From Mycoplasmatota bacterium (GTDB lineage Bacteria; Bacillota_I; Bacilli_A; Haloplasmatales; Haloplasmataceae), in assembly GCA_018394295.1 (NCBI GenBank), contig CP074573.1, forward strand, positions 248,001 through 312,000: DNA of 64,000 bases, in the 5' to 3' direction. The translations under genes were made by a program, and so were the position numbers. Of the stretch, positions 1-64,000 are shown piece by piece. Within the stretch, counting starts at the first letter, position 1, and each line of letters begins with the position of its first letter. A model generated the notes under the pieces. It saw nothing but the letters and a program-made list of their open reading frames with translations. It was not told the origin of the DNA and did not search any database.

Positions 1-1674
1 TCGAAAACGCCTATCAAAATTAAACATTATAAAAATCAAGAAGGACAATCAACAGAAAATATTGAAGTAACCTTAATTAGTCAGAATGATTCTTTGTATA
101 TTAAAGTAAACTCAAATAATAACCAAAAGGTTCGATTTATTGATGAAGAATCGGATGTATTAGTGTTAGATGAACATTATAAAGGGTTAGATCAAACCGA
201 TGTGGATAAAAATGAATTTGATTTTAATGAACTTAACCTTAAAGAACAAAAAGACTTAAAAAGAGGATCTGTTATTAAAACAAAAGATGCAATCATTTAT
301 GCTTTTAAGAAAATGCATGGTTATACCAAGTTACAAAAGCTAATGTATTTAGGGTTTGTGTTTTCTGCGATGATGATTGCTGTGGCGATTGCACTTATTG
401 GTAAAGTGGTTTATGCTAATCCTGTTGAGTTTCTAACGGTTGATAGAAATTATCTTCAGATAAATGTGAAAGATGTTGATAATATAAGAAGTCAAGACCA
501 TATTGAAATTATCAATCCAATCGTTGAACCGTTTTATTTTGTAACTCACATTCATCAGTTCTATCAAGTAAATACCTATTTACCATTTTCAGCACATCCA
601 ACCCCACTTAATCTTCTTAAAGAAAATGATGTAATAATTGGTCATTATCCTAGAAATAAACTGGAAGTTGTGATTGATAAACGAGTAGCTGATGTAATCA
701 TAAATAATGATGCCTACAAGCAAGCGGGTATCAATAGCTATAAACAACTTTTAGGATTATCTTTAGACAATGAAAATATTGTAGATAAATTAATAATAGT
801 GGGAATTAGTGACAAGTCATCTCCAACGATTTATCTAGATGAGGATACTGTTTTTGAAATGGCAATTAACTATGAAGCTCTAAGTCTCCCTAAACTTTCG
901 GTTTTAGAAACAGAACAAGTAGAAATTATCGGTTCATTACCTAAAAATCCAGGTGAAATCTTATATCCTGAAAAATTAAAATCAATTAATGATTTAGAAA
1001 TTGGGATGACAATTGTTAGAGGTGAAGTAAGTAGAAGCTATACCATTGTTGGATTTTATAAAGATAAGAGTAATGATTCATCAAATGATGAAATTGTATT
1101 AACCACAAAAGATTTACTTGAATCAAATTATTATCAATTAGTTAATGATGAAACACCAATATTAATATATTCTAATAATTTGAAACAAACGAAAGCTTAT
1201 CTTAATGAAATGAATTACCAATATAAAGATATTTATAATGAGAATTTAAAAGAACATCAACAAGGTGTACGTACAGCTTTTTATTCATTATTAGTCTTTT
1301 CAATAATCCTATTAAGTGTTTCATTACTACAGTTATATTTTATTGTAAGATCTAGTTTAATGAATCGAATCTATGATATTGGAGTATATCGATCATTAGG
1401 AGCCACTAGATGGGATATTCATAAATTGTTTGTTACTGAAATTATTATAGTTACAACAACTACCTCATTAATTGGTTATATTCTTATGACTTTAATCATT
1501 AAAGAAATTGAGAAAGTGATTCCTTATCCATTTACCTTATTTTATTTTCCACTTTACTTAATCATTGGTGGAGTCATATTGTTGTATGCCATTAATATTT
1601 TCTCTGGACTATACCCAGTGTTCAGATTAACTCACAAGTCTCCTTCGCAAATATTAAAACACTATGATGCATAA
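1..1674 (+). CDS. ABC transporter permease, FtsX/MacB type (5' end outside window)
   Basis: The reading frame is open from base 1, so the gene starts upstream and only its last 557 codons are present. A TTG at 94 is in frame but has no convincing ribosome site and lies inside the continuous frame. Visible: a hydrophilic linker, a membrane helix coded at about 340-410, a long extracytoplasmic region (about 430-1260), then three helices (about 1270-1340, 1430-1510, 1540-1610). The stretch 'IYDIGVYRSLGATRWDI' is the cytoplasmic signature of FtsX-family permeases. Firmicutes often carry this module fused behind an ABC ATPase, and the long leading linker fits such a fusion, but the ATPase would lie outside the window. 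Substrate unknown; the family exports peptides or lipoproteins or works in envelope stress. Confidence 0.85.
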   Translation, partial: SKTPIKIKHYKNQEGQSTENIEVTLISQNDSLYIKVNSNNNQKVRFIDEESDVLVLDEHYKGLDQTDVDKNEFDFNELNLKEQKDLKRGSVIKTKDAIIYAFKKMHGYTKLQKLMYLGFVFSAMMIAVAIALIGKVVYANPVEFLTVDRNYLQINVKDVDNIRSQDHIEIINPIVEPFYFVTHIHQFYQVNTYLPFSAHPTPLNLLKENDVIIGHYPRNKLEVVIDKRVADVIINNDAYKQAGINSYKQLLGLSLDNENIVDKLIIVGISDKSSPTIYLDEDTVFEMAINYEALSLPKLSVLETEQVEIIGSLPKNPGEILYPEKLKSINDLEIGMTIVRGEVSRSYTIVGFYKDKSNDSSNDEIVLTTKDLLESNYYQLVNDETPILIYSNNLKQTKAYLNEMNYQYKDIYNENLKEHQQGVRTAFYSLLVFSIILLSVSLLQLYFIVRSSLMNRIYDIGVYRSLGATRWDIHKLFVTEIIIVTTTTSLIGYILMTLIIKEIEKVIPYPFTLFYFPLYLIIGGVILLYAINIFSGLYPVFRLTHKSPSQILKHYDA

Positions 1675-1793
1675 ATGTTTGATTGGTTTTAGATTGATGA
1701 AATCCTATTGGATTAAGTAGAATAAATATAATTTTATAAATCATATATATCACAATAATTTAATTAATATGAGGATTTTATTTAATATTGGTA

Positions 1794-1822
1794 TAGAAAA
1801 GATAAAGTTATTGGTTTATAAT
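1794..1822 (+). promoter_or_regulatory. Promoter TAGAAA-N17-TATAAT
   Basis: TAGAAA at 1794-1799 and TATAAT at 1817-1822 are 17 bases apart. It is one of six sites in the window with the same -35 variant, spacing and -10 box. It would drive the gene at 1922 with a leader of about 90 bases. It overlaps the hairpin 1804-1837. Confidence 0.6.
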
Positions 1823-1840
1823 TAAATCAATAACTTTTTT
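1804..1840 (+). terminator. Intrinsic terminator overlapping a promoter
   Basis: AAAGTTATTG (1804-1813) pairs perfectly with CAATAACTTT (1828-1837) and runs into T's. It probably ends the ABC permease transcript. The -10 box of the next promoter lies in its loop. Confidence 0.6.
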
Positions 1841-1921
1841 ATTATTATAAATAATAATATAGTATAATTAATTGAAAGAACGTTTTTGTGATGAATAAAT
1901 TATAAGATGGAGTCGTTATAA

Positions 1922-3193
1922 ATGAAAAAAGAATGGATGAGGCTTGATAATGCCGCGAAAATATATCCTTTAGTAGAGTCAGAATATATCACAACGGTTT
2001 TTAGATTTAGTATCACACTAGATATGGAAATAAAGAAAGATGTTTTGTTAAAAGCTCTCAATAATATCATTTCACGTTTCCCATATTATAAAGTTACTTT
2101 GAAAAAAGGATTCTTTTGGTTTTATCTTGAGGAAAATAATAAAGATTTAAAGGTTTTTGAAGATATTAAAATGCCATGTAGAAGAATGGATAGAGTTGAA
2201 AATAATGGTTATTTATTTAGAGTTTTATATATTAATAATAAAATTTCTGTTGAATTTAATCATATATTAACTGATGGGACTGGGGGGTTAACCTTTCTAA
2301 ATACCATTGTCTATGAATATTTAAAATTAGAAGGATATGAAGTTTCAGTAAATGATTGGATAAAAGATATTAAAAGTGAAGTAGATGAACAAGAATATGA
2401 GGACTCACATAGTATTATCGGTAAAAAGCATCTAAAAACACATAACAATAAGGTTGATAGTATAAGAGGTGTTTTTCATCTAAAAGATAGATTAATAAAA
2501 AGAGATCAATATATTGTTACTTATTCAATTATGGATTCAAACCTCTTATATACTACAGCGAAAAAATTCAACTGCAGTATTACTGTATTTTTAACAGCGA
2601 TTTATTTAGAAAGTATGTTAGAAGTACAGAAGGAGCAAATAGCTAAAAAGAAAAAAAGAAAACCTATTGCTATTCAAGTTCCAATTAATATGAGAAAAAG
2701 ACTTAATAGTGTAAGTATGCGAAATTTTTCATTGTTTATTATCCCTTATTTAATGCCTAATAAGGATTATACATTTGAAGATATCATTGAGTATGTTAAC
2801 CAATTTTTCAAAGAAAAGACAGATATTAACTATCTTTTAAGTTTGATGGTTCAAAATTTAAAGACAGAAAGAACTCCTTTCGTCAGACTATTACCACTTA
2901 AACTAAAAACAGTGGTAACCCCATTTATTTATAAGTCTGTAGGAGTAGATACTTATTCTGGTACAATTTCAAATATCGGTAGAATTCAATTGCCTGAGTC
3001 TATTGAAGAGCATGTTAAGCGCATTGATTTTGTCTTAGGACCATGTCCATTGACAAAAAATTCATGTGCAGTATCAGGATATAAGGATAAAATATATATT
3101 ACATTTGGAAGAAATATAAAAGAAGCAAGAGTTGAAAGAGAGTTTTTTAGAAAATTAGTAAAATTAGGTGTTGAAGTTCAAATAGAGAAATAA
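1922..3193 (+). CDS. Condensation-domain / alcohol-acetyltransferase-like protein
   Basis: A 423-residue cytosolic protein. 'HILTDG' at about residues 113-118 matches the HxxxDG active-site motif of the condensation/chloramphenicol-acetyltransferase superfamily, in which the histidine is the general base for acyl transfer. The C-terminal half contains 'TISNIGRI', in the place where related acyltransferases have their second conserved block. There is no carrier protein or adenylation domain nearby, so a stand-alone acyltransferase (alcohol acetyltransferase-like) is more likely than peptide synthesis. The gene at 3207 follows after 13 bases and is probably co-transcribed. Acyl donor and acceptor are unknown. 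Family assignment is good; the reaction is inference. Confidence 0.7.
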   Translation: MKKEWMRLDNAAKIYPLVESEYITTVFRFSITLDMEIKKDVLLKALNNIISRFPYYKVTLKKGFFWFYLEENNKDLKVFEDIKMPCRRMDRVENNGYLFRVLYINNKISVEFNHILTDGTGGLTFLNTIVYEYLKLEGYEVSVNDWIKDIKSEVDEQEYEDSHSIIGKKHLKTHNNKVDSIRGVFHLKDRLIKRDQYIVTYSIMDSNLLYTTAKKFNCSITVFLTAIYLESMLEVQKEQIAKKKKRKPIAIQVPINMRKRLNSVSMRNFSLFIIPYLMPNKDYTFEDIIEYVNQFFKEKTDINYLLSLMVQNLKTERTPFVRLLPLKLKTVVTPFIYKSVGVDTYSGTISNIGRIQLPESIEEHVKRIDFVLGPCPLTKNSCAVSGYKDKIYITFGRNIKEARVEREFFRKLVKLGVEVQIEK

Positions 3194-3206
3194 GGAGATG
3201 ATATAA

Positions 3207-4103
3207 ATGAAATATTGTATGAAATGTGGCGTTTCTATAGATGAAGAAAAAAATCGAGTTTGTCCTTTATGTCATACGATTATCTTAAGTGATGAAGAGA
3301 TTAAGAAACTATCACTTGATGAAATTAATATTGAACAAGAGGTAAAGAAAGTTAAAAAAGTTAAAGTTAATAAAGATATGAACATCAAAACTGGGGTAAT
3401 TCCTCTAATTATGCTTTTAGCTTCGTTTATATCAATATTTTCTTTAGTCGTAATTGATTTAGCTAGTGGATTTAATATTGAATGGTCTTTAATACCCATA
3501 ATTTCTGTTATTCTATTTATTTTAACCGTATGTTTACCCTTTATGAAATTTAAAAAGACTATTTACTGGTATATAACATATGATACGATTGTACTCTGTG
3601 TTTATTTTCTTAGTCTTAATTATATAATTACTAAGGAAATAGCATGGTCATATTATGTTGTATTAGCAATTATTCTAGTTTGGGTATACCTATCATCAAT
3701 TTTCATTAATAAAATAAAAGGGTTTGTCTTAAATATCGCAATCGATTTTATCGCAACCTCTATTTTTGTCCTTTTAGTAACATTAGGACTTGATGCAAGT
3801 TCTGGATTTTCAAGATTAGCACTCCCGATTAATGGACTAGTCTTTATACTAACTGTCATTACCTATTTGTTTATTAAAACATACAGATATAATTGGCGTG
3901 TTATAATATCAACAATATCTATAAACGTAAGTATCCTTTGTCTTGGAATTGATCTTCTAATACAAAGATATGTTAATCATCAATTATACTTGAAATGGTC
4001 ATATATTGTTCTTTTTGTATTGATACCAGTTACTCTATTAATGATGTACCTTGATAATCGATATAAAGTTAACAAATATATTATAAGAAAATTTCATATT
4101 TGA
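3207..4103 (+). CDS. Zinc-ribbon multi-pass membrane protein (DUF6320-like)
   Basis: A 298-residue protein with two CxxC pairs at the N-terminus (C4/C7 in 'CMKCG' and C19/C22 in 'CPLCH') forming a probable zinc ribbon. A charged linker and about seven or eight hydrophobic helices follow. The ribosome site 'aaggagatgat' precedes ATG 3207. It lies 13 bases after the condensation-like gene, a pairing I recall from other low-GC Firmicutes, where the membrane protein is called DUF6320. The two may act together on a membrane substrate, but no function is established. Confidence 0.6.
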   Translation: MKYCMKCGVSIDEEKNRVCPLCHTIILSDEEIKKLSLDEINIEQEVKKVKKVKVNKDMNIKTGVIPLIMLLASFISIFSLVVIDLASGFNIEWSLIPIISVILFILTVCLPFMKFKKTIYWYITYDTIVLCVYFLSLNYIITKEIAWSYYVVLAIILVWVYLSSIFINKIKGFVLNIAIDFIATSIFVLLVTLGLDASSGFSRLALPINGLVFILTVITYLFIKTYRYNWRVIISTISINVSILCLGIDLLIQRYVNHQLYLKWSYIVLFVLIPVTLLMMYLDNRYKVNKYIIRKFHI

Positions 4104-4219
4104 TTAATTATGTTCTTGAAACAATTACCTTTAAATATTTTTTAATTAATTCAACTCATGCAATAGGGAATACATATCTAAATTTTACAAAGTATGAATT
4201 CGTCTTTTAAATATAACTA

Positions 4220-4248
4220 TAGAAAAGAAAAAGTCTTTGGTTTATAAT
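4220..4248 (+). promoter_or_regulatory. Promoter TAGAAA-N17-TATAAT
   Basis: TAGAAA 4220-4225 and TATAAT 4243-4248 with 17-base spacing, about 85 bases before the WG-repeat gene at 4332. Same shape as the sites at 1794, 44683, 46375, 49184 and 60987. Confidence 0.65.
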
Positions 4249-4265
4249 AAAACTAAAGACTTTTT
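4230..4265 (+). terminator. Terminator-like hairpin enclosing the promoter -10 box
   Basis: AAAGTCTTTGGTTT (4230-4243) pairs with AAACTAAAGACTTT (4250-4263) with one wobble, giving a 14-base-pair stem with the rest of the TATAAT box in the loop, followed by T's. It would end the 1922-4103 transcript while the promoter inside it starts the next. Confidence 0.6.
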
Positions 4266-4331
4266 ACATAATATTCCATATTTATAAAGAGAGAATATTT
4301 AGAAAAAATTCAATATAAGGGGAATATGTAT

Positions 4332-5897
4332 ATGAAAATAAGAAATATAGTAATTTTCATGGTGATAGTACTGCTATTTGTGTTTGGATTTTGTTGGTAC
4401 AACAAATCGTATCGTAATCATTATTCTTTATATCCTGTATCTGGAGATATTTTTGAATTTACAACAACAGGTAAAAGAGGGTTGATTAATGTTAGTAATG
4501 GTGAAGTTATTGTAAGTCCTAAATATGAATATTTGGATTGCATGTCAGGCAAATATTGTATAACTAAATTAAGTAATAAGTGGGAGATTATCGACTTAAA
4601 TGGGAACATTCTTGTAGGTCCTTTAGAAGAAGGGGTTGATTTTATATATATTATGTCGCAATATGTTATTATTAGGAAAGATCAACAAGTGAGCCTACTA
4701 GATATGCAAGGAAATATTGTTGTTGATTATTTACCATTAAATACCTATATATATAGTATTGATTCTACCAATCAAATTGTCTATTTATGTAATGGTGAAC
4801 AAGATAAATATGGATTTATTAATTTAAAAGATAATATATCTGTTGAACTAGTATATAGAAATAAGTTAATGTTTTCTGATAAAATAAGTGTTGCTAAATT
4901 AGGTAATAAATATGGATTTATTAATGATAAAAATGAAGTTGTTGTCGATTTTCTATATGATTGGATAAGTAGTGATTTTCATGAAGGACTAGCTATTGTA
5001 AAAAGTTATTATAAGTATGGATATATCGATAAAATGGGAAATGTAGTGATAGATTTTAAATATGATGAAGCTAAAAATTTTTATAATGGATTAGCTATTG
5101 TAAAAAACAATTCCAAGTATGGATACATCGATAAAACAGGAAATGTAGTAATTGATTATCAATATGATGAAGCTACTAATTTTCATGAAGGATTAGCTGT
5201 TGTACAATATAATTCTAAGTATGGATACATTGATAAAACAGGAAATGTAGTGATTGATTACCAATATGATAGTGCTTTTAATTTTAACTATGGGGTTGCT
5301 CTTATTATGCTTGATGATTATGAGGGTTTTATTAATAAAAACAATGAAAGAATTATTCCTATTCATAAAAGTAGTAATGATTTTAAATATAAAATTATAC
5401 ATTCTACTCATAAAAAGACCTATTATATAAATGATGATGGAACTGTATATTGTAAAAATGGGAGTGGAGCTTACGGTTTAACAATTGATGGTAAAAAGAT
5501 AATAAATCAAAAAGGTAAAGTCATCATAGATAAGAAATTTAAAGATATTCAGTACATAAATGATAATATGTTTTGTATAGAAGTTGGTAATTTGGAGTGC
5601 TATAACATGGATGGTGAAATATTATTTGCACATGACAAATTCTCTTACAGAAATTATTATAATTTTGATTTAGGTGAATTTGATTCGCGAAATGTAATTT
5701 TTGAAGATTATTATATTTATTACGTATATGATGTTAATGGTAATTTTATTTATAAGTCCAGTTTGGGAGATAAAAATTTACTAGTTTCTAAATCAAATAA
5801 CTATATTGTATATACAAAAGGGAATAAAATTATATCATATAATATTAATAGTAAAGAGAAAAAAGTAATATATGAAAAGCCTTTGTATAATTGGTAA
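4332..5897 (+). CDS. Membrane-anchored WG-repeat protein 1
   Basis: ATG 4332 is preferred over the in-frame ATG 4326: AAGGGG at 4317-4322 is 9 bases from the former and only 3 from the latter. The protein (521 residues) starts with a membrane anchor ('IVIFMVIVLLFVFGFCWY') and then carries WG-type repeats of the form 'KYGYIDKTGNVVIDYQYDEA' with 'F..GLA.V' between them. Three repeats coded at about 5000-5280 are almost identical in DNA, a sign of recent expansion. WG repeats are thought to form beta-propeller-like or solenoid interaction modules outside the cell. Three paralogues lie at 5977, 42965 and 44794. Ligand and role unknown. Confidence 0.75.
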   Translation: MKIRNIVIFMVIVLLFVFGFCWYNKSYRNHYSLYPVSGDIFEFTTTGKRGLINVSNGEVIVSPKYEYLDCMSGKYCITKLSNKWEIIDLNGNILVGPLEEGVDFIYIMSQYVIIRKDQQVSLLDMQGNIVVDYLPLNTYIYSIDSTNQIVYLCNGEQDKYGFINLKDNISVELVYRNKLMFSDKISVAKLGNKYGFINDKNEVVVDFLYDWISSDFHEGLAIVKSYYKYGYIDKMGNVVIDFKYDEAKNFYNGLAIVKNNSKYGYIDKTGNVVIDYQYDEATNFHEGLAVVQYNSKYGYIDKTGNVVIDYQYDSAFNFNYGVALIMLDDYEGFINKNNERIIPIHKSSNDFKYKIIHSTHKKTYYINDDGTVYCKNGSGAYGLTIDGKKIINQKGKVIIDKKFKDIQYINDNMFCIEVGNLECYNMDGEILFAHDKFSYRNYYNFDLGEFDSRNVIFEDYYIYYVYDVNGNFIYKSSLGDKNLLVSKSNNYIVYTKGNKIISYNINSKEKKVIYEKPLYNW

Positions 5898-5976
5898 CAC
5901 TAATAGATAACTTTATCATACTTTGCTTATTGGATGAACATTTATTGTAATGATTTTGAAAGGGGAAGTAGTATTT

Positions 5977-7449
5977 ATGGAAGCTAGGAATAAGGCAATT
6001 TTCATAATAATATGGATGTTTTTTGTGTTGTTAATTTGTTGGTATTCTACATCATATAGTAAACATTATTCTATTCATACTTTTCCAGTGACTGGGGATA
6101 TCTTTAAATTTAGTATATCAGGAAAAACTGGCTTGATTGATGTTAGTAATGGTGAGGTCATAGTAAAACCAACCTATGAAGATATAAGATGGTGTAATCA
6201 AGTAAATGAAATTTGTAGAACAGAATTAAATAATAAGTATGGGATTATCGACTTTGATGGAAATGTCCTAATTAGTAATCAATATGATGAGATACATTTC
6301 GATAATAACCAAATCGTTTTAGTAAAAGATAAGAAATATAGTATTATTGATATTCATGGGAACTTACTTTTAGGACCTATGGAAGAAGGAATAGTAATAA
6401 AAAGAATCATCTCACAATACGTAATTATCACTAAAGATCAGCAAAATAGTGTGATTGATATACACGGAAATATAATTGTGGATTATTTACCATTTAATAT
6501 AAGGATTTCTTATATTGATTCTACAAACCAGATTGTTTATATAGAAAATAGGTACAATAACAAGAATGGATTTATTAATCTAAAAGAAAATATAATTGTA
6601 GAACCAGTCTATGAACGTTTATGGGGATTTGTTGATGATATAGCCCTTGCAGAATTAAATAATAAATATGGATTTATTAATGATAAAAATGAAGTAAAAA
6701 CAGAGTTCATTTATGATAAAGCACATGAGTTCAGTGAGGGATTAGCGCTTGTACAATATAATTCTAAGTTTGGATACATAGATCAATTAGGTAATGTGAT
6801 GATTGATTATCAGTATGACCATGCTCTTGATTTTATAGATGGCGTAGCTCATGTTGAGTTTGGTAATTCAGATGCTTTTATTAATAAAAATAATGAAAAA
6901 ATTATTCCTATTCATAATAGTAGTCATGAAATTGAGTATATAAATCAATATGATTCAACTGATAATACCAAATATTATTATGTAAATGATGATGGTTCTA
7001 TTTTTTATAAAAATTGGGATGAAGATTATGGTTTAATAATTGATGAAAAAAAGATAATAAATCAAAAAGGAGATATTATACTTGATAAGCATTTTAAAAA
7101 GATTAGATATATAAATGATAATATGTTTTGTATAGAAACAACTGGCTGGCAATGTTATAACATGGAGGGGAAAAAATTACTTGAACATGATTTTTTTTAC
7201 TATAACTCCTATGAAGATTCACCATTTATTCATTTTAGTGATCATTTTACTCATTACGTTTATGATAAAAATTGCAGTTTAATTTATAAAAGTAGTATAA
7301 GAGAAGGAAACGTATACTTTTCTCAATCTAATAATTTTATTGTAACTACAAAAGGTAATAAAATTATTTCCTATAATACCAAAACTAAAGAGAAAAAAGT
7401 AATCTATAAAAAGTCATTTACTATTGAGTCTTTATATAAGTGGAGGTAG
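5977..7449 (+). CDS. Membrane-anchored WG-repeat protein 2
   Basis: Starts at ATG 5977 behind AAAGGGG (5959-5965); an upstream in-frame ATG at 5950 has no comparable ribosome site. The 490-residue protein has an N-terminal anchor ('AIFIIIWMFFVLLICWY'), then the core 'TGDIFKFSISGKTGLIDVSNGEVIV' pattern in shortened form and repeats such as 'KYGFINDKNEV' and 'KFGYIDQLGNVMIDYQYD'. The C-terminal part (about 330-490) is a conserved non-repeat region shared with the other three paralogues and ends 'TKGNKIISYNTKTKEKKVIY'. It follows the first WG gene after about 80 bases with no terminator, so the two are probably one transcript. Function unknown. Confidence 0.72.
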   Translation: MEARNKAIFIIIWMFFVLLICWYSTSYSKHYSIHTFPVTGDIFKFSISGKTGLIDVSNGEVIVKPTYEDIRWCNQVNEICRTELNNKYGIIDFDGNVLISNQYDEIHFDNNQIVLVKDKKYSIIDIHGNLLLGPMEEGIVIKRIISQYVIITKDQQNSVIDIHGNIIVDYLPFNIRISYIDSTNQIVYIENRYNNKNGFINLKENIIVEPVYERLWGFVDDIALAELNNKYGFINDKNEVKTEFIYDKAHEFSEGLALVQYNSKFGYIDQLGNVMIDYQYDHALDFIDGVAHVEFGNSDAFINKNNEKIIPIHNSSHEIEYINQYDSTDNTKYYYVNDDGSIFYKNWDEDYGLIIDEKKIINQKGDIILDKHFKKIRYINDNMFCIETTGWQCYNMEGKKLLEHDFFYYNSYEDSPFIHFSDHFTHYVYDKNCSLIYKSSIREGNVYFSQSNNFIVTTKGNKIISYNTKTKEKKVIYKKSFTIESLYKWR

Positions 7450-7570
7450 GATATAATTTAGTTTTTAATGTTGTAAATGTTAATATAAAAAAAGAGTACT
7501 TTGTGTTAATTGATGAACTAATTAGACATTTATAGTAATCGGGGTAATGATTATAGAATATGGGGGGGTT

Positions 7571-7702
7571 ATGTTTAGATATAGAATGAAGAAATTTATG
7601 AAAAAATTAAAGTTATTTCTTTTTAATATAATTATTGTTATACTAACATCATTATTTAGGTTTTTAACATGTGATAAAGAATTATTACATTTTTATAGAT
7701 AG
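7571..7702 (+). CDS. Possible 43-residue membrane peptide
   Basis: ATG 7571 follows a G-rich ribosome-site-like stretch (TGGGGGGGTT). The peptide has a Lys/Arg-rich start (MFRYRMKKFMKKLK) followed by one hydrophobic helix (FLFNIIIVILTSLF) and stops at TAG 7700-7702. The anchor resembles the N-termini of the WG proteins in general character, so it could be a small membrane peptide or the 5' stub of a lost WG paralogue. No homologue recognised. Confidence 0.35.
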   Translation: MFRYRMKKFMKKLKLFLFNIIIVILTSLFRFLTCDKELLHFYR

Positions 7703-7852
7703 TAGGATATATTATAAAAATGATTAGACAAGATAATAGTCCTAGATTAAATTCTAATTAATTGGATTGTATTAATTATTTCTTGTTACCTAGACTAATT
7801 CATAAGATCATACTATCATTTTATTTTTTTTAAAAATTATATAACATATTTT

Positions 7853-7884
7853 AAGCCCATATCAAATTGAGATAGGGCTTTTTT
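7853..7884 (+). terminator. Intrinsic terminator
   Basis: AAGCCC-a-TATC pairs with GATAGGGCTT (7871-7880) with a single bulge, followed by a T run. It separates the WG-repeat region from the glycan locus. Confidence 0.75.
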
Positions 7885-8041
7885 GGTTTTTTATCAGCCG
7901 GTTGGGTAAGGAATTATCTTCCAAATTTAAGTACAGGAATTTTAGTCGTTTCGCTTTGATTTTTAATTCGATTAGGAAAGTGCTTACAAAAGGAAAAATT
8001 TTCATCTATTTAATTCAAGGTTTTTGCGTTAGAATTTAGTT

Positions 8042-8055
8042 AGATAACGATTTCA
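8042..8055 (+). promoter_or_regulatory. Candidate catabolite-responsive element (cre)
   Basis: AGATAACGATTTCA matches the Firmicutes CcpA consensus TGWNANCGNTNWCA at all constrained positions except the first. It lies about 235 bases upstream of the RpiR-gene promoter, far for a normal cre, and one match in an AT-rich genome may be chance. Confidence 0.25.
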
Positions 8056-8289
8056 ATCTATGCCTATTTTACCAATAATGTAACTGCTTTTTATTTAGAA
8101 ATTATAAGAAATAAAATATTGAACACAGATTAGTTAAGTATCTTAGTATATCAAGGTATAATTGAATTTATTTAATTTTTGTAAATGATTTTTAAAGGTA
8201 AAAATATCTGTATATAAATACAATAAATTATTAGTTTAAAATATATTTTTATTGATAGATATTTTTCGACAAATTTTTTAAGTTTCTCA

Positions 8290-8318
8290 TTTACAAATAG
8301 GGTCGATACTGTTAAAAT
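8290..8318 (+). promoter_or_regulatory. Promoter of the glycan locus
   Basis: TTTACA at 8290-8295 and TAAAAT at 8313-8318, 17 bases apart, with TG just before the -10 box (extended -10). About 70 bases upstream of the RpiR gene. Just downstream, CACCA and TGGTG (about 8328-8353) form a spaced inverted repeat that could be the RpiR operator. Confidence 0.6.
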
Positions 8319-8389
8319 AGAATTATACACCAAAAATGATTAAAAAAAATGGTGGATTATTTCAAAATTAAATATTTGGGGGCTATTTA

Positions 8390-9202
8390 ATGATTTTAAA
8401 CGAATATTTTAAAGCTTATTATAGTCAATTAACAAAATCAGAAAAAGAAATTGCGACATACATTGAAGAAAACATTGAAAATGTTATGTATTTCTCAATA
8501 GCTGATTTATCTAGAGAAATAGGTGTTGGTGAATCAACTATCGTTCGTTTCTGTAGAAAATTAGGGTATAGAGGTTTTTATCAATTCAAGATTGAATTAG
8601 CTAAACAATATGCATCTGAAACAAATGATGAATCGGAAGATTATGTCGATCTAATTGAGAAAAACATGATTAATGTTATAAAGTCAACGAAGTTAATTGT
8701 AAATAAAGAGAAATTACAAGAAGCAATTAATCTAATTTTAGGTGCTGGTTATATTTATTTGTATGGTGTAGGGGCATCAGGTTTAGCTGCTCTTGAAGGT
8801 GAAGGAAAATTCATGAGAGGTGGTCTTAAATGCAAAGCGGTTACTGATTCGCATTTTCAGACGATTCTTTCAGGAACACTAACAGAAAAAGATGTAATCA
8901 TTGTTATCTCTTTATCAGGTAGTACCAAAGACCTATTTGAACCAATTGATATCGCTTATAAAAATGGTACGAAGATTATTGTCCTTACAAACAATGTTAA
9001 TTCAAAACTAGCAAAATATGCACATGTAACAATGCAAACAGCAGGTTATGAAAAACCATTAGATGGGGGCTCATTTGTTGCTAAAATATCTCAATTATAT
9101 ATGTTGGATTTATTGTACACTGGAGTTGTATTGAGCGATAAGAATAAAATTTCAAATAACGAAAGAAAAGCCGCGGAAGCAATAAGTAGAAAAATAGATT
9201 AA
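8390..9202 (+). CDS. RpiR/MurR-family transcriptional regulator (HTH + SIS)
   Basis: A 270-residue cytosolic regulator. The N-terminal RpiR helix-turn-helix is visible ('SIADLSREIGVGESTIVRFC', about residues 43-62). A SIS phosphosugar-binding domain follows (about 100-240), with 'YGVGASG' at its start and 'VISLSGSTKDL' as the sugar-phosphate loop. Family members sense phosphosugars such as MurNAc-6-P, GlcNAc-6-P or ManNAc-6-P. Being first in a long operon directly before nanE, it most likely controls the locus in response to an amino-sugar phosphate. Ribosome site: 'ttggggg' before ATG 8390. Ligand is inference. Confidence 0.9.
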   Translation: MILNEYFKAYYSQLTKSEKEIATYIEENIENVMYFSIADLSREIGVGESTIVRFCRKLGYRGFYQFKIELAKQYASETNDESEDYVDLIEKNMINVIKSTKLIVNKEKLQEAINLILGAGYIYLYGVGASGLAALEGEGKFMRGGLKCKAVTDSHFQTILSGTLTEKDVIIVISLSGSTKDLFEPIDIAYKNGTKIIVLTNNVNSKLAKYAHVTMQTAGYEKPLDGGSFVAKISQLYMLDLLYTGVVLSDKNKISNNERKAAEAISRKID

Positions 9203-9218
9203 GAAGTGAGTGATTATT

Positions 9219-9902
9219 TTGATTAGAAAAATACTGAAACCAGGTCTGATTGTTTCGTGTCAAGCATTAGAAGATGAACCATTACATAGTTCAAAGATTA
9301 TGGCAAGAATGGCTGTTGCAGCTCAGATGGGAGGGGCGGTAGCTATTAGAGCTAATTCTGGTAAGGATATTAAAAAAATAAGAAAAGAAGTAAACATTCC
9401 AATCATAGGTCTTGTGAAGAAAGATTATCCTGATTCAGAAATTTACATAACCCCTACTATGAAAGAAGTTAAGGAAGTAGTAAAAGCTGGTGCTGACATT
9501 ATCGCAGTTGATGCAACGGACAGATTAAGACCAAATTCCGTGACACTTGATGAGTTTTATAAAGAAATTAAAAAGAAATATCCAGACATTTATTTAATGG
9601 CAGATGTTTCTACATTTGAAGAAGGAATAAAAGCTGATGAACTAGGGTTTGATTTAATTTCAACGACTCTTAGTGGTTATACAAGTTATACAAGTGATGT
9701 GAATTTACCTAATATTCGACTTGTTGAACAACTATCAAAGGAAATAAAAAATGCAGTTTTAACTGCAGAAGGTGGAATCTGGAGTTCAGAAGATTTAAAA
9801 AAGTGTATGGAATTTAGTTATAGCGCAGTAATTGGGAGTGCAATTACGAGACCACAATTAATAACAAAACATTATGTAGATGGAATGAAAAAAATAAATT
9901 AG
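9219..9902 (+). CDS. nanE: N-acetylmannosamine-6-phosphate 2-epimerase
   Basis: Converts ManNAc-6-phosphate to GlcNAc-6-phosphate in the cytoplasm. The 227-residue protein shows the NanE pattern throughout: 'GLIVSCQALEDEPLHSS', 'GGAVAIRANS', 'IIGLVKKDYP', 'ITPTM', 'IIAVDATDR', 'LMADVSTFEEG', 'TTLSGYT', 'AEGGIW' and 'VIGSAITRP'. TTG 9219 is chosen because it gives the usual short N-terminus (MIRKILKPG) and is 8 bases from a G-rich ribosome site; GTG 9210 is an alternative. No NanA lyase or NanK kinase is present, so ManNAc-6-P must come from another route. It follows the regulator gene within 20 bases. Confidence 0.93.
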   Translation: MIRKILKPGLIVSCQALEDEPLHSSKIMARMAVAAQMGGAVAIRANSGKDIKKIRKEVNIPIIGLVKKDYPDSEIYITPTMKEVKEVVKAGADIIAVDATDRLRPNSVTLDEFYKEIKKKYPDIYLMADVSTFEEGIKADELGFDLISTTLSGYTSYTSDVNLPNIRLVEQLSKEIKNAVLTAEGGIWSSEDLKKCMEFSYSAVIGSAITRPQLITKHYVDGMKKIN

Positions 9903-9915
9903 TGGAGGTAAGAGA

Positions 9916-11382
9916 ATGAAAAAAATAAGTCTATTTCTTCTCGTTATATGTGTAAGCGTATTCATCACGGGTTGTACTGAAAAAAAAGTTGAGACAACTA
10001 CAACAACTGAGTCTAAATCATGTGAAGAAGATCCAAATCAAGCGAAGTGTTCGGAAGACGGTAAAGAAGAGAATAATTATGATTTCCAAGGAAAAGATTT
10101 CATTATTATGGCAAATAATCCGAAAACAGCTGACCCTTTTAGTGATACCTATGAAGGGTTATACCAAAGAGAGAAACAAGAAAATCAAAAACGTGTAGAA
10201 GAAAAATATCATGTTAAAGTCAAATATGTTGGTTATCCAGCTAAGGCATCATGGGGAACACCACGTGATAACTATATCATTAACTCTGAGGTAACTGGGC
10301 AAGCAGCAGCACATATTTATAATATATCTGCATCTTCTATCCCTGTTCTTGCTTCAGCAGGAGCGATTGTACCAATTGGAGAGTATTATGATAAATATGC
10401 TCATGATCAATTCATGCAGTATAAAAAAGAATTTGTGAAGTTCAAGGACGAATATTATGGATATGATGATTCTTACCCATTTACAGATATTGGAATCTAT
10501 TACAATCAAGAATTGTTAGAAGAGTTAGGTTATACACCAAATAAACCATCTCAAATGTGGCGTGATGGAGAATGGACATGGGACAATTTTGAAGCGTTTA
10601 TTAAAGAACTTAACACTAAACTAGACAATCAAAATGGAGAATATCCAATGGGTGGTAAAGTATATGACTGGACAGATGGAATGGTTCCAGCTAATGGTGG
10701 ATTTTATTTAGATGATTCATTGGAAATTGGTGTGGAAAACCCAGAAACAATTGAGGCTCTTGAGAAATTAGCTGAAATGTATGCAATTCCAGGAATGTGG
10801 ATAAGTGAAGTCGATAATGCTTATTCAACAGAAGAAAACTTCAAACAAGGTAAAGTAGTTTTTAATCCTGGTGCACATTGGCATTTGTTTGATTCATCAA
10901 GAATGGGAGAAGCAAATTTTGATATAGGTTTTGTACCATTTCCTAAAGGGAAACATGTGGTTGATGGAACAGCTGAATACAAAACAATTACGCAAATTTG
11001 GGGAGCAGCAACCTATGTTTATAGTAGTAGTTATGATGATGTTCCTGAAGGATATGAACATATGATGTTGTCTACAGAAACTATTCATATGATTCATAGT
11101 GAACTATTATATTTTGGAGATCTTCAGGATACATTTATAGATTTATCAATAGACTTTTTAAAGTATTATGCTGATGAAGAATCAGTTAATGCGCATCTAG
11201 ATGTACTAGACAAAGCACACAATGAGGTATTATACGGATTAGGAATAGATGCATTTGGATTAGAAGATGATAGTTGCATCGTGTTGCTTAATAAAGCAGT
11301 AAAAGAAAATAATGTTCGTGCAACAATGAAAATAATGTCAGAAAATATGAAAGAATCAATAGAGAACATGTTCAATAATTGA
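9916..11382 (+). CDS. Extracellular sugar-binding lipoprotein 1 (ABC importer)
   Basis: A 488-residue family-1 type solute-binding protein. Signal peptide with lipobox 'FITGC' (Cys about 20), a Thr-rich linker with a 'CEEDPNQAKC' pair, then the binding domain. 'YGYDDSYPFTDIGIYYNQELLEELGY' in outline is the typical hinge region, and 'MWRDGEWTWDNFEAFIKELN' the following helix. A close paralogue is encoded at 38997 at the other end of the operon. It probably delivers oligosaccharides to one of the two CUT1 permease pairs. Ribosome site 'gtggaggtaag'. Confidence 0.88.
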   Translation: MKKISLFLLVICVSVFITGCTEKKVETTTTTESKSCEEDPNQAKCSEDGKEENNYDFQGKDFIIMANNPKTADPFSDTYEGLYQREKQENQKRVEEKYHVKVKYVGYPAKASWGTPRDNYIINSEVTGQAAAHIYNISASSIPVLASAGAIVPIGEYYDKYAHDQFMQYKKEFVKFKDEYYGYDDSYPFTDIGIYYNQELLEELGYTPNKPSQMWRDGEWTWDNFEAFIKELNTKLDNQNGEYPMGGKVYDWTDGMVPANGGFYLDDSLEIGVENPETIEALEKLAEMYAIPGMWISEVDNAYSTEENFKQGKVVFNPGAHWHLFDSSRMGEANFDIGFVPFPKGKHVVDGTAEYKTITQIWGAATYVYSSSYDDVPEGYEHMMLSTETIHMIHSELLYFGDLQDTFIDLSIDFLKYYADEESVNAHLDVLDKAHNEVLYGLGIDAFGLEDDSCIVLLNKAVKENNVRATMKIMSENMKESIENMFNN

Positions 11383-11406
11383 TTATATTTTCAAAACTAT
11401 AGTTCG

Positions 11407-11426
11407 TAATATGTGAAAACATATTA
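11407..11426 (+). other. Intergenic stem-loop with GAAA tetraloop
   Basis: TAATATGT-GAAA-ACATATTA: an 8-base-pair stem closed by a GNRA loop between the lipoprotein genes, with no U tract after it. Likely an mRNA-stabilising or processing element, not a terminator. Confidence 0.45.
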
Positions 11427-11453
11427 TATATAAAGTAAATAGGAGGGAATAAA

Positions 11454-14400
11454 ATGAAGAAATTATTTAGTATGATGTTAATTCTTTTGGTTTTTGGATT
11501 AACATTAGCAGGATGTAACAAGCCTAAAAGTACTACAACAACTGGAACAGAGACAGAAACAAGTACAGAAATAGAGACAGACACAATAAAACCATTATTA
11601 AAAGTAACTCCTACAGATGTAACAATTATGTTTGGAGAAAATTATGAGTTAATGACTGGTGTAGAAGCTACTGATAATAAAGATGGCGATATTACTGGTT
11701 CTGTTACTGTTGAAGAAGGTGATTTCAATAATGAAGTCCCAGGACAATATGTTATTACTTATCGTGTAGCAGACTCTTCAGGTAATGAAGAAACTGCAAC
11801 AAGAAACTTAACTGTCCTTGAAAAAATGCCAGCAGTGGTTGTTGACGGTAATAAATATGGTATGGTTTACAATCCACTACTAAATCCAAAATTCTTAATG
11901 GGAAATTCATTTGATAAGAATGGTAACGAAGTTACTAACCCATGGCATTTTGATTTAACAAAAGTCAGTGTATTTAGTAAAGATTATTTTGACTGGTTAT
12001 ATGCAAACTATCCAAATCGTCTTTATGCAGGTTGGACAAATATTGCAGTTACAGATGCTGATGGTAAGATTGTTCTATTAAGAGATCATAACTGTAACCA
12101 GTACTCTGAAGAAAATGGAATTGAAGTATGTAGTATTTGGTCAAATGGTACTCAAGATAATGAGTACAAAAATCTACATGCTGGATTTGCTAATTTAACA
12201 GTTCCAGATGGTGGACATGTTATGGTATTTATCAATGATGGTTCAAACCAAGAAGGTTCACCTAGAGCATTTGGTGATGCATTAATGGCTGGTGGAGCAG
12301 GTCTTGGAAAAGAAATTGAAATTCAGTTTCCAGAAGTGATTGTTGATCATGCAAGTAATCAACTTCCTATTATTACAGTTCCTGAAGATGATTTCGTAAA
12401 AGAACTTATTGTAAATGATACATTTGATGTAATGGAAGGTGTTACTGTAACAGATAATGAAGACGGAAACGACGTTACATTAGAAACAAAGATTTTAAAA
12501 TTTGATGATACTGAATATGTTGAAGTTTCTGAAGTAACTACAACTGAACCTAGTATCTATATAATTGAATATAGTGCAGATTATGATGGATTTAGAAAAG
12601 TTACTGCACGTCGTCAAGTAGTAGTAAACTCTGAAGTAGCTCCTGAAGAAAAATTCTTAACATTAGGAGATTCACAAATTGCTGTCGTTGAAAATCCAAT
12701 TAATTGGACTGTTGATGGCGTTCATTTATACACAAAAGAATATTGGGATGCTAATGTAGCTGATTGGGCAACAAATTCTTATCAGTGGGCAGTAGTAGCC
12801 GTAACAGATCAATACGGAAGAATCGTTGAGGTAAGATCTGCATGGGGTGCTCCATTCGGACACTATACAGTAGATAACCCAAATGGTGCAGCACCAGACG
12901 AAAGTGTATGGGGTAGTATTGATGGAACAACTTGGGCTGTTGATATGATTACTAATTTAACAGTACCTGATGGTGGATTTGTTATTGGATTTGGACATGC
13001 AGCGGGTACAAATGAATATAGAACATGGGCTTATAAAAATTTACTTACTGATCAAGAATTTGATGGAACTAATGATTCATCAGACCCACAACAATATGCA
13101 AATTTAAGCCCAATTGGTAAAGTATTTGGAGGGGAATGGTTCCCTAATGTTATTACAGTTGGACAAGAAGACATTTTAGTAGTAGAAAACCCAGCAGATT
13201 GGGCAACTTATTACAATGTACATAATGGACATCTATATACAAAAGCATTCTGGGATGCAATTGATCAAAGCCAATTAGTAGATATTGGTGATGGATGTAT
13301 GTATCAATGGAGTCTAGTAGTCGTTTTAGATGCATCAGGAAAAGTTGTAGAGATTAGAGATGGAGCAACTGCATTTGAATATACTGAAGCAAATCCTTCA
13401 GGTATTGCAGCTACATCATGGACAGGTCAAACTCCTACAGCTGGATTAAATGTACCAGAAAATGGTTATGTATTAGCATATTATCTTGATAAAGAAGTAG
13501 GTTATAAAGCATTTGTACACACTAGTGGAGCTCCTGCAGAGGGTGTTACAGATGTTAATGCGATTGGAACAATCGTTGAAGGTAAATGGTTCACTGAAGA
13601 AGTTGAAGAGGTTGAACAAGATTTTATTACAGTTGGAGATGAAGACATCCTTGTAGTTGTAGACCCAGCAGATTGGGCATCTTATCATACTGTACAAGGT
13701 TCACATCTTTATACAAAAGCATTTTGGGATGCAATTGATCAAAGTCAATTAAATGGTATTGAAGATGGATGTTTGTATCAATGGAGTCTATTAGTTATAT
13801 TAGATGAATTTGGTAGAGTAGTAGAAATTAGAGATGGATTAACTGGAACTGAATTTACTGCTACTAATCCAGCAGGTGTAGCAGCTACAACTTGGACAGC
13901 ACAAACACCAACCGCTGATTTAGTTGTACCTGAAAATGGTTATGTATTAGCTTTCACTAAAATTGGTGAAGATACTACATGGAGAACAGCTGGATATACA
14001 GCATTTGTTCATTCTAGTGGAGATCACAAAACAGCTCCAGGTACTACAGATGTAAATGCGCTTGGAACATTCGTTGAAGGTAAATGGTTCGCTGAATATG
14101 TTGAACAAGATTATATTACAGTTGGAAATGAAGACATTCTTGTAGTTGCAGACCCAGCAGATTGGGCATCTTATCATACTGTACAAGGTTCACATCTTTA
14201 TACAAAAGCATTTTGGGATGCAGTTGATCAAAGTAAATTAAATGGTATTAATGATGGATGTTTTTATCAATGGAGTCTGTTAGTTATATTAGATGAATTT
14301 GGTAAAGTAGTTGAAATTAGAGATGGATTAACTGGAACTGAATTTACTGCTACTAATCCAGCAGGTGTAGCAGCAACAACTTGGACAGCACAAACACCAA

Positions 14401-15074
14401 CCGCTGATTTAGTTGTACCTGAAAATGGTTATGTATTAGCTTTCACTAAAATTGGTGAAGATACTACATGGAGAACAGCTGGATATACAGCATTTGTTCA
14501 TTCTAGTGGAGATCACAAAACAGCTCCAGGTACTACAGATGTAAATGCGCTTGGAACATTCGTTGAAGGTAAATGGTTTGCTGAAATAGTTCTTCCTCAT
14601 ATTACAGTTGGAACTGAAGACATTCTTGTAGTTGAAAATCCAGTAGATTGGGCATCTTATCATACTGTACAAGGTTCACATCTATATACAAAAGCATACT
14701 GGGATGCAGTTGACCAAAGTCAATTAAATGGTATTAATTATGGAAGTTTTTACCAATATAGTTTACTAGTTGTATTAGATGAAACAGGTAAAGTAGTAGA
14801 AATTAGAGATGGATTAGCTGGTGATGGTTTTGAATTTACTGAAACTAATCCTACAGGTGTAGCAGCAACAACTTGGACAAGAACTACACCAACAGCTGGA
14901 TTAATTGTACCAGATAATGGTTATGTATTAGCTTTCACAGCTATTAATAATACCGACAAAACATGGAGAACAGCAGGTTATAAAGCATTTGTTCATACTA
15001 GTGGAGACCACGCTGTAGGTCTTGGTACTACAGATGTTAATGCGATTGGAACTACTGTCGTATTACCTAATTAA
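11454..15074 (+). CDS. Large repeat-containing surface lipoprotein with an Ig-like (DUF5011-type) domain
   Basis: A 1206-residue lipoprotein. Lipobox 'TLAGC' (Cys about 20), Thr/Glu-rich linker, then an Ig-like domain at about 45-125 ('NKDGDITGSVTV', 'PGQYVITYRVADSSGN') of the DUF5011 type, and a second degenerate one at about 300-395. Six units of about 155-163 residues follow the pattern 'ILVV..P.DWA', 'GSHLYTKAFWDA', 'YQWSLLVILDEFGRVVEIRDG', 'VPENGYVLAF', 'AFVHTSG'. The first two are divergent; the last four start at 13152, 13626, 14115 and 14601. Units 2 and 3 of those four are nearly identical in DNA. Probable cell-surface glycan-binding or adhesion protein feeding the importer; function is inference. 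An Ig domain plus binding repeats beside a solute-binding protein suggests substrate capture. Confidence 0.75.
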   Translation: MKKLFSMMLILLVFGLTLAGCNKPKSTTTTGTETETSTEIETDTIKPLLKVTPTDVTIMFGENYELMTGVEATDNKDGDITGSVTVEEGDFNNEVPGQYVITYRVADSSGNEETATRNLTVLEKMPAVVVDGNKYGMVYNPLLNPKFLMGNSFDKNGNEVTNPWHFDLTKVSVFSKDYFDWLYANYPNRLYAGWTNIAVTDADGKIVLLRDHNCNQYSEENGIEVCSIWSNGTQDNEYKNLHAGFANLTVPDGGHVMVFINDGSNQEGSPRAFGDALMAGGAGLGKEIEIQFPEVIVDHASNQLPIITVPEDDFVKELIVNDTFDVMEGVTVTDNEDGNDVTLETKILKFDDTEYVEVSEVTTTEPSIYIIEYSADYDGFRKVTARRQVVVNSEVAPEEKFLTLGDSQIAVVENPINWTVDGVHLYTKEYWDANVADWATNSYQWAVVAVTDQYGRIVEVRSAWGAPFGHYTVDNPNGAAPDESVWGSIDGTTWAVDMITNLTVPDGGFVIGFGHAAGTNEYRTWAYKNLLTDQEFDGTNDSSDPQQYANLSPIGKVFGGEWFPNVITVGQEDILVVENPADWATYYNVHNGHLYTKAFWDAIDQSQLVDIGDGCMYQWSLVVVLDASGKVVEIRDGATAFEYTEANPSGIAATSWTGQTPTAGLNVPENGYVLAYYLDKEVGYKAFVHTSGAPAEGVTDVNAIGTIVEGKWFTEEVEEVEQDFITVGDEDILVVVDPADWASYHTVQGSHLYTKAFWDAIDQSQLNGIEDGCLYQWSLLVILDEFGRVVEIRDGLTGTEFTATNPAGVAATTWTAQTPTADLVVPENGYVLAFTKIGEDTTWRTAGYTAFVHSSGDHKTAPGTTDVNALGTFVEGKWFAEYVEQDYITVGNEDILVVADPADWASYHTVQGSHLYTKAFWDAVDQSKLNGINDGCFYQWSLLVILDEFGKVVEIRDGLTGTEFTATNPAGVAATTWTAQTPTADLVVPENGYVLAFTKIGEDTTWRTAGYTAFVHSSGDHKTAPGTTDVNALGTFVEGKWFAEIVLPHITVGTEDILVVENPVDWASYHTVQGSHLYTKAYWDAVDQSQLNGINYGSFYQYSLLVVLDETGKVVEIRDGLAGDGFEFTETNPTGVAATTWTRTTPTAGLIVPDNGYVLAFTAINNTDKTWRTAGYKAFVHTSGDHAVGLGTTDVNAIGTTVVLPN
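13152..15074 (+). repeat. Four tandem coding repeats of 474-489 bp
   Basis: Units start at 13152, 13626, 14115 and 14601. All keep frame, so unit gain or loss would change protein length by about 160 residues. Units 13626-14114 and 14115-14600 are the closest pair and share runs of identical sequence over most of their length. Confidence 0.85.
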
Positions 15075-15092
15075 TTTAATAATTACACTAAC

Positions 15093-15124
15093 TAGTTATA
15101 TGGGGATTTATCCCCATATAACTA
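15093..15124 (+). other. 15-bp perfect hairpin between genes, no U tract
   Basis: TAGTTATATGGGGAT (15093-15107) and ATCCCCATATAACTA (15110-15124) are perfect reverse complements separated by TT. It lies between the repeat lipoprotein and the NAGPA gene and is not followed by a T run. Could stabilise the upstream mRNA, partially terminate or be a bidirectional binding site. Confidence 0.6.
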
Positions 15125-15148
15125 AATCTATTAATATAGAGGTCTAAT

Positions 15149-16690
15149 ATGGGAAGAAAAATTAAACAAATATTTTTAGGAATCATATTAAGTTTTATAT
15201 TTACTAACTCAATCTATGTGTCTGCAGATGAGGCACAGGATTTTAAACTAAATCTTGGTGATGTAACTAAATACGACCATGAACAAATAAGTGATATATT
15301 ATATGAACGTTTCGAAATAGCTGGCAATGATGGGATAAAGAGAGTTGCATTTAAAGCAGCTTTTGATCAAAAATCTAGTAATGTTGATATGGTACTTTGG
15401 GATAATTATATTGATGCTAATCATTATAAAAAAGCTACTGTTATGGAGATTGCAAAGAATTTTGAAGAAGAAACTGGTAGAAAAGTATACGCTGCTGTAA
15501 ATGGAGATTTCTTTTTGATGTCATATCCACAAGATAAAAATCTAGTGGGTAAGACTTTGCACACTTACATGAAAGATGGGAAAGAAATTGTTTATGGATG
15601 GGAAACTAAATTAACTAATTTCGGTTTTAATAATCAAGGTGAGTATAAGATTCAAACTGGGGTTCTAACACTGGATACTCAGAAAAAGAAGATATTACGC
15701 GTTTATCTTGATGATAACAATTATAAAGATTTTGACATTGATAAATTAGATAAAATGGTAATTGGAGGAGAAGTTGGTATTTATACACCAGCCTCTAAAC
15801 AAATAAACGGAACATTTACAGGAAAGTATATTGCAAAAGTCGAAAACAATAATTATGATTATCCGATTAAAGCGAACATTGTTAGAGATAGTAATCAAGA
15901 ACTATTAACGAATAGTTTAGTAGATATACCTTCAGGTCATATTGGAATAGCAGTTAATTCTTTCGGACAATACATAAGTGGTGAAGCACAATTTTTCTAT
16001 GAAACATTACAAAATGGACAGAAAATTGAGATTTTAGAAAAAGAACATTATAGTGATTCAGGGTTTGAAAATTTAAATTATGTTGTTGGTGGAAGAACTA
16101 AATTAGTATTAAATAGAGAAATAACACCAGAAGGAACAAGTATAGCAGTAGGTCCAACTTCGACACATCCAAGAACAACTCTGGGAGTTACCGTTGATGG
16201 AGAATTCTTTATTCAAGTAATTGATGGAAGACAATCAGGATATAGTACAGGACTTACTACAAGAGCTCAAGCTCAACTTGCCTATGATTTAGGTGCTAAA
16301 GATGCGATAGAATTAGATGGTGGTGGTTCAACAACATTTATTTTAAGAGTAAATGATGAATTACAGGTAGTTAATCGACCATCGAATGATAATAGGGTTT
16401 TACGACCAGTTGGGAATGCTGTTTTATTTGTAGAAGCAGTAGGTAGTGAATTATCAGAAGAGGTGCCTAACTGCGAAGCTTATAGTAATTTAGAAGCATG
16501 TAAAACTACTACGACCGAAACTGAAACTACTACAGAAAATACTACTACTACTGATACTCCGATAGATAATAACAATGACAATGATAATGATAATAATAAT
16601 ACTAATATTTATATTATTTCTGCTATTGTTGGAGTTATGGTAATTGGAGCCCTTGGAGCCCTTGGAGTAACGATCAAAAGGAAGCGTTAG
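15149..16690 (+). CDS. Surface-anchored phosphodiester glycosidase-domain (NAGPA) protein
   Basis: A 513-residue secreted protein with a signal peptide (about 1-26) and a C-terminal membrane helix ('IISAIVGVMVIGALGALGV') followed by KRKR, preceded by a Thr/Asn/Asp-rich stalk. The domain at about 85-435 matches the NAGPA family (phosphodiester alpha-GlcNAcase, PF09992): 'AAVNGDFF' early, 'HPRTTLGVT' at about 341, 'DGRQSGYSTG' at about 359 and 'AIELDGGGSTTF' at about 386-397, where the DGGGS loop is the family hallmark. The mammalian member removes GlcNAc from GlcNAc-1-P-6-mannose. Here it would act on the outer face of the membrane on a sugar phosphodiester or another glycoside. Bacterial specificity is not settled. 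Overlap and spacing place it in the main operon. Confidence 0.87.
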   Translation: MGRKIKQIFLGIILSFIFTNSIYVSADEAQDFKLNLGDVTKYDHEQISDILYERFEIAGNDGIKRVAFKAAFDQKSSNVDMVLWDNYIDANHYKKATVMEIAKNFEEETGRKVYAAVNGDFFLMSYPQDKNLVGKTLHTYMKDGKEIVYGWETKLTNFGFNNQGEYKIQTGVLTLDTQKKKILRVYLDDNNYKDFDIDKLDKMVIGGEVGIYTPASKQINGTFTGKYIAKVENNNYDYPIKANIVRDSNQELLTNSLVDIPSGHIGIAVNSFGQYISGEAQFFYETLQNGQKIEILEKEHYSDSGFENLNYVVGGRTKLVLNREITPEGTSIAVGPTSTHPRTTLGVTVDGEFFIQVIDGRQSGYSTGLTTRAQAQLAYDLGAKDAIELDGGGSTTFILRVNDELQVVNRPSNDNRVLRPVGNAVLFVEAVGSELSEEVPNCEAYSNLEACKTTTTETETTTENTTTTDTPIDNNNDNDNDNNNTNIYIISAIVGVMVIGALGALGVTIKRKR

Positions 16691-16698
16691 GTGATAAA

Positions 16699-17361
16699 AT
16701 GAATTTTGAAAAATATATAGACAGTAAACTCTACCACTTCTTCGATAAGGCTTTTAATTTAATTGTAATAAACTTATTATTAATTTTAATAAGTATTTTA
16801 GGGTTAGGAGTGTTTACTTTATTCCCTGCCCTAGCTGCTACTTATGTTTTATTACAATGTGAAAGCAATGATATTGGTGTATCACTCATAAAGAGTTTCT
16901 ATATAGTAATGAAAAAAGATTATATTAAATTACAGAAATTATTTATTATGATTGTACTTATTATAGGAATATTTGCGTTTAATACAATGTTTTTTTATGA
17001 GTACGCAATAAGTCAAAATGGGTCAATGTTTCATTTTGTTGGTTTATTTGTTATTTTATCGATAGATTTATTAATAATTGGTATGCTATTACATTTATTT
17101 CCTGTCTATATGTATTTCAATAAATTAAAACCCATTGGAATCATAAAATTCTCTACATTGATGGTATTTGCCTATCCGTTTAGAACCATCTTAGTGGTAC
17201 TTATATCCTTTGGGTGGATTCTTTTAATATCATTTCAACCGCCTACTATTCCCTTTATTTCAGTTACTATTCCAATCTATATATATTTGAAACTATTTAA
17301 TTCGACCTATAAAAAATTGACAAATAATGATACACCAATAGAAAATTATTATTTTAGCTAA
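16699..17361 (+). CDS. YesL/DUF624-family membrane protein
   Basis: A 220-residue integral membrane protein with about five or six helices. The opening 'YHFFDKAFNLIVINLLLIL' and 'LGLGVFTLFPALAATYVLL' is the characteristic start of the DUF624/YesL family, which sits beside CUT1 sugar importers in many Firmicutes (for example in the rhamnogalacturonan operon of Bacillus subtilis). Function not known; an accessory or assembly role in carbohydrate uptake is the usual suggestion. Starts 8 bases after the NAGPA gene with 'taggtgat' as ribosome site and is followed after 25 bases by the solute-binding fusion. Confidence 0.85.
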   Translation: MNFEKYIDSKLYHFFDKAFNLIVINLLLILISILGLGVFTLFPALAATYVLLQCESNDIGVSLIKSFYIVMKKDYIKLQKLFIMIVLIIGIFAFNTMFFYEYAISQNGSMFHFVGLFVILSIDLLIIGMLLHLFPVYMYFNKLKPIGIIKFSTLMVFAYPFRTILVVLISFGWILLISFQPPTIPFISVTIPIYIYLKLFNSTYKKLTNNDTPIENYYFS

Positions 17362-17386
17362 AAAAATAATGTGGAGTGATGAGAGT

Positions 17387-20161
17387 ATGCTTAAGAAACT
17401 ACTATATATATCAGTATTTCTTGTTATAGTATTAATTACTGTATGTATGAGAACTGATGAAGATGCTTATGCTCTTAATATGAATGCGATACAAGAAAAA
17501 GACGTAGAAAACCATATTGAAAAGTTAGAGTATTTACTATTTAATGACAACAAATACAAAAAACTTAGTAATTTAGAGAATCCTGATGAAGAAATCGTAA
17601 TAGATGGTTATGATTATTCATTGCTATCAGATGGGATTCCAAATTACGATGAAGATAATATTTTAACAAACCCTGCAGATGATTTAGAGGTAAACGTACT
17701 AAGTGATTATGAAGGGTTAGAAGGAGAAGCATTATTAACACCTGAAGAAGGGACAGTTACTTGGGATTTTAATGTTTCAGAATCAGGATATTACAATATT
17801 GAAATTTACTACTATCCTTATGAAGGTAAGAGTTCTAATCCTGAGCGTGAGATTGCAATAAACGGTGAAATACCTTTTACTGAAATGCGTAATGTGTCTT
17901 TTTATCGTCTATGGGGAAATGAAAGTCCAGTAAAACATATTGATGGTAAAAATGATGTAAGACCTTCAAGAATTGAAAAACCAGAATGGCATAAAAGAAT
18001 TCTAGAAAATGAGGAAGGATATTTTGAACCTTACTTCTTTGAATTAACAGAAGGTAAAAATACCATTTCTTTAACAGCAATTCGTGAGCCATTATTGATT
18101 GATAAAATTATCATTCATAAAATAGATGAAAGAATATCTTATGAAGATTATTCACAACAATATAATTCTTTTAATCAAAGCGATAAGAAATTGACTATTC
18201 AAGGAGAAGATTCTGTCCTTCAGTCTTCACCAACATTGTATCCACAAATAGATAGAACAAGTATTAGAACAGAACCATTTCATAATACACAATTAAGATT
18301 AAATTGTATTGGTGGATACAATTGGAGAGCTGTCGGAGATTGGATTGAATGGGAAATTGATGTACCAGAAACTGGTCTATATAATATTTCAATGAAAGCT
18401 CTTCAGAATATGAAAGCTGGTTCATTCTCAACAAGAAGTTTATTTATTGATGGAGAAATACCATTTAAAGAAGCTGCTAATATTGAGATAGTTTATAAAA
18501 GTGATTGGCAAAATGTCACTTTTGGAGACGATGAAGGTGCCTATTTATTTTATTTAGAAGAAGGAACTAGAAAAATCACTTTAAAAAATACCTTAGGTAG
18601 ATATGAACCTATTATCGAAACCGTAGAGCAAGAAATATATAATCTAAATACCTTATACCGTGAAATTATTATATTCACAGGTGTATCTCCAGACGTATAT
18701 AGAGATTATCAGTTAGAAAAAAGAATTGAAAATTTACCTCAAAAACTTAAAGATAGTTCCGATAATTTGAAAAACGCGATTGATCAAATAGTTGAAATAA
18801 CTGGTGAGTATAGTTCTAATATTTCTGTCATCCAAAAGACAGTAATGCAACTTGATATGTTTTCTAAAAATGTTAGAAAAATACAATCAAATTTAGCTTC
18901 CTTTAAAAATAATATTGTTTCTTTAGGGGCATGGACAATGACAGCAAGAGAACAGCCATTATCAATTGACTATCTAGTAATCCATAATGATAATTATGAA
19001 TTACCAAGAGCCCATTCTAACTTTTTTGAAAAACTATGGTATCAAATCACATCTTTCTTTTCATCTTTCTTTGTTGATTATTCATTGATAGAAAATGATG
19101 AAGGTGATACAGAAGATTATGAAGAAATTACGGTTTGGCTTCAAGGGACTGGGCGAGATCAAGCAATGATCCTCAAGCAATTAGTTGATGAGACATTTAC
19201 TCATCAACATAAGGTAAAAGTAAATCTTAAACTGGTTAATGCTGGTGTGTTATTACCTTCAACTTTAGCTGGTGTAGGCCCTGATGTTGCAATGTTTACA
19301 GGAGAATCATTACCTGTAGAGTATGCAATGAGAAATGCGATTTATGATATCAGCAAGTTTGAAGATTTTAAAGAAGTAACTAATAGATTTACTGAAAGTG
19401 CGATGACGCCTTATTATTATAATGAAGGTTGTTATGGTTTACCTGAAAGTCAAAATTTTATGGTTATGTTTTATCGAACTGACATTTTAGAAGAGTTAGG
19501 AATTACTCCACCAAAAACTTGGCAAGAAGTAATAGATATAGTTCCTGTTCTTCAAAGAAATCATTTAGAGTTCTATTTACCACAATATGAAGATTTAAAT
19601 GCGCTTAACCCAGTATTTTATTCTCTGTTAAATCAATATGGAGGAAAATTATATGCTGAAGGTGGAGCGAGAACAGATTTATTATCAGATGAAGCATTAG
19701 ATGCTTTTGTTGATTATACGAATTTCTTCAGTAAGTATAGTTTTTCAATACAGGCTAACTTTGTAAATCGATTTAGAAGTGGCGAAATGCCAATAGGAAT
19801 TGATTATTATACTTTATATAACTCGTTAAGTGTATTCGCACCTGAAATTAGAGGCCAATGGGATTTTGTCCCTATACCAGGAACACCTCAAACGGATGAA
19901 AATGGAGATCCAATTTATGTAACAAATCCTGATACTGGTATGATTGAACAATTAATTGATAATACAACCACTTCCACTACATCTGCTGTTGTTATGCTCA
20001 AAAAGAATAATAGTCATGAAGCATCATGGGAATTTATGAAGTGGTGGACATCATCAGAAACTCAAATAAGATATTCAAGAGAGATGGAAGGTATTTTTGG
20101 GGAAGCAGGTAGACATTCTCCTGCAAACTTAGAAACACTTGATCAATTGCCTTGGCCTTAA
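17387..20161 (+). CDS. CBM-like / solute-binding fusion protein, cut short by an in-frame TAA
   Basis: ATG 17387 is preferred over ATG 17369 because GGAGTGA (17373-17379) lies 7 bases before it and it begins a normal signal peptide (MLKKLLYISVFLVIV). The secreted protein has two beta-sandwich, CBM6/35-like modules (about 85-235 with 'GTVTWDFNVSESGYYNIEIYY' in outline, and 265-400 with 'WIEWEIDVPETGLYNIS'), a helical spacer, and a family-1 solute-binding domain from about 578 ('EITVWLQGTGRDQ', 'GVGPDVAMFTGESLPVEY'). The frame stops at TAA 20159-20161 immediately after 'LDQLPWP', yet 68 more sensible codons follow in the same frame. The gene therefore appears recently broken, or the stop is an error. 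It lies directly before a CUT1 permease pair, its likely partner. No lipobox cysteine is obvious. Confidence 0.85.
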   Translation: MLKKLLYISVFLVIVLITVCMRTDEDAYALNMNAIQEKDVENHIEKLEYLLFNDNKYKKLSNLENPDEEIVIDGYDYSLLSDGIPNYDEDNILTNPADDLEVNVLSDYEGLEGEALLTPEEGTVTWDFNVSESGYYNIEIYYYPYEGKSSNPEREIAINGEIPFTEMRNVSFYRLWGNESPVKHIDGKNDVRPSRIEKPEWHKRILENEEGYFEPYFFELTEGKNTISLTAIREPLLIDKIIIHKIDERISYEDYSQQYNSFNQSDKKLTIQGEDSVLQSSPTLYPQIDRTSIRTEPFHNTQLRLNCIGGYNWRAVGDWIEWEIDVPETGLYNISMKALQNMKAGSFSTRSLFIDGEIPFKEAANIEIVYKSDWQNVTFGDDEGAYLFYLEEGTRKITLKNTLGRYEPIIETVEQEIYNLNTLYREIIIFTGVSPDVYRDYQLEKRIENLPQKLKDSSDNLKNAIDQIVEITGEYSSNISVIQKTVMQLDMFSKNVRKIQSNLASFKNNIVSLGAWTMTAREQPLSIDYLVIHNDNYELPRAHSNFFEKLWYQITSFFSSFFVDYSLIENDEGDTEDYEEITVWLQGTGRDQAMILKQLVDETFTHQHKVKVNLKLVNAGVLLPSTLAGVGPDVAMFTGESLPVEYAMRNAIYDISKFEDFKEVTNRFTESAMTPYYYNEGCYGLPESQNFMVMFYRTDILEELGITPPKTWQEVIDIVPVLQRNHLEFYLPQYEDLNALNPVFYSLLNQYGGKLYAEGGARTDLLSDEALDAFVDYTNFFSKYSFSIQANFVNRFRSGEMPIGIDYYTLYNSLSVFAPEIRGQWDFVPIPGTPQTDENGDPIYVTNPDTGMIEQLIDNTTTSTTSAVVMLKKNNSHEASWEFMKWWTSSETQIRYSREMEGIFGEAGRHSPANLETLDQLPWP

Positions 20162-20368
20162 AAATATCACACCATTTTAAAAGAACAAATACATAATACA
20201 GAAGGTATTCCTGTTGTTCCAGGTTCTTATATTGTGGGAAGATATGTGAATAATGCTTTCAGGGAGTCTTATAATATTGCAACGAACCCAAGAGATACGA
20301 TGTATAAATATGATCGAAAAATTAATAACGAAATAGCCCGTAAACGAGAAGAATTTGGTTTAGATTAA
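20162..20368 (+). pseudogene. Separated C-terminal end of the solute-binding fusion
   Basis: Read in the same frame as the upstream gene, these 68 codons give 'KYHTILKEQIHNTEGIPVVP', 'GSYIVGRYVNNAFRE' and 'INNEIARKREEFGLD', then TAA 20366-20368. This is the normal end of this solute-binding subfamily, which in homologues I recall continues straight on from an 'LPWP' motif. No start codon with a ribosome site lies inside, so independent translation is unlikely. Confidence 0.8.
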
Positions 20369-20385
20369 AAGAGAGGGTTGTTAAT

Positions 20386-21318
20386 ATGCACGATAAATCA
20401 ATTACAATGGAAAAACAATCAAAATTTCAGAAATTCAAGAAAAAAATATATAAAGATCGATACTCATATTATTTAATGGCTCCATATTTAATTATTTTTG
20501 GAACATTTACAGTTCTCTCAGTGTTCATGTCAATAGTATTAAGTTTCACAAACTTTAATTTATTAGAATTCCCTAAATTTGTGGGATTTGATAATTATAT
20601 CCGTTTATTTTTAGAAGATGAATTATTTATCACTGCCATTAAGAATACATTAATTATTGCGATTATCACAGGTCCAATTTCATTTATTTTGGCCTTTGTG
20701 GTTGCTTGGTTAATCAATGAATTACCAAAAAAATGGCGATGGTTCATGACTTTAGTATTCTACGCACCATCTATATCTGGTAATGCATATTTATTGTGGA
20801 AACTAATTTTTTCAAGTGATATGTACGGATATGCTAATTCCTTTTTATTAAAGAATGGATTGATAACTGAGCCAATTACTTGGCTTCAAGATCCAAAATA
20901 TGTTATATGGATTATTATACTTGTCCAATTTTGGTTAAGTTTAGGAGTATCGTTCTTAGCATTTATAGCTGGTTTACAAAATGTGAATACTTCATTATAT
21001 GAAGCTGGTGCAATCGATGGTGTCAGAAATAGATGGCAAGAATTATGGTATATCACTTTACCACAAATGAGACCACAACTTCTATTTGGAGCAGTTATGC
21101 AAATTACAGCATCCTTTGGAGTCGCGGATGTATCAGCAGCAATTGCAGGATATCCATCAGTTGAGGATGCAGGTCATACAATCGTACTTCATTTAATGGA
21201 TTATGGTGGTATGCGTTTTGAAATGGGGTATGCTTCCGCGATTGCAACCATATTATTTATGATTATGTTAGCTTCTAACATAGTTGTTCAAAAATTCTTA
21301 AGAAGAGTAGGTAGCTAG
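20386..21318 (+). CDS. CUT1 sugar ABC permease, first pair, MalF/UgpA type
   Basis: A 310-residue inner-membrane permease with six helices. The EAA loop that docks the ATPase is at about 205-235: 'YEAGAIDGVRNRWQELWYI', then TLP. It starts 17 bases after the end of the solute-binding tail with a 'gagaggg' ribosome site and is followed directly by its partner at 21320. With that partner it forms the transmembrane channel of a carbohydrate importer. No ATPase gene is found in the window, so a shared MsmX-type ATPase from elsewhere must be assumed. Confidence 0.92.
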   Translation: MHDKSITMEKQSKFQKFKKKIYKDRYSYYLMAPYLIIFGTFTVLSVFMSIVLSFTNFNLLEFPKFVGFDNYIRLFLEDELFITAIKNTLIIAIITGPISFILAFVVAWLINELPKKWRWFMTLVFYAPSISGNAYLLWKLIFSSDMYGYANSFLLKNGLITEPITWLQDPKYVIWIIILVQFWLSLGVSFLAFIAGLQNVNTSLYEAGAIDGVRNRWQELWYITLPQMRPQLLFGAVMQITASFGVADVSAAIAGYPSVEDAGHTIVLHLMDYGGMRFEMGYASAIATILFMIMLASNIVVQKFLRRVGS

Positions 21319-21319
21319 G

Positions 21320-22237
21320 ATGGAAAAGATTGCAAAATTAAAGAAAATTGTGAAAAATATCTACAATAATTTACTCGTTCGCAGAAGAATAAAAAGAAAA
21401 AAACGTATTAATAGATCAAGATCAGGAAATATCGTAATATTTTTATTCTTGCTTATATTTAGTGTATTCAGCGCTTATCCTTTAATATTTATTATCGCGA
21501 ATGCGTTTAAACCACTTCATGAATTATTTATATTTCCACCTAAATTATTTCCATCTGACCCAACATTTAAAAATTTCAGTGACTTATTAAATTTGATAGG
21601 TTCAACTTGGGTTCCTATGTCTCGATATATATTTAACACGATATTCATTACCTTTGTTGGTACAGTAGGGCATGTCCTTATTGCTTCAATGTGTGCCTAT
21701 CCACTAGCTAAGCATCGATTTATGGGGAAAACACTTATTTTCACCCTAATAATCTATTCATTAATGTTTAGTGGTGCGGTTACAAGCACACCTGTATTTA
21801 TGATAATGAGTTGGCTTGGACTAATTGATACTCATTTTGCAGTCATCATTCCTGCTTTCGCATTTCCATTAGGTTTATATTTAATGAAACAATTTATGGA
21901 AACCATACCCAATAGTTTGTTAGAGGCAGCAAAAATTGATGGCGCTCATGAGTTTAAGATATTTTGGAATGTTGTCATGCCTCTATCTAAACCAGCTTGG
22001 TTAACACTTGTTATTTTGTTATTCCAATCTCTATGGGGAACTAGTGGTGGTGGATACATATTCTCAGAACAATTAAAAACATTGAGTTATGCTTTAGGAC
22101 AAATTGTTAGTGGAGGAATTGCTCGAGCAGGAACAGCAGCTGCTGTATCTGTTGTGATGTTAATCGTTCCAATCACAATATTTATCATTTCTCAAAGTAA
22201 AATTATTGACACAATGTCACATTCAGGTATGAAGTAG
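21320..22237 (+). CDS. CUT1 sugar ABC permease, first pair, MalG/UgpE type
   Basis: A 305-residue permease starting one base after the preceding stop, which implies translational coupling. The N-terminus is strongly basic (RRRIKRKKRINRSRS) before the first helix. The EAA motif is at about 195-222 ('LLEAAKIDGAHEFKIFWNV' followed by MPLSKPA), and the last residues (IIDTMSHSGMK) are typical of the MalG-like partner in this group. It forms a heterodimer with the product of 20386. Confidence 0.92.
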   Translation: MEKIAKLKKIVKNIYNNLLVRRRIKRKKRINRSRSGNIVIFLFLLIFSVFSAYPLIFIIANAFKPLHELFIFPPKLFPSDPTFKNFSDLLNLIGSTWVPMSRYIFNTIFITFVGTVGHVLIASMCAYPLAKHRFMGKTLIFTLIIYSLMFSGAVTSTPVFMIMSWLGLIDTHFAVIIPAFAFPLGLYLMKQFMETIPNSLLEAAKIDGAHEFKIFWNVVMPLSKPAWLTLVILLFQSLWGTSGGGYIFSEQLKTLSYALGQIVSGGIARAGTAAAVSVVMLIVPITIFIISQSKIIDTMSHSGMK

Positions 22238-22246
22238 GTGAAAGTT

Positions 22247-23716
22247 ATGAAGAAGTTTAGCTTAATAGTAGGAATTTTTATTGTCATGTTATTTACCTCT
22301 TTTAATGTCAAGGCAGGGTACTACTACTCTTATTGGGGAACTCCTATTGACTCAGTAGACCCTTACACACATGTTAAAACAATTACTCCACCTGAAATTG
22401 ATGTTGAAATAGGCGAACTGACAGATATGTATGTACACAATGATAATATCTATTTATTGGATGGCAAATTAAATAAGATTGTAATCTTAGATGAAAATTA
22501 TAAATTTGTTAAACAATTTCCTGAAAATTTGGAAATGGATCCAGTAAAGATGAACGGACCTAAAGGTATATTTGTAAGAGATGAATTAGATAAATCTGGT
22601 GAATTAAGAACATATATATATGTTGCTGATACAGGAAATGGTCGAGTTCTTAGAATAAAAGATAACTGGTTATATAAAGAATTTAAAACACCGGATGAAT
22701 TGATTTTCCAAGGAGAAGAAGCCGTTGATTATAAACCGGAAAAAATAGTTGTTAACAATACTGGGAAAATGTATATTATTGCGACCGGTGTATATGAAGG
22801 AATATTAGAACTTGATCCAGATGGGACATTTAGTCGATTTGTAGGGACAAATAAAGTCGCTATCAATATTATTGATAGATTCTGGATGATGTTTATGTCT
22901 AAAGAACAAAGAGATAAAATCAATTTATATTTACCAACAACATTTTTGAATTTTCATGTCGATGAAGATGGATTCTTATATACGGTTACTCAAACAAGTG
23001 ATGGAAGTGGTAATGATATGATAAAACGTATCAATACAAAAGGTGTTGATGTTTTATCAAGAACAGGTTACTTTTTTCCTAAAGGTGAAGTATCGTATAC
23101 TTGGTGGGATAATGGAGATGTTCCAACAGGACCTTCACTATTATTAGATATTACAGCCAACGATTATGGATTATATTCTGTGGTTGATGTTAACCGAGGA
23201 AGAATATTTACTTATGACTTTGATGGTAATTTACTATATATATTTGGTGGGAATGGAAAGCAGGTAGGGAAATTTAGTAATGCGACAACCATTCAATATG
23301 TACATGATAATCTACTTGTAATGGATTCCACAAATAACACAATATCAGTATTTGAACCAACTAAATTTGGTGAACTAGTTAATGAAGCAACAAGGCTATA
23401 TTATGAAGGTGATTATGAAGAATCAGCAGAAGTTTGGGAAAAAACTCTAAAATATAACACCAATTATTATTTAGCTTATCGTGGTATCGCAAGAACCCAA
23501 TACATTAAAGGTGATTATAAAGCATCTATGGAGAATTTTAAACTAGCAAACGATAAAACGAATTATTCTTTAGCTTATAAAGAATATCGAAATGAGCAAC
23601 TAAAAAAATACTTTCCTATTATCGTTGTTTTAATGTTCAGTTCTGTTGGATATTTACTTTATAAATCAATAAAAGATAATATCCGAGAAGCAAAAGAAAC
23701 AGGAAGGGATGACTAA
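22247..23716 (+). CDS. Membrane-anchored NHL-repeat protein with C-terminal TPR
   Basis: ATG 22247 is preferred over GTG 22238: TAGGTGA lies just before it and it starts a clean signal peptide (MKKFSLIVGIFIVMLF). The protein (489 residues) has NHL beta-propeller repeats over about 60-370 ('YVADTGNGRVLRI', 'YSVVDVNRGRIFTYDFDGNL', 'HDNLLVMDSTNNTISVFEP'), then TPR-like helices (about 380-450) and a membrane helix near the end ('YFPIIVVLMFSSVGYLLY'). The propeller faces outward. This gene together with Yip1, DUF5696 and two permease pairs is a gene set I recall from Paenibacillus and Lachnospiraceae sugar loci. Probably an accessory scaffold or sugar-binding part of the importer; role unproven. 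Confidence 0.78.
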   Translation: MKKFSLIVGIFIVMLFTSFNVKAGYYYSYWGTPIDSVDPYTHVKTITPPEIDVEIGELTDMYVHNDNIYLLDGKLNKIVILDENYKFVKQFPENLEMDPVKMNGPKGIFVRDELDKSGELRTYIYVADTGNGRVLRIKDNWLYKEFKTPDELIFQGEEAVDYKPEKIVVNNTGKMYIIATGVYEGILELDPDGTFSRFVGTNKVAINIIDRFWMMFMSKEQRDKINLYLPTTFLNFHVDEDGFLYTVTQTSDGSGNDMIKRINTKGVDVLSRTGYFFPKGEVSYTWWDNGDVPTGPSLLLDITANDYGLYSVVDVNRGRIFTYDFDGNLLYIFGGNGKQVGKFSNATTIQYVHDNLLVMDSTNNTISVFEPTKFGELVNEATRLYYEGDYEESAEVWEKTLKYNTNYYLAYRGIARTQYIKGDYKASMENFKLANDKTNYSLAYKEYRNEQLKKYFPIIVVLMFSSVGYLLYKSIKDNIREAKETGRDD

Positions 23717-23717
23717 T

Positions 23718-24365
23718 ATGAAATGTAAAAAATATATGAAGATGATATTTGAAGACTTGGTAAAGTTTCCTTTGTATATCATTTCACACCCCTTTAAAGG
23801 ATATGATGATTTTAAACTTCAAAAAAAGGGGAAAATGTATGTTGCTCTAATATTATTAGCATTGACTTCATTAATTACAATATTACGTTTTACATCAATA
23901 GGATTTATTATGAATCCTAATAACCCTAAAGATTTAAATAGTATTAAATTAATTTCATTTGTTTTATTCCCAGTTTTATTATTTTCAATTGCAAACTGGA
24001 ATGTAACAACACTTTTTGATGGAAAAGGAAAATTAAAGGACATATTCATGATGGTTTGTTATTCCTTATTTCCTTATATAATCGTTTCATTTTTTGTCAT
24101 TATTGCTAGTAATTATTTAACATATGAAGAACTTTTAATATTAAATGTTATTGATTATATAGGAATTTTGGGAATTGTGTATTTAATGTTTTTTGGAATG
24201 ATTTGCATACATGAATATTCACCTACCAAAGTATTCATTACTACAGGTTTAACAATTGTTGCGATAGGGGTTATTCTGTTTATTGTGTTGCTAATATTTA
24301 CGTTAATCAGACAATTTTATACATTTGTTTATGCTTTGCTAAAGGAAATATCTAAAAGATATTAA
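23718..24365 (+). CDS. Yip1-domain membrane protein
   Basis: Start taken as ATG 23718, one base after the preceding stop and 8 bases from GGAAGGGA; the earlier ATG 23709 overlaps that ribosome site. 215 residues with about five helices. 'ISHPFKGYDDFKLQKKGK' near the N-terminus is the recognisable leader of bacterial Yip1 (YIP1 family, PF04893) proteins found in sugar-import operons. Function unknown; its fixed position between NHL and DUF5696 genes suggests a part in assembly of the importer. Confidence 0.75.
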   Translation: MKCKKYMKMIFEDLVKFPLYIISHPFKGYDDFKLQKKGKMYVALILLALTSLITILRFTSIGFIMNPNNPKDLNSIKLISFVLFPVLLFSIANWNVTTLFDGKGKLKDIFMMVCYSLFPYIIVSFFVIIASNYLTYEELLILNVIDYIGILGIVYLMFFGMICIHEYSPTKVFITTGLTIVAIGVILFIVLLIFTLIRQFYTFVYALLKEISKRY

Positions 24366-24374
24366 GGTGATTTT

Positions 24375-26909
24375 ATGAAAACATTTATAATTAAATTAAT
24401 CAGTTTATGTATAGTGATAACAGCAATTTATCTTTTGGTTACAACCGAATATAAAGATGATTTAAGAAAACCTCGAAAAGAATATGATAAAACAGGTTAT
24501 AAACTTGTCTCTGATGGAAACTTAACTAACACAAATAAAAGTGTTGCAGAAAACTCTGAAACGGGATTATCTTTATATATTGATGAGACTACATCACATA
24601 TTACATTAGAAAATACAAATACAGGTCAAACGTGGACCTCAAATGTTCAAGAAAAAGATAATTTTGAGGGAATTGTTAGAAGTACAAAAAAGTTACAACA
24701 AAGTACACTTAAAATTTGGTATTACAATAAACTTGAAGACCCAAAAGCGATGCTTAATTATGAATTTAGTATTGAAGAACAAAATTATTTAATTAGATAC
24801 ATACCAAATGGTGTTGAAGTGCTTTATATAATTTGTGATACGAATCATTCCGTGTATGATTTACCACTAAGAATTAGTATTGAAAGAATGCAATCATTAG
24901 TATTTGATAAACTAGATAAGTTAATCGATACAGGTGATATAAGCGCAGCAAGAGATAAAAGATTATTAAATAGTAACTATATGTACAATGAAAAATATGG
25001 TATTTATGTATTGAAAAACCCTGAAAATTTAGCTCAAAATATGATTGATATTATTTACGGAATTTTATATGAAAAAGGAGATTATACTGCACAGGAATTA
25101 TTATATGATAATGAAGTACAAGGCGTTAGTGATGATAAGGGGAAACCTTATTTTGAAGTTGGTGTAAGATACACATTAACAGATAGTGGCTTTAAGGCAA
25201 CTATAATAAATGAATCATTATTTGAGAATAAACATTACCTTATTTCCCATATTGATTTATTACCTTATTTTGGAGCTGGAAGTGTCAATGATAAGGGATA
25301 TATTGTTGTACCAGATGGTTCAGGAGCTATTATGAATTTTAATAATGGTAAAACTTATGCTACTCAATATGAAAAAAAATTATATGGTAAAGACTATGGA
25401 AAAGCTGTTTATTCTGCTCCAGAAAAATCATATAATGCATCGATGCCAATATTTGGGATGAAGAAAAATGATGATGCTTTCTTAGCCATCATTACGGAAG
25501 GTGATGCTGCAGCATCAGTTATTGCTGATATCAGTGAAAAGTATGATTCATATAATAAGGTATATGCAAGATTTTATTGTCGTGAGAAGGATGTACTTCC
25601 TTTACTTGGAATTGGTAATAAAATAAATATGTGGAGTGTAGATTTAAATTCTACCGATTATTCAATTGAATTTAGATTCCCAGAAAAGAAAGACTACTTA
25701 GGTATGGCAGAAATATATAATAGTTACTTAAAGAGTCTGGGAATGAAAGAAAAAGAGAACAAGGGGTTAAGACTTAATTTAACTTTCCTTGGTGGATATA
25801 GTGATACAGAACATTTTCTAGGTATTCCTTATACTAAGGTAAAACCATTAACTACGACCAGTCAAGTTAAAAAAATTACCCAACAACTCCTTGATGATGG
25901 TATCAAAAATATTGATATATCTTATCGTGGTTGGATGAATGGTGGAATTACCCATTCATTACCAAATTCAATAGATATTGAAAATTCAATTGGTGGCGAA
26001 AAAGGAATTAATTCATTGATGAAGTTTTGCAAAAAAGAAGACATTAATTTATTCTTTGAAACAGATTTCTTAAAGATAAATACTACTGATCATTTTAAAA
26101 AAGGAAAAGAAGCAACTAGACTAATGTCTGGTGATGTTGCAACACATTATCCATTTAATGATGCAACATTATTACCTGATATTTCGAAAAATCCTTATTG
26201 GGTATTAAATCCATATTCAATCGAATCAAATATAAATCGTATGAATAAAGAATATAAGAAATATGGACTTAAAAATATTTCATTATCAGATTATGGAAAT
26301 ATCTTATCTGGTCATTATGATGAAAAAAAATTCTATTATAAAAATGAAACATTAGCTATCATTCAAGAGAATTTCAAAGAAATTGAAGATTCTTATAACC
26401 TAACCATGGCACACAGTCCTAATATTTATTCAACTCCTTACCTTGATCATATCGTGGATTTACCACTTGAAAGCTCATATTATAGTATCTTGGATGGAGA
26501 TATACCATTTTATCAATTAGCTATTTCTGATAGCATTAATTACGCTGGAACCGCCATTAATTTAGATGAAAAACATGATATAAATTGGCATATGTTAAAG
26601 GCGATTGAGACTGGGTCAAATATTAATTTTACTTGGTCATATTCTGATACTTTTAATTTAATGACAACAGATTATAATCAATATTATTCTACAAAATACA
26701 GTGAGTGGTATGATGATGCGGTAAATTTATATAACGAACTAGATAATTTGGGAATATATAATGAAAAATTAGTTGAGCATGAAATTATTAATGAAATGGT
26801 TAGAAGAGTTAAATACAGCGATGGTACAGAAATTTATATTAATTATGGAAATACTGATTTTGATTTAGAAAATCTTACGATATTAGCGAATAGCTATACA
26901 TTGGTTTAG
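24375..26909 (+). CDS. DUF5696-family extracellular protein, possible glycosidase
   Basis: An 844-residue exported protein with an N-terminal signal anchor ('FIIKLISLCIVITAIYLLV'). The N-terminal half (about 60-440) is beta-rich, with 'YIDETTSHITLENTNTGQTW' and 'GYIVVPDGSGAIMNFNNGK'. The second half reads as a TIM barrel: 'GIKNIDISYRGWMNGG', 'INSLMKFCKKEDINLFFETD', 'LKNISLSDYGNILSG' and 'MAHSPNIYSTPYLDHIVDLP' look like successive barrel strands. I recall the family as DUF5696, always beside CUT1 importers. A glycoside hydrolase role is inference from fold-like features; catalytic residues cannot be assigned from sequence alone. Confidence 0.75.
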   Translation: MKTFIIKLISLCIVITAIYLLVTTEYKDDLRKPRKEYDKTGYKLVSDGNLTNTNKSVAENSETGLSLYIDETTSHITLENTNTGQTWTSNVQEKDNFEGIVRSTKKLQQSTLKIWYYNKLEDPKAMLNYEFSIEEQNYLIRYIPNGVEVLYIICDTNHSVYDLPLRISIERMQSLVFDKLDKLIDTGDISAARDKRLLNSNYMYNEKYGIYVLKNPENLAQNMIDIIYGILYEKGDYTAQELLYDNEVQGVSDDKGKPYFEVGVRYTLTDSGFKATIINESLFENKHYLISHIDLLPYFGAGSVNDKGYIVVPDGSGAIMNFNNGKTYATQYEKKLYGKDYGKAVYSAPEKSYNASMPIFGMKKNDDAFLAIITEGDAAASVIADISEKYDSYNKVYARFYCREKDVLPLLGIGNKINMWSVDLNSTDYSIEFRFPEKKDYLGMAEIYNSYLKSLGMKEKENKGLRLNLTFLGGYSDTEHFLGIPYTKVKPLTTTSQVKKITQQLLDDGIKNIDISYRGWMNGGITHSLPNSIDIENSIGGEKGINSLMKFCKKEDINLFFETDFLKINTTDHFKKGKEATRLMSGDVATHYPFNDATLLPDISKNPYWVLNPYSIESNINRMNKEYKKYGLKNISLSDYGNILSGHYDEKKFYYKNETLAIIQENFKEIEDSYNLTMAHSPNIYSTPYLDHIVDLPLESSYYSILDGDIPFYQLAISDSINYAGTAINLDEKHDINWHMLKAIETGSNINFTWSYSDTFNLMTTDYNQYYSTKYSEWYDDAVNLYNELDNLGIYNEKLVEHEIINEMVRRVKYSDGTEIYINYGNTDFDLENLTILANSYTLV

Positions 26910-26920
26910 GTGGTGATAAT

Positions 26921-27880
26921 ATGGCAAAAATACTAAAAAAAGCAAGTGTTTCTAAGGAAATGAAAAAAACAGCAAAGAAAATAAAAAAACCAATGTCTTT
27001 TAAAAATAAGAAAGTGATTTTAGGTGTAATATTTTTATCACCTTGGTTAATTGGGTTTTTAATGTTTTTTGCTTACCCATTTTTCACAACAATTTGGTAT
27101 AGTTTTAATGAAGTTAGACCACGAGATGGCGCACTTCAATTCAAATTTCTTGGATTTTATAATTATCGTTATATTTTTAATGAACTTGTGTATTTTGAAA
27201 AAACATTTATTCGAGTTTTATGGGAATCATATAAAAAATTACTCATAGATTTACCAGTCATATTAATTTTTAGTTTATTAATTGCAACGTTACTGAACGG
27301 TAAATTTAGAGGTAGACCATTTATTAGAATGATGTTCTTCATACCAGTTATTCTAAATGCGAATATTATTGAAATCGTGATGAGAGGTTCATTCTCGAAC
27401 ATGTTTTCAGCATCAACCTATGGAAGTGTTTTTGATAACATTCAATTTGAAGCTTATCTAATAGAATTAGGTATTGGTCAAAAATATATCACGTTTTTAC
27501 TATCATCCGTTACTAGAATATTGACGATTGTTAATCAGTCCGGTGTGCAAATATTAATATTCTTGGCAGCTATTCAAGCAATACCTAAGCATTTATATGA
27601 AGCTGCTGAAATTGAAGGCGCAACGAAGTACGAATCATTTTGGAAGATTACTTTTCCATTAGTGTCACCGTTATTCTTAACAATAATAATCTATACAATC
27701 GTAGATTCTTTTATAGATTCTCCTGTTATGGCTTTTATTGATTATGCAAGAGATCAAGATCGTTTTTATGGATTATCATCAGCTATCTCAATTGTATTCC
27801 TTATTACAAACTTGATTCTAATATTTATCATTTTCTTAACTATAAGAAAGGGTGTATTCTTATATGATGACAAAAAATAA
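26921..27880 (+). CDS. CUT1 sugar ABC permease, second pair, LplB/UgpA type
   Basis: A 319-residue permease with a long basic cytosolic N-terminus (about 35 residues), then six helices starting 'VILGVIFLSPWLIGFLMFFA'. EAA loop at about 222-250: 'LYEAAEIEGATKYESFWKI' followed by TFPLVSP. It lies 11 bases after the DUF5696 gene and overlaps the next permease gene by 17 bases. It is clearly distinct from the first pair at 20386, so the locus encodes two importers or one with alternative channel subunits. Confidence 0.92.
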   Translation: MAKILKKASVSKEMKKTAKKIKKPMSFKNKKVILGVIFLSPWLIGFLMFFAYPFFTTIWYSFNEVRPRDGALQFKFLGFYNYRYIFNELVYFEKTFIRVLWESYKKLLIDLPVILIFSLLIATLLNGKFRGRPFIRMMFFIPVILNANIIEIVMRGSFSNMFSASTYGSVFDNIQFEAYLIELGIGQKYITFLLSSVTRILTIVNQSGVQILIFLAAIQAIPKHLYEAAEIEGATKYESFWKITFPLVSPLFLTIIIYTIVDSFIDSPVMAFIDYARDQDRFYGLSSAISIVFLITNLILIFIIFLTIRKGVFLYDDKK

Positions 27881-28871
27881 TAACATAGCAAAATTTCTTA
27901 AAAAAGAATATAATCGAGTAAAAAATGGCCTAGATTTTAGTAATCCAGTTAAGAATAAGGTAAAAATCTCGAAATCAAAAACTTTTGGATTGGCTGTAGT
28001 TAGAACAATTGTTTTATACGGATTAGCTTTTATGATCATTTATCCCTTGATACAACAGATTTCTGTTGCATTGAGGGAACCAAGTGAAATAAATAATCTA
28101 TCAGTTATATGGTTACCAAAAAAGTTTTCATTAGATAATATTAGACTTGCAATAGCGTCACTTGACTATTGGAATGCATTAAAAAACACAGTAATTATAT
28201 CTACGTTAGCAACAATCGCACAACTTGTTTCTTGTTCATTAGCAGGATATGCATTTGCAAGACTAAGATCTAAATTTAGTGATATTTTATTTATATTTGT
28301 CATTTTTACGATTGTTGTTCCAACATCAACTTTATCTTTACCTCAATTTATCTATTTTCAAAAAATAGGTTTATTAGGAAAAACATATTCAATTATTTTA
28401 ATGAGTTTATTTGGACAAGGTATTAAATCAGGAATCTTTATATACATCTTTAGGCAATTCTTTATAGGTATTCCTAAGGAATTAGATGAAGCTGCACAAA
28501 TGGATGGTGCAGGACCAACTAAAATATTCCTAAAAATTATGCTTCCAAGTGCCAAAGGTGCCATCGTAACAGTTGGATTATTTGCTTTTGTATGGCAGTG
28601 GAATGATGGATATTTTTCTTCATTATTCTTACGTGATACAACTAAAGTATTGACAACAGCAATGTATTCAATTCAATATGGTGTTCATGGTCACTTACAA
28701 TCTCTAGGACTATGGAAATTAATTGGTGGAGACATTACTAAAAATCCATTATTCTTATCGATGATACTAAATACAGCAGCAATATTGATTATGGCTCCAT
28801 TATTAATTATGTATTTCTTTGTACAAAAATTATTTGTTGAAGGTGTCGAAAGAACAGGAATCGTTGGATAA
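27864..28871 (+). CDS. CUT1 sugar ABC permease, second pair, MalG type
   Basis: ATG 27864 (or 27867) follows AGAAAGGG at 27844-27851; GTG 27852 in frame is too close to it. About 335 residues, six helices, EAA motif at about 204-232 ('ELDEAAQMDGAGPTKIFLK' then IMLPSAKG). The end 'QKLFVEGVERTGIVG' is the usual C-terminus of lplC/ytcP-like permeases. The overlap with the preceding gene indicates coupled translation. Confidence 0.92.
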   Translation: MMTKNNNIAKFLKKEYNRVKNGLDFSNPVKNKVKISKSKTFGLAVVRTIVLYGLAFMIIYPLIQQISVALREPSEINNLSVIWLPKKFSLDNIRLAIASLDYWNALKNTVIISTLATIAQLVSCSLAGYAFARLRSKFSDILFIFVIFTIVVPTSTLSLPQFIYFQKIGLLGKTYSIILMSLFGQGIKSGIFIYIFRQFFIGIPKELDEAAQMDGAGPTKIFLKIMLPSAKGAIVTVGLFAFVWQWNDGYFSSLFLRDTTKVLTTAMYSIQYGVHGHLQSLGLWKLIGGDITKNPLFLSMILNTAAILIMAPLLIMYFFVQKLFVEGVERTGIVG

Positions 28872-28887
28872 TAAAAAGGTGAATAAT

Positions 28888-30834
28888 ATGAATGAAGATT
28901 TCAAACTATCATTAAGAATTGATGGTATAAATACAGTTAGAGGAACGAATCAAATTATTATATATACCTATGATAAGAGAAATGCAAATAACAAAACAGG
29001 GACCAACGAATACGGTTATGAAGTAGCTATTGACTTAAACAATCGTGTTTGTGAAAAAGGGACCCATGTTAGTTTTTGCGAGAACGGTATAATTATCTCA
29101 GCACATGGAGAAAATGGCGACATTTTTTCAGATAAAATCGAAATAGGTGATAGGTTATTCTACTCAACTGACACCAATAGTATTGTATTTACAAGAGAAA
29201 TAAAAGATATTGCATTAAGATTAAAAAACAAGATAAAGTTTTTAAAAGAAAAGTTACACAGATTTGAGACTGGTTTATATGATCTAGATTTTGATAGTCT
29301 CAAAACAAAACTTTCAATTATTGAGAATTCTTATCAAAAGGTTGAAGCATTGATTATTGAAAATCAAGACATCTCCAAAGTAAAAATTAATGATCTTGAA
29401 AATAAACTACATGAACTAGAAATTCAGTTATTTCCATCAATCGTAATTGAGTCTCGAGGATGTTGGCATCGCCCAAATGTCCTTGGGACTGAACATACGC
29501 TTGAAGGAATTGAAGCTATATTATCAGAAATGAAAGAAGTTGGAATAAACTCAGTCTATGTAGAAACATTCTGGTGGGGAAGATCAATTAGTAATTCGAA
29601 GATTGCCTTCTACCATCCAAGAGTAATGAATGGAAACTACGGTGATTATGAGGATTATTTAAGTGCTTTTATAGATATTGCTCATAAGATGGATATGGAA
29701 GTTCATGCATGGACTGAAACATTTTTTATCGGTGGAGAAGTTAAAGAACAAGTACCACCATGGATTGAAGGTAGGGAACACTGGATGAATACAACTTATA
29801 AAGGAGGACATATTCAAACAGGTAAAGGAACTGAGGAAGGTTTTATCTTTTTAGATCCTACTAATCCAGAAGTTAAGGACTTTTTAATTAGTTATTATAA
29901 AGAATTATCAAAATATAATTTAGATGGTATTCAGCTAGATTATATTAGATATCCACATGAGGATAATCTAGAAACAAGTAGTGGCTATACAGAATATGCC
30001 ATGAACAAATTTATGGAAGAAATTGGTCTTGAAAAGGCAGATAATTTAAAAGAATTATTATTAGATAATGACAAATTATTTACTGATTGGAAAAATTTTA
30101 GAAAAAAACATGTAAGTAATTTTGTTGAATTGGCAGTTAAAGAAATCAAAAAAGTTAATCCTAATATTCTAATTTCAATAGCAGTTGGTTCTGATCCTGA
30201 AATAGCAAAAAATATTCTTCTTCAAGATTGGCCAAGTTGGGTTAATAATGGATTGATTGATATCATTGCCCCAATGGCATACTCAAGAGATATTGATTAC
30301 ATTAAAGGTATTGTTAGAAAGATGAATGGAATTTCTAAAGGGATAACTTATAATTATACAGGTATAGGAACCTATATGGAATTTCCTGAGATTGAAAATG
30401 TTAGACAGATGATGGCAAGTAGAACCGAAATGGGACTAGGGTCTGTCATGTTTGCCTCACAATATTTAATCCATCAAGATAAATTGAAGAAAGTATTAAA
30501 AAATGGCATTTTCCAGAAAGAAGCGATTACGCCAAATACTGATATTGAGAAATTATTATCGGTTTCTTTTCAAGATATATTAGATAAAATAGATCGAATT
30601 TATTTAGTTAAAAAAGAAGTAACATTAGAATTTAGAAAGATGATTGAATCTGAATTTAATCGTATTAAAGAAACAGGAAATAACTTAAAAATTTGTATTA
30701 ATCAAATTAGCAAGTTAGTTGATATCATTCCAAGATATGCAAATAACGAAGCAAAAGAGAGATTAATCGAAGATTTAATATATTTAAAATACATTTTAAA
30801 CATCAAATTGAATAAGAAGGAGATGAAGAAATGA
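28888..30834 (+). CDS. Cytosolic GHL10-like glycoside hydrolase
   Basis: Start is ATG 28888 behind AAAAGGTGA (28874-28882); an open frame continues upstream into the permease gene but has no ribosome site. 648 residues without signal peptide or membrane helix, so cytosolic. An N-terminal beta module (about 8-100; 'GTNQIIIYTYDKR', 'GTNEYGYEVAID', 'GIIISAHGENG') precedes a TIM-barrel of the family-10-like GHL10 type (PF02638) with 'SRGCWHRPN' (about 189), 'VHAWTETF' and 'LDGIQLDYIRYPHEDN' (about 345). It is a full-length paralogue of the surface protein encoded next. Acidic residues in DYIRYP and the WTET segment are likely catalytic, but which is which is not visible. Probably cleaves imported oligosaccharides. 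Confidence 0.8.
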   Translation: MNEDFKLSLRIDGINTVRGTNQIIIYTYDKRNANNKTGTNEYGYEVAIDLNNRVCEKGTHVSFCENGIIISAHGENGDIFSDKIEIGDRLFYSTDTNSIVFTREIKDIALRLKNKIKFLKEKLHRFETGLYDLDFDSLKTKLSIIENSYQKVEALIIENQDISKVKINDLENKLHELEIQLFPSIVIESRGCWHRPNVLGTEHTLEGIEAILSEMKEVGINSVYVETFWWGRSISNSKIAFYHPRVMNGNYGDYEDYLSAFIDIAHKMDMEVHAWTETFFIGGEVKEQVPPWIEGREHWMNTTYKGGHIQTGKGTEEGFIFLDPTNPEVKDFLISYYKELSKYNLDGIQLDYIRYPHEDNLETSSGYTEYAMNKFMEEIGLEKADNLKELLLDNDKLFTDWKNFRKKHVSNFVELAVKEIKKVNPNILISIAVGSDPEIAKNILLQDWPSWVNNGLIDIIAPMAYSRDIDYIKGIVRKMNGISKGITYNYTGIGTYMEFPEIENVRQMMASRTEMGLGSVMFASQYLIHQDKLKKVLKNGIFQKEAITPNTDIEKLLSVSFQDILDKIDRIYLVKKEVTLEFRKMIESEFNRIKETGNNLKICINQISKLVDIIPRYANNEAKERLIEDLIYLKYILNIKLNKKEMKK

Positions 30835-33137
30835 GAAAGAGTAAATATTTTGTACTACTATTATCATTATTTTTTTGTGTAATTGGTTTTTCTTTGAAAA
30901 GCTCTGCTGCAGAAAATTCAGTAACATTGAATTACACTGCTGAAAATCAAGTTAGAGGTGCTAATCAAGTTATCATTTATACATATGAGAACAGAACACC
31001 TAATAATAAATCTGGTGCTAATGAATGGGGCTATGAAGTTTCTGTAGATGAAGATAATATTATCGTTGAAATGGGTGTTAATGTTACATTTGCGCCTAAT
31101 GGTTATATTATTTCTGCTCATGGTGATGACAACCTTGCGTTTATAAAGAATAATGTTTCAGTTGGTGATAAGGCAATCTATGATGAGACTAATAAAACCA
31201 TCACATTTACTTTTTCAATTCTAGGAAGTATAGCTAATCTAGAAAAAGAAATTAAAAATTTAAAAAACACTAAAATTGAATTAGATTATGGTGCATATGA
31301 CGTAGATATAAAATCATTAGAAAATGATATTTCAAGCATAGAACAAAAATATGATGAATTATTAATTCTATGTGATGAAGTAAAAAATATGCAGGATTCA
31401 GTAGAAAAGACAGAAAAAGAAGCATTAATAGAACAAAAATATGGTGAAATAATTGAAATAATAGGTCAAGCAAATTTAAAAACAATCATTTCACTTAACG
31501 TAGAATCTCGTGGTGTTTGGCATCGTCCCAATGTCTACGAGGGTGAAAAAACAATAGAGGGAATTACAAGTACAATTGATGAAATAAAAAGTGCTGGTTT
31601 CAATCAAATTTTTCTTGAAACTTTATGGTGGGGGCATACAATCGGTACCTCTGAATACATGGATTATCATCCAAATGTAAAAGATGGTGATTATGGTGAG
31701 TACAAAGATTATTTAAGTGCGTTTATAGATATTGCCCATCAAAAAGGGATTGAAGTTCATGCATGGACAGAACCATTCTTTGCAAGTCATTCGAAAAGTG
31801 ATGGTACCCTTAATCATTATCCAAAATGGTTAACTAAGAATCCAGAATGGTTGAATTTAACTTTTAACGGAGATTTTGTTCAAACAGGAAAAGGAACTGA
31901 AGAAAATTTCATTTTTATTGACCCAGCAAATGAAGAAGTTAGAAATTTCTTAACTAATTTTTATAAAGAATTAGCCGATAATTATGATTTTGATGGGATT
32001 CAATTTGATTACATTAGATATCCGCATGAAGATAATTTAGAGTATAGTTCTGGGTACACTGAAGTTGCCATGAAGGCTTTTAAGGAAGAATATAATATTG
32101 ACGCATCAAGTGATTTAAAAATATTATTAACTCAAGAAAAGAGTTATGGAAAAGATGGTTTATTTACTCAATGGAAAGAATGGAGAGCTGCACAAGTCAC
32201 TAAATTTGTGGAAGAAACCGTTGGAAAAATAAGAGAAACTGATAAAGACATTCATTTTTCAATCGCAACAGGACCTGATTATGAAGGTGCTAAAACGCAT
32301 CTAATGCAAGACTGGAAAACATGGGTTGAAAATGGTTGGATAGATATTATTGCACCAATGGCCTATACTTTTGATGTTAATTGGGTTGAAACTGTTGTTA
32401 AGAGAATGAATGACATATCAAATGGGTTAACTTATAACTATACAGGAATAGGTGCTTATATGGGAGGAAGTCCTTTATTGTATACTGATGAAATACTTGC
32501 TTCTAGAAAATTAAAGGGACTAGGTAGTATTCTTTTTGCATCACAAAATATTCTTGGACAGACTGAAATGAAAACTGTTCTTTCAGAAGGTTTATATAAA
32601 CATGAAGCGATTTCACCTAATACTAACATAGAAAATTTAATTAGTACGGTGTTTGGAAATATTATAGATAAGGCTGAGAGAATATATATTCCAAAAGAAC
32701 TAATGACCGAAGAACAAAAATTAGCTTTAAAAACAGAATTAGATAATATTAAAAAAATGCCAATGAATAATGCAGATGATTATAATAAAATCATTAAAGA
32801 AATTAAAACACTTATCTTTGATGTAAATAATTATGTGGATTCTGTTGGTGCTCAAAGAGTAAAAGAAGATTTATTTTCTTTAACGGATTTAATTGATTTA
32901 AAAATCTCTAGATATCTTATTAATAATGGTTATTGGGATCCTAAGACAGAAAGTGAAAGACCTGCAACTGATTCATTTGAGTATCCAGTAGAGAAAGAGG
33001 AACCAGGAGACAAAGAGGAACCAGACAATAAAGAAGTAAAAGAAGATAATAATTATATTCCTTATATAATAGCTGGAGGAGTTTTAGTTTGTGTTGCAGG
33101 TGCATCAGCTGTATTTGTTTTAAGAAAAAAGAAATAA
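30831..33137 (+). CDS. Surface-anchored GHL10-like glycoside hydrolase
   Basis: 768 residues. Signal peptide (about 1-26), the same N-terminal beta module as its neighbour ('ENQVRGANQVIIYTYENR', 'GANEWGYEVSVD', 'GYIISAHGDD'), a coiled-coil segment, then the GHL10 barrel with 'SRGVWHRPN' (about 226), 'VHAWTEPFF' (about 309) and 'FDGIQFDYIRYPHEDN' (about 387). The C-terminus has a Pro/Glu/Asp stalk and an anchor helix ('YIIAGGVLVCVAGASAVFVL') with RKKK. The start overlaps the previous stop as ATGA. It is expected to act outside on the polymer while its paralogue acts inside on the imported product. Confidence 0.82.
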   Translation: MRKSKYFVLLLSLFFCVIGFSLKSSAAENSVTLNYTAENQVRGANQVIIYTYENRTPNNKSGANEWGYEVSVDEDNIIVEMGVNVTFAPNGYIISAHGDDNLAFIKNNVSVGDKAIYDETNKTITFTFSILGSIANLEKEIKNLKNTKIELDYGAYDVDIKSLENDISSIEQKYDELLILCDEVKNMQDSVEKTEKEALIEQKYGEIIEIIGQANLKTIISLNVESRGVWHRPNVYEGEKTIEGITSTIDEIKSAGFNQIFLETLWWGHTIGTSEYMDYHPNVKDGDYGEYKDYLSAFIDIAHQKGIEVHAWTEPFFASHSKSDGTLNHYPKWLTKNPEWLNLTFNGDFVQTGKGTEENFIFIDPANEEVRNFLTNFYKELADNYDFDGIQFDYIRYPHEDNLEYSSGYTEVAMKAFKEEYNIDASSDLKILLTQEKSYGKDGLFTQWKEWRAAQVTKFVEETVGKIRETDKDIHFSIATGPDYEGAKTHLMQDWKTWVENGWIDIIAPMAYTFDVNWVETVVKRMNDISNGLTYNYTGIGAYMGGSPLLYTDEILASRKLKGLGSILFASQNILGQTEMKTVLSEGLYKHEAISPNTNIENLISTVFGNIIDKAERIYIPKELMTEEQKLALKTELDNIKKMPMNNADDYNKIIKEIKTLIFDVNNYVDSVGAQRVKEDLFSLTDLIDLKISRYLINNGYWDPKTESERPATDSFEYPVEKEEPGDKEEPDNKEVKEDNNYIPYIIAGGVLVCVAGASAVFVLRKKK

Positions 33138-33138
33138 T

Positions 33139-34104
33139 ATGGACTTAGAGATAAGAAGTTTATCTGATTATAATAACTATCAGGCAATGATTGATATTTG
33201 GAATCATACGATGGATGAGATGCATCAAGTATCCTATAACTTATTTATGCAAAACAGTATATTAGATGATAATATAGTAAGAAAAAGTAGTTATGTTGCA
33301 ATTCATAAAGGAACTTTAGTTGGTTATATTATCTTAAAAACCAATAAAGATAGTTTATTAATAAATAATTCCCAAATGGAAGCTTTTATCAACGTTATTT
33401 TAGTTGATAAGAGCTTTCAAAAACAGGGTATTGGTTCAAAATTATTAGCCATGGTAGAGTCATATTCTCGTGTCATTGGGATTTCAACATTAACCCTTGG
33501 ATGTTCAACCAAAACCTATGGACCTGGCGTTTTTGGTAGTGATAGCGAAAAGATAATTAGATGGTTTAAAACAAGAGGTTATAGACACACCTATGAAGCT
33601 TTTGATTTACACATGAAAGGTATTAATGGTAACCTTATCAAGTTAGAAAATCATCAAGATGTCTATTTTCGTAAAGGGATTTTAGAAGATAAAGAGAAGT
33701 TAATCACATTTTTAAAGAGCGAATTTCATGATGGATGGGCTCACGAAGCGATTGTTTATTTTAAACAAGGCGGAGATGGAAGTGAGTATGTCTTACTCTT
33801 TAACTCAAAAGATGAAATAATTGGTTTTTGTAAACTAAATGATTTGAATTCCATTACGTTAGGACATAGTGTAAGTTGGCATGTTTATTATCACAAAATT
33901 GGAGGAATTGGTCCATTAGGTGTAGGACAAGCATATCGCAAAAAGAACTTAGGCTTCTATATTACTGGTGCTGCGATAAATGAATTAATAACACAAGGTT
34001 GTGAAAATATTATTGTCAATTGGACAGGAATCGTTGATTTCTATAAAAAGTTCGGTTTTCAGATATCAGATAGATATTATGGATTTCAAAAAAAATTATT
34101 TTAA
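33139..34104 (+). CDS. GNAT-family N-acetyltransferase, two-domain
   Basis: A 321-residue cytosolic protein starting one base after the previous stop with a weak ribosome site, so probably translationally coupled. The first GNAT domain (about 1-160) has the acetyl-CoA loop 'VDKSFQKQGIGSKLLAMVE'. The second (about 170-321) contains 'GPLGVGQAYRKKNLGFYITG' and 'GCENIIVNWTGIVDFYKKFG', a second acetyl-CoA-type fold. In an amino-sugar locus it may acetylate a hexosamine so that GlcNAc- or ManNAc-type enzymes can act. Substrate is inference. Confidence 0.8.
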   Translation: MDLEIRSLSDYNNYQAMIDIWNHTMDEMHQVSYNLFMQNSILDDNIVRKSSYVAIHKGTLVGYIILKTNKDSLLINNSQMEAFINVILVDKSFQKQGIGSKLLAMVESYSRVIGISTLTLGCSTKTYGPGVFGSDSEKIIRWFKTRGYRHTYEAFDLHMKGINGNLIKLENHQDVYFRKGILEDKEKLITFLKSEFHDGWAHEAIVYFKQGGDGSEYVLLFNSKDEIIGFCKLNDLNSITLGHSVSWHVYYHKIGGIGPLGVGQAYRKKNLGFYITGAAINELITQGCENIIVNWTGIVDFYKKFGFQISDRYYGFQKKLF

Positions 34105-34132
34105 TAAGTTGTCAAGTAAGGAGGCGTTTATA

Positions 34133-35650
34133 TTGAAAATTATTTTTATACCATTAGATGAAAGACCTTGTAATTATAAATACCCAAAAATGATTGCTGA
34201 AACGAGAGATGATGTGGAATTATTAATTCCTCCTTATGATATTATGGGGAAAAAGAAAACAGCAGCAAATGTAGAAAAAGTGTGGGATTTTATATTTGAA
34301 AATATCCATGATTGTGATGCTGTGGTATTGTCAATTGAAACTCTTTTGTATGGAGGACTGATTCCCTCTCGACTTCACTATCTTACAAAAGAAAAAGCGA
34401 ATGATTTGTTAGATAATATTAAAAAGATTAAAGAAATAAATAAAGACATTTCTGTTTATGCTTCAAATATGATTATGCGTACCCCTAGATATTCAAGTGA
34501 TGATGAAGAACCAGACTATTATGGTATTTGTGGTTTAGAAATCTTCCAACGTGCTTATTATACTGATAAAAAAGCAAGAGTTGGTATATCTGAAGAGGAG
34601 CAAATCATATTAGATAAAGCAATTAAGAATGTAAAACAAGAATATATTGATGATTACGAAACAAGAAGAGAATTTAATTCGATGATTAATGGTAGAATTC
34701 TTGAATTAGTGAAAGAGGGATCTATTGATTTTCTTTCAATAACTCAAGATGATTCCGCAAGATTTGGTTATACAGCTAGAGATCAACAAAAGGTTGTAAA
34801 GAAACTTAAAGAATACAAATTATGGGAAAAAGTAATGATGTATCCTGGAGCTGATGAAGTTGGATGTACATTGATTTCAAGGGCATTAAATCATTTACTA
34901 AATAGAGAACCAGAAGTCTATTGTTTCTTTAGTTCAACGAATGGACCGATGATTATTCCAAATTATGAAGATAGACCGATGAATGAAACATTAAAATCTC
35001 ATATTTTGGCTGCTGGATGTAAAATCACAGAGAATTTAGATAATGCGGATTTCATTTTAGCGATTAATTCACCAGGTCAGAAACAAGAAGAAGCGCCTTG
35101 GCAAGAAAATAAAGATGTGACGTATTCTTCATTTAGAAACTTACTAGATTTTTCTGTACGAATTAAAAATTATATTAAAGAAGGAAGACCTGTGGTTATT
35201 TCTGATAGCGCTTTTTCAAATGGTGGCGATATCGAACTTCTACAGATTCTTGATGAGATGAATGTTTGTGATAAATTAATATCATATAAAGGTTGGAATA
35301 CTAACGCAAATACATTAGGTACTACAATAGCAGCTGGTGTCTATGGTTTTGAAAAGTTAAAAGAAGATAAAATTAAAGAAAATGTTTTATTCCATGTATT
35401 AGAAGATTGTATGTATCAGTCAATTGTTCGTCAATATTTTGTGGATCATGTCTTGCCTAAATATGATTGTAGCTATGGTGATTTAGGAGATAAAACAGAG
35501 ATTATAACGAAACTTATAGCCGAAGAAATGAAAGAAAAGTTTAATGCACTTATTTTAAAATCATTTACTGGTTATAATGATGTTGTTTTAGAGGTTGATT
35601 CACCATGCAATAGAATGTTTGAAATAGATTTAAACATAGATGTTAAATAG
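34133..35650 (+). CDS. DUF4127 family protein 1
   Basis: TTG 34133 is the start: a near-perfect AAGGAGG (34118-34124) lies 8 bases before it and the product begins directly with the family signature (MKIIFIPLDERPCN). About 505 residues, cytosolic. Other conserved blocks: 'LSIETLLYGGLIPSRLH', 'IMRTPRYSSDDEEPDYY', 'ITQDDSARFGYTARDQ', 'YPGADEVGCTLISRALNH' and 'WNTNANTLGTTIAAGVYG'. The many invariant Asp, Arg and Asn residues suggest an enzyme, perhaps metal-dependent. The family has no established function. A paralogue lies at 37437 with only the GH20 gene between them. Confidence 0.87.
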   Translation: MKIIFIPLDERPCNYKYPKMIAETRDDVELLIPPYDIMGKKKTAANVEKVWDFIFENIHDCDAVVLSIETLLYGGLIPSRLHYLTKEKANDLLDNIKKIKEINKDISVYASNMIMRTPRYSSDDEEPDYYGICGLEIFQRAYYTDKKARVGISEEEQIILDKAIKNVKQEYIDDYETRREFNSMINGRILELVKEGSIDFLSITQDDSARFGYTARDQQKVVKKLKEYKLWEKVMMYPGADEVGCTLISRALNHLLNREPEVYCFFSSTNGPMIIPNYEDRPMNETLKSHILAAGCKITENLDNADFILAINSPGQKQEEAPWQENKDVTYSSFRNLLDFSVRIKNYIKEGRPVVISDSAFSNGGDIELLQILDEMNVCDKLISYKGWNTNANTLGTTIAAGVYGFEKLKEDKIKENVLFHVLEDCMYQSIVRQYFVDHVLPKYDCSYGDLGDKTEIITKLIAEEMKEKFNALILKSFTGYNDVVLEVDSPCNRMFEIDLNIDVK

Positions 35651-35661
35651 GAGAAGTTAAA

Positions 35662-37425
35662 ATGGAGAATACACTTAAAAATGCAATTAATGAATTAAGC
35701 AGATATTATGAGGAATTTAAAGACTTAAACTTAGAAATTAAACATTCTAATGAAACAAAAATAGAAAATGGTATTTTATATTTTAATCAAGTCAATAAAG
35801 CGTTACTCTGTTTGGTTAATTATATTAATGGACGAAGTGTTGAGATTAGTGATCACTTTGAGACATTTGGAACGATGATTGATTTATCTAGAAACGCTGT
35901 CTATACGCTTCAGTATATGAAGTCAACGATCCGAAAGAAAGCGTTAATGGGTGTTAACAGCATCATGCTTTATACTGAAGACACTTATGAAGTAAAAGAT
36001 GAACCCTATTTTGGTTATATGCGTGGAAGATATACTAAGGAAGAAATAAAAGAAATTGTTAGATATGCGAAAATATTTGATATTGAAGTGATTCCATGTA
36101 TACAAACATTAGGACATATGGAACAGTACCTAAAATGGGTTAGTAGTCACAATATAAAAGATAATGATCGTGTTTTAATGGTTGATTTACCAGAAACATA
36201 TACATTTATTGAAAAACTCATCTCTTCTGTTTCCGAAATGTATGAAACAAGCAAGATACATATTGGAATGGATGAAGCCCAAGGATTAGGACTTGGAAAA
36301 TATTTGAAAAAGAATGGTTATAAAGAACAATTTGAAATTTTTTCAAGACACTTAAATCAAGTGGTAGAAATTTGTCAGAAACATGGATTTGAAGATATCA
36401 TGATTTGGTCTGATATGTACTTTAGAATGGCAAGTATTAGAGATGAATATTATGATTTCAATGTTACGTTTACTGATGAAGTTAAAAATAGCATCCCAGA
36501 AAATGTACAGTTAGTCTATTGGGACTATTATCAAACAGGGAAAGAACAGTATGATAATATGATCAATAAGCATAAAGATTTTCGTAAAGAGATTATTATG
36601 GCATCTGGGATTTGGACATGGACTAAATTGGTATATGACAAGAAGTTAACAGAAAACAGAGCATTAAAGTCAATCCAATCATGTATTGATAATAATATTA
36701 ACTCAATATATTTTACAATGTGGGGCGATGATGGTGCCTATTGTGATATGGATTCATCACTACTAGGTGTTTTTGATATGGCAAATTATAGTTTTGTTCA
36801 AGATAAGATGGACAAGGTAGTATTTAATTATATTACTAAATATGATTATGATTTATTTAATACCCTATCAGATCTAAATGAGTCACCAATATGTCCTGTG
36901 GCTTTACTTTGGGATGATCCATTATTAGGAATTTATTTAAATAATGAAATGATTAAAGATGATAATATTCTTAATACTACAAAGGATTTTTTAACTGAGT
37001 ATAGTGAGAAATTGAAGAAAACACAAAACCATTGTTTTTCATCAAAACACACATATTTGTTATCAGAAGTACTAAAATATAAACTATTGGTTAGAAAAGA
37101 GTTATTAGATTGTTATTTCAATAAAAAATCTATGACGAATGTTATTGAACTATGTGAAGAAGCAGTTCATTGGACCAAAGAGTTAACAGAATCATTTAGA
37201 ACGATGTGGATGAGCCGTTATAAACCATTTGGTTTTGAAGTAATTCAATCTCGATTAGCAACTATTATGATTAGATTAGAAGAAACAAAAAGAAGAGTAT
37301 ACGAATATGAGAATAAAGAAACTTCAAATATTATTGAATTAGAGGAAAAAGCTAAGCATAGTCAATATATTTATGAACGTCATGAGCTTATAGCGTATTC
37401 AAGTTACTCTAAGCTAGTTGGTTAG
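35662..37425 (+). CDS. Cytosolic GH20 beta-N-acetylhexosaminidase (GcnA-like)
   Basis: A 587-residue protein without signal peptide. The GH20 barrel is recognised by 'IMLYTEDTYEV', 'GYMRGRYTKEE', 'IPCIQTLGHMEQYLKW' and 'HIGMDEA' at about residues 200-206, where D204-E205 is the catalytic Asp-Glu pair of substrate-assisted hydrolysis. 'MIWSDMYFR', 'LVYWDYYQT' and 'FTMWGDDGAYCDM' are later substrate-binding strands. Streptococcal GcnA, also cytosolic and about this size, is the nearest type I recall. It would release terminal GlcNAc or GalNAc from imported oligosaccharides. Ribosome site 'taggagaag'; 11 bases after the first DUF4127 gene. Confidence 0.88.
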   Translation: MENTLKNAINELSRYYEEFKDLNLEIKHSNETKIENGILYFNQVNKALLCLVNYINGRSVEISDHFETFGTMIDLSRNAVYTLQYMKSTIRKKALMGVNSIMLYTEDTYEVKDEPYFGYMRGRYTKEEIKEIVRYAKIFDIEVIPCIQTLGHMEQYLKWVSSHNIKDNDRVLMVDLPETYTFIEKLISSVSEMYETSKIHIGMDEAQGLGLGKYLKKNGYKEQFEIFSRHLNQVVEICQKHGFEDIMIWSDMYFRMASIRDEYYDFNVTFTDEVKNSIPENVQLVYWDYYQTGKEQYDNMINKHKDFRKEIIMASGIWTWTKLVYDKKLTENRALKSIQSCIDNNINSIYFTMWGDDGAYCDMDSSLLGVFDMANYSFVQDKMDKVVFNYITKYDYDLFNTLSDLNESPICPVALLWDDPLLGIYLNNEMIKDDNILNTTKDFLTEYSEKLKKTQNHCFSSKHTYLLSEVLKYKLLVRKELLDCYFNKKSMTNVIELCEEAVHWTKELTESFRTMWMSRYKPFGFEVIQSRLATIMIRLEETKRRVYEYENKETSNIIELEEKAKHSQYIYERHELIAYSSYSKLVG

Positions 37426-37436
37426 GTGAGGAAAAA

Positions 37437-38948
37437 ATGAAAAAGAAAATAATTTTAATACCATTAGATGAAAGACCTTGTAATCAAGAGTTTCAAAAAC
37501 TTTTAACAATTGATACCGATTATGAAGTATTAACGCCACCTTTAGAATATTTAGGACTTCAAAAAAAACCAGGTGATATTGATAAAATATGGAATTGGTT
37601 ACATAAAGAAGTAAAAAATGCCTTTGGTTTAATTCTATCTATTGACACGTTATTGTATGGTGGACTTGTTCCATCACGTCTTCATAATCAAGGTGTAGAA
37701 GAGTTATTAAAAAGAATCGATGATTTAAAGGCTATTAAAACAGATAATAAAGATTTAAAGATTTATGCTTTTGATACTATTATGCGTACACCAAGCTATT
37801 CATCAGATGACGAAGAACCTGATTATTATAATGTTTGGGGTAAAGATATTCATGATTTTGGTGCCCTTACTCATAAGGTTGAAGTTAATGTTGCATCAGA
37901 ATCTGATAAGCAATTACTTAGTGAAATAAAATCTAGATTACCGATGGAGTTTTATCAAGATTATACTGACAGACGTAAAAAAAATGTTGAAGTCACAAAA
38001 AGAATCATTGATTTTGTTAAAGATGAAACAATTGACTTTATGGTTATTCCACAAGATGATGCAACGCCATTTGGATTAACCGCTAAAGATCAAATTGTCA
38101 TTAGACAATATATTCACGATCAAAAAACACAGTTGAAAGCTTATATGTATCCTGATGCAGATGGTGTTGCCAATACCTTATTAGCTCGATTAATCAATGT
38201 GGATAAAGGAATTAGACCAAGTTTCTATGTGAAATATGCTAGTGAAGCAGGTAAATTGGTCATTCCTTGTTTAGAAGACCGTCATATTATAGAAACAATT
38301 AAATATCAAATATTAGCAGTTAATGGTGTTTTAACATCCTGTGTGGAAAACGCTGATGTGGTGTTAATGATAAATGTTGCACCTAAAATGTTTGATGTAC
38401 GATTCTCTTATTTAAAAGGAATTGAACACGATGTATTTAGAAATTTAATTGAGTATATTGAGTATGCTGATTACGCTGTTAATACATTGAAAAAACCTGT
38501 TATTATCGGTGATGTTGCTTATGCGAATGGCTCTGATTTAGAGTTAGTTGACCTTATTTACCAAAAAGGTTTAACTTATAAATTAGCAGGTTATGCTGCT
38601 TGGAATAGTTCATCAAACTCATTAGCAACAGCTATTGCTCAAGGAATTATCTATAATATATATGGAAAAACAAAATCACATTTAGAATTCTTAGCGATGA
38701 GATTTATTGAAGATGCTGGGTATCAATCTATAGTTAGACAAATTGTTGTGGATCAATTACCTAGTATGGGTATGGACTTTTTTAACATTGATGGACCACG
38801 TGGAAAAGTTGCAACTATGGTTAAAGAGGGATTACAAAAATATATCAATGAGGAGCTACCAAAAGAGTATCCTGTAAAGATTGTAGAATGTTATCAACCT
38901 TGGTCAAGAATGTATGAGGTAGGCTTAAAGGTAAAAATCAAAGATTAG
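37437..38948 (+). CDS. DUF4127 family protein 2
   Basis: 503 residues, cytosolic, beginning MKKKIILIPLDERPCN. It shares with the protein encoded at 34133 the blocks 'LSIDTLLYGGLVPSRLH', 'IMRTPSYSSDDEEPDYY', 'IPQDDATPFGLTAKDQ', 'YPDADGVANTLLARLIN' and 'AAWNSSSNSLATAIAQG'. The two are divergent paralogues, not a recent duplication, so they may act on different parts of the substrate or form a heteromer. 'DADGVA' here replaces 'ADEVGC' of the first copy at a conserved position, a possible specificity difference. Role unknown. Confidence 0.86.
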   Translation: MKKKIILIPLDERPCNQEFQKLLTIDTDYEVLTPPLEYLGLQKKPGDIDKIWNWLHKEVKNAFGLILSIDTLLYGGLVPSRLHNQGVEELLKRIDDLKAIKTDNKDLKIYAFDTIMRTPSYSSDDEEPDYYNVWGKDIHDFGALTHKVEVNVASESDKQLLSEIKSRLPMEFYQDYTDRRKKNVEVTKRIIDFVKDETIDFMVIPQDDATPFGLTAKDQIVIRQYIHDQKTQLKAYMYPDADGVANTLLARLINVDKGIRPSFYVKYASEAGKLVIPCLEDRHIIETIKYQILAVNGVLTSCVENADVVLMINVAPKMFDVRFSYLKGIEHDVFRNLIEYIEYADYAVNTLKKPVIIGDVAYANGSDLELVDLIYQKGLTYKLAGYAAWNSSSNSLATAIAQGIIYNIYGKTKSHLEFLAMRFIEDAGYQSIVRQIVVDQLPSMGMDFFNIDGPRGKVATMVKEGLQKYINEELPKEYPVKIVECYQPWSRMYEVGLKVKIKD

Positions 38949-38996
38949 TGAATTATTAATATTAATATAATGATTATGAAAGATAGGGAGGATAAA

Positions 38997-40463
38997 ATGA
39001 AAAAAAATTTACTATTATTATTGTTTATTTCAATTAGTTTGTGTTTAGTAGGTTGTAATAAAACTGAAACAAAAACAACAACTACATCAACAACAACATC
39101 AACATCAAAATCATGTGAAGAAGATCCTAATCAAGAAAAATGTGTTGAAGAAGTGAAATATGATTTTCAAGGAAAAGACTTTATTATTAGGGTAAATGAT
39201 CCTAATAAAGCAGATCCATTTAGTGATTCATTTGAAGGACTTTATCAAAGAGAAAAACAAGAGAATCAACGTCGTGTAGAAGAAAAATACCATATAAAAG
39301 TTAAATACGTTAGTTATTCACCTAATCCAAGTTGGGGTGTTCCTCGTGATAATTGGATCATAAATTCTGAGATAACAGGACAACCAGGAGCACATGTTTA
39401 TAACATCCCAGCATCTTCAATTCCTATTCTTGCAGCTGCTGGTGTTATTGCACCTTTAGGAGAATATTATGATAAATATGCAGATGCTCAATTTGTAGAA
39501 AATAAAAAAGAATTTGTTAAATTCAAAGATGAGTTCTATGGTTATGATGATTCCTATCCATTTACTAATTTTGGATTATATTATAATCAAGATCTATTAG
39601 TAGAACTTGGTTATGAACCTGATTATCCTACAAAGATGTGGGAAGAAGGAGAATGGACTTGGGAAAATTTTGAAGCTTTCGTAAAAGAATTAAATACAAA
39701 ATTAGAACCTCAGGATGGAGAGTATCCTATGGGAGGAATACTATATGACTGGGCATACGGTATGGTACCAGCAAATGGTGGTTATTTTCTTAATGATGCA
39801 TTAGAATCTGGTGTTAAAACGCCTGAAACTATTGAAGCACTTGAAAATTTAGCGGAATTATATGCTATTCCTGGAATGTGGATTAATGAAGTTGATTACT
39901 CTCTTGCGACTGAAGAAAATTTTAAACAAGGTAAAGTTGTGTTTAATCCTGGAGAGAGTTGGCATGCATTTGATCCATCACGAATGGGAGAAAGAAGTTT
40001 TACAGATTTAGGATTTGTGCCTTTTCCAATAGGAAACCATGTGGTTGATGGAACGGCAGAATATAAAACGCTTGTAAGTATTTGGGGTCCTGCAACTTTT
40101 GTTTATAGTTCTGGTTATGATGATGTTCCTGAGGGCTATGAACATATGATGTTCTCAACTGAAACCATTTTTATGATACATAGTGAATTATTATATTTTG
40201 GAGATTTACAAGATACATTTATTGATTTATCAATTAACTTCTTAAAGTACTATGCAGATGAAAAATCGGTTAATGCTCACCTAAATGTAATAGATAAGGC
40301 TTATAATGAATATCTATATGGGTTAGGTAAGGATTCTTTCGGATGGGAAGAAAGTAATTTTAATGTTCAAATAAATAGTGCGATAAGTAATAATAACGTT
40401 CGTGCTCAAATGACAATATTGGATGAAAATATGAAAAGTGCAATGGATTCTTTATTTGAATAG
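38997..40463 (+). CDS. Extracellular sugar-binding lipoprotein 2 (ABC importer)
   Basis: ATG 38997 follows AGGGAGG (38985-38991); an in-frame ATG at 38970 would put charged residues before the signal peptide. 488 residues, lipobox 'CLVGC', Thr/Ser linker with the same 'CEEDPNQEKC' pair as the lipoprotein encoded at 9916. The binding domains of the two can be aligned without gaps over most of their length ('FYGYDDSYPFTNFGLYYNQ', 'EGEWTWENFEAFVKELN', 'YDDVPEGYEHMMFSTET'). Two such proteins and two permease pairs suggest two related substrates. The strong hairpin at 40509 ends the operon behind it. Confidence 0.88.
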   Translation: MKKNLLLLLFISISLCLVGCNKTETKTTTTSTTTSTSKSCEEDPNQEKCVEEVKYDFQGKDFIIRVNDPNKADPFSDSFEGLYQREKQENQRRVEEKYHIKVKYVSYSPNPSWGVPRDNWIINSEITGQPGAHVYNIPASSIPILAAAGVIAPLGEYYDKYADAQFVENKKEFVKFKDEFYGYDDSYPFTNFGLYYNQDLLVELGYEPDYPTKMWEEGEWTWENFEAFVKELNTKLEPQDGEYPMGGILYDWAYGMVPANGGYFLNDALESGVKTPETIEALENLAELYAIPGMWINEVDYSLATEENFKQGKVVFNPGESWHAFDPSRMGERSFTDLGFVPFPIGNHVVDGTAEYKTLVSIWGPATFVYSSGYDDVPEGYEHMMFSTETIFMIHSELLYFGDLQDTFIDLSINFLKYYADEKSVNAHLNVIDKAYNEYLYGLGKDSFGWEESNFNVQINSAISNNNVRAQMTILDENMKSAMDSLFE

Positions 40464-40508
40464 TTAAATAAAATTCTCCAATAAAAAGATTTAATTATTA
40501 CAAGTAAA

Positions 40509-40543
40509 AAAGGTACTATTCATAAGAATGGTACCTTTATTTA
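40509..40543 (+). terminator. Strong intrinsic terminator at the end of the glycan operon
   Basis: AAAGGTACTATTC (40509-40521) pairs with GAATGGTACCTTT (40526-40538) with one wobble and an ATAA loop, followed by a T-rich stretch. Marks the end of the main operon; the SGNH gene downstream needs its own promoter or read-through. Confidence 0.8.
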
Positions 40544-40594
40544 TTACTAAGAAATAGTATTAAGATTTTAATAAAAAGAATGGAGATAATGTAT

Positions 40595-41146
40595 ATGTGT
40601 AAAAAAAATATTGTTTTCCTTGGTGATTCTATAACAGCAGGATTTACCTTACTAGAAAATTATGATAATGTAGTAAACTTAGGTGTAAGTGGTGATAAAA
40701 CAACTGAAGTATTAGATCGTATTCATGATGTGTTTCAATATAATCCTGAAAAATTAATAATTCTTATTGGAATAAATGATTTTTTAGTTAATAAGAAAGT
40801 TTGGTTTCATCCTACTGAAATTAATATTCCAGAGAATTTTCAAAAAATAATTGAAATATTAAGAGAGAATTTACCTGATACTAAGTTTTATAGTATCTCG
40901 ACATTTCCATTAGGAAAAAATGAACTTTTTAGTAACGATTTATTACCACAATATAATCAAGAAATAGATGACTTAAATAATGAATATAAAAGAATATCTG
41001 AGAAATATCATGTAGAATTTTTAAATATTAGTCATATATTAAAAGATGATAATGGTATTTTGAAAGATGAATATACATTAGATGGTGTTCATTTAACGGA
41101 AGCTGGATACAAGAAATATTTAGAAGCAATTAAAGAATTATTATAA
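40595..41146 (+). CDS. SGNH/GDSL hydrolase (probable carbohydrate esterase)
   Basis: ATG 40595 is chosen since GGAGAT (40582-40587) is 7 bases before it; ATG 40580 and 40589 are in frame but overlap or abut that site. 183 residues, no signal peptide. Block I 'FLGDSITAG' (Ser12 nucleophile), block II Gly in 'NLGVSGDKTTEVLDRI', block III 'IGINDFL' (Asn) and block V 'DGVHLTEAGY' (Asp/His) are all present, so the active site looks complete. Such small SGNH enzymes often remove O-acetyl groups from sugars. As the first gene after the operon terminator it may complement the GH20 and GHL10 enzymes by deacetylation. Confidence 0.88.
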   Translation: MCKKNIVFLGDSITAGFTLLENYDNVVNLGVSGDKTTEVLDRIHDVFQYNPEKLIILIGINDFLVNKKVWFHPTEINIPENFQKIIEILRENLPDTKFYSISTFPLGKNELFSNDLLPQYNQEIDDLNNEYKRISEKYHVEFLNISHILKDDNGILKDEYTLDGVHLTEAGYKKYLEAIKELL

Positions 41147-41182
41147 GAAATATGTTTATTTTTCATTCATGAGGTGAAAGGT

Positions 41183-42763
41183 ATGAAAAAAAGAAAATAT
41201 GATATTGTTATTATTGGTGGAAGTATAGGGGGTACCCTAGCAGCATTATCATGTGCTAAGATGGGGAAACGTGTTGTCTTAACGGAAGAAACGAAATGGA
41301 TTGGTGGACAATTTACAAATCAAGCTGTTCCAGCTGATGAACATAGATGGGTAGAAGAATTTGGTTGCACAGCTACTTACCGACAATTTAGAGATGCTGT
41401 AAGAGATTATTATAAGAATCATCCTTATATTAAAGAAGGTATTAAATCAAAGAAAAATTTAAATCCTGGTGAGGGTTGGGTGAGTAGAATATGTCATGAA
41501 CCTCGTGTATCGCTAAAGATTTTAGAAGATATGCTTTTACCTTATATAAACAAGGGTTCAATCACAATTTTAACTGAGACAAAAGCAATCTATTCTAAAA
41601 AAGTGGAAGATGATATTAAGAGTATTACTGTTAAAAGTTTACCCACTAATGAATTAATTGAATTAATAGGAAAATATTATCTAGATGCTACCGATACTGG
41701 TGAATTACTTCCCTTAACTAGTACAGAATACATTACTGGAGCTGAAAGTAAGGATGAGTTTAATGAACCCCATGCATTAGATACTGCTAATTGTGAAGAT
41801 ATGCAACCTACGACTTGGGTAGCTGCTCTTGAATATATAGAAAATGAAGATCACACGATTGAAAAACCGGAAATGTATGATTTCTTTAGAAATTATCAAA
41901 TGAATTATGATGATGATGTCATTTTAAGTTGGTATGCCCCAGACCCAGATGAGCGAAAGAAGCGATTATATGGGATGTTTGACTGGATTACAACGAAAGA
42001 TGGTCAACAAATTCCACCGTTATTTACCTATCGTCGAATTATTAATAAAAATTATTTTAAGGAAGAATTTAAGTTAAATGATGTGACATTATTAAATTGG
42101 CCTATGAATGATTATTATTTAGGTAATATTTTTGATAATGAAAATAGTGAATATCACAAATATATGGCAAAACAACAAACATTATCACTTGTTTATTGGT
42201 TGCAAACTGAGGCAGATAGACCAGATGGTGGTAAAGGTTTTAAAGGATTAAAACTTCGTGGTGATGTACTGGGGACTGAAGATGGATTAGCGATGGCACC
42301 TTATATTCGAGAATCCCGTCGAATAAAGGCAAAATTTACAGTGGTAGAACAGGATATAAATGCTGATATACAAAAAACCTTACCACATTTTTGGGATACC
42401 GTTGGAATAGGTTGTTATCATATTGACATCCATATGACAACCGTCTCAAACTCCTATTTTTATCATACGAGTTGGCCATTTGAAATTCCATTAGGATCAA
42501 TGATCCCAATAAAGACCAAGAACTTAATTGCTTCTTGTAAGAATTTAGGAACAACTCATCTAACAAATGGTTGTTATCGATTACATCCAGTTGAATGGAA
42601 TATTGGAGAAGTTGCAGGATATTTGGCTAGTTATTGTATCAATCATAATATTACTCCTGCAAAACTGTATGAAGATAAATATCTTGTTGAAGAATTTCAA
42701 CAGTTATTAATAAAAAATGGGATAGAGTTACACTGGCCTGAAGATAAAGTGCATGCCATCTAA
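41183..42763 (+). CDS. FAD-dependent oxidoreductase (PF12831 type)
   Basis: ATG 41183 with GAGGTGA (41171-41177) 5 bases upstream; GTG 41174 is inside that ribosome site. 526 residues, cytosolic. Rossmann FAD motif 'DIVIIGGSIGGTLAALSCA' with E in 'VVLTEETKWIGGQFTNQ', then 'LDATDTGELLPL', typical of the FAD_oxidored family, and the C-terminal FAD contact 'THLTNGCYRLHPVEWNIGEV'. Relatives occur in polysaccharide utilisation loci, but their reaction is mostly unknown. It could oxidise a sugar or sugar derivative released by the locus. Probably co-transcribed with the SGNH gene (about 36 bases apart). Confidence 0.85.
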   Translation: MKKRKYDIVIIGGSIGGTLAALSCAKMGKRVVLTEETKWIGGQFTNQAVPADEHRWVEEFGCTATYRQFRDAVRDYYKNHPYIKEGIKSKKNLNPGEGWVSRICHEPRVSLKILEDMLLPYINKGSITILTETKAIYSKKVEDDIKSITVKSLPTNELIELIGKYYLDATDTGELLPLTSTEYITGAESKDEFNEPHALDTANCEDMQPTTWVAALEYIENEDHTIEKPEMYDFFRNYQMNYDDDVILSWYAPDPDERKKRLYGMFDWITTKDGQQIPPLFTYRRIINKNYFKEEFKLNDVTLLNWPMNDYYLGNIFDNENSEYHKYMAKQQTLSLVYWLQTEADRPDGGKGFKGLKLRGDVLGTEDGLAMAPYIRESRRIKAKFTVVEQDINADIQKTLPHFWDTVGIGCYHIDIHMTTVSNSYFYHTSWPFEIPLGSMIPIKTKNLIASCKNLGTTHLTNGCYRLHPVEWNIGEVAGYLASYCINHNITPAKLYEDKYLVEEFQQLLIKNGIELHWPEDKVHAI

Positions 42764-42821
42764 ATCATTTAACAAAGTTCTGTATAATATATTTTTCTTA
42801 AATAAGCAATAAATAATTAAA

Positions 42822-42852
42822 AGGGTATTTGTTTGATGCAAATACCTTTTTT
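42822..42852 (+). terminator. Intrinsic terminator
   Basis: GGTATTTG (42824-42831) and CAAATACC (42839-42846) form a perfect 8-bp stem followed by six T's. Ends the SGNH-FAD oxidoreductase transcript. Confidence 0.85.
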
Positions 42853-42908
42853 GATTATAAGAATCTTTTTTAATTTAATTAGTATATATATATATTTTGT
42901 GTATTTGA

Positions 42909-42917
42909 TGATATAAT
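42909..42917 (+). promoter_or_regulatory. Extended -10 promoter element
   Basis: TGATATAAT with no good -35 hexamer at 16-18 bases upstream (TATATA there). About 50 bases before the WG-repeat gene at 42965. An extended -10 can substitute for a poor -35. Confidence 0.35.
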
Positions 42918-42964
42918 AATGCTAAATTATGGGAAAATTATATTTGTTATAAGGGGGAATTATT

Positions 42965-44560
42965 TTGAAAATGAGAACTAAGGTCATTTTAATTTTGGGG
43001 AATCTTTTGATAATAACAGCTATTATTTTGCTCGTCATAAAGGGATTGTATTATCAAAATTATGTATATGTGTATCCTATTACAGGAGATGTCTTTGAAT
43101 TTAAGCATGAAATTGATGGTAAAAAGGGATTAATTAATGTTAGTAATGGTGAAGTTATTGCTGATGAGATATATGAAGATATAGAATGTGACACTATCGG
43201 AGCAGTTTGTAAAACTAAATTGAATGGAAAGTATGGGATTATTGATCTAAATGGGAATGTTTTAGTGAACAACTTATATGATAACATGAAGTTTAATTCT
43301 AACTTTTACTATGTAGACAAAGATCAAAATTATAGCCTTATTTATCTTAGTGATCGCAATACTCTAAAGATTAACTTTTATGATATAATGGATTTAAAAT
43401 CCAACTTATTGATTGTTGAGAAAGATTTAAAATATAGTATTATTGATATGGAAGGGAATACCATTTTAGGTCCTTTAGATGAAGGGATTGTCATTGAACA
43501 TGTTAGTCATCAGTATGTTCTTATCACAAAAGATCAACAGTATAGTTTAATAGATATAGAAGGAAATATAATCGTTGATTACTTACCAAAGAATCAATTT
43601 ATTTACCGTATAGATTCTACAAATCAAATTGTCTATACTCGTTATCTACATGATAAGTATGGATTCATTAATTTTAAAGAAAATATAGTCGTTGAACCAG
43701 TATATGAGGAATTATCATCATTTGTCGATAAAATAAGTTCTGTAAAATTAAATAATAAGTTTGGATTTATCAATGATAAAAATGAAGTTGTAATAGACTT
43801 CAAATATAGTGATACAAATAATTTTAGTGAAGGATTAGCTTGTGTAGAATATAATTCTAAGTATGGTTATATCGATAAATTAGGAAATATTGTAATAGAT
43901 TTTCAATATTCTAATGCTCGTGATTTTAAAGATGGTGTAGCTATAGTTGATGAATATAAATTTATTAATAAAAATAATGAATTCATTATTCCTACCCATA
44001 ATAGTAATCATGATATTGAATATAAAAATCTATATACTTCATATAGAAAAATGAAATATTATTATGTAAATGATGATGGTTCTGTTTTTTATAAAAATTG
44101 GAAAGAGGATTATGGTTCTTTAATTGAAGAAGGGACAAAAATTACTAATAAAGAAAGTAAGGTTATCCTTGATAAGGAATTTCACAATATTGAATATATT
44201 AATGATAATATGTTTTGCATAAGGTCAAATGAATCATATGAATGGGAATGCTACGACATGGAAGGTGAAAGGGTATTTAAAAAATATATGTATAATACTT
44301 ATAATCACTATTTTATTGATTCCCCATATTTTTATTTACAGGATCACAATAATCATTATATATTTGATTATAATAGAAAATTAATTTATAAAAATGATAA
44401 AAGTGAAACTAATTTATACATTTCTAAATCTAATCAATTTATAGTAACTACAAAAGGAAATAAAATTTTATCTTATAATATAAACACTAAAGAAAAAAAG
44501 GTCATATACAACGTGTCATTTTTTAAGTCTTTATTCAGTGGCGAACTTTTCGATGAATAA
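42965..44560 (+). CDS. Membrane-anchored WG-repeat protein 3
   Basis: TTG 42965 lies 7 bases after AAGGGGG (42951-42957); ATG 42971 is a possible alternative two codons later. 531 residues: N-terminal anchor ('VILILGNLLIITAIILLVIKG'), 'TGDVFEFKHEIDGKKGLIN', WG repeats such as 'KYGYIDKLGNIVIDFQYSNA' and 'KFGFINDKNEVVIDFKYSDT', then the conserved C-terminal region with 'NDDGSVFYKNWKEDYG' and 'NTKEKKVIYN'. It carries one additional repeat-like segment near the start relative to paralogues 1 and 2. Exported and membrane-attached; function unknown. Confidence 0.75.
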   Translation: MKMRTKVILILGNLLIITAIILLVIKGLYYQNYVYVYPITGDVFEFKHEIDGKKGLINVSNGEVIADEIYEDIECDTIGAVCKTKLNGKYGIIDLNGNVLVNNLYDNMKFNSNFYYVDKDQNYSLIYLSDRNTLKINFYDIMDLKSNLLIVEKDLKYSIIDMEGNTILGPLDEGIVIEHVSHQYVLITKDQQYSLIDIEGNIIVDYLPKNQFIYRIDSTNQIVYTRYLHDKYGFINFKENIVVEPVYEELSSFVDKISSVKLNNKFGFINDKNEVVIDFKYSDTNNFSEGLACVEYNSKYGYIDKLGNIVIDFQYSNARDFKDGVAIVDEYKFINKNNEFIIPTHNSNHDIEYKNLYTSYRKMKYYYVNDDGSVFYKNWKEDYGSLIEEGTKITNKESKVILDKEFHNIEYINDNMFCIRSNESYEWECYDMEGERVFKKYMYNTYNHYFIDSPYFYLQDHNNHYIFDYNRKLIYKNDKSETNLYISKSNQFIVTTKGNKILSYNINTKEKKVIYNVSFFKSLFSGELFDE

Positions 44561-44682
44561 GAAATAAATAATATTAAAGACAACTCTACTTATTCAATAT
44601 TTATTAATTATAAAGGGAAACTGTGTGATGTTTCGTTTTTTCTGTTATCCTAATAGATATTTGATTTATAACAATATAGTTA

Positions 44683-44711
44683 TAGAAAAGTAAAAATCTT
44701 TAGTATATAAT
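44683..44711 (+). promoter_or_regulatory. Promoter TAGAAA-N17-TATAAT
   Basis: TAGAAA 44683-44688, TATAAT 44706-44711, 17 bases apart, about 80 bases before the WG gene at 44794. An imperfect terminator-like stem (AAAATCTTTA with TAAAGACTTTTTT, one mismatch, about 44693-44727) brackets the -10 box as at 4220. Confidence 0.6.
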
Positions 44712-44793
44712 AAAATTAAAGACTTTTTTGACAATACATGAATCGTACAAGTATGGATTTAGATATTGAAAGTAGAAATAGAGGGAGAATTAT

Positions 44794-46251
44794 ATGAATA
44801 AAATTAAGAAAATTTTTATAATAATATGGTTGCCTATTGTGATAGCAATCTGTTGGTATAATACGAGGTACCAAAAATATTATTTTGTAAGTGTTACTCC
44901 TGTATCTGGAGATATTTTTAAATTTGAAACATCTGGTAAAGATGGATTGATTAATGTTAGTACTGGTAAAATTATTGTTAAAGCTAAATATATTTATATG
45001 GAATGTAACAAATCTAGTGAATTTTGTGTAACTTATAATGGTGATTATGGAATTATCAATCTTAATGGAAAGAAATTAGTTGATAATGTATATGATAAGA
45101 TGAAAATTCAAAACGACAAAATCATTGCAGTGAAAAATGAAAAATATAGTATCGTTGATGCTCACGGAAACATACTTTTAGGTCCTTTAGATAAAGGGGT
45201 AGAAATTAAATACAGTAAATCTCAATATGCCATTATTACTAAAGACCAACAATATAGCTTAATAGATATGGAAGGAAATAAAGTGATTGATTATTTACCT
45301 ACAAATACATATATCTATCCAAGTTATTCTAACGATCAAATTGTCTATATCATAAATAAAAATAATAATAAGAGAGGATTTATTAATCTAGAAGAAAACG
45401 TGATTGTTGAACCAGTATATGATAGTCTTCCGCTTTTTGTTAATGAAATAGCTGTCGTAAAATTAAATAACAAATATGGATTTATCAATGATAAAAATGA
45501 AGTGATAATCGACTTTAAATATGAGGATGCAAATAATTTCAGTGAGGGATTAGCTAGTGTAGAATATAATTCTAAGTTTGGATATATCGATGAGTTAGGT
45601 AATGTTGTGATTGATTATCAATATGATAACGCTAGTGATTTTATAGATGGAGTTGCTCATATCGATTTTGGTGATTCAGATGGGTTCATTAATAAAAACA
45701 ATGAAAGAATAATTCCTAATCATAATAGTAATCATGAAATTGAATACAAAAACTATTTTAACAATTCGAAATACTATTATGTAAATAATGATGGATCTAT
45801 TTTTTATAAAAATTGGGGTGAAGATTATGGTTTAATTATCGATGAAACAAAAATTATCAATCGAAAAGGTAATATCATCATAGATAAGGATTTTCAAAAG
45901 ATTGAATACATAAATGATAATATGTTTTGTATACGATCAAGAAATTGGGAGTGCTATGATATGGAAGGTGAAAAATTATTTGAATATGAACATTCTATAT
46001 TTGATGCATATAACATTAATAAGGATTTAGAAAATGAAGGATTACCACTTTTTTATTTTTCAGAGGGAGAAACTTATTATGTATACAATGACAATGGAGA
46101 TTTAATATATAGGAGCGGTAAAGGAGAAGGACAAGCATACATTTCTGGATCTAATAATTTTATAGTAACTACAAAAGGGAATAAAATTATAACCTATAAC
46201 ATTAACACTAAAGAGAAAAAAGAAATATATAAAGTGCCGTTTACAATTTAA
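44794..46251 (+). CDS. Membrane-anchored WG-repeat protein 4
   Basis: 485 residues starting at ATG 44794 with 'agagggag' as ribosome site. Anchor 'IFIIIWLPIVIAICWYNTRY', then 'SGDIFKFETSGKDGLINVS', WG repeats ('KYGFINDKNEVIIDFKYED', 'KFGYIDELGNVVIDYQYDNA') and the shared C-terminal region ending 'NTKEKKEIYKVPFTI'. Closest to the protein encoded at 5977: both have 'IDFGDSDGFINKNNERIIP'-like text in the same place. The pair 42965/44794 mirrors the pair 4332/5977 on the other side of the glycan locus. Confidence 0.75.
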   Translation: MNKIKKIFIIIWLPIVIAICWYNTRYQKYYFVSVTPVSGDIFKFETSGKDGLINVSTGKIIVKAKYIYMECNKSSEFCVTYNGDYGIINLNGKKLVDNVYDKMKIQNDKIIAVKNEKYSIVDAHGNILLGPLDKGVEIKYSKSQYAIITKDQQYSLIDMEGNKVIDYLPTNTYIYPSYSNDQIVYIINKNNNKRGFINLEENVIVEPVYDSLPLFVNEIAVVKLNNKYGFINDKNEVIIDFKYEDANNFSEGLASVEYNSKFGYIDELGNVVIDYQYDNASDFIDGVAHIDFGDSDGFINKNNERIIPNHNSNHEIEYKNYFNNSKYYYVNNDGSIFYKNWGEDYGLIIDETKIINRKGNIIIDKDFQKIEYINDNMFCIRSRNWECYDMEGEKLFEYEHSIFDAYNINKDLENEGLPLFYFSEGETYYVYNDNGDLIYRSGKGEGQAYISGSNNFIVTTKGNKIITYNINTKEKKEIYKVPFTI

Positions 46252-46374
46252 TTCAGTAATTAGTTAGACATAGTGTTAATAATATTAAAAATACAAAAAA
46301 CATTCTGATGTATTTACGTATAAATAAGTTAATTGTTCTACAATAGAAAAATTATTAATATATATAGAAATAGT

Positions 46375-46393
46375 ATGCTTAAGATGTTATAAT
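46375..46393 (+). promoter_or_regulatory. Promoter TAGAAA-N17-TATAAT before a long leader
   Basis: TAGAAA 46375-46380 and TATAAT 46388-46393 are separated by only 7 plotted bases plus the 10 at 46371-46380 when counted from TAGAAATA; read strictly, TAGAAA ends at 46380 and the gap to TATAAT is short, while an AGAAA-like start further upstream (46344-46350) gives longer spacing. The TATAAT box followed by AAAAA is clear; the -35 assignment here is the weakest of the group. Confidence 0.4.
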
Positions 46394-46429
46394 AAAAAAA
46401 TTAAATAAAGGAACAGAAACAATATAGAA

Positions 46430-46555
46430 TCTAATCTTAGTAATATTTATATTTAAAGATTTTTCTAATCTAGACTTCAGTCAGGGTGACATCCTAAGAT
46501 TAAGTAATATAGGTGCATAGTAAAAGGTAATACTTGAGAGAGTATTACCTTTATT
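46430..46555 (+). ncRNA. Candidate structured leader RNA
   Basis: In the 380-base gap before 46629. TAATCTTAG (about 46432-46440) can pair with CTAAGATTA (about 46495-46503), closing a domain of about 54 bases that contains the less AT-rich segment 'CAGTCAGGGTGACATC'. A separate perfect 12-bp hairpin follows: AAAGGTAATACT (46523-46534), loop TGAGAG, AGTATTACCTTT (46541-46552). The order closing stem, then terminator-like hairpin, then gene resembles a cis-regulatory leader, but the second hairpin has only a short T run. It matches no riboswitch class I recognise. Confidence 0.4.
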
Positions 46556-46628
46556 ACCAAGTAGATATTTCCTGTAAAATAAAGAATATAATTGTTAATC
46601 TTATAATTAAAGATAGAGAGGAATAATT

Positions 46629-47912
46629 ATGAAAAAGAAAGTTGTGATTATATTTCTTATCGCTGTATTATGTGCTGGGGGGGTTGCTGCTTATAAATAT
46701 TACAAATATAATTACTTTAACAATGAGGTTTTTTATACTGAAAGTAAGGTATCCTTTGAGAATAGTACTCACCATTTTAATGGAACATGGTGGGGATTTA
46801 ACCAATCTAAGATTGTACGAATTAACGATATTATTTTTACCTATTATATAAATAATGACTTACAAATTGGCGAAGTAGCCAATAAGGATAACCCAAATCA
46901 GATGGTTTTTGTGATGATAAAGTCAAATGGTCAAACAGTTGAATTTGATCAACAGAAGACAAGTAGACCAGGAAATGTAGTAGCTGATCCTAACAGAAAT
47001 TTAGTATATTATTTCATGTTAGAACCGACTTCTAGTCAAGATAGTGGAACATTAGGAAAATTGATGATGTACACCTATTCATTTGAAGATGACGATATAG
47101 AACTTATAAAAGAGGAAATAATAGTCGACCATGATGGGACTAATCCTGAAAAAGTAAATACTAGATTTTCTGCCACCATTGATAGTAGTGGAAATTTAGC
47201 GATAACCTATGCTGTTCATGACACCAACTATGTATTCTCAATGTATGTTTTAACTTATGATATAGATAATGGGAACTGGACTGAAAAATCAGTTTATATT
47301 GAAGGTTTACAACACCCTAATTTCTATCCCGAAGTTGCGATGAAAGACCTAGATCATTTTTTAGTCGTAGCTGTTCAAGATTATTGTCATCATGGTGATT
47401 GTTACTATCAATATGTTCGATATTTCTTATATGAAAATGGTGAATGGACTTATGATTACCTTGTCGACTATCAAAATGAAACGATTGCAAGCAAAAGACC
47501 TAATCTTGTAAGTCATACAGAAGTATATCTTGGCAGTAATGATAGCTATCACGTATTAACAGTCTCAAGAATTGAAAAAGATGAAAATGATAAATTAGTT
47601 AATCATTTTATTTTTGATAAAGATAAAACAGAGATAGTAAACTCAGAATTTGAAGGCTCTTATAACTTTGTAAGAATTGTTGAAGTAAATAATGAATTAT
47701 ACTATGTTGCAGTAGATAGTGATTTCTTATACATTTTACATGGTGAAAAATACGATATTATTCACAAAGCAAAGTTGATGGAGGGAGCATATCCTTATGT
47801 CATTAGCTCGAATGAGAATGACTATTTTGATTTATTATTGAGTCCTGGGTTTAGCGAAGCGTTTAATGATGTAGATAATTTATATTTGAGACTTGGTCTA
47901 TGTAAAGAATGA
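46629..47912 (+). CDS. Membrane-anchored extracellular protein, probable beta-propeller
   Basis: 427 residues with an N-terminal anchor ('VVIIFLIAVLCAGGVAAYKYY') and a beta-rich exterior. Repeated strands of the form 'GNVVADPNRNLVYYFML', 'RFSATIDSSGNLAITYAVHD', 'FYPEVAMKDLDHFLVVAVQD', 'RPNLVSHTEVYLGSNDSYHV' look like BNR/sialidase-type propeller blades, but no Asp-box (SxDxGxTW) is present. It may bind carbohydrate. Ribosome site 'agagagga'. It sits behind the possible structured leader. I do not recognise a specific family. Confidence 0.6.
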   Translation: MKKKVVIIFLIAVLCAGGVAAYKYYKYNYFNNEVFYTESKVSFENSTHHFNGTWWGFNQSKIVRINDIIFTYYINNDLQIGEVANKDNPNQMVFVMIKSNGQTVEFDQQKTSRPGNVVADPNRNLVYYFMLEPTSSQDSGTLGKLMMYTYSFEDDDIELIKEEIIVDHDGTNPEKVNTRFSATIDSSGNLAITYAVHDTNYVFSMYVLTYDIDNGNWTEKSVYIEGLQHPNFYPEVAMKDLDHFLVVAVQDYCHHGDCYYQYVRYFLYENGEWTYDYLVDYQNETIASKRPNLVSHTEVYLGSNDSYHVLTVSRIEKDENDKLVNHFIFDKDKTEIVNSEFEGSYNFVRIVEVNNELYYVAVDSDFLYILHGEKYDIIHKAKLMEGAYPYVISSNENDYFDLLLSPGFSEAFNDVDNLYLRLGLCKE

Positions 47913-48330
47913 AAAAGCAAAATTAAAGCATCCTGAAAGATGGTTTATAAACATACGTAATTGGGATGTGGATAAGGTAATTTGGTTAAACCTTGTAAAA
48001 TCAAATCTTAAAATAATTATTTGCTACAACTACCTTGACATTAAGTGTTTATAATGCTTAAATACTGAAGTATGTCTTTCTAAGTATGTAATTGCTTAAA
48101 AATCTTGAAATTTATAGTAATGTTTATTTTTATAAAAGGAATGAATGATGAAAACAAAAAAGGGAATATTATGTTGAATATATGTATGCTTTAATTATTT
48201 TTTTGATAATATAATAAAAAATAATATAGAGATTCATAAAAGGTATTAGAGTTGAATTGCTATTTAGTGAAATAATATTAGCTATTGTAGAAGATGAAGA
48301 AAAAAATATCAAATTATACGAGGTGTAATA
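47913..48330. other. Non-coding stretch
   Basis: About 420 bases without a supported gene. A TATAAT at 48210-48215 could serve the hydrolase gene at 48331, but no -35 fits. No clear terminator after the propeller gene is visible. Confidence 0.4.
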
Positions 48331-49101
48331 ATGAAAAAAGTTAAAATTGAACTTAATAAACATTTAGATATTCCCTATCTATTATATTATTTAGAAAATT
48401 CAAAAAATTGTCCTTTAGTTATTATGGGACACGGATTTAATAATGATAAATATGAAGGTTCTGATATAGCGATTAAACTTGCTTCAAAAGAAGTTTGTGT
48501 ACTTTCCTTTGATTTATATAAACAAGGAGAGCGATATGATGGTTTCTTAGATAAGGTTAAAAGTGATGCAGAATTTGGATATACATTATTTAATATTATA
48601 AAGAAATCAAATGAAGATCTATTAAAATTAATTGACTTTTTTAAACAAGATGATAAAGTTGATGCTTCAAAAATTGGCATGTTAGGCTTTTCTTTAGGTG
48701 CAAACCTGTGTTTTTATTCTTTCGCAAATAATAAGGATTTAAAATTTGCAGTACCTATATTAGGGAGTCCAGATTTTACAAACTTATTAATATATAGTAT
48801 GGAAAAAGAAAATGAGTCAGATTTTAAAACCCAAGAAGAGATAAAATTACTTGAATTTATTAAAGGAATTGACCCATATGATAATTTAGTTCAAAATGAA
48901 AATCGTCACTTGTTTATAATTAATGGAACAAAAGATGATGATGTTCCATCTAGATTTTCAGAGAACTTTTATCAAGAAATAAAGAAAAGGTATGATTTAA
49001 ATGATAGTAAGGTTGAATTATTGATAACAGATGACAATCATTACGTTTCAAATGAAATGAAAGATAATGCGATTGAGTGGATTATTAATAATATCTTATA
49101 G
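48331..49101 (+). CDS. Alpha/beta hydrolase (esterase/lipase-like)
   Basis: 256 residues, cytosolic. 'PLVIMGHGFNNDK' is the oxyanion-hole region, 'KIGMLGFSLGANLCFYSF' holds the nucleophile elbow GFSLG (Ser at about 126), 'INGTKDDDVP' carries the likely acid and 'DDNHYV' near the C-terminus the catalytic His. The triad is complete in outline. Substrate unknown; dienelactone-hydrolase-like or prolyl-oligopeptidase-like esterases look similar. Ribosome site 'cgaggtgt'. Confidence 0.82.
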   Translation: MKKVKIELNKHLDIPYLLYYLENSKNCPLVIMGHGFNNDKYEGSDIAIKLASKEVCVLSFDLYKQGERYDGFLDKVKSDAEFGYTLFNIIKKSNEDLLKLIDFFKQDDKVDASKIGMLGFSLGANLCFYSFANNKDLKFAVPILGSPDFTNLLIYSMEKENESDFKTQEEIKLLEFIKGIDPYDNLVQNENRHLFIINGTKDDDVPSRFSENFYQEIKKRYDLNDSKVELLITDDNHYVSNEMKDNAIEWIINNIL

Positions 49102-49122
49102 GAAACTTGGTTTCCTTTTTTT
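49100..49122 (+). terminator. Intrinsic terminator overlapping the stop codon
   Basis: AGGAAAC (49100-49106) pairs with GTTTCCT (49110-49116) with a three-base loop, followed by seven T's. The stem begins inside the hydrolase stop codon TAG. Confidence 0.8.
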
Positions 49123-49183
49123 ATTTTGATTTTATAAAAAGCTTATTCTAGCTAATCTATCATTAATTAAATAGATATTAGTA

Positions 49184-49212
49184 TAGAAAAGAGTCAAACT
49201 ATCGTTTATAAT
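49184..49212 (+). promoter_or_regulatory. Promoter TAGAAA-N17-TATAAT
   Basis: TAGAAA 49184-49189 and TATAAT 49207-49212, 17 bases apart, with the same 'CGTTTATAATAAAA' context as the other members of the group; the helicase gene starts about 40 bases downstream. Confidence 0.65.
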
Positions 49213-49250
49213 AAAAATGGATATAATAAACGAGTTAGGGGATGTAGAAA

Positions 49251-51965
49251 ATGGATTTTAAATTTAAAGGTCAATGGAGACTTTATCAACAAAGAGTATT
49301 AGATGAACTAAATTTTCATTTAGATGATAAAAAATTACATGTAGTTGCTGCGCCTGGTTCTGGTAAGACAATATTAGGGTTAGAAGCGTTGTTTCGTTTG
49401 GGACAAAATACATTGATTCTTACACCGACTATTACGATTAGAGAACAATGGATCACCCGATTTGAAGAGTTTTATTTACCTGATGATAAAGATAAAGATG
49501 CTTTCATCACAAATGATTTGACATCGCCTAAGTTATTAACCGTCTCAACTTATCAAGCGCTTCATTCAGCTTATAAAAAACTTATTAATAAAGAAACAAG
49601 TGATGATATAGGACATGAAGTAATTGATTTTTCAAAGATAGACTTAATTAAAGAATTAAAACAGATTAATATAGGTACGATTGTTATTGATGAAGCTCAT
49701 CATTTAAGAACTGAATGGTGGAAATCATTAACTGATGTCATTAGTAAACTAGGTAATATAAAAATTATCGCATTAACTGCTACGCCACCATATGATGTTT
49801 CAAAGTATGAATGGGATAAGTATCAAGAATTATGTGGTATGATTGATGCAGAGATATATGTGCCAGAATTAGTGAAAGCTAGGAACTTATGCCCACATCA
49901 AGATTACGTTTATTTTAACTATCCAACTGATAATGAATTAGAAAGTATCAATGAGTTTAGACATCAAGTTTACAAAATCGTTAATGAATTATTCAAAAAT
50001 GAATCATTCATTAACGCAATTAAAGATGATAAATGGATTAAAGAACCTAAACAATATTTAGAAGATATTTTAAAAGATCCTGAATATTATACAAGTATGC
50101 TTGTATTTTTAAATGAGTTGGGTATTAAAATCACTAAAAATAAAATTAAGATTTTAGGACATTGTTCTAATTTACCTAACCTAAATTATATCTGGTTAGA
50201 AAAATTGTTGAATGGTTTTCTATACAACCACAATGAAAATTCTGATAATGAGGTATTAAGAAAAGAACTTAAATCTACATTAAAAAAACATGGTTGTATT
50301 GAGAGGAAAAAGGTTTATTTAAAGAGTACGAACAAAATAAATAAACTATTGATTAATAGTTTAGGTAAATTAAATAGTATTACAGAAATTGTTCATAGTG
50401 AATATTCAAATCTTAAAGAAGCATTACGTATGGTAATATTGACCGATTATATTCGTCAAGAGATATTGCTTAAAGAAAACGATGAAATGACACCAATAAA
50501 TATGATTGGTGTTGTACCAATATTTGAAACTTTACGTAGAAATTTAAATGTTTCAAAACTAGGTGTTTTAAGTGGTTCAGTTATTATCATCCCTAAGGGT
50601 TCTATCAATAAATTTCATAATATTTTAGATAGTTATAATATCAATAGTGAACAGATTAAAATTACTGAACTAACACATGATGAAAATTATTGTCAAGTTC
50701 AGTTTAATGGGCAATCTAACAAACAAAAAGTGAATATAATATCTAGACTATTTTCTGAAGGTGAAATTAATGTCTTAATCGGGACAAAATCACTTTTAGG
50801 TGAAGGTTGGGATGAACCATCCATTAATTCATTAATTTTAGCGAGTTTTGTTGGGTCTTATATGTTGTCAAATCAAATGCGAGGAAGAGCGATTAGAATC
50901 GATAAAAATAATCTAAATAAAACCGCAAATATTTGGCATCTAGTTTGTATTGATAGAGATGATTATTACGAGGGTAATATCTTAAAGAAAACATACTTAA
51001 AATTAGAGCAAGCTGAACTTTATGGAAATAAAATAATGAATAGTGAGGATTTTACAACATTAAAAAGAAGGTTTAATAGTTTTGTTGGTATTTCTTATGA
51101 TGGTTCTGTTATCGAAAACGGAATTGATCGTTTAAATATTATAAAACCTCCTTTCACAAAAAAACATATATCAGAAATAAATAAGATGATGCTTAAATTA
51201 TCAAATCAACGTGAAGATTTAAGTGAAAAATGGTTTAATATCTTAAATGATATTGACGATTTTTCGCAAGTAACAGAAATAGTAGAAGCAGACAAGAACC
51301 TAATTCCAAATCGATTTATTTATCTTGATAAATATGCCTTACTTATTGCTGAATTAATGTCAATGTCAATCTTTTTACTTAATTATATAAAAGTAGGATT
51401 GCATAATTCGGTCCTGTCTACTACTATGTTTATTATTGTATTATTGCTCATAGTTCCTGCTTTTAAATCAGCTAAGATTGTATTGCGGTATGGTAACGTA
51501 AGAGGAAGAATTAAATTAATCGCAAAAATCATATTAGAAACATTACAGTATATTGATGTTGTTGAAACAGAAGGTATTAAGGTAAATTCCGAGGAATTAA
51601 ATAAATACCTAGTTTCATGTTCACTATATGGCGCTACAAGTTATGAGAAAACAGTTTTTAATGATTGTTTAAAACAGTTTTTTAATCCGATTGATAATCC
51701 GAGATACTTGCTTATAAGAAAAAGTATGTTTGGTATACTGAAAAGAAAAGATTATCATGCAATTCCAGGCATTATTGGTATTAATAAAAAAGGTGCAGAG
51801 TTTTTTTGTGATAGATGGCACAAAAAAATTGGATCATGTGATTTAATTTATACGAGAAATTTTAAAGGTAGACAGATATTGTTGAAATCTAGAACAAATT
51901 CACTGTCATATTCCTTATTGTCTAAAACAGAAAAGAAACGGATATGGAAAAATAAATGGCATTGA
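49251..51965 (+). CDS. SF2 DEAD/DEAH-type helicase with membrane segments
   Basis: 904 residues. N-terminal helicase core: Walker A 'APGSGKT' at about 34-40, motif Ia 'LILTPTITIREQW', motif II 'VIDEAHH' at about 145-151, motif III 'ALTATPP', C-terminal RecA domain with 'LIGTKSLLGEGWDEPSIN' and motif VI 'QMRGRAIRID' at about 541. A helical insertion of about 200 residues separates the two lobes. Unusually, two hydrophobic segments follow at about 695-740 ('YALLIAELMSMSIFLLNY' and 'TTMFIIVLLLIVPAFKSA'), then a further soluble domain of about 150 residues. This suggests a membrane-attached helicase or translocase. Role unknown; DNA repair or defence is possible. The ABC-F gene follows after 62 bases. 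Confidence 0.8.
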   Translation: MDFKFKGQWRLYQQRVLDELNFHLDDKKLHVVAAPGSGKTILGLEALFRLGQNTLILTPTITIREQWITRFEEFYLPDDKDKDAFITNDLTSPKLLTVSTYQALHSAYKKLINKETSDDIGHEVIDFSKIDLIKELKQINIGTIVIDEAHHLRTEWWKSLTDVISKLGNIKIIALTATPPYDVSKYEWDKYQELCGMIDAEIYVPELVKARNLCPHQDYVYFNYPTDNELESINEFRHQVYKIVNELFKNESFINAIKDDKWIKEPKQYLEDILKDPEYYTSMLVFLNELGIKITKNKIKILGHCSNLPNLNYIWLEKLLNGFLYNHNENSDNEVLRKELKSTLKKHGCIERKKVYLKSTNKINKLLINSLGKLNSITEIVHSEYSNLKEALRMVILTDYIRQEILLKENDEMTPINMIGVVPIFETLRRNLNVSKLGVLSGSVIIIPKGSINKFHNILDSYNINSEQIKITELTHDENYCQVQFNGQSNKQKVNIISRLFSEGEINVLIGTKSLLGEGWDEPSINSLILASFVGSYMLSNQMRGRAIRIDKNNLNKTANIWHLVCIDRDDYYEGNILKKTYLKLEQAELYGNKIMNSEDFTTLKRRFNSFVGISYDGSVIENGIDRLNIIKPPFTKKHISEINKMMLKLSNQREDLSEKWFNILNDIDDFSQVTEIVEADKNLIPNRFIYLDKYALLIAELMSMSIFLLNYIKVGLHNSVLSTTMFIIVLLLIVPAFKSAKIVLRYGNVRGRIKLIAKIILETLQYIDVVETEGIKVNSEELNKYLVSCSLYGATSYEKTVFNDCLKQFFNPIDNPRYLLIRKSMFGILKRKDYHAIPGIIGINKKGAEFFCDRWHKKIGSCDLIYTRNFKGRQILLKSRTNSLSYSLLSKTEKKRIWKNKWH

Positions 51966-52027
51966 TATAAGTTGAATTTAATCATCAATAGAATATAGTT
52001 GATTATCAATTATTGGAGGTGATTGTG

Positions 52028-53899
52028 ATGATTGAAATAGGAATTAACCAGTTGCGTAAATTTTATGGAGCTAATAAAATATTTGAAAATGTTTCATTTG
52101 AATTACAAACAAATGATATTATCGGGTTAATTGGTCAAAATGGAACTGGAAAAACAACATTAATGAAGGTTTTAATGGGAGAAGAAAATGCTGAAGGGGA
52201 TATTTTTATAAGAAAGGGAATTAAATTAAGTTATTTACATCAAATTCCTATCTATGATAAAAATGATTCTGTTATTGATATATTATATAAGGCATTTATA
52301 AATATTCAATTATTAAAAAAAGAGATGAGTAAATTAGAAAAAGAGATGGCTATTCTAAAAGATAATGAACTAGATAAAATAATGAATCAGTATAGTCAAA
52401 TGCAAACGGAGTTTGATATATTAGGTGGATATGAAATAGAAGAGAAACTTGGAAAAATTGTAACAGGACTTCAACTTGAAAAATTTATTAATATGCCATT
52501 TAATACACTAAGTGGTGGAGAAAAAACGAGAGTTATGTTAGGAAAAGTATTGTTAGAAAATCCTGATGTTTTATTACTTGATGAACCTACTAATCATTTA
52601 GATATAAAGATGGTAAGTTGGTTAGAAGGTTATCTTACAAGATATAAACTTACTGCGATTATTATTTCCCATGATAGATATTTTTTAGATAAAGTAGTTA
52701 ATAAGATAATTGAACTACACTCAAAAGGAATAGAAGTTTATCACGGTAATTATAGTTATTATAAGGTAGAAAAGGTAAAAAGATATGAAGCGTTAATGAA
52801 AGAATTTCAGAATCAACAAAAAAAGATAAATAATATGGAAGAGCAGATTAAAAGGTATCGAATTTGGGGAAAAATGCGAGATAGCGACAAAATGTATAGA
52901 AAAGCGAAAGAACTAGAGAAACGATTAACAAAAATTGATAAATTAGATAAACCAAATAAAGATAAAGTTATAAAAATGAATTTTGACCAACAACATAGAT
53001 CTAGTAAACGTGTCTATGAGCTTAAAAATATTAGTAAAAGTTATCAAAATAAACCAGTATTTAGTGATTTAAATCTTGAAATATTTTATCAAGATACTTT
53101 AACAATCATCGGTGATAATGGGAGTGGAAAATCAACCCTATTAAAAATTATGATGCAAGAAATAAGTCCTGATCAAGGAACAGTTCAAGTTGGGTCAAGA
53201 GTTAAGGTGGGGTATCTTCCTCAAGAAATAATCTTTAATGATGAATCCTTAACTATCTTGGAAACCTATCAAAAATTCTTTGAGTGTACGACTTTAAAAG
53301 CAAGGAATGCTCTTGCTGGAGTACTATTTACAAAGGAAGATGTATTTAAAAAAATAAATGTACTATCAGGTGGAGAAAAAATAAGATTAAAATTACTAAT
53401 GCTTATGGACCAACAGGTCAATGTCTTATTATTAGATGAACCGACAAATCATTTAGATATTGATTCAAGAGAAATATTAGAAAATAGTTTATTGTCATTT
53501 AAAGGGACTTTAATTGTGATATCTCATGATAGATATCTAATAAATAAATTATCAAATAGAATTGCGGAAATTGAAAATAATAGATTAAAAGTTTATGAGG
53601 GTGACTTTGACTCATATTTGATAGAGAAACAAAAAGAAAGGGATAAACAAAAAGAAGCAGTAAATAAAGAGAAAATGAAAAGGTCTTTTAAGAAAAAAAC
53701 TGAGAAAATAAATAAACAAGATAATATATCAGAAGAAAAAATATTAGAGGAAATAGAAAAGAAAGAAAATCAAATAACCGATATCATTCATCAGATGAAT
53801 TTAAATTATAGAGATGGAGTACGTTTAAAAGAATTGAATAATGAGAAAGATGAGCTTGAAAAAGAAATTGAAGAACTGTATGAGTGTTTAGAAAATTAA
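52028..53899 (+). CDS. ABC-F family ATPase (Uup/YdiF-like)
   Basis: Start is ATG 52028 with GGAGGTGA (52015-52022) just upstream; earlier in-frame TTG and GTG codons overlap that site. 623 residues, no membrane helices. Two ABC cassettes: 'GQNGTGKTT' and 'LSGGEKTRVML'/'LLLDEPTNHLD' in the first, 'GDNGSGKST' and 'LSGGEKIRLKL'/'LLLDEPTNHLD' in the second, joined by a basic helical P-site linker (about 240-310, 'RIWGKMRDSDKMYRKAKELE'). A C-terminal coiled coil (about 545-623) is present as in Uup and YdiF. ABC-F proteins act on the ribosomal E site; members with such tails are mostly housekeeping translation factors, some give antibiotic resistance. No resistance context is visible. Confidence 0.9.
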   Translation: MIEIGINQLRKFYGANKIFENVSFELQTNDIIGLIGQNGTGKTTLMKVLMGEENAEGDIFIRKGIKLSYLHQIPIYDKNDSVIDILYKAFINIQLLKKEMSKLEKEMAILKDNELDKIMNQYSQMQTEFDILGGYEIEEKLGKIVTGLQLEKFINMPFNTLSGGEKTRVMLGKVLLENPDVLLLDEPTNHLDIKMVSWLEGYLTRYKLTAIIISHDRYFLDKVVNKIIELHSKGIEVYHGNYSYYKVEKVKRYEALMKEFQNQQKKINNMEEQIKRYRIWGKMRDSDKMYRKAKELEKRLTKIDKLDKPNKDKVIKMNFDQQHRSSKRVYELKNISKSYQNKPVFSDLNLEIFYQDTLTIIGDNGSGKSTLLKIMMQEISPDQGTVQVGSRVKVGYLPQEIIFNDESLTILETYQKFFECTTLKARNALAGVLFTKEDVFKKINVLSGGEKIRLKLLMLMDQQVNVLLLDEPTNHLDIDSREILENSLLSFKGTLIVISHDRYLINKLSNRIAEIENNRLKVYEGDFDSYLIEKQKERDKQKEAVNKEKMKRSFKKKTEKINKQDNISEEKILEEIEKKENQITDIIHQMNLNYRDGVRLKELNNEKDELEKEIEELYECLEN

Positions 53900-53984
53900 T
53901 ATATTATTTATTGATGAAATTATCTTTGGTTAAAGTATTGAATAATATAATAAATATTGTGATAAATAAATAAAATTAAATAAA

Positions 53985-54027
53985 AACACCTATAATGAAT
54001 AAATAATCAATATTATAGGTGTTTTTT
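53985..54027 (+). terminator. Intrinsic terminator
   Basis: AACACCTATAAT (53985-53996) and ATTATAGGTGTT (54012-54023) form a perfect 12-bp stem followed by six T's. Ends the helicase/ABC-F transcript. Confidence 0.85.
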
Positions 54028-54147
54028 GATTTATAAATAATACATTATTAGATTTTAGATTCGAAAATTCTTTATTAGAACTAATATAGTATAAAATGTC
54101 AACATATAATGCTATACATTATAATATGAGATTATTAACTAATATTA

Positions 54148-54176
54148 TTGTAAAAAATGGTTCTATCTGATATTAT
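54148..54176 (+). promoter_or_regulatory. Probable promoter of the CvpA-like repeat gene
   Basis: TTGTAA 54148-54153 and TATTAT 54171-54176, 17 bases apart with TG one base before the -10 box. About 110 bases before ATG 54286. The rest of the 387-base gap 53900-54285 holds the terminator at 53985 and nothing else I recognise. Confidence 0.5.
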
Positions 54177-54285
54177 AAAAAATAAGATATATTTAGACTG
54201 TGTTTAATTATTTTACTAAATTAGTATCTAAATATTAATGTTTTTATTATCATAAATTGAATATGAATATTAAAGGAGGATAAAT

Positions 54286-57200
54286 ATGCCTGGAATTCTT
54301 AGTTATCAAGTTATATTTTATATTTTATTCTTTTTGATTCTTGGTTTAGGTGTTTTATTTGGTTTCATGAAAGGATTAAAAAAATCATTATATGGTTTTT
54401 TTGTAAAACTTATTTTCTTTGTTATCTTTTTCTTAACCGTTGATTTACTTGCTAATAAATTATGGGGGATGAACTTACCTTTTCTTGGTAGTTTGTTAGG
54501 GAACTTTGTTCCTGAAGTATCAGATGCATCTAGCCTAAAAGAAGCGATGCCATCTATTTTAAATGTGTATCTAGGAGATTCACTTGAATCAAGTTTATTA
54601 AATGAGGAATTTATTGTGTTTATCACAAGTATTTCACTTTTAATCATAAAAATCGTTTATGCGGTACTTTATTTTACTGTATTCAATCTTATCTATAAAC
54701 TTATCTGTTTAATCATCCGTACTATCACTTTACGAACTAAAAAAGATGGGAAAGAAGCAAAACGTCGTGGATTAGGAGCAGCTTGTGGATTATTAAGTGG
54801 TATGGTTACTTTGTATTTTGTATTAATCATATTAGGTGGGACTATAAGTGTAGCAGGTAGTGCTCAAAAATTATTACCTGATGAGTATAAAATTGAAACT
54901 ATAGAGCAAGTCGTAGATGCTTATAATCAAAATGTGGTTGTAAGTACAGCGAACTTAATTGCTGTAGAGGATGAAACTAGTAATGAAAAAATAGCTTTAA
55001 CTGATTATTTGTTTGATTCTGTCTTTTCGTTTAAATATCGTAAAAAACAAGTATCATTGAGAAAAGAACTTATGGTAGCTGCAGATGTCAATGACATATA
55101 TAAGGAATCTACTTATAAAGAAACAGATGATTTAAGTGATATTACTGGTGAAGAGGTTAGAGAAGTCTTTATAGTTCTATCAGATTCTGACTTATTCACT
55201 GCTGTTTTACCACTTGGAATCGAAACTGCTTCGGATTATTTAGATACTGAAGTTACTTTTCCGAAAGAAGAGCTGTACGCGATTGATTGGGAGACCGAAA
55301 TGATGCAATTAGGAGAAGTCGCTGCTGTTTCTTTTGATCTCGTTAATGCAGCGGGACTCATTGATGAGGATGTAGATATTGAGACAAGAACAATTAACGG
55401 AGATCATGTAAGAAGTTTATTTAATTCATTATCTGAATCAAAATTAGTAACTTTAGCTGCCTATGAGGCATTAGAACCAATTTTAGCAGAAGCAGGTTCA
55501 GATGTTGAAGCTATCATCACTGTACCAGAAGATTTAGTATGGGAAGATGAGTTTAAGGCCATGGGGTTAGTTGCTGGTGAAATAGTCGATACTGGTATAA
55601 CGGTAGGTGACCTTAAATCTGGAGATCCATCACAATTAATCACTTCATTATCCCAACTTGACTTTACAGTTATATTAGATTCAGATATCATATCCAATGC
55701 CTTAATAAATGTTATATCAGGTAAAGGTGATATGGAAGGATTTGATGTGTTTGTTGTACCAGATGATATAGTTTGGATAGATGTTTGTGATGATGAAGGT
55801 AATATCATTGAAAATGGTGAATTAAGAAATATATTACTCGCCGTTAATGAAATATCTCAAAACGCTAGCAATATTGATTTTGATAATTTAGATATGAATG
55901 TCATTGCTGATTTTAGTGATGAGTCCATCGATGCTATTTTTGATTCAAGAGTATTAGTGGCAACTGTATCTACAAAAATCTTAGAGATGGAATTAGGAAA
56001 TACACCACTTCTTATTGCTGATTCAGTATTTGATGATAATGATTATATATATAAAACAGAATTAACAGCGCTTGTTAAGTCTGCACGTTTAGTTGTTACC
56101 ACCTTAGTTTGTGATGAGGGCGATAGTTGTGAAGAAACTGGATTTGATTTATCAAAAGCATTTGACCTTTCTAATGAGAATATCGATACCTTACTATCTT
56201 CTAAAATAATAGAAGCTACTATTGGAAATTTAATCATCGATCAAGGTGGAGAAGTTCTTACCATTCCTAATAAAGCTCTATCACAGATATATGTAGAAGA
56301 AGTAGAAAAAAATATTGTCTCAAAAGAAGAAATTAAAAAGGTGTTTAAAGCAGTTTCTGCTTTAGGTTTTACAGACCTAGAAAATATGACTTTTGATGCT
56401 TCAATTCTCCAAAATTTAGCTACAGCACCAGACAGTAAAGTATTAGATCAAACGAAAGCAGATAACCTGTTTAATTCAGATATAATCCATGCAACTTTAT
56501 CAACCATGTTATTTGATTTAACGACTGGTGAGTCTAAGGTGCTAGTTGTACCTTATAAAGATGTAGATAATGCAGTAATACGATATATGGATGAAATTGA
56601 GTATGTTTCTACTGATGAATTAAATGCAGTATTAGAATCTGTTTTAGTATTAGATATTGCTGATTTTGCTGAAGTTGATACCCTTGATTTAAATTTAATT
56701 ATTGATAATATTGATACCTTATTAGAATCAGCTATTCTTCATGCAACGATATCTGACCAACTATTTTCTCTTGGTGAAGAAACTGTCACTATTCCATATG
56801 TAGATGAAGAAGAAAATTTAATTAGAAAAAAAGTGGGAGAAGTTACTCAAGAAACAGAATTCATAGTTAAAGATGAATTAAATAATATATTAGATGCACT
56901 TGAATTATTAGGTATGACCGATATTAATAATTTTTCTGGAGATATTGATTTAGGAATATTGTATGATGACAATAATCAAGATATTCTTTTAGCATCATCT
57001 GTTATGCAAGCTACTATTTCTAAACAAATTCTAGATTTAGGTCCTTCAACTTTAAGTGTGCCATATAAAGATTCAAATGATATTGCGGTTAGAAAAACAG
57101 TCGGTGCTGTTGGTCAAGAAACAGAATATGTCGTTAAAAATGAAATTAAGGCAATTATTGAAAGTCTTGAAATTCTTGGAATTGCTGATATTAATAATTT

Positions 57201-59232
57201 CTCTGGAACAGTTAATTTAGATAATTTTTATGAAGAAACTAATCAAAATATCTTATTGACATCGGCATCACTTCATGCAACGGTTTCTAAACAAATACTT
57301 GATTTAGGATCAGGGATATTGAGTGTGCCATACTTAGATTCAACAGATAACACAATTCGTGTAACAATAGGGATTGTTGGACAAGAAACAGAATATGTTG
57401 TTAAAGATGAAATAAAAGCAATTATTGAAGGTCTTGAAATCCTTGAGATAGATGATATTAATAATTTTGCTGGTACAATTGATTTAACAAAGTTTTATGA
57501 AGTAGATACTAGAAATACACTGCTTGCTTCAGCATCACTTCATGCAACGGTTTCAAAACAATTGTTTGATTTAGGAACGGGTACTTTAGTTATTCCACAA
57601 CAAGATGTGGATGGTATTGATATTCGATTATTAAAAGGCTTACCAGGTGAACAAACAGAGTATATTATAAAGAATGAGATACATGCTGTTTTTGAAGCCT
57701 TAGAAATATTAAATATTGGTGAAATTGGTAGTTTTACAGGAACAGTTAGTTTAGTAAATCTATATAATGAACCAAATCAAGATATCATGTTGACTTCTGC
57801 ATCAATGCATGCTACTATCTCAAAACAAATGAATGATTTAGGTCCTGGTACATTACTTATTCCAGATAAGGATATTGAGGATAATGATGTACATGTGACC
57901 GTATCTAGTACTGATTATATCTATAAAACAGAGATCAAAGCACTTATTAATGCTTTAGAAGTATTAGAAATTAATGATATTACGACATTTTCAGGTGGGT
58001 TCAATTTAAATAAATTATCAGATGAAAACAAGCAAACTACTTTATTAACATCAGCATCAATCCATGCAACGATTTCAAAAAAATTATTTGATTTAAATGA
58101 TGATGTTTTAATCGTTCCAATGTATTCACAAGCTGGTGAAGTTGAAGTTAATAGAATTCAAAAAGAAGTGAGTTTGACAAACTTTGTGGTTAAAAATGAA
58201 ATTAAGTCTATCATTAATGCTTTTCTTGCCATGAATTACACCGACTTAGACAGTTTTGGTGGATCAATTGATTCAAGTAAATTCTTTAGTCAAAGGGATA
58301 CGTTATTATTGTCTTCATCAATACAAGCAACACTGTCTAATAAAATGTTGAATGGTACCGGTGGAAAATTGGTTGTACCAAACCAAAATATAAATAATGC
58401 AGAGTTAATACGAATCGTATTAAGTGATGTAACCTATATAGAAGTTAATGAAATGAAGTCTATTCTAACTGCTTTAGAATTACTTAACTTAACTGATTTT
58501 ACCGCAATTGACATGAATCCTGCGAATGTGTTCAATGTTGATTTTGATACCTTACTTCAATCAGCTTCAGTTCAAGCAACGTTATCAGATAATATTTTAG
58601 ATAACGCCTTAGATGATAGCGCAGCTCCTGGTAGTGGCACTCTTCTTGTTCCACATTATTTCAGAGAAGCGATTGTTGTAGGTTTATCTTCAGAAACGCA
58701 GATAGAAAAAGTAGAATTAAAAGCAATATTAACATCACTTCAAACTTTGGATGTATCTGATTTTGGTGGCGCTATGAATGCTTCTACGATTACATCAATG
58801 AGTGATGCAGAACTTACTACGATGCTTGAAAGTGGTTCTACGCATGCAACCTTTGATAACATGCTAAAAGGTAATGCTAATATTAATACAAAGATTCCTG
58901 ACCTTGCTAAAGAAGATGTTTATAATATGCTAGGTATTACAACAAAAACAGAAATTAAGGCCTTTATCAAAGCAGCTAATACACTTGCAGTAGGTAACTT
59001 CACAACCGTATCATTTAATGTCGCTGCTATTGCAGGTTTAACTCCAGCACAAAGAGACGTTGTATTAGATTCTATGATTGTTAGAAATTGTTTAACAGGA
59101 GAATTAGAACCAATCATTGATGCAGATCCATTCTTCTCAGTAGATAGTACCTATTATGAAAATAATGATGAAACAACATTCTTCACAAAACCAGGTATTA
59201 TTCTAGTATTAACGCATTATGGACATATTTAA
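54286..59232 (+). CDS. Giant CvpA-like membrane protein with about a dozen 90-residue repeats
   Basis: 1648 residues, start at ATG 54286 with AAAGGAGG. The first 195 residues contain four membrane helices in a CvpA-like arrangement ('FYILFFLILGLGVLFGFMKG', 'YGFFVKLIFFVIFFLTVD', a third near 110-135, a fourth at 165-190 with 'GLLSGMVTLYFVLIILGG'). A long soluble part follows with degenerate repeats of about 85-95 residues: '.LL.SASLHATVSKQ.LDLG.G.L.VP', then 'TEYVVKDEIKAIIEGLEIL', then 'DINNFSGTIDL..FY'. Repeats in the middle (about 56700-58100) are the most alike. The part is acidic and helical, without catalytic motifs. Probably a membrane-bound scaffold or surface filament; whether it faces inside or outside is not clear from sequence. 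No known function. Confidence 0.7.
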   Translation: MPGILSYQVIFYILFFLILGLGVLFGFMKGLKKSLYGFFVKLIFFVIFFLTVDLLANKLWGMNLPFLGSLLGNFVPEVSDASSLKEAMPSILNVYLGDSLESSLLNEEFIVFITSISLLIIKIVYAVLYFTVFNLIYKLICLIIRTITLRTKKDGKEAKRRGLGAACGLLSGMVTLYFVLIILGGTISVAGSAQKLLPDEYKIETIEQVVDAYNQNVVVSTANLIAVEDETSNEKIALTDYLFDSVFSFKYRKKQVSLRKELMVAADVNDIYKESTYKETDDLSDITGEEVREVFIVLSDSDLFTAVLPLGIETASDYLDTEVTFPKEELYAIDWETEMMQLGEVAAVSFDLVNAAGLIDEDVDIETRTINGDHVRSLFNSLSESKLVTLAAYEALEPILAEAGSDVEAIITVPEDLVWEDEFKAMGLVAGEIVDTGITVGDLKSGDPSQLITSLSQLDFTVILDSDIISNALINVISGKGDMEGFDVFVVPDDIVWIDVCDDEGNIIENGELRNILLAVNEISQNASNIDFDNLDMNVIADFSDESIDAIFDSRVLVATVSTKILEMELGNTPLLIADSVFDDNDYIYKTELTALVKSARLVVTTLVCDEGDSCEETGFDLSKAFDLSNENIDTLLSSKIIEATIGNLIIDQGGEVLTIPNKALSQIYVEEVEKNIVSKEEIKKVFKAVSALGFTDLENMTFDASILQNLATAPDSKVLDQTKADNLFNSDIIHATLSTMLFDLTTGESKVLVVPYKDVDNAVIRYMDEIEYVSTDELNAVLESVLVLDIADFAEVDTLDLNLIIDNIDTLLESAILHATISDQLFSLGEETVTIPYVDEEENLIRKKVGEVTQETEFIVKDELNNILDALELLGMTDINNFSGDIDLGILYDDNNQDILLASSVMQATISKQILDLGPSTLSVPYKDSNDIAVRKTVGAVGQETEYVVKNEIKAIIESLEILGIADINNFSGTVNLDNFYEETNQNILLTSASLHATVSKQILDLGSGILSVPYLDSTDNTIRVTIGIVGQETEYVVKDEIKAIIEGLEILEIDDINNFAGTIDLTKFYEVDTRNTLLASASLHATVSKQLFDLGTGTLVIPQQDVDGIDIRLLKGLPGEQTEYIIKNEIHAVFEALEILNIGEIGSFTGTVSLVNLYNEPNQDIMLTSASMHATISKQMNDLGPGTLLIPDKDIEDNDVHVTVSSTDYIYKTEIKALINALEVLEINDITTFSGGFNLNKLSDENKQTTLLTSASIHATISKKLFDLNDDVLIVPMYSQAGEVEVNRIQKEVSLTNFVVKNEIKSIINAFLAMNYTDLDSFGGSIDSSKFFSQRDTLLLSSSIQATLSNKMLNGTGGKLVVPNQNINNAELIRIVLSDVTYIEVNEMKSILTALELLNLTDFTAIDMNPANVFNVDFDTLLQSASVQATLSDNILDNALDDSAAPGSGTLLVPHYFREAIVVGLSSETQIEKVELKAILTSLQTLDVSDFGGAMNASTITSMSDAELTTMLESGSTHATFDNMLKGNANINTKIPDLAKEDVYNMLGITTKTEIKAFIKAANTLAVGNFTTVSFNVAAIAGLTPAQRDVVLDSMIVRNCLTGELEPIIDADPFFSVDSTYYENNDETTFFTKPGIILVLTHYGHI
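56700..58900 (+). repeat. In-frame degenerate repeats of about 260-290 bp
   Basis: The 'HATVSKQ/HATISKQ/QATISKQ' core recurs about every 270 bases (near 56740, 57010, 57280, 57540, 57810, 58065, 58325, 58575 and 58845). All units stay in frame and none are identical, so this is older than the repeats in the lipoprotein gene at 11454. Confidence 0.75.
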
Positions 59233-59271
59233 ATCATCTTTACAAATTGTAATTATTATATGTAAATAAAT

Positions 59272-59308
59272 AACTCTCCTATCTATTAAGATGGGAGAGT
59301 TTTTTTTA
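59272..59308 (+). terminator. Intrinsic terminator, T tract interrupted by an IS
   Basis: AACTCTCCTATCT (59272-59284) pairs with AGATGGGAGAGTT (59289-59301) with one wobble, followed by seven more T's. The ISL3 element begins at 59309, just after the T tract, and the tract is duplicated on its far side. Confidence 0.85.
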
Positions 59309-59373
59309 GGCTCTTTGTCAAGTAGTGTGGGTAGAGAATATCCAATAAACTGACATTAAATCAATTACGAGGA

Positions 59374-60672
59374 TTAAGCTGAATGGCTTAGTCCTTTTTT
59401 CATTGTTCCCATTCCATGAGAAATGAGAATTCGTAGTTTAAAATGATGATAGCTTCTATAACCAAAAGCTATACGCTTGATAACTTTTATTTTATTATTT
59501 ATACCTTCAATTACACCATTTGTATAATTAGTAGACATTAGATTTAGAATATAGGATTTATTCTTACGAATAGATTTAACTGATGTTTTCATATAAGCTG
59601 ATATGTTTGGGTATTCTTGTTCAATTTGATCAAGAGTAGTTGTAAAGAGTTCTGGATTTTTGTTTTTAATACTATGTAAAAGGTCCTGATATAGTTCATA
59701 TGTATCTCTAAGTTCCTTACTTTGATCTAGTAAATAATTTACAATATCTTCTTCACACATCATTTGTTTAAAACAATAAACTTTTCTATAATTTTTGATG
59801 TCTAATTTAGCCCGATCTTTCAATATAAGCTTCCAATAACGTTTAAACTTATTGTAGTTCTTTTTATCTTGATTCATAATTCTAACTCTAGTTTTATTTA
59901 ATGAGCGAGAGATTAATTGAATAATATGGAATTTATCCATAACTATTTTAGCGTTAGGAAAGAGCATCTTTATAAGTTGAATGTAGGGCTTGTACATATC
60001 GATAACGATTAATTTTACACTTCTCCTTGCTTTTTTAGTGTATCGTTGGAAATATTTGATTAATGAATTTAAGCGTCTATCTTCAACGATATCAATTATG
60101 CTTCCATTATGAGCATCACAAAAAAGAAAAGACATAGCCCCTACTGATGATTTAACTGATTTAAATTCATCAAAACAAAGTTGTTCAGGTAAATAATTAT
60201 AATTAGGCTTATGCACTTCATAGAAACTGTTTATAACACGATTTACAGTGGAATGTGATACATTATGTTCTTTGGCTAAATCACATTCAGAAATCTTATT
60301 AGAAGCTGCAAGAGCAACAGCTACTTTAGTATTATTAGATATATAACAATGCTGATTAACAATAGATGTCTTGAGAGTAAAGGTACTATTACAATGATGA
60401 CATTTATAACGTTGTTTTTTAAGTTTTAAATAAGCATTCATATTAGATACTTTAGGTAAAGTTATTGTAGATGTCTTAAAGCCATGCTTTTCAAACTGGT
60501 TATCAAATACACAACCACATGAATAACAATATTGAGGCTGATATGTGAGAGTTCCATAATAGATTTGTGATCTAACACCCTTAATAATTTCTTCTGAGTA
60601 AAAGTTTTCATTAAAAGAAATATTTTCATCTTTTAAATTTAGTACTTTTACGATACAATTGTATTGAGACAT
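59374..60672 (-). CDS. ISL3-family transposase
   Basis: 432 residues on the minus strand, full length for the family. N-terminal zinc-binding part with 'CYSCGCVF' and 'YKCHHCNSTF', a helix-turn-helix ('SECDLAKEHNVSHSTVNRVI'), then the DDE core: 'CFDEFKSV' (first Asp), 'VIDMYKPY' (second Asp) and, near the end, 'NYTNGVIEGINNKIKVIKR' containing the Glu. No frameshift or internal stop. Ribosome site AAAGGA about 10 bases before the ATG. Confidence 0.93.
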   Translation of the reverse strand: MSQYNCIVKVLNLKDENISFNENFYSEEIIKGVRSQIYYGTLTYQPQYCYSCGCVFDNQFEKHGFKTSTITLPKVSNMNAYLKLKKQRYKCHHCNSTFTLKTSIVNQHCYISNNTKVAVALAASNKISECDLAKEHNVSHSTVNRVINSFYEVHKPNYNYLPEQLCFDEFKSVKSSVGAMSFLFCDAHNGSIIDIVEDRRLNSLIKYFQRYTKKARRSVKLIVIDMYKPYIQLIKMLFPNAKIVMDKFHIIQLISRSLNKTRVRIMNQDKKNYNKFKRYWKLILKDRAKLDIKNYRKVYCFKQMMCEEDIVNYLLDQSKELRDTYELYQDLLHSIKNKNPELFTTTLDQIEQEYPNISAYMKTSVKSIRKNKSYILNLMSTNYTNGVIEGINNKIKVIKRIAFGYRSYHHFKLRILISHGMGTMKKGLSHSA

Positions 60673-60709
60673 ATTTCCAATCCTTTCATTAGTGATTTCG
60701 TCGTTATTA

Positions 60710-60738
60710 ATTGTATCAGGATATTGGAAATCTGTCTC
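60710..60738 (-). promoter_or_regulatory. Transposase promoter
   Basis: On the minus strand GAGACA (60738-60733) and TACAAT (60715-60710), 17 bases apart, with TG one base before the -10 box. It lies inside the IS, 38 bases upstream of the transposase start. A subterminal hairpin TGGTGTG...CACACCA (60759-60783) lies upstream of it. Confidence 0.45.
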
Positions 60739-60986
60739 ATTTTTTTATGCAAATTAAATGGTGTGAGTTTATTACCCACACCAAATATTATAGAACCTTT
60801 TTTTATAAGAAATGGATGTACCTTTTGATAAAATAAAAAGAGATTGTTTATTTAGATTTTTATACCTGATTTTCATAAAATATAAGTTAATTAAATTAAT
60901 TTTTTATGATAGATAATTTTGTTAAATATATTGTTATAAATTAACAATTTGATTAAACAACATTGACTATATTTCATGTATTTTAG

Positions 60987-61015
60987 TAGAAATTTGTGAA
61001 TGGGTGGTTTATAAT
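60987..61015 (+). promoter_or_regulatory. Promoter TAGAAA-N17-TATAAT
   Basis: TAGAAA 60987-60992 and TATAAT 61010-61015, 17 bases apart, in the context 'GGTTTATAATAAAA'. Leader of about 140 bases to the malic enzyme gene; the leader shows no obvious structure. Confidence 0.65.
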
Positions 61016-61158
61016 AAAATATTGGTTATAATAATGAAATTAAAAATGTATATTAGGAATATTTGAAGTAATAGAGGGTGATATTTTCAAAAGGAATAAA
61101 TACTAATATGTCATAAAATAAGTAGTTTAACAAAAATGATATTACAAGGAGAATTAGA

Positions 61159-62334
61159 ATGAACTATTTTAAAGAATCGTTAAAATTACATAAACAACTA
61201 AAAGGTAAGATAGAAGTTGTTTCTAGAATATCAAATTTAGATCAAGAAATGTTTTCACTCGCCTATACACCTGGTGTTGCAGAACCTTGTAGAGAAATTC
61301 AAAAAGATGTGAATAAAAGTTTTGAACTTACACGAAGATCAAATACAGTTGCTGTTGTTACAGATGGTACGGCCATTTTAGGACTTGGGGATATAGGACC
61401 TGAGGCTGGAATGCCTGTATTAGAAGGTAAAGCTCTTATTTTTAAAACCTTCGCTGATATTGATGCTATTCCCTTATGTATTCGTTCTAAAGACTCAGAG
61501 GAAATAATTCGTACCATTGAGCTTTTAGCAGGTAGTTTCGGTGGTGTTAATTTGGAAGATATTTCAGCACCTCGTTGTTTTGAAATTGAACGTCAGTTAA
61601 AAGAGCGTTGTGAAATTCCAATATTCCATGATGATCAACACGGAACGGCTATAGTAGTAGGTGCAGCTCTTATAAATGCCTTAAAATTGGTGACTAAAGA
61701 GATTGATAAAATCCGAGTTGTAATAAATGGAGCTGGTTCAGCAGGTATTGCAATCGCGAACTATCTCATGAAATTAGGGGTTGTAGATATTCTGATGTGT
61801 GACCGATTTGGGATTATCAGTGAAGGTATGAAAGAATTAAATTCTGCCCAAACAGAAATAAGCAAAAAAACAAATCATAATCATAAAAAAGGAATATTAA
61901 AGGATGCATTAGTTGATGCTGATGTGTTTATAGGTGTTTCAATTGGAAATGTGGTTACACAAGAGATGATTAAATTAATGGCTGATAAACCCATCGTATT
62001 TCCTCTAGCCAATCCAATACCTGAAATCTCTCGAGAAGATGCATTAGAAGCAGGTGCTGCAATTGTTGGTACCGGACGATCAGATTTTCCAAATCAAATT
62101 AATAATGCATTGGTATTTCCTGGGGTTTTCAGAGGTGCATTAGATGTACGAGCGAAAGATATTAATGATGAAATGATGCTAGCAGCAGGCTATGCTATCG
62201 CAAATTTTATTGATTCTGATGAATTAAGATCAGATTATATTATACCAAATGCTTTAAATAAAGACCTTCATCAGGCTATCGCAAAAGCAGTATCTGAAGC
62301 AGCTATAAAAAGTCAGGTGTCCCAAGTTAAATAA
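61159..62334 (+). CDS. NAD(P)-dependent malic enzyme
   Basis: Oxidative decarboxylation of malate to pyruvate in the cytosol. 391 residues, the short bacterial form without a phosphotransacetylase domain. Family blocks: 'AYTPGVAEPCREI', 'GLGDIGPEAGMPVLEGKAL' with 'FKTFADIDAIPL', the metal-binding 'FHDDQHGTAIV', the dinucleotide motif 'VINGAGSAGIAIANYL' and 'FPLANPIPEIS'. Ribosome site 'caaggaga'. Transcribed alone: own promoter at 60987 and terminator at 62436. NAD or NADP preference cannot be read from the sequence. Confidence 0.93.
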   Translation: MNYFKESLKLHKQLKGKIEVVSRISNLDQEMFSLAYTPGVAEPCREIQKDVNKSFELTRRSNTVAVVTDGTAILGLGDIGPEAGMPVLEGKALIFKTFADIDAIPLCIRSKDSEEIIRTIELLAGSFGGVNLEDISAPRCFEIERQLKERCEIPIFHDDQHGTAIVVGAALINALKLVTKEIDKIRVVINGAGSAGIAIANYLMKLGVVDILMCDRFGIISEGMKELNSAQTEISKKTNHNHKKGILKDALVDADVFIGVSIGNVVTQEMIKLMADKPIVFPLANPIPEISREDALEAGAAIVGTGRSDFPNQINNALVFPGVFRGALDVRAKDINDEMMLAAGYAIANFIDSDELRSDYIIPNALNKDLHQAIAKAVSEAAIKSQVSQVK

Positions 62335-62435
62335 ATGAATAATAATTATATTTTTTTAGAAGTATTTAGGTTAGTTTTTAGTATTGAGATATGGATAAAT
62401 TATTAAAATCATCAAAATTGAATATAACATTAAAC

Positions 62436-62466
62436 AACATGGTTCTTATTGAATCATGTTTTTTTC
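62436..62466 (+). terminator. Intrinsic terminator
   Basis: AACATGGTTC (about 62436-62445) pairs with GAATCATGTT (62451-62460) with one wobble, then seven T's. Ends the malic enzyme transcript. Confidence 0.75.
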
Positions 62467-62684
62467 TAGATAATACTTAATAATTTTAAGGTTTATTGAA
62501 GATTATGTTTAGTATATAAACAAAAAGAAAGAGAATAAATGGATATCTAGTAATAATTAGTAAAGTATTCTATTCTTTATTATTTTACATAATTATGCAA
62601 ATAATAAAAAATGAATATATATTTAAAATTAATATATTATTTGACAGAAATCGACAAAAAAATAAAAAAACGCTATCAATTTTA

Positions 62685-62713
62685 TTGCATAGTAAAAATT
62701 AAAATGCTATAAT
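62685..62713 (+). promoter_or_regulatory. Promoter of the SorC-aldolase operon
   Basis: TTGCAT 62685-62690 and TATAAT 62708-62713, 17 bases apart, with TG one base before the -10 box. Different -35 from the TAGAAA group. Confidence 0.65.
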
Positions 62714-62728
62714 ACTATTACATTAGGC

Positions 62729-62761
62729 GTTACAAAATTTCATATGATGAGCATATGTAAC
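62729..62761 (+). promoter_or_regulatory. Candidate SorC operator
   Basis: GTTACA (62729-62734) and TGTAAC (62756-62761) are inverted repeats, with two copies of CATATG (62741-62746 and 62752-62757) inside. The site begins about 15 bases after the -10 box, a position where a bound regulator would block transcription. Autoregulation by the SorC protein is inference. Confidence 0.35.
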
Positions 62762-62776
62762 ATAGGAGGGGGTAAA

Positions 62777-63709
62777 ATGAGTGCGAATAATCGAGAATTA
62801 ATTAAGATTGCCTATTACTATTATAAAAAGGGATTAACCCAAGCAGAAATAGCAAAGAAAATGGTAATGTCTCGGCAACGAGTTAATAGATTACTGAAAA
62901 AAGCACTAAATGAAAATATTGTCCAAATTAACATTGTTGATGTCGATAAACATCATTTTGATTTAGAAACAAAACTAGAAGAGAAATACAATCTGAAACA
63001 AGCGATTGTTGTATCTTCAATCGATGAAAAAATGATTCCAGTGAGCCTAGGTGAAGCAACAGCTGAGTACTTAGATGATATTCTGGTTAAAGATGATGTA
63101 ATTGGTGTAACTTGGGGAAGAACTTTATCTGAAGTTGCTAAAAAAATATCGTATAATCAACAATTGCAGTTACCTGTTATACAATTAGTGGGTGGTCTTG
63201 ATATCGCATATTCATCATTAAGACCAGATGATATTACTCGAACGATTGCTGATAAATTAGGTGGAAAGCCTTATTTATTATATGCACCAGCTGTTGTTGA
63301 AAATAAAGAAACAAAAGAAGCAATGCTAAAAGATGAATCATTCAAAAAAATTATTAAAAATATGGAAAATTGTAATATTATACTTGCTGGTATTGGTGAG
63401 TTAAAGAGTGATACGACACTTTATGAAAGCAGATTTAATAACGAGCAATATAAAGAACATTTGATGCGTCATCAATGTGTTGGAGATATTGGATTTAGAT
63501 GGTATGACATTGAAGGACGTGCAGTTGAACATGGTTTCAATGATCGAACCATTGGATACAATATTTTGAAAAACAAAGGTAATGCTTTAGTCATTGGAAT
63601 TGCTGGAGGTCATAAAAAATATGAAGCAATCACAGGAGCTTTAAATGGGAAATATCTTGATGTCTTAATAACTGATAGTGAGATGGCAAATAAACTCATT
63701 GAAAAATAG
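62777..63709 (+). CDS. SorC/DeoR-type sugar-binding transcriptional regulator
   Basis: ATG 62777 follows AGGAGGGGG (62764-62772); an in-frame ATG at 62744 lies inside the candidate operator and has no ribosome site. 310 residues. N-terminal helix-turn-helix 'GLTQAEIAKKMVMSRQRVNR' (about 20-40), then the SorC sugar-phosphate domain: 'VSLGEATAEYLDDIL', 'DVIGVTWGRTLSEVA', 'VIQLVGGLD', 'AGIGELKSD' and 'VIGIAGGHKKYEAI'. The class II aldolase gene follows after 40 bases, so the effector is probably a phosphorylated sugar of that pathway. Confidence 0.9.
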   Translation: MSANNRELIKIAYYYYKKGLTQAEIAKKMVMSRQRVNRLLKKALNENIVQINIVDVDKHHFDLETKLEEKYNLKQAIVVSSIDEKMIPVSLGEATAEYLDDILVKDDVIGVTWGRTLSEVAKKISYNQQLQLPVIQLVGGLDIAYSSLRPDDITRTIADKLGGKPYLLYAPAVVENKETKEAMLKDESFKKIIKNMENCNIILAGIGELKSDTTLYESRFNNEQYKEHLMRHQCVGDIGFRWYDIEGRAVEHGFNDRTIGYNILKNKGNALVIGIAGGHKKYEAITGALNGKYLDVLITDSEMANKLIEK

Positions 63710-63749
63710 CTTATAGGTTATAGAAATAATGTATGAAAGGAGGTAGTAT

Positions 63750-64000
63750 ATGTTGTTTCAAAAAGAACGAGAATTGGTAGTGGAATACGGTAAAAAGTTA
63801 ATCGAAAAGAATTTAACCAAAGGTACTGGTGGTAATATAAGTGTGTTTATCAGAGATAAACAATTAATGGCAATATCACCAAGTGGAATCGATTATCTTA
63901 AAACACAACCCGAAGATGTTGTAATAATGGACCTTAAAGGAAATGTAGTAGATGGGAAACAAAAACCATCAAGTGAATATGATATGCATCGTATATTCTA
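63750..64000 (+). CDS. Class II aldolase (L-fuculose/L-ribulose-phosphate aldolase type), 3' end outside window
   Basis: ATG 63750 with GAAAGGAGG just upstream. The first 83 codons are present: 'LVVEYGKKLIEKNLTKGTGG' then 'NISVF' is the phosphate- and substrate-binding start of class II aldolases/epimerases, and 'ISPSGIDY' and 'PSSEYDMHRIFY' are the following conserved blocks (FucA/AraD fold). The zinc-binding histidines would lie beyond the window edge. With the SorC regulator it forms a catabolic operon for a deoxysugar or pentulose; which sugar cannot be told. Confidence 0.87.
   Translation, partial: MLFQKERELVVEYGKKLIEKNLTKGTGGNISVFIRDKQLMAISPSGIDYLKTQPEDVVIMDLKGNVVDGKQKPSSEYDMHRIF

Follow-up and report, generated by a model that had tools for sequence, protein, structure and literature searches.

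We analyzed a 64,000-nucleotide stretch of DNA from a Mycoplasmatota bacterium (GenBank assembly GCA_018394295.1, contig CP074573.1, positions 248,001 to 312,000), referred to here as the window. ORF calling identified exactly 21 co-directional open reading frames on the + strand at 8390-40463, the same number and limits as in the first-pass annotation of this DNA, with spacings mostly from overlaps to +74 bp and a single apparent gap of 224 bp. A GDSL gene and then an FAD-oxidoreductase gene follow beyond a hairpin, giving 23 genes in total. The features are as follows, with the basis of each assignment in brackets.

8390..9202, + strand: RpiR/MurR-type regulator with a SIS domain (Pfam HTH_6, SIS)
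9210..9902, + strand: NanE, ManNAc-6-P 2-epimerase (Pfam 1e-64; NCBIfam above cut-off; K70 and E187)
9916..11382, + strand: lipoprotein, probably solute-binding (lipobox-like N-terminus; resembles 38970-40463)
11454..15074, + strand: Ig-like and tandem-repeat lipoprotein, 1206 aa (Pfam Bact_surface_Ig-like; repeats in the translation)
15149..16690, + strand: NAGPA-type phosphodiester glycosidase, exported and C-terminally anchored (Pfam NAGPA 6.5e-27; hydropathy)
16699..17361, + strand: DUF624 membrane protein (Pfam)
17369..20161, frame open to 20368, + strand: solute-binding protein, long form, with an in-frame TAA (Pfam SBP_bac_1)
20386..22237, + strand: CUT1 permease pair 1, 20386-21318 and 21320-22237 (BPD_transp_1)
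22238..23716, + strand: NHL/TPR-like exported protein, weak assignment (one NCBIfam match far under its cut-off)
23709..24365, + strand: Yip1 membrane protein (Pfam)
24375..26909, + strand: DUF5696, anchored extracellular protein of a lineage-specific module (Pfam 2.8e-176)
26921..28871, + strand: CUT1 permease pair 2, 26921-27880 and 27852-28871 (BPD_transp_1)
28888..30834, + strand: cytosolic GHL10 glycosidase-like protein; ORF open from 28819, start codon probably the ATG at 28888 (Pfam; localisation prediction)
30831..33137, + strand: exported, anchored GHL10 glycosidase-like protein (Pfam; localisation prediction)
33139..34104, + strand: GNAT acetyltransferase with two GNAT stretches (Pfam)
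34079..35650, + strand: DUF4127 copy a, of the subfamily with PTS- and GH38-type cassettes (Pfam 4e-152; tree)
35662..37425, + strand: GH20 (GH20C type) beta-N-acetylhexosaminidase, cytosolic (Pfam GH20 and GH20C C-terminus; D204-E205)
37437..38948, + strand: DUF4127 copy b, of the subfamily with ABC/FAD/NanE cassettes (Pfam 5e-147; tree)
38970..40463, + strand: solute-binding lipoprotein (Pfam SBP_bac_1)
40509..40538, + strand: terminator-like hairpin of 13 pairs (hairpin scan)
40580..41146, + strand: GDSL/SGNH acylhydrolase, cytosolic (Pfam; same neighbour in relatives)
41174..42763, + strand: FAD-dependent oxidoreductase (PF12831), DUF4127 partner (Pfam FAD_oxidored; nested genome distribution)

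Pfam bore out the RpiR regulator, NanE, DUF624, NAGPA, the four CUT1 permeases, Yip1, DUF5696, both GHL10 proteins, GNAT, both DUF4127 proteins and GH20 of the first-pass annotation, whose gene list left out the 1206-aa lipoprotein. Two of its three solute-binding proteins have clear SBP_bac_1 matches; the product of 9916-11382 has no match in the Pfam scan and is named a binding protein solely on the strength of its sequence resemblance to the lipoprotein at 38970-40463. Its NHL protein stands as a weak assignment, since the Pfam scan gave no NHL match at 22238-23716. The apparent 224-bp gap is the remainder of the second solute-binding protein gene downstream of the in-frame TAA, and the orthologue in Haloplasma contractile is uninterrupted. 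NanE and GH20 retain K70 and E187, and D204-E205, respectively, which we take from family knowledge to be the catalytic residues. The AlphaFold model of DUF5696, built from 11 sequences, reached a pLDDT of only 50.7.

The genes had been placed between one promoter and one strong terminator. The terminator half of this proposal agrees with the hairpin at 40509-40538, the longest stem in a scan in which terminator-like sites were found at chance level. The promoter half was not upheld: the scan gave 116 -35/-10 matches, including the one at 8290-8318, against 122.7 in shuffled sequence, and since this is chance level that match constitutes no evidence. Co-transcription of the 21 genes is predicted from their spacing and from the gene order conserved in H. 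contractile.

Both DUF4127 copies gave full-length Pfam matches above the gathering score (profile positions 1-488 of 489; 508 and 491 bits), and the family has at least 577 confirmed relatives, with invariant positions D11, R13, R81, R117, R180, D208, D242, E280 and D426 and no export signal. The copies are only 36% identical and fall into different supported clades of the tree, which rules out a recent duplication; belonging to different subfamilies, they probably have two specificities. A third DUF4127 gene lies elsewhere in the genome. The predicted structure of copy b (pLDDT 91.6) ranked TIM-barrel sugar enzymes highest among solved structures (E 4e-4) and superposed on none of the best 50 matches (TM by query <=0.26), so that it is genomic context that points to a glycoside-cleaving function. 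A sequence search of solved structures returned nothing for DUF4127, the lone row (E 0.59) being chance. Among 18 family members there was no similarity to DUF871 (GH170/MupG) and no other Pfam family below E 0.04; a Memo match in one of the 18 (E 0.041) was rejected as chance. A pattern search of viral contigs found no DUF4127 relatives, and literature searches found no paper on DUF4127 or on an N-acetylmannosaminidase.

We then analyzed the genomic context of DUF4127 in the 79 loci most similar to the query, which are mostly from Paenibacillus. The co-occurrence that the first-pass annotation had made its test was found for DUF4127: NanE is near it in 59 of the 79 loci, the FAD enzyme in 54-55, CUT1 permeases in about 54, RpiR in 45 and ROK in 39, and the NanE and FAD genes are nearly all on the same strand and at most five genes away. 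NanE was absent within 10 kb in 20 of the 79. GH84, where present, is directly beside DUF4127 (11 of 11 loci), and on a Deinococcus plasmid DUF4127 is accompanied by GH20, permeases and a gene annotated as an FAD oxidoreductase. Across Bacillota and Mycoplasmatota, DUF4127 is found together with NanE, CUT1 permeases and the FAD enzyme. DUF5696 is not a core partner, being present in only 6/79 loci; it travels with NHL, Yip1 and BPD3/BPD4 genes, and this DUF5696/NHL/Yip1/permease module is found with differing partners. The GDSL and FAD genes, previously listed as likely associated, are confirmed as such, the former by its occurrence as the same neighbour in relatives and the latter by its nested distribution.

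NanE is present as a single copy in the genome, inside the window operon. No NanA was found above the TIGR00683 cut-off in any of 30 cassette genomes, although this cut-off is strict and a divergent NanA elsewhere may escape it; the best match in the window's genome scored 107 bits, below the cut-off, and Haploplasma modicum had no TIGR00683 match at all. The genes for the later steps lie beside DUF4127 in close relatives, NagA and NagB in H. contractile and NagB in another relative. In the window's genome they are outside the operon, with NagA and NagB above cut-off at C1:2333056-2334935 and a ROK gene at C1:875988 adjoining the third DUF4127 gene. NanE with its catalytic residues, a kinase, NagA and NagB are thus all in this genome, as NanE-dependent amino-sugar catabolism requires. 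Together with the linkage of DUF4127 to NanE, permeases and the FAD enzyme, this agrees with the amino-sugar glycan system first proposed, and the window holds a real gene cluster for the uptake and breakdown of an amino-sugar-rich glycan. Because DUF4127 is kept beside ManNAc-use genes in many bacteria, the cluster probably frees ManNAc by a route with a starting point other than sialic acid.

In the simplest arrangement, DUF4127 shares a cassette with NanE, a HAD phosphatase and a PTS permease of the lactose/cellobiose type, and RpiR lies inside or beside it. We found five such cassettes (at loci L107, L109 and L121, on a Carnobacterium plasmid and on an E. faecalis plasmid), all with DUF4127 of subfamily a and without the FAD enzyme; the four IIC proteins tested were all above the TIGR00410 lactose/cellobiose cut-off. 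Permeases of this type bring in phosphorylated disaccharides, and therefore a cleaving enzyme is needed, for which DUF4127 is the only candidate in these cassettes. MupG with the MurP PTS (PMC6262408) and ChbE with a cellobiose-type PTS (PMC12791066) are cytosolic and pass PTS-imported HexNAc disaccharide phosphates into amino-sugar-6-P metabolism. The five cassettes, in which DUF4127 is likewise paired with a disaccharide-type PTS, share the logic of these MupG/GH170 (DUF871)-MurP and ChbE/GH170 systems. However, DUF4127 has neither a DUF871 sequence match nor a superposing match among the best-ranked solved structures, the step after it is NanE rather than MurQ or NagA directly, and the window operon imports by ABC transport.

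We therefore propose, with a probability of roughly one half, that the cluster serves to import and degrade a glycan rich in HexNAc and probably acylated, from which DUF4127 would free ManNAc or ManNAc-6-P in the cytosol; NanE is the one gene that points to ManNAc as its product. Judging from protein families and predicted localisation, anchored GHL10, NAGPA and DUF5696 would trim the polymer outside the cell, and the binding proteins and two CUT1 permease pairs would import the fragments. In the cytosol, GDSL and perhaps GNAT would adjust acyl groups, and GH20 (in relatives, GH84) would remove beta-GlcNAc. DUF4127 would then detach the ManNAc unit from its neighbour, as ManNAc when the fragments have come in by ABC transport or, in PTS-using relatives, as ManNAc-6-P from imported disaccharide phosphates. 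A ROK kinase would convert ManNAc to ManNAc-6-P, NanE this to GlcNAc-6-P, and NagA and NagB the latter to fructose-6-P, while in most ABC-type versions the FAD enzyme may catalyse a redox reaction on the substrate of DUF4127. ManNAc-containing secondary cell wall polymers are a possible substrate, although no gene of the cluster is known to act on them; to break them down, a cell would have to combine a GlcNAc-ase and a ManNAc-releasing enzyme with NanE, and the repeat in P. alvei is GlcNAc-beta-1,3-(4,6-Pyr)-ManNAc (PMC6030368).

Simple hydrolysis leaves unexplained the HAD phosphatase of the PTS cassettes and an HD_3 phosphohydrolase in Oscillospiraceae loci, and a plain hydrolase would not be expected to have a near-obligatory FAD partner, as DUF4127 does in ABC-type genomes. 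The FAD enzyme occurs in 12 of 295 sampled genomes, each of which belongs to the 17 with DUF4127 (hypergeometric 9e-18, kinship ignored), and in 45 of 46 Paenibacillaceae carriers of full-length DUF4127. Exclusive dependence on DUF4127 holds in the 295 genomes but fails in Paenibacillaceae, where 17/68 genomes with the FAD enzyme lack DUF4127. A sequence search of solved structures gave an FAD-motif match only, and the literature on PF12831 amounted to a flavoproteome survey. This nested distribution favours an unlikely alternative, in which the FAD enzyme would first oxidise one ring hydroxyl of a HexNAc glycoside and DUF4127 would finish the bond cleavage by elimination or hydration of the keto-sugar; loss or inversion of C2 would then yield ManNAc and make NanE necessary. 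Beta-elimination of O- and C-glycosides has been demonstrated (PMC10628242). FAD-enzyme homologues without DUF4127 have GFO/IDH/MocA genes near 10 of 20 loci and AP_endonuc_2 proteins near three, both protein kinds of 3-keto-glycoside pathways, and locus L147 combines the FAD enzyme, MocA, NagB, NagA, NanE and ROK without DUF4127, as though MocA took the place of DUF4127. However, neither protein kind was found among the 23 cluster genes in the Pfam scan, and the FAD enzymes linked to MocA fall mostly into a clade of their own, perhaps with another function. The PTS-type cassettes also argue against it, since DUF4127 can work there without the FAD enzyme, and the many DUF4127 loci lacking this enzyme indicate that it is not required in every DUF4127 pathway. 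A specific, distinctly doubtful version would make the two enzymes an oxidative module cleaving HexNAc glycosides by oxidation next to C2, elimination of the glycosidic bond by DUF4127 and water addition inverting C2; GlcNAc glycosides would then leave as ManNAc, and NanE would be needed to convert them back. The earlier claim that the pathway must contain undescribed chemistry was too strong, as DUF4127 can be explained as a new glycoside-cleaving family.

It is quite improbable that DUF4127 is a non-orthologous substitute for NanA, splitting sialic acid or a related compound into ManNAc and pyruvate. RpiR, NanE, the ROK kinase, the CUT1 importer, DUF624 and downstream NagA/NagB do resemble nan operons, NanA is missing above cut-off, and the conserved arginines of DUF4127 would suit a carboxylate. 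These systems differ from nan operons, however, in having DUF4127 and the FAD enzyme, and in place of sialidases, none of which was found among the families scanned, they have HexNAc-ases (GH20, GH84). The minimal cassettes use a disaccharide-type PTS, and in several genomes a stronger NanA-like gene lies close to a separate NanE. We give equally little weight to a composite of unrelated glycan modules in which DUF4127 and the FAD enzyme act on a substrate unconnected with NanE: the gene order is modular, the DUF5696 module changes partners and a quarter of the loci (20/79) lack NanE, but same-strand linkage of DUF4127 and NanE has arisen repeatedly and independently, the five minimal cassettes included. 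Least probable is salvage of MurNAc-GlcNAc fragments from peptidoglycan, a pathway with no need of NanE, which is present here, and for which the MurR/RpiR-type regulator, GH20 and an FAD-enzyme locus with an etherase-like SIS protein and NamZ (L132) would speak, but MurQ and NamZ were absent among the 23 cluster genes in the Pfam scan.

Our analyses tie DUF4127 to one metabolic entry point, NanE, across many families of Bacillota and Mycoplasmatota; in Deinococcus they link it to GH20 and an FAD oxidoreductase. With the small PTS cassette, a single enzyme and a handful of disaccharides would be enough to test what DUF4127 does. Because ManNAc carries its acetamido group in the axial position, the usual acetamido-assisted hexosaminidases are expected to cleave its bond poorly. 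If DUF4127 does release ManNAc, it would represent a new enzyme family for such a bond and would account for NanE where no sialate lyase is recognised, in which case NanE alone should not be counted as evidence of sialic acid use.

The genome holding the window (G000:C1:248001-312000) is 3.29 Mb in size and has Haloplasmataceae as its closest named relatives, the FAD protein being 81% identical to its Haloplasma contractile counterpart. ORF calling bore out the co-directional block of 21 genes reported in the first-pass annotation, and 3' of this block we found a terminator-like hairpin (13 pairs) followed by GDSL and FAD-oxidoreductase genes. Pfam concurred with the gene families proposed there, except that the NHL assignment was weak, one 'binding protein' was a lipoprotein with no Pfam match and an Ig-like/repeat lipoprotein (1206 aa) had been missed. 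The features concerned are, by position in the window:

4326-7449 and 42965-46251: four WG-repeat proteins flanking the operon, two per side
8390-40463: operon of 21 co-directional ORFs
17369-20161: second solute-binding protein (SBP) gene, interrupted by an in-frame TAA at 20159-20161 (frame open to 20368)
28888-33137: GHL10 paralogues side by side, one cytosolic, one exported and anchored
34079-35650: DUF4127, copy a
37437-38948: DUF4127, copy b
40580-41146: GDSL gene
41174-42763: FAD enzyme gene (PF12831)

The 68 codons 3' of the TAA still match the C-terminus of the H. contractile SBP orthologue, indicating either a broken gene or a sequencing error. Hydropathy profiles show no export signal in RpiR, NanE, one GHL10, GNAT, both DUF4127 proteins, GH20, GDSL and the FAD enzyme, but do show one in the second GHL10, NAGPA, DUF5696, the NHL-like protein and the binding proteins; they place DUF624, Yip1 and the permeases in the membrane. 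H. contractile keeps the order found in the window (NAGPA-DUF624-SBP-2 permeases-NHL-Yip1-DUF5696-2 permeases-2 GHL10-GH20-DUF4127-SBP-GDSL), which then runs on through RpiR, FAD enzyme, GNAT, another DUF4127, NagA and NagB.

A DUF4127 profile built from 18 proteins retrieved at least 577 relatives in species-representative genomes. Among 79 DUF4127 loci (up to 10 kb each side), a set in which Paenibacillus and near relatives of the query are over-represented, the expected co-occurrence with NanE and CUT1 permeases was found (59 and around 54 loci), together with the FAD enzyme (54-55), RpiR (45), ROK kinase (39) and GH84 (8). The proposed grouping with GH20 and DUF5696 recurred in 13 and 6 loci. 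Overall, the annotated gene cluster was confirmed and its interpretation supported in part. NanE and the FAD enzyme were near-constantly on the same strand as DUF4127 and within five genes of it, and GH84 directly adjoined DUF4127 in all eight of its loci and in three of three further ones. The picture was similar in 26 stretches from a 295-genome draw and near relatives (NanE 13/26, FAD enzyme 11/26). The core is DUF4127-NanE-(FAD enzyme)-ROK-RpiR plus an importer; DUF5696, NHL and Yip1 form a lineage-specific module. A ~290-aa domain with no Pfam or NCBIfam match is also encoded in Acholeplasma-type loci (including L067:14526-15497), where it is found both in a cytosolic protein, its gene placed between those for the FAD enzyme and NanE, and in a lipoprotein beside DUF4127. 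DUF4127 genes are plasmid-borne in Carnobacterium, Priestia, Deinococcus, Enterococcus faecalis and Subdoligranulum (L149, L150, L151, L153, L154), and may therefore spread horizontally.

Of the 295 genomes drawn, 17 carried DUF4127, and the 12 that carried the FAD enzyme (≥49% identity; no weaker matches down to E 1e-20) were all among these 17 (hypergeometric value 9e-18, not corrected for kinship). Two genomes carry the pair on separate contigs, so the link is not just one of proximity. Among 150 Paenibacillaceae, 45 of the 46 genomes with full-length canonical DUF4127 had the FAD enzyme, and 17 had the FAD enzyme without DUF4127. This family also holds a divergent, longer DUF4127 class (~570-650 aa, E ~1e-60), in which the FAD enzyme is mostly absent.

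Twenty FAD-enzyme loci without adjacent DUF4127 were sampled; a GFO/IDH/MocA gene was nearby in 10 and an AP_endonuc_2 protein in 3, and 12 of these FAD enzymes formed their own clade. One such locus (L147) joins it with MocA, NagB, NagA, NanE and ROK; in another (L132) it is accompanied by NamZ and an etherase-like SIS protein. In one lineage, a single 1400-aa gene (L073:16631-20830) fuses a GH38 alpha-mannosidase-like protein to the FAD oxidoreductase, and two other lineages have shorter FAD enzymes next to GH38. On a Deinococcus plasmid, there is a 4-bp overlap between DUF4127 and a gene with an FAD oxidoreductase annotation. The FAD enzyme is best regarded as a putative oxidoreductase that acts on amino-sugar glycosides and whose partners vary. 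This keeps alive a less likely, oxidative alternative, in which the FAD enzyme would oxidise a HexNAc glycoside and DUF4127 would complete bond cleavage.

A glycoside-cleaving role for DUF4127 is suggested by five minimal cassettes, found in three relatives in the class and on one plasmid each of Carnobacterium and Enterococcus faecalis. They retain NanE, a HAD phosphatase, a PTS permease and DUF4127, and RpiR lies inside or next to them. All four cassette permeases tested exceeded the lactose/cellobiose IIC subfamily cut-off. PTS of this type deliver phosphorylated disaccharides, which need a phospho-glycosidase. The five cassettes contain no other glycosidase, leaving DUF4127 as the candidate. 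Such an arrangement has precedents, built on a different enzyme family, in the pairing of MupG with MurP in Staphylococcus aureus (PMC6262408) and of ChbE with a cellobiose-type PTS in Lacticaseibacillus (PMC12791066).

The AlphaFold model of DUF4127 is confident (pLDDT 91.6, pTM 0.92) and depicts an alpha/beta protein with many conserved residues just after strand ends. Foldseek ranked TIM-barrel sugar enzymes top, yet none superposed among the 50 matches listed, and Pfam and PDB sequence searches returned no other family or solved relative. The DUF4127 fold is also predicted for a 693-residue viral protein (BFVD A0A346TNQ6; 24% identity, TM 0.82 by query). Thirteen residues are invariant across 60 divergent members (D11, R13, R81, R117, R180, D208, G213, D242, E280, W389, N390, N394 and D426); as a tentative suggestion, the acidic residues might be catalytic or bind metal, and the arginines would be suited to holding a phosphate or carboxylate. 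In a quick-method tree with some long branches, copy a grouped with PTS-type and GH38-type cassettes (SH-aLRT 95), copy b with Acholeplasma/Haloplasma ABC/FAD/NanE cassettes and Clostridia sequences (SH-aLRT 99), and the genome's third copy in another clade, shared with the NagA/NagB-linked H. contractile copy. As copies a and b belong to different subfamilies, the operon probably has two specificities.

The genome's sole NanE, with its catalytic lysine and glutamate positions conserved, sits inside the operon. NanA above the curated cut-off was found in none of 30 cassette genomes (zero matches in Haploplasma modicum; best in the window's genome 107 bits, under cut-off). In several genomes a further NanE copy lies no more than a few kb from a better NanA-like match, suggesting that the NanE linked to DUF4127 handles sugar from another source. 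NagA and NagB are both encoded in the window's genome, as are two full-length ROK genes, one directly behind the third DUF4127 gene. The most likely role of DUF4127, to which we assign a probability of roughly one half, would be cytosolic release of ManNAc or ManNAc-6-P. Candidate substrates are beta-ManNAc polymers, such as secondary cell wall polymers; that of P. alvei has a GlcNAc/ManNAc repeat (PMC6030368). Esterases (GDSL, GxDLY, abhydrolase) and acetyltransferases (GNAT, AAC(3)) recur near DUF4127, suggesting that the substrate sugars may be acylated or partly de-N-acetylated.
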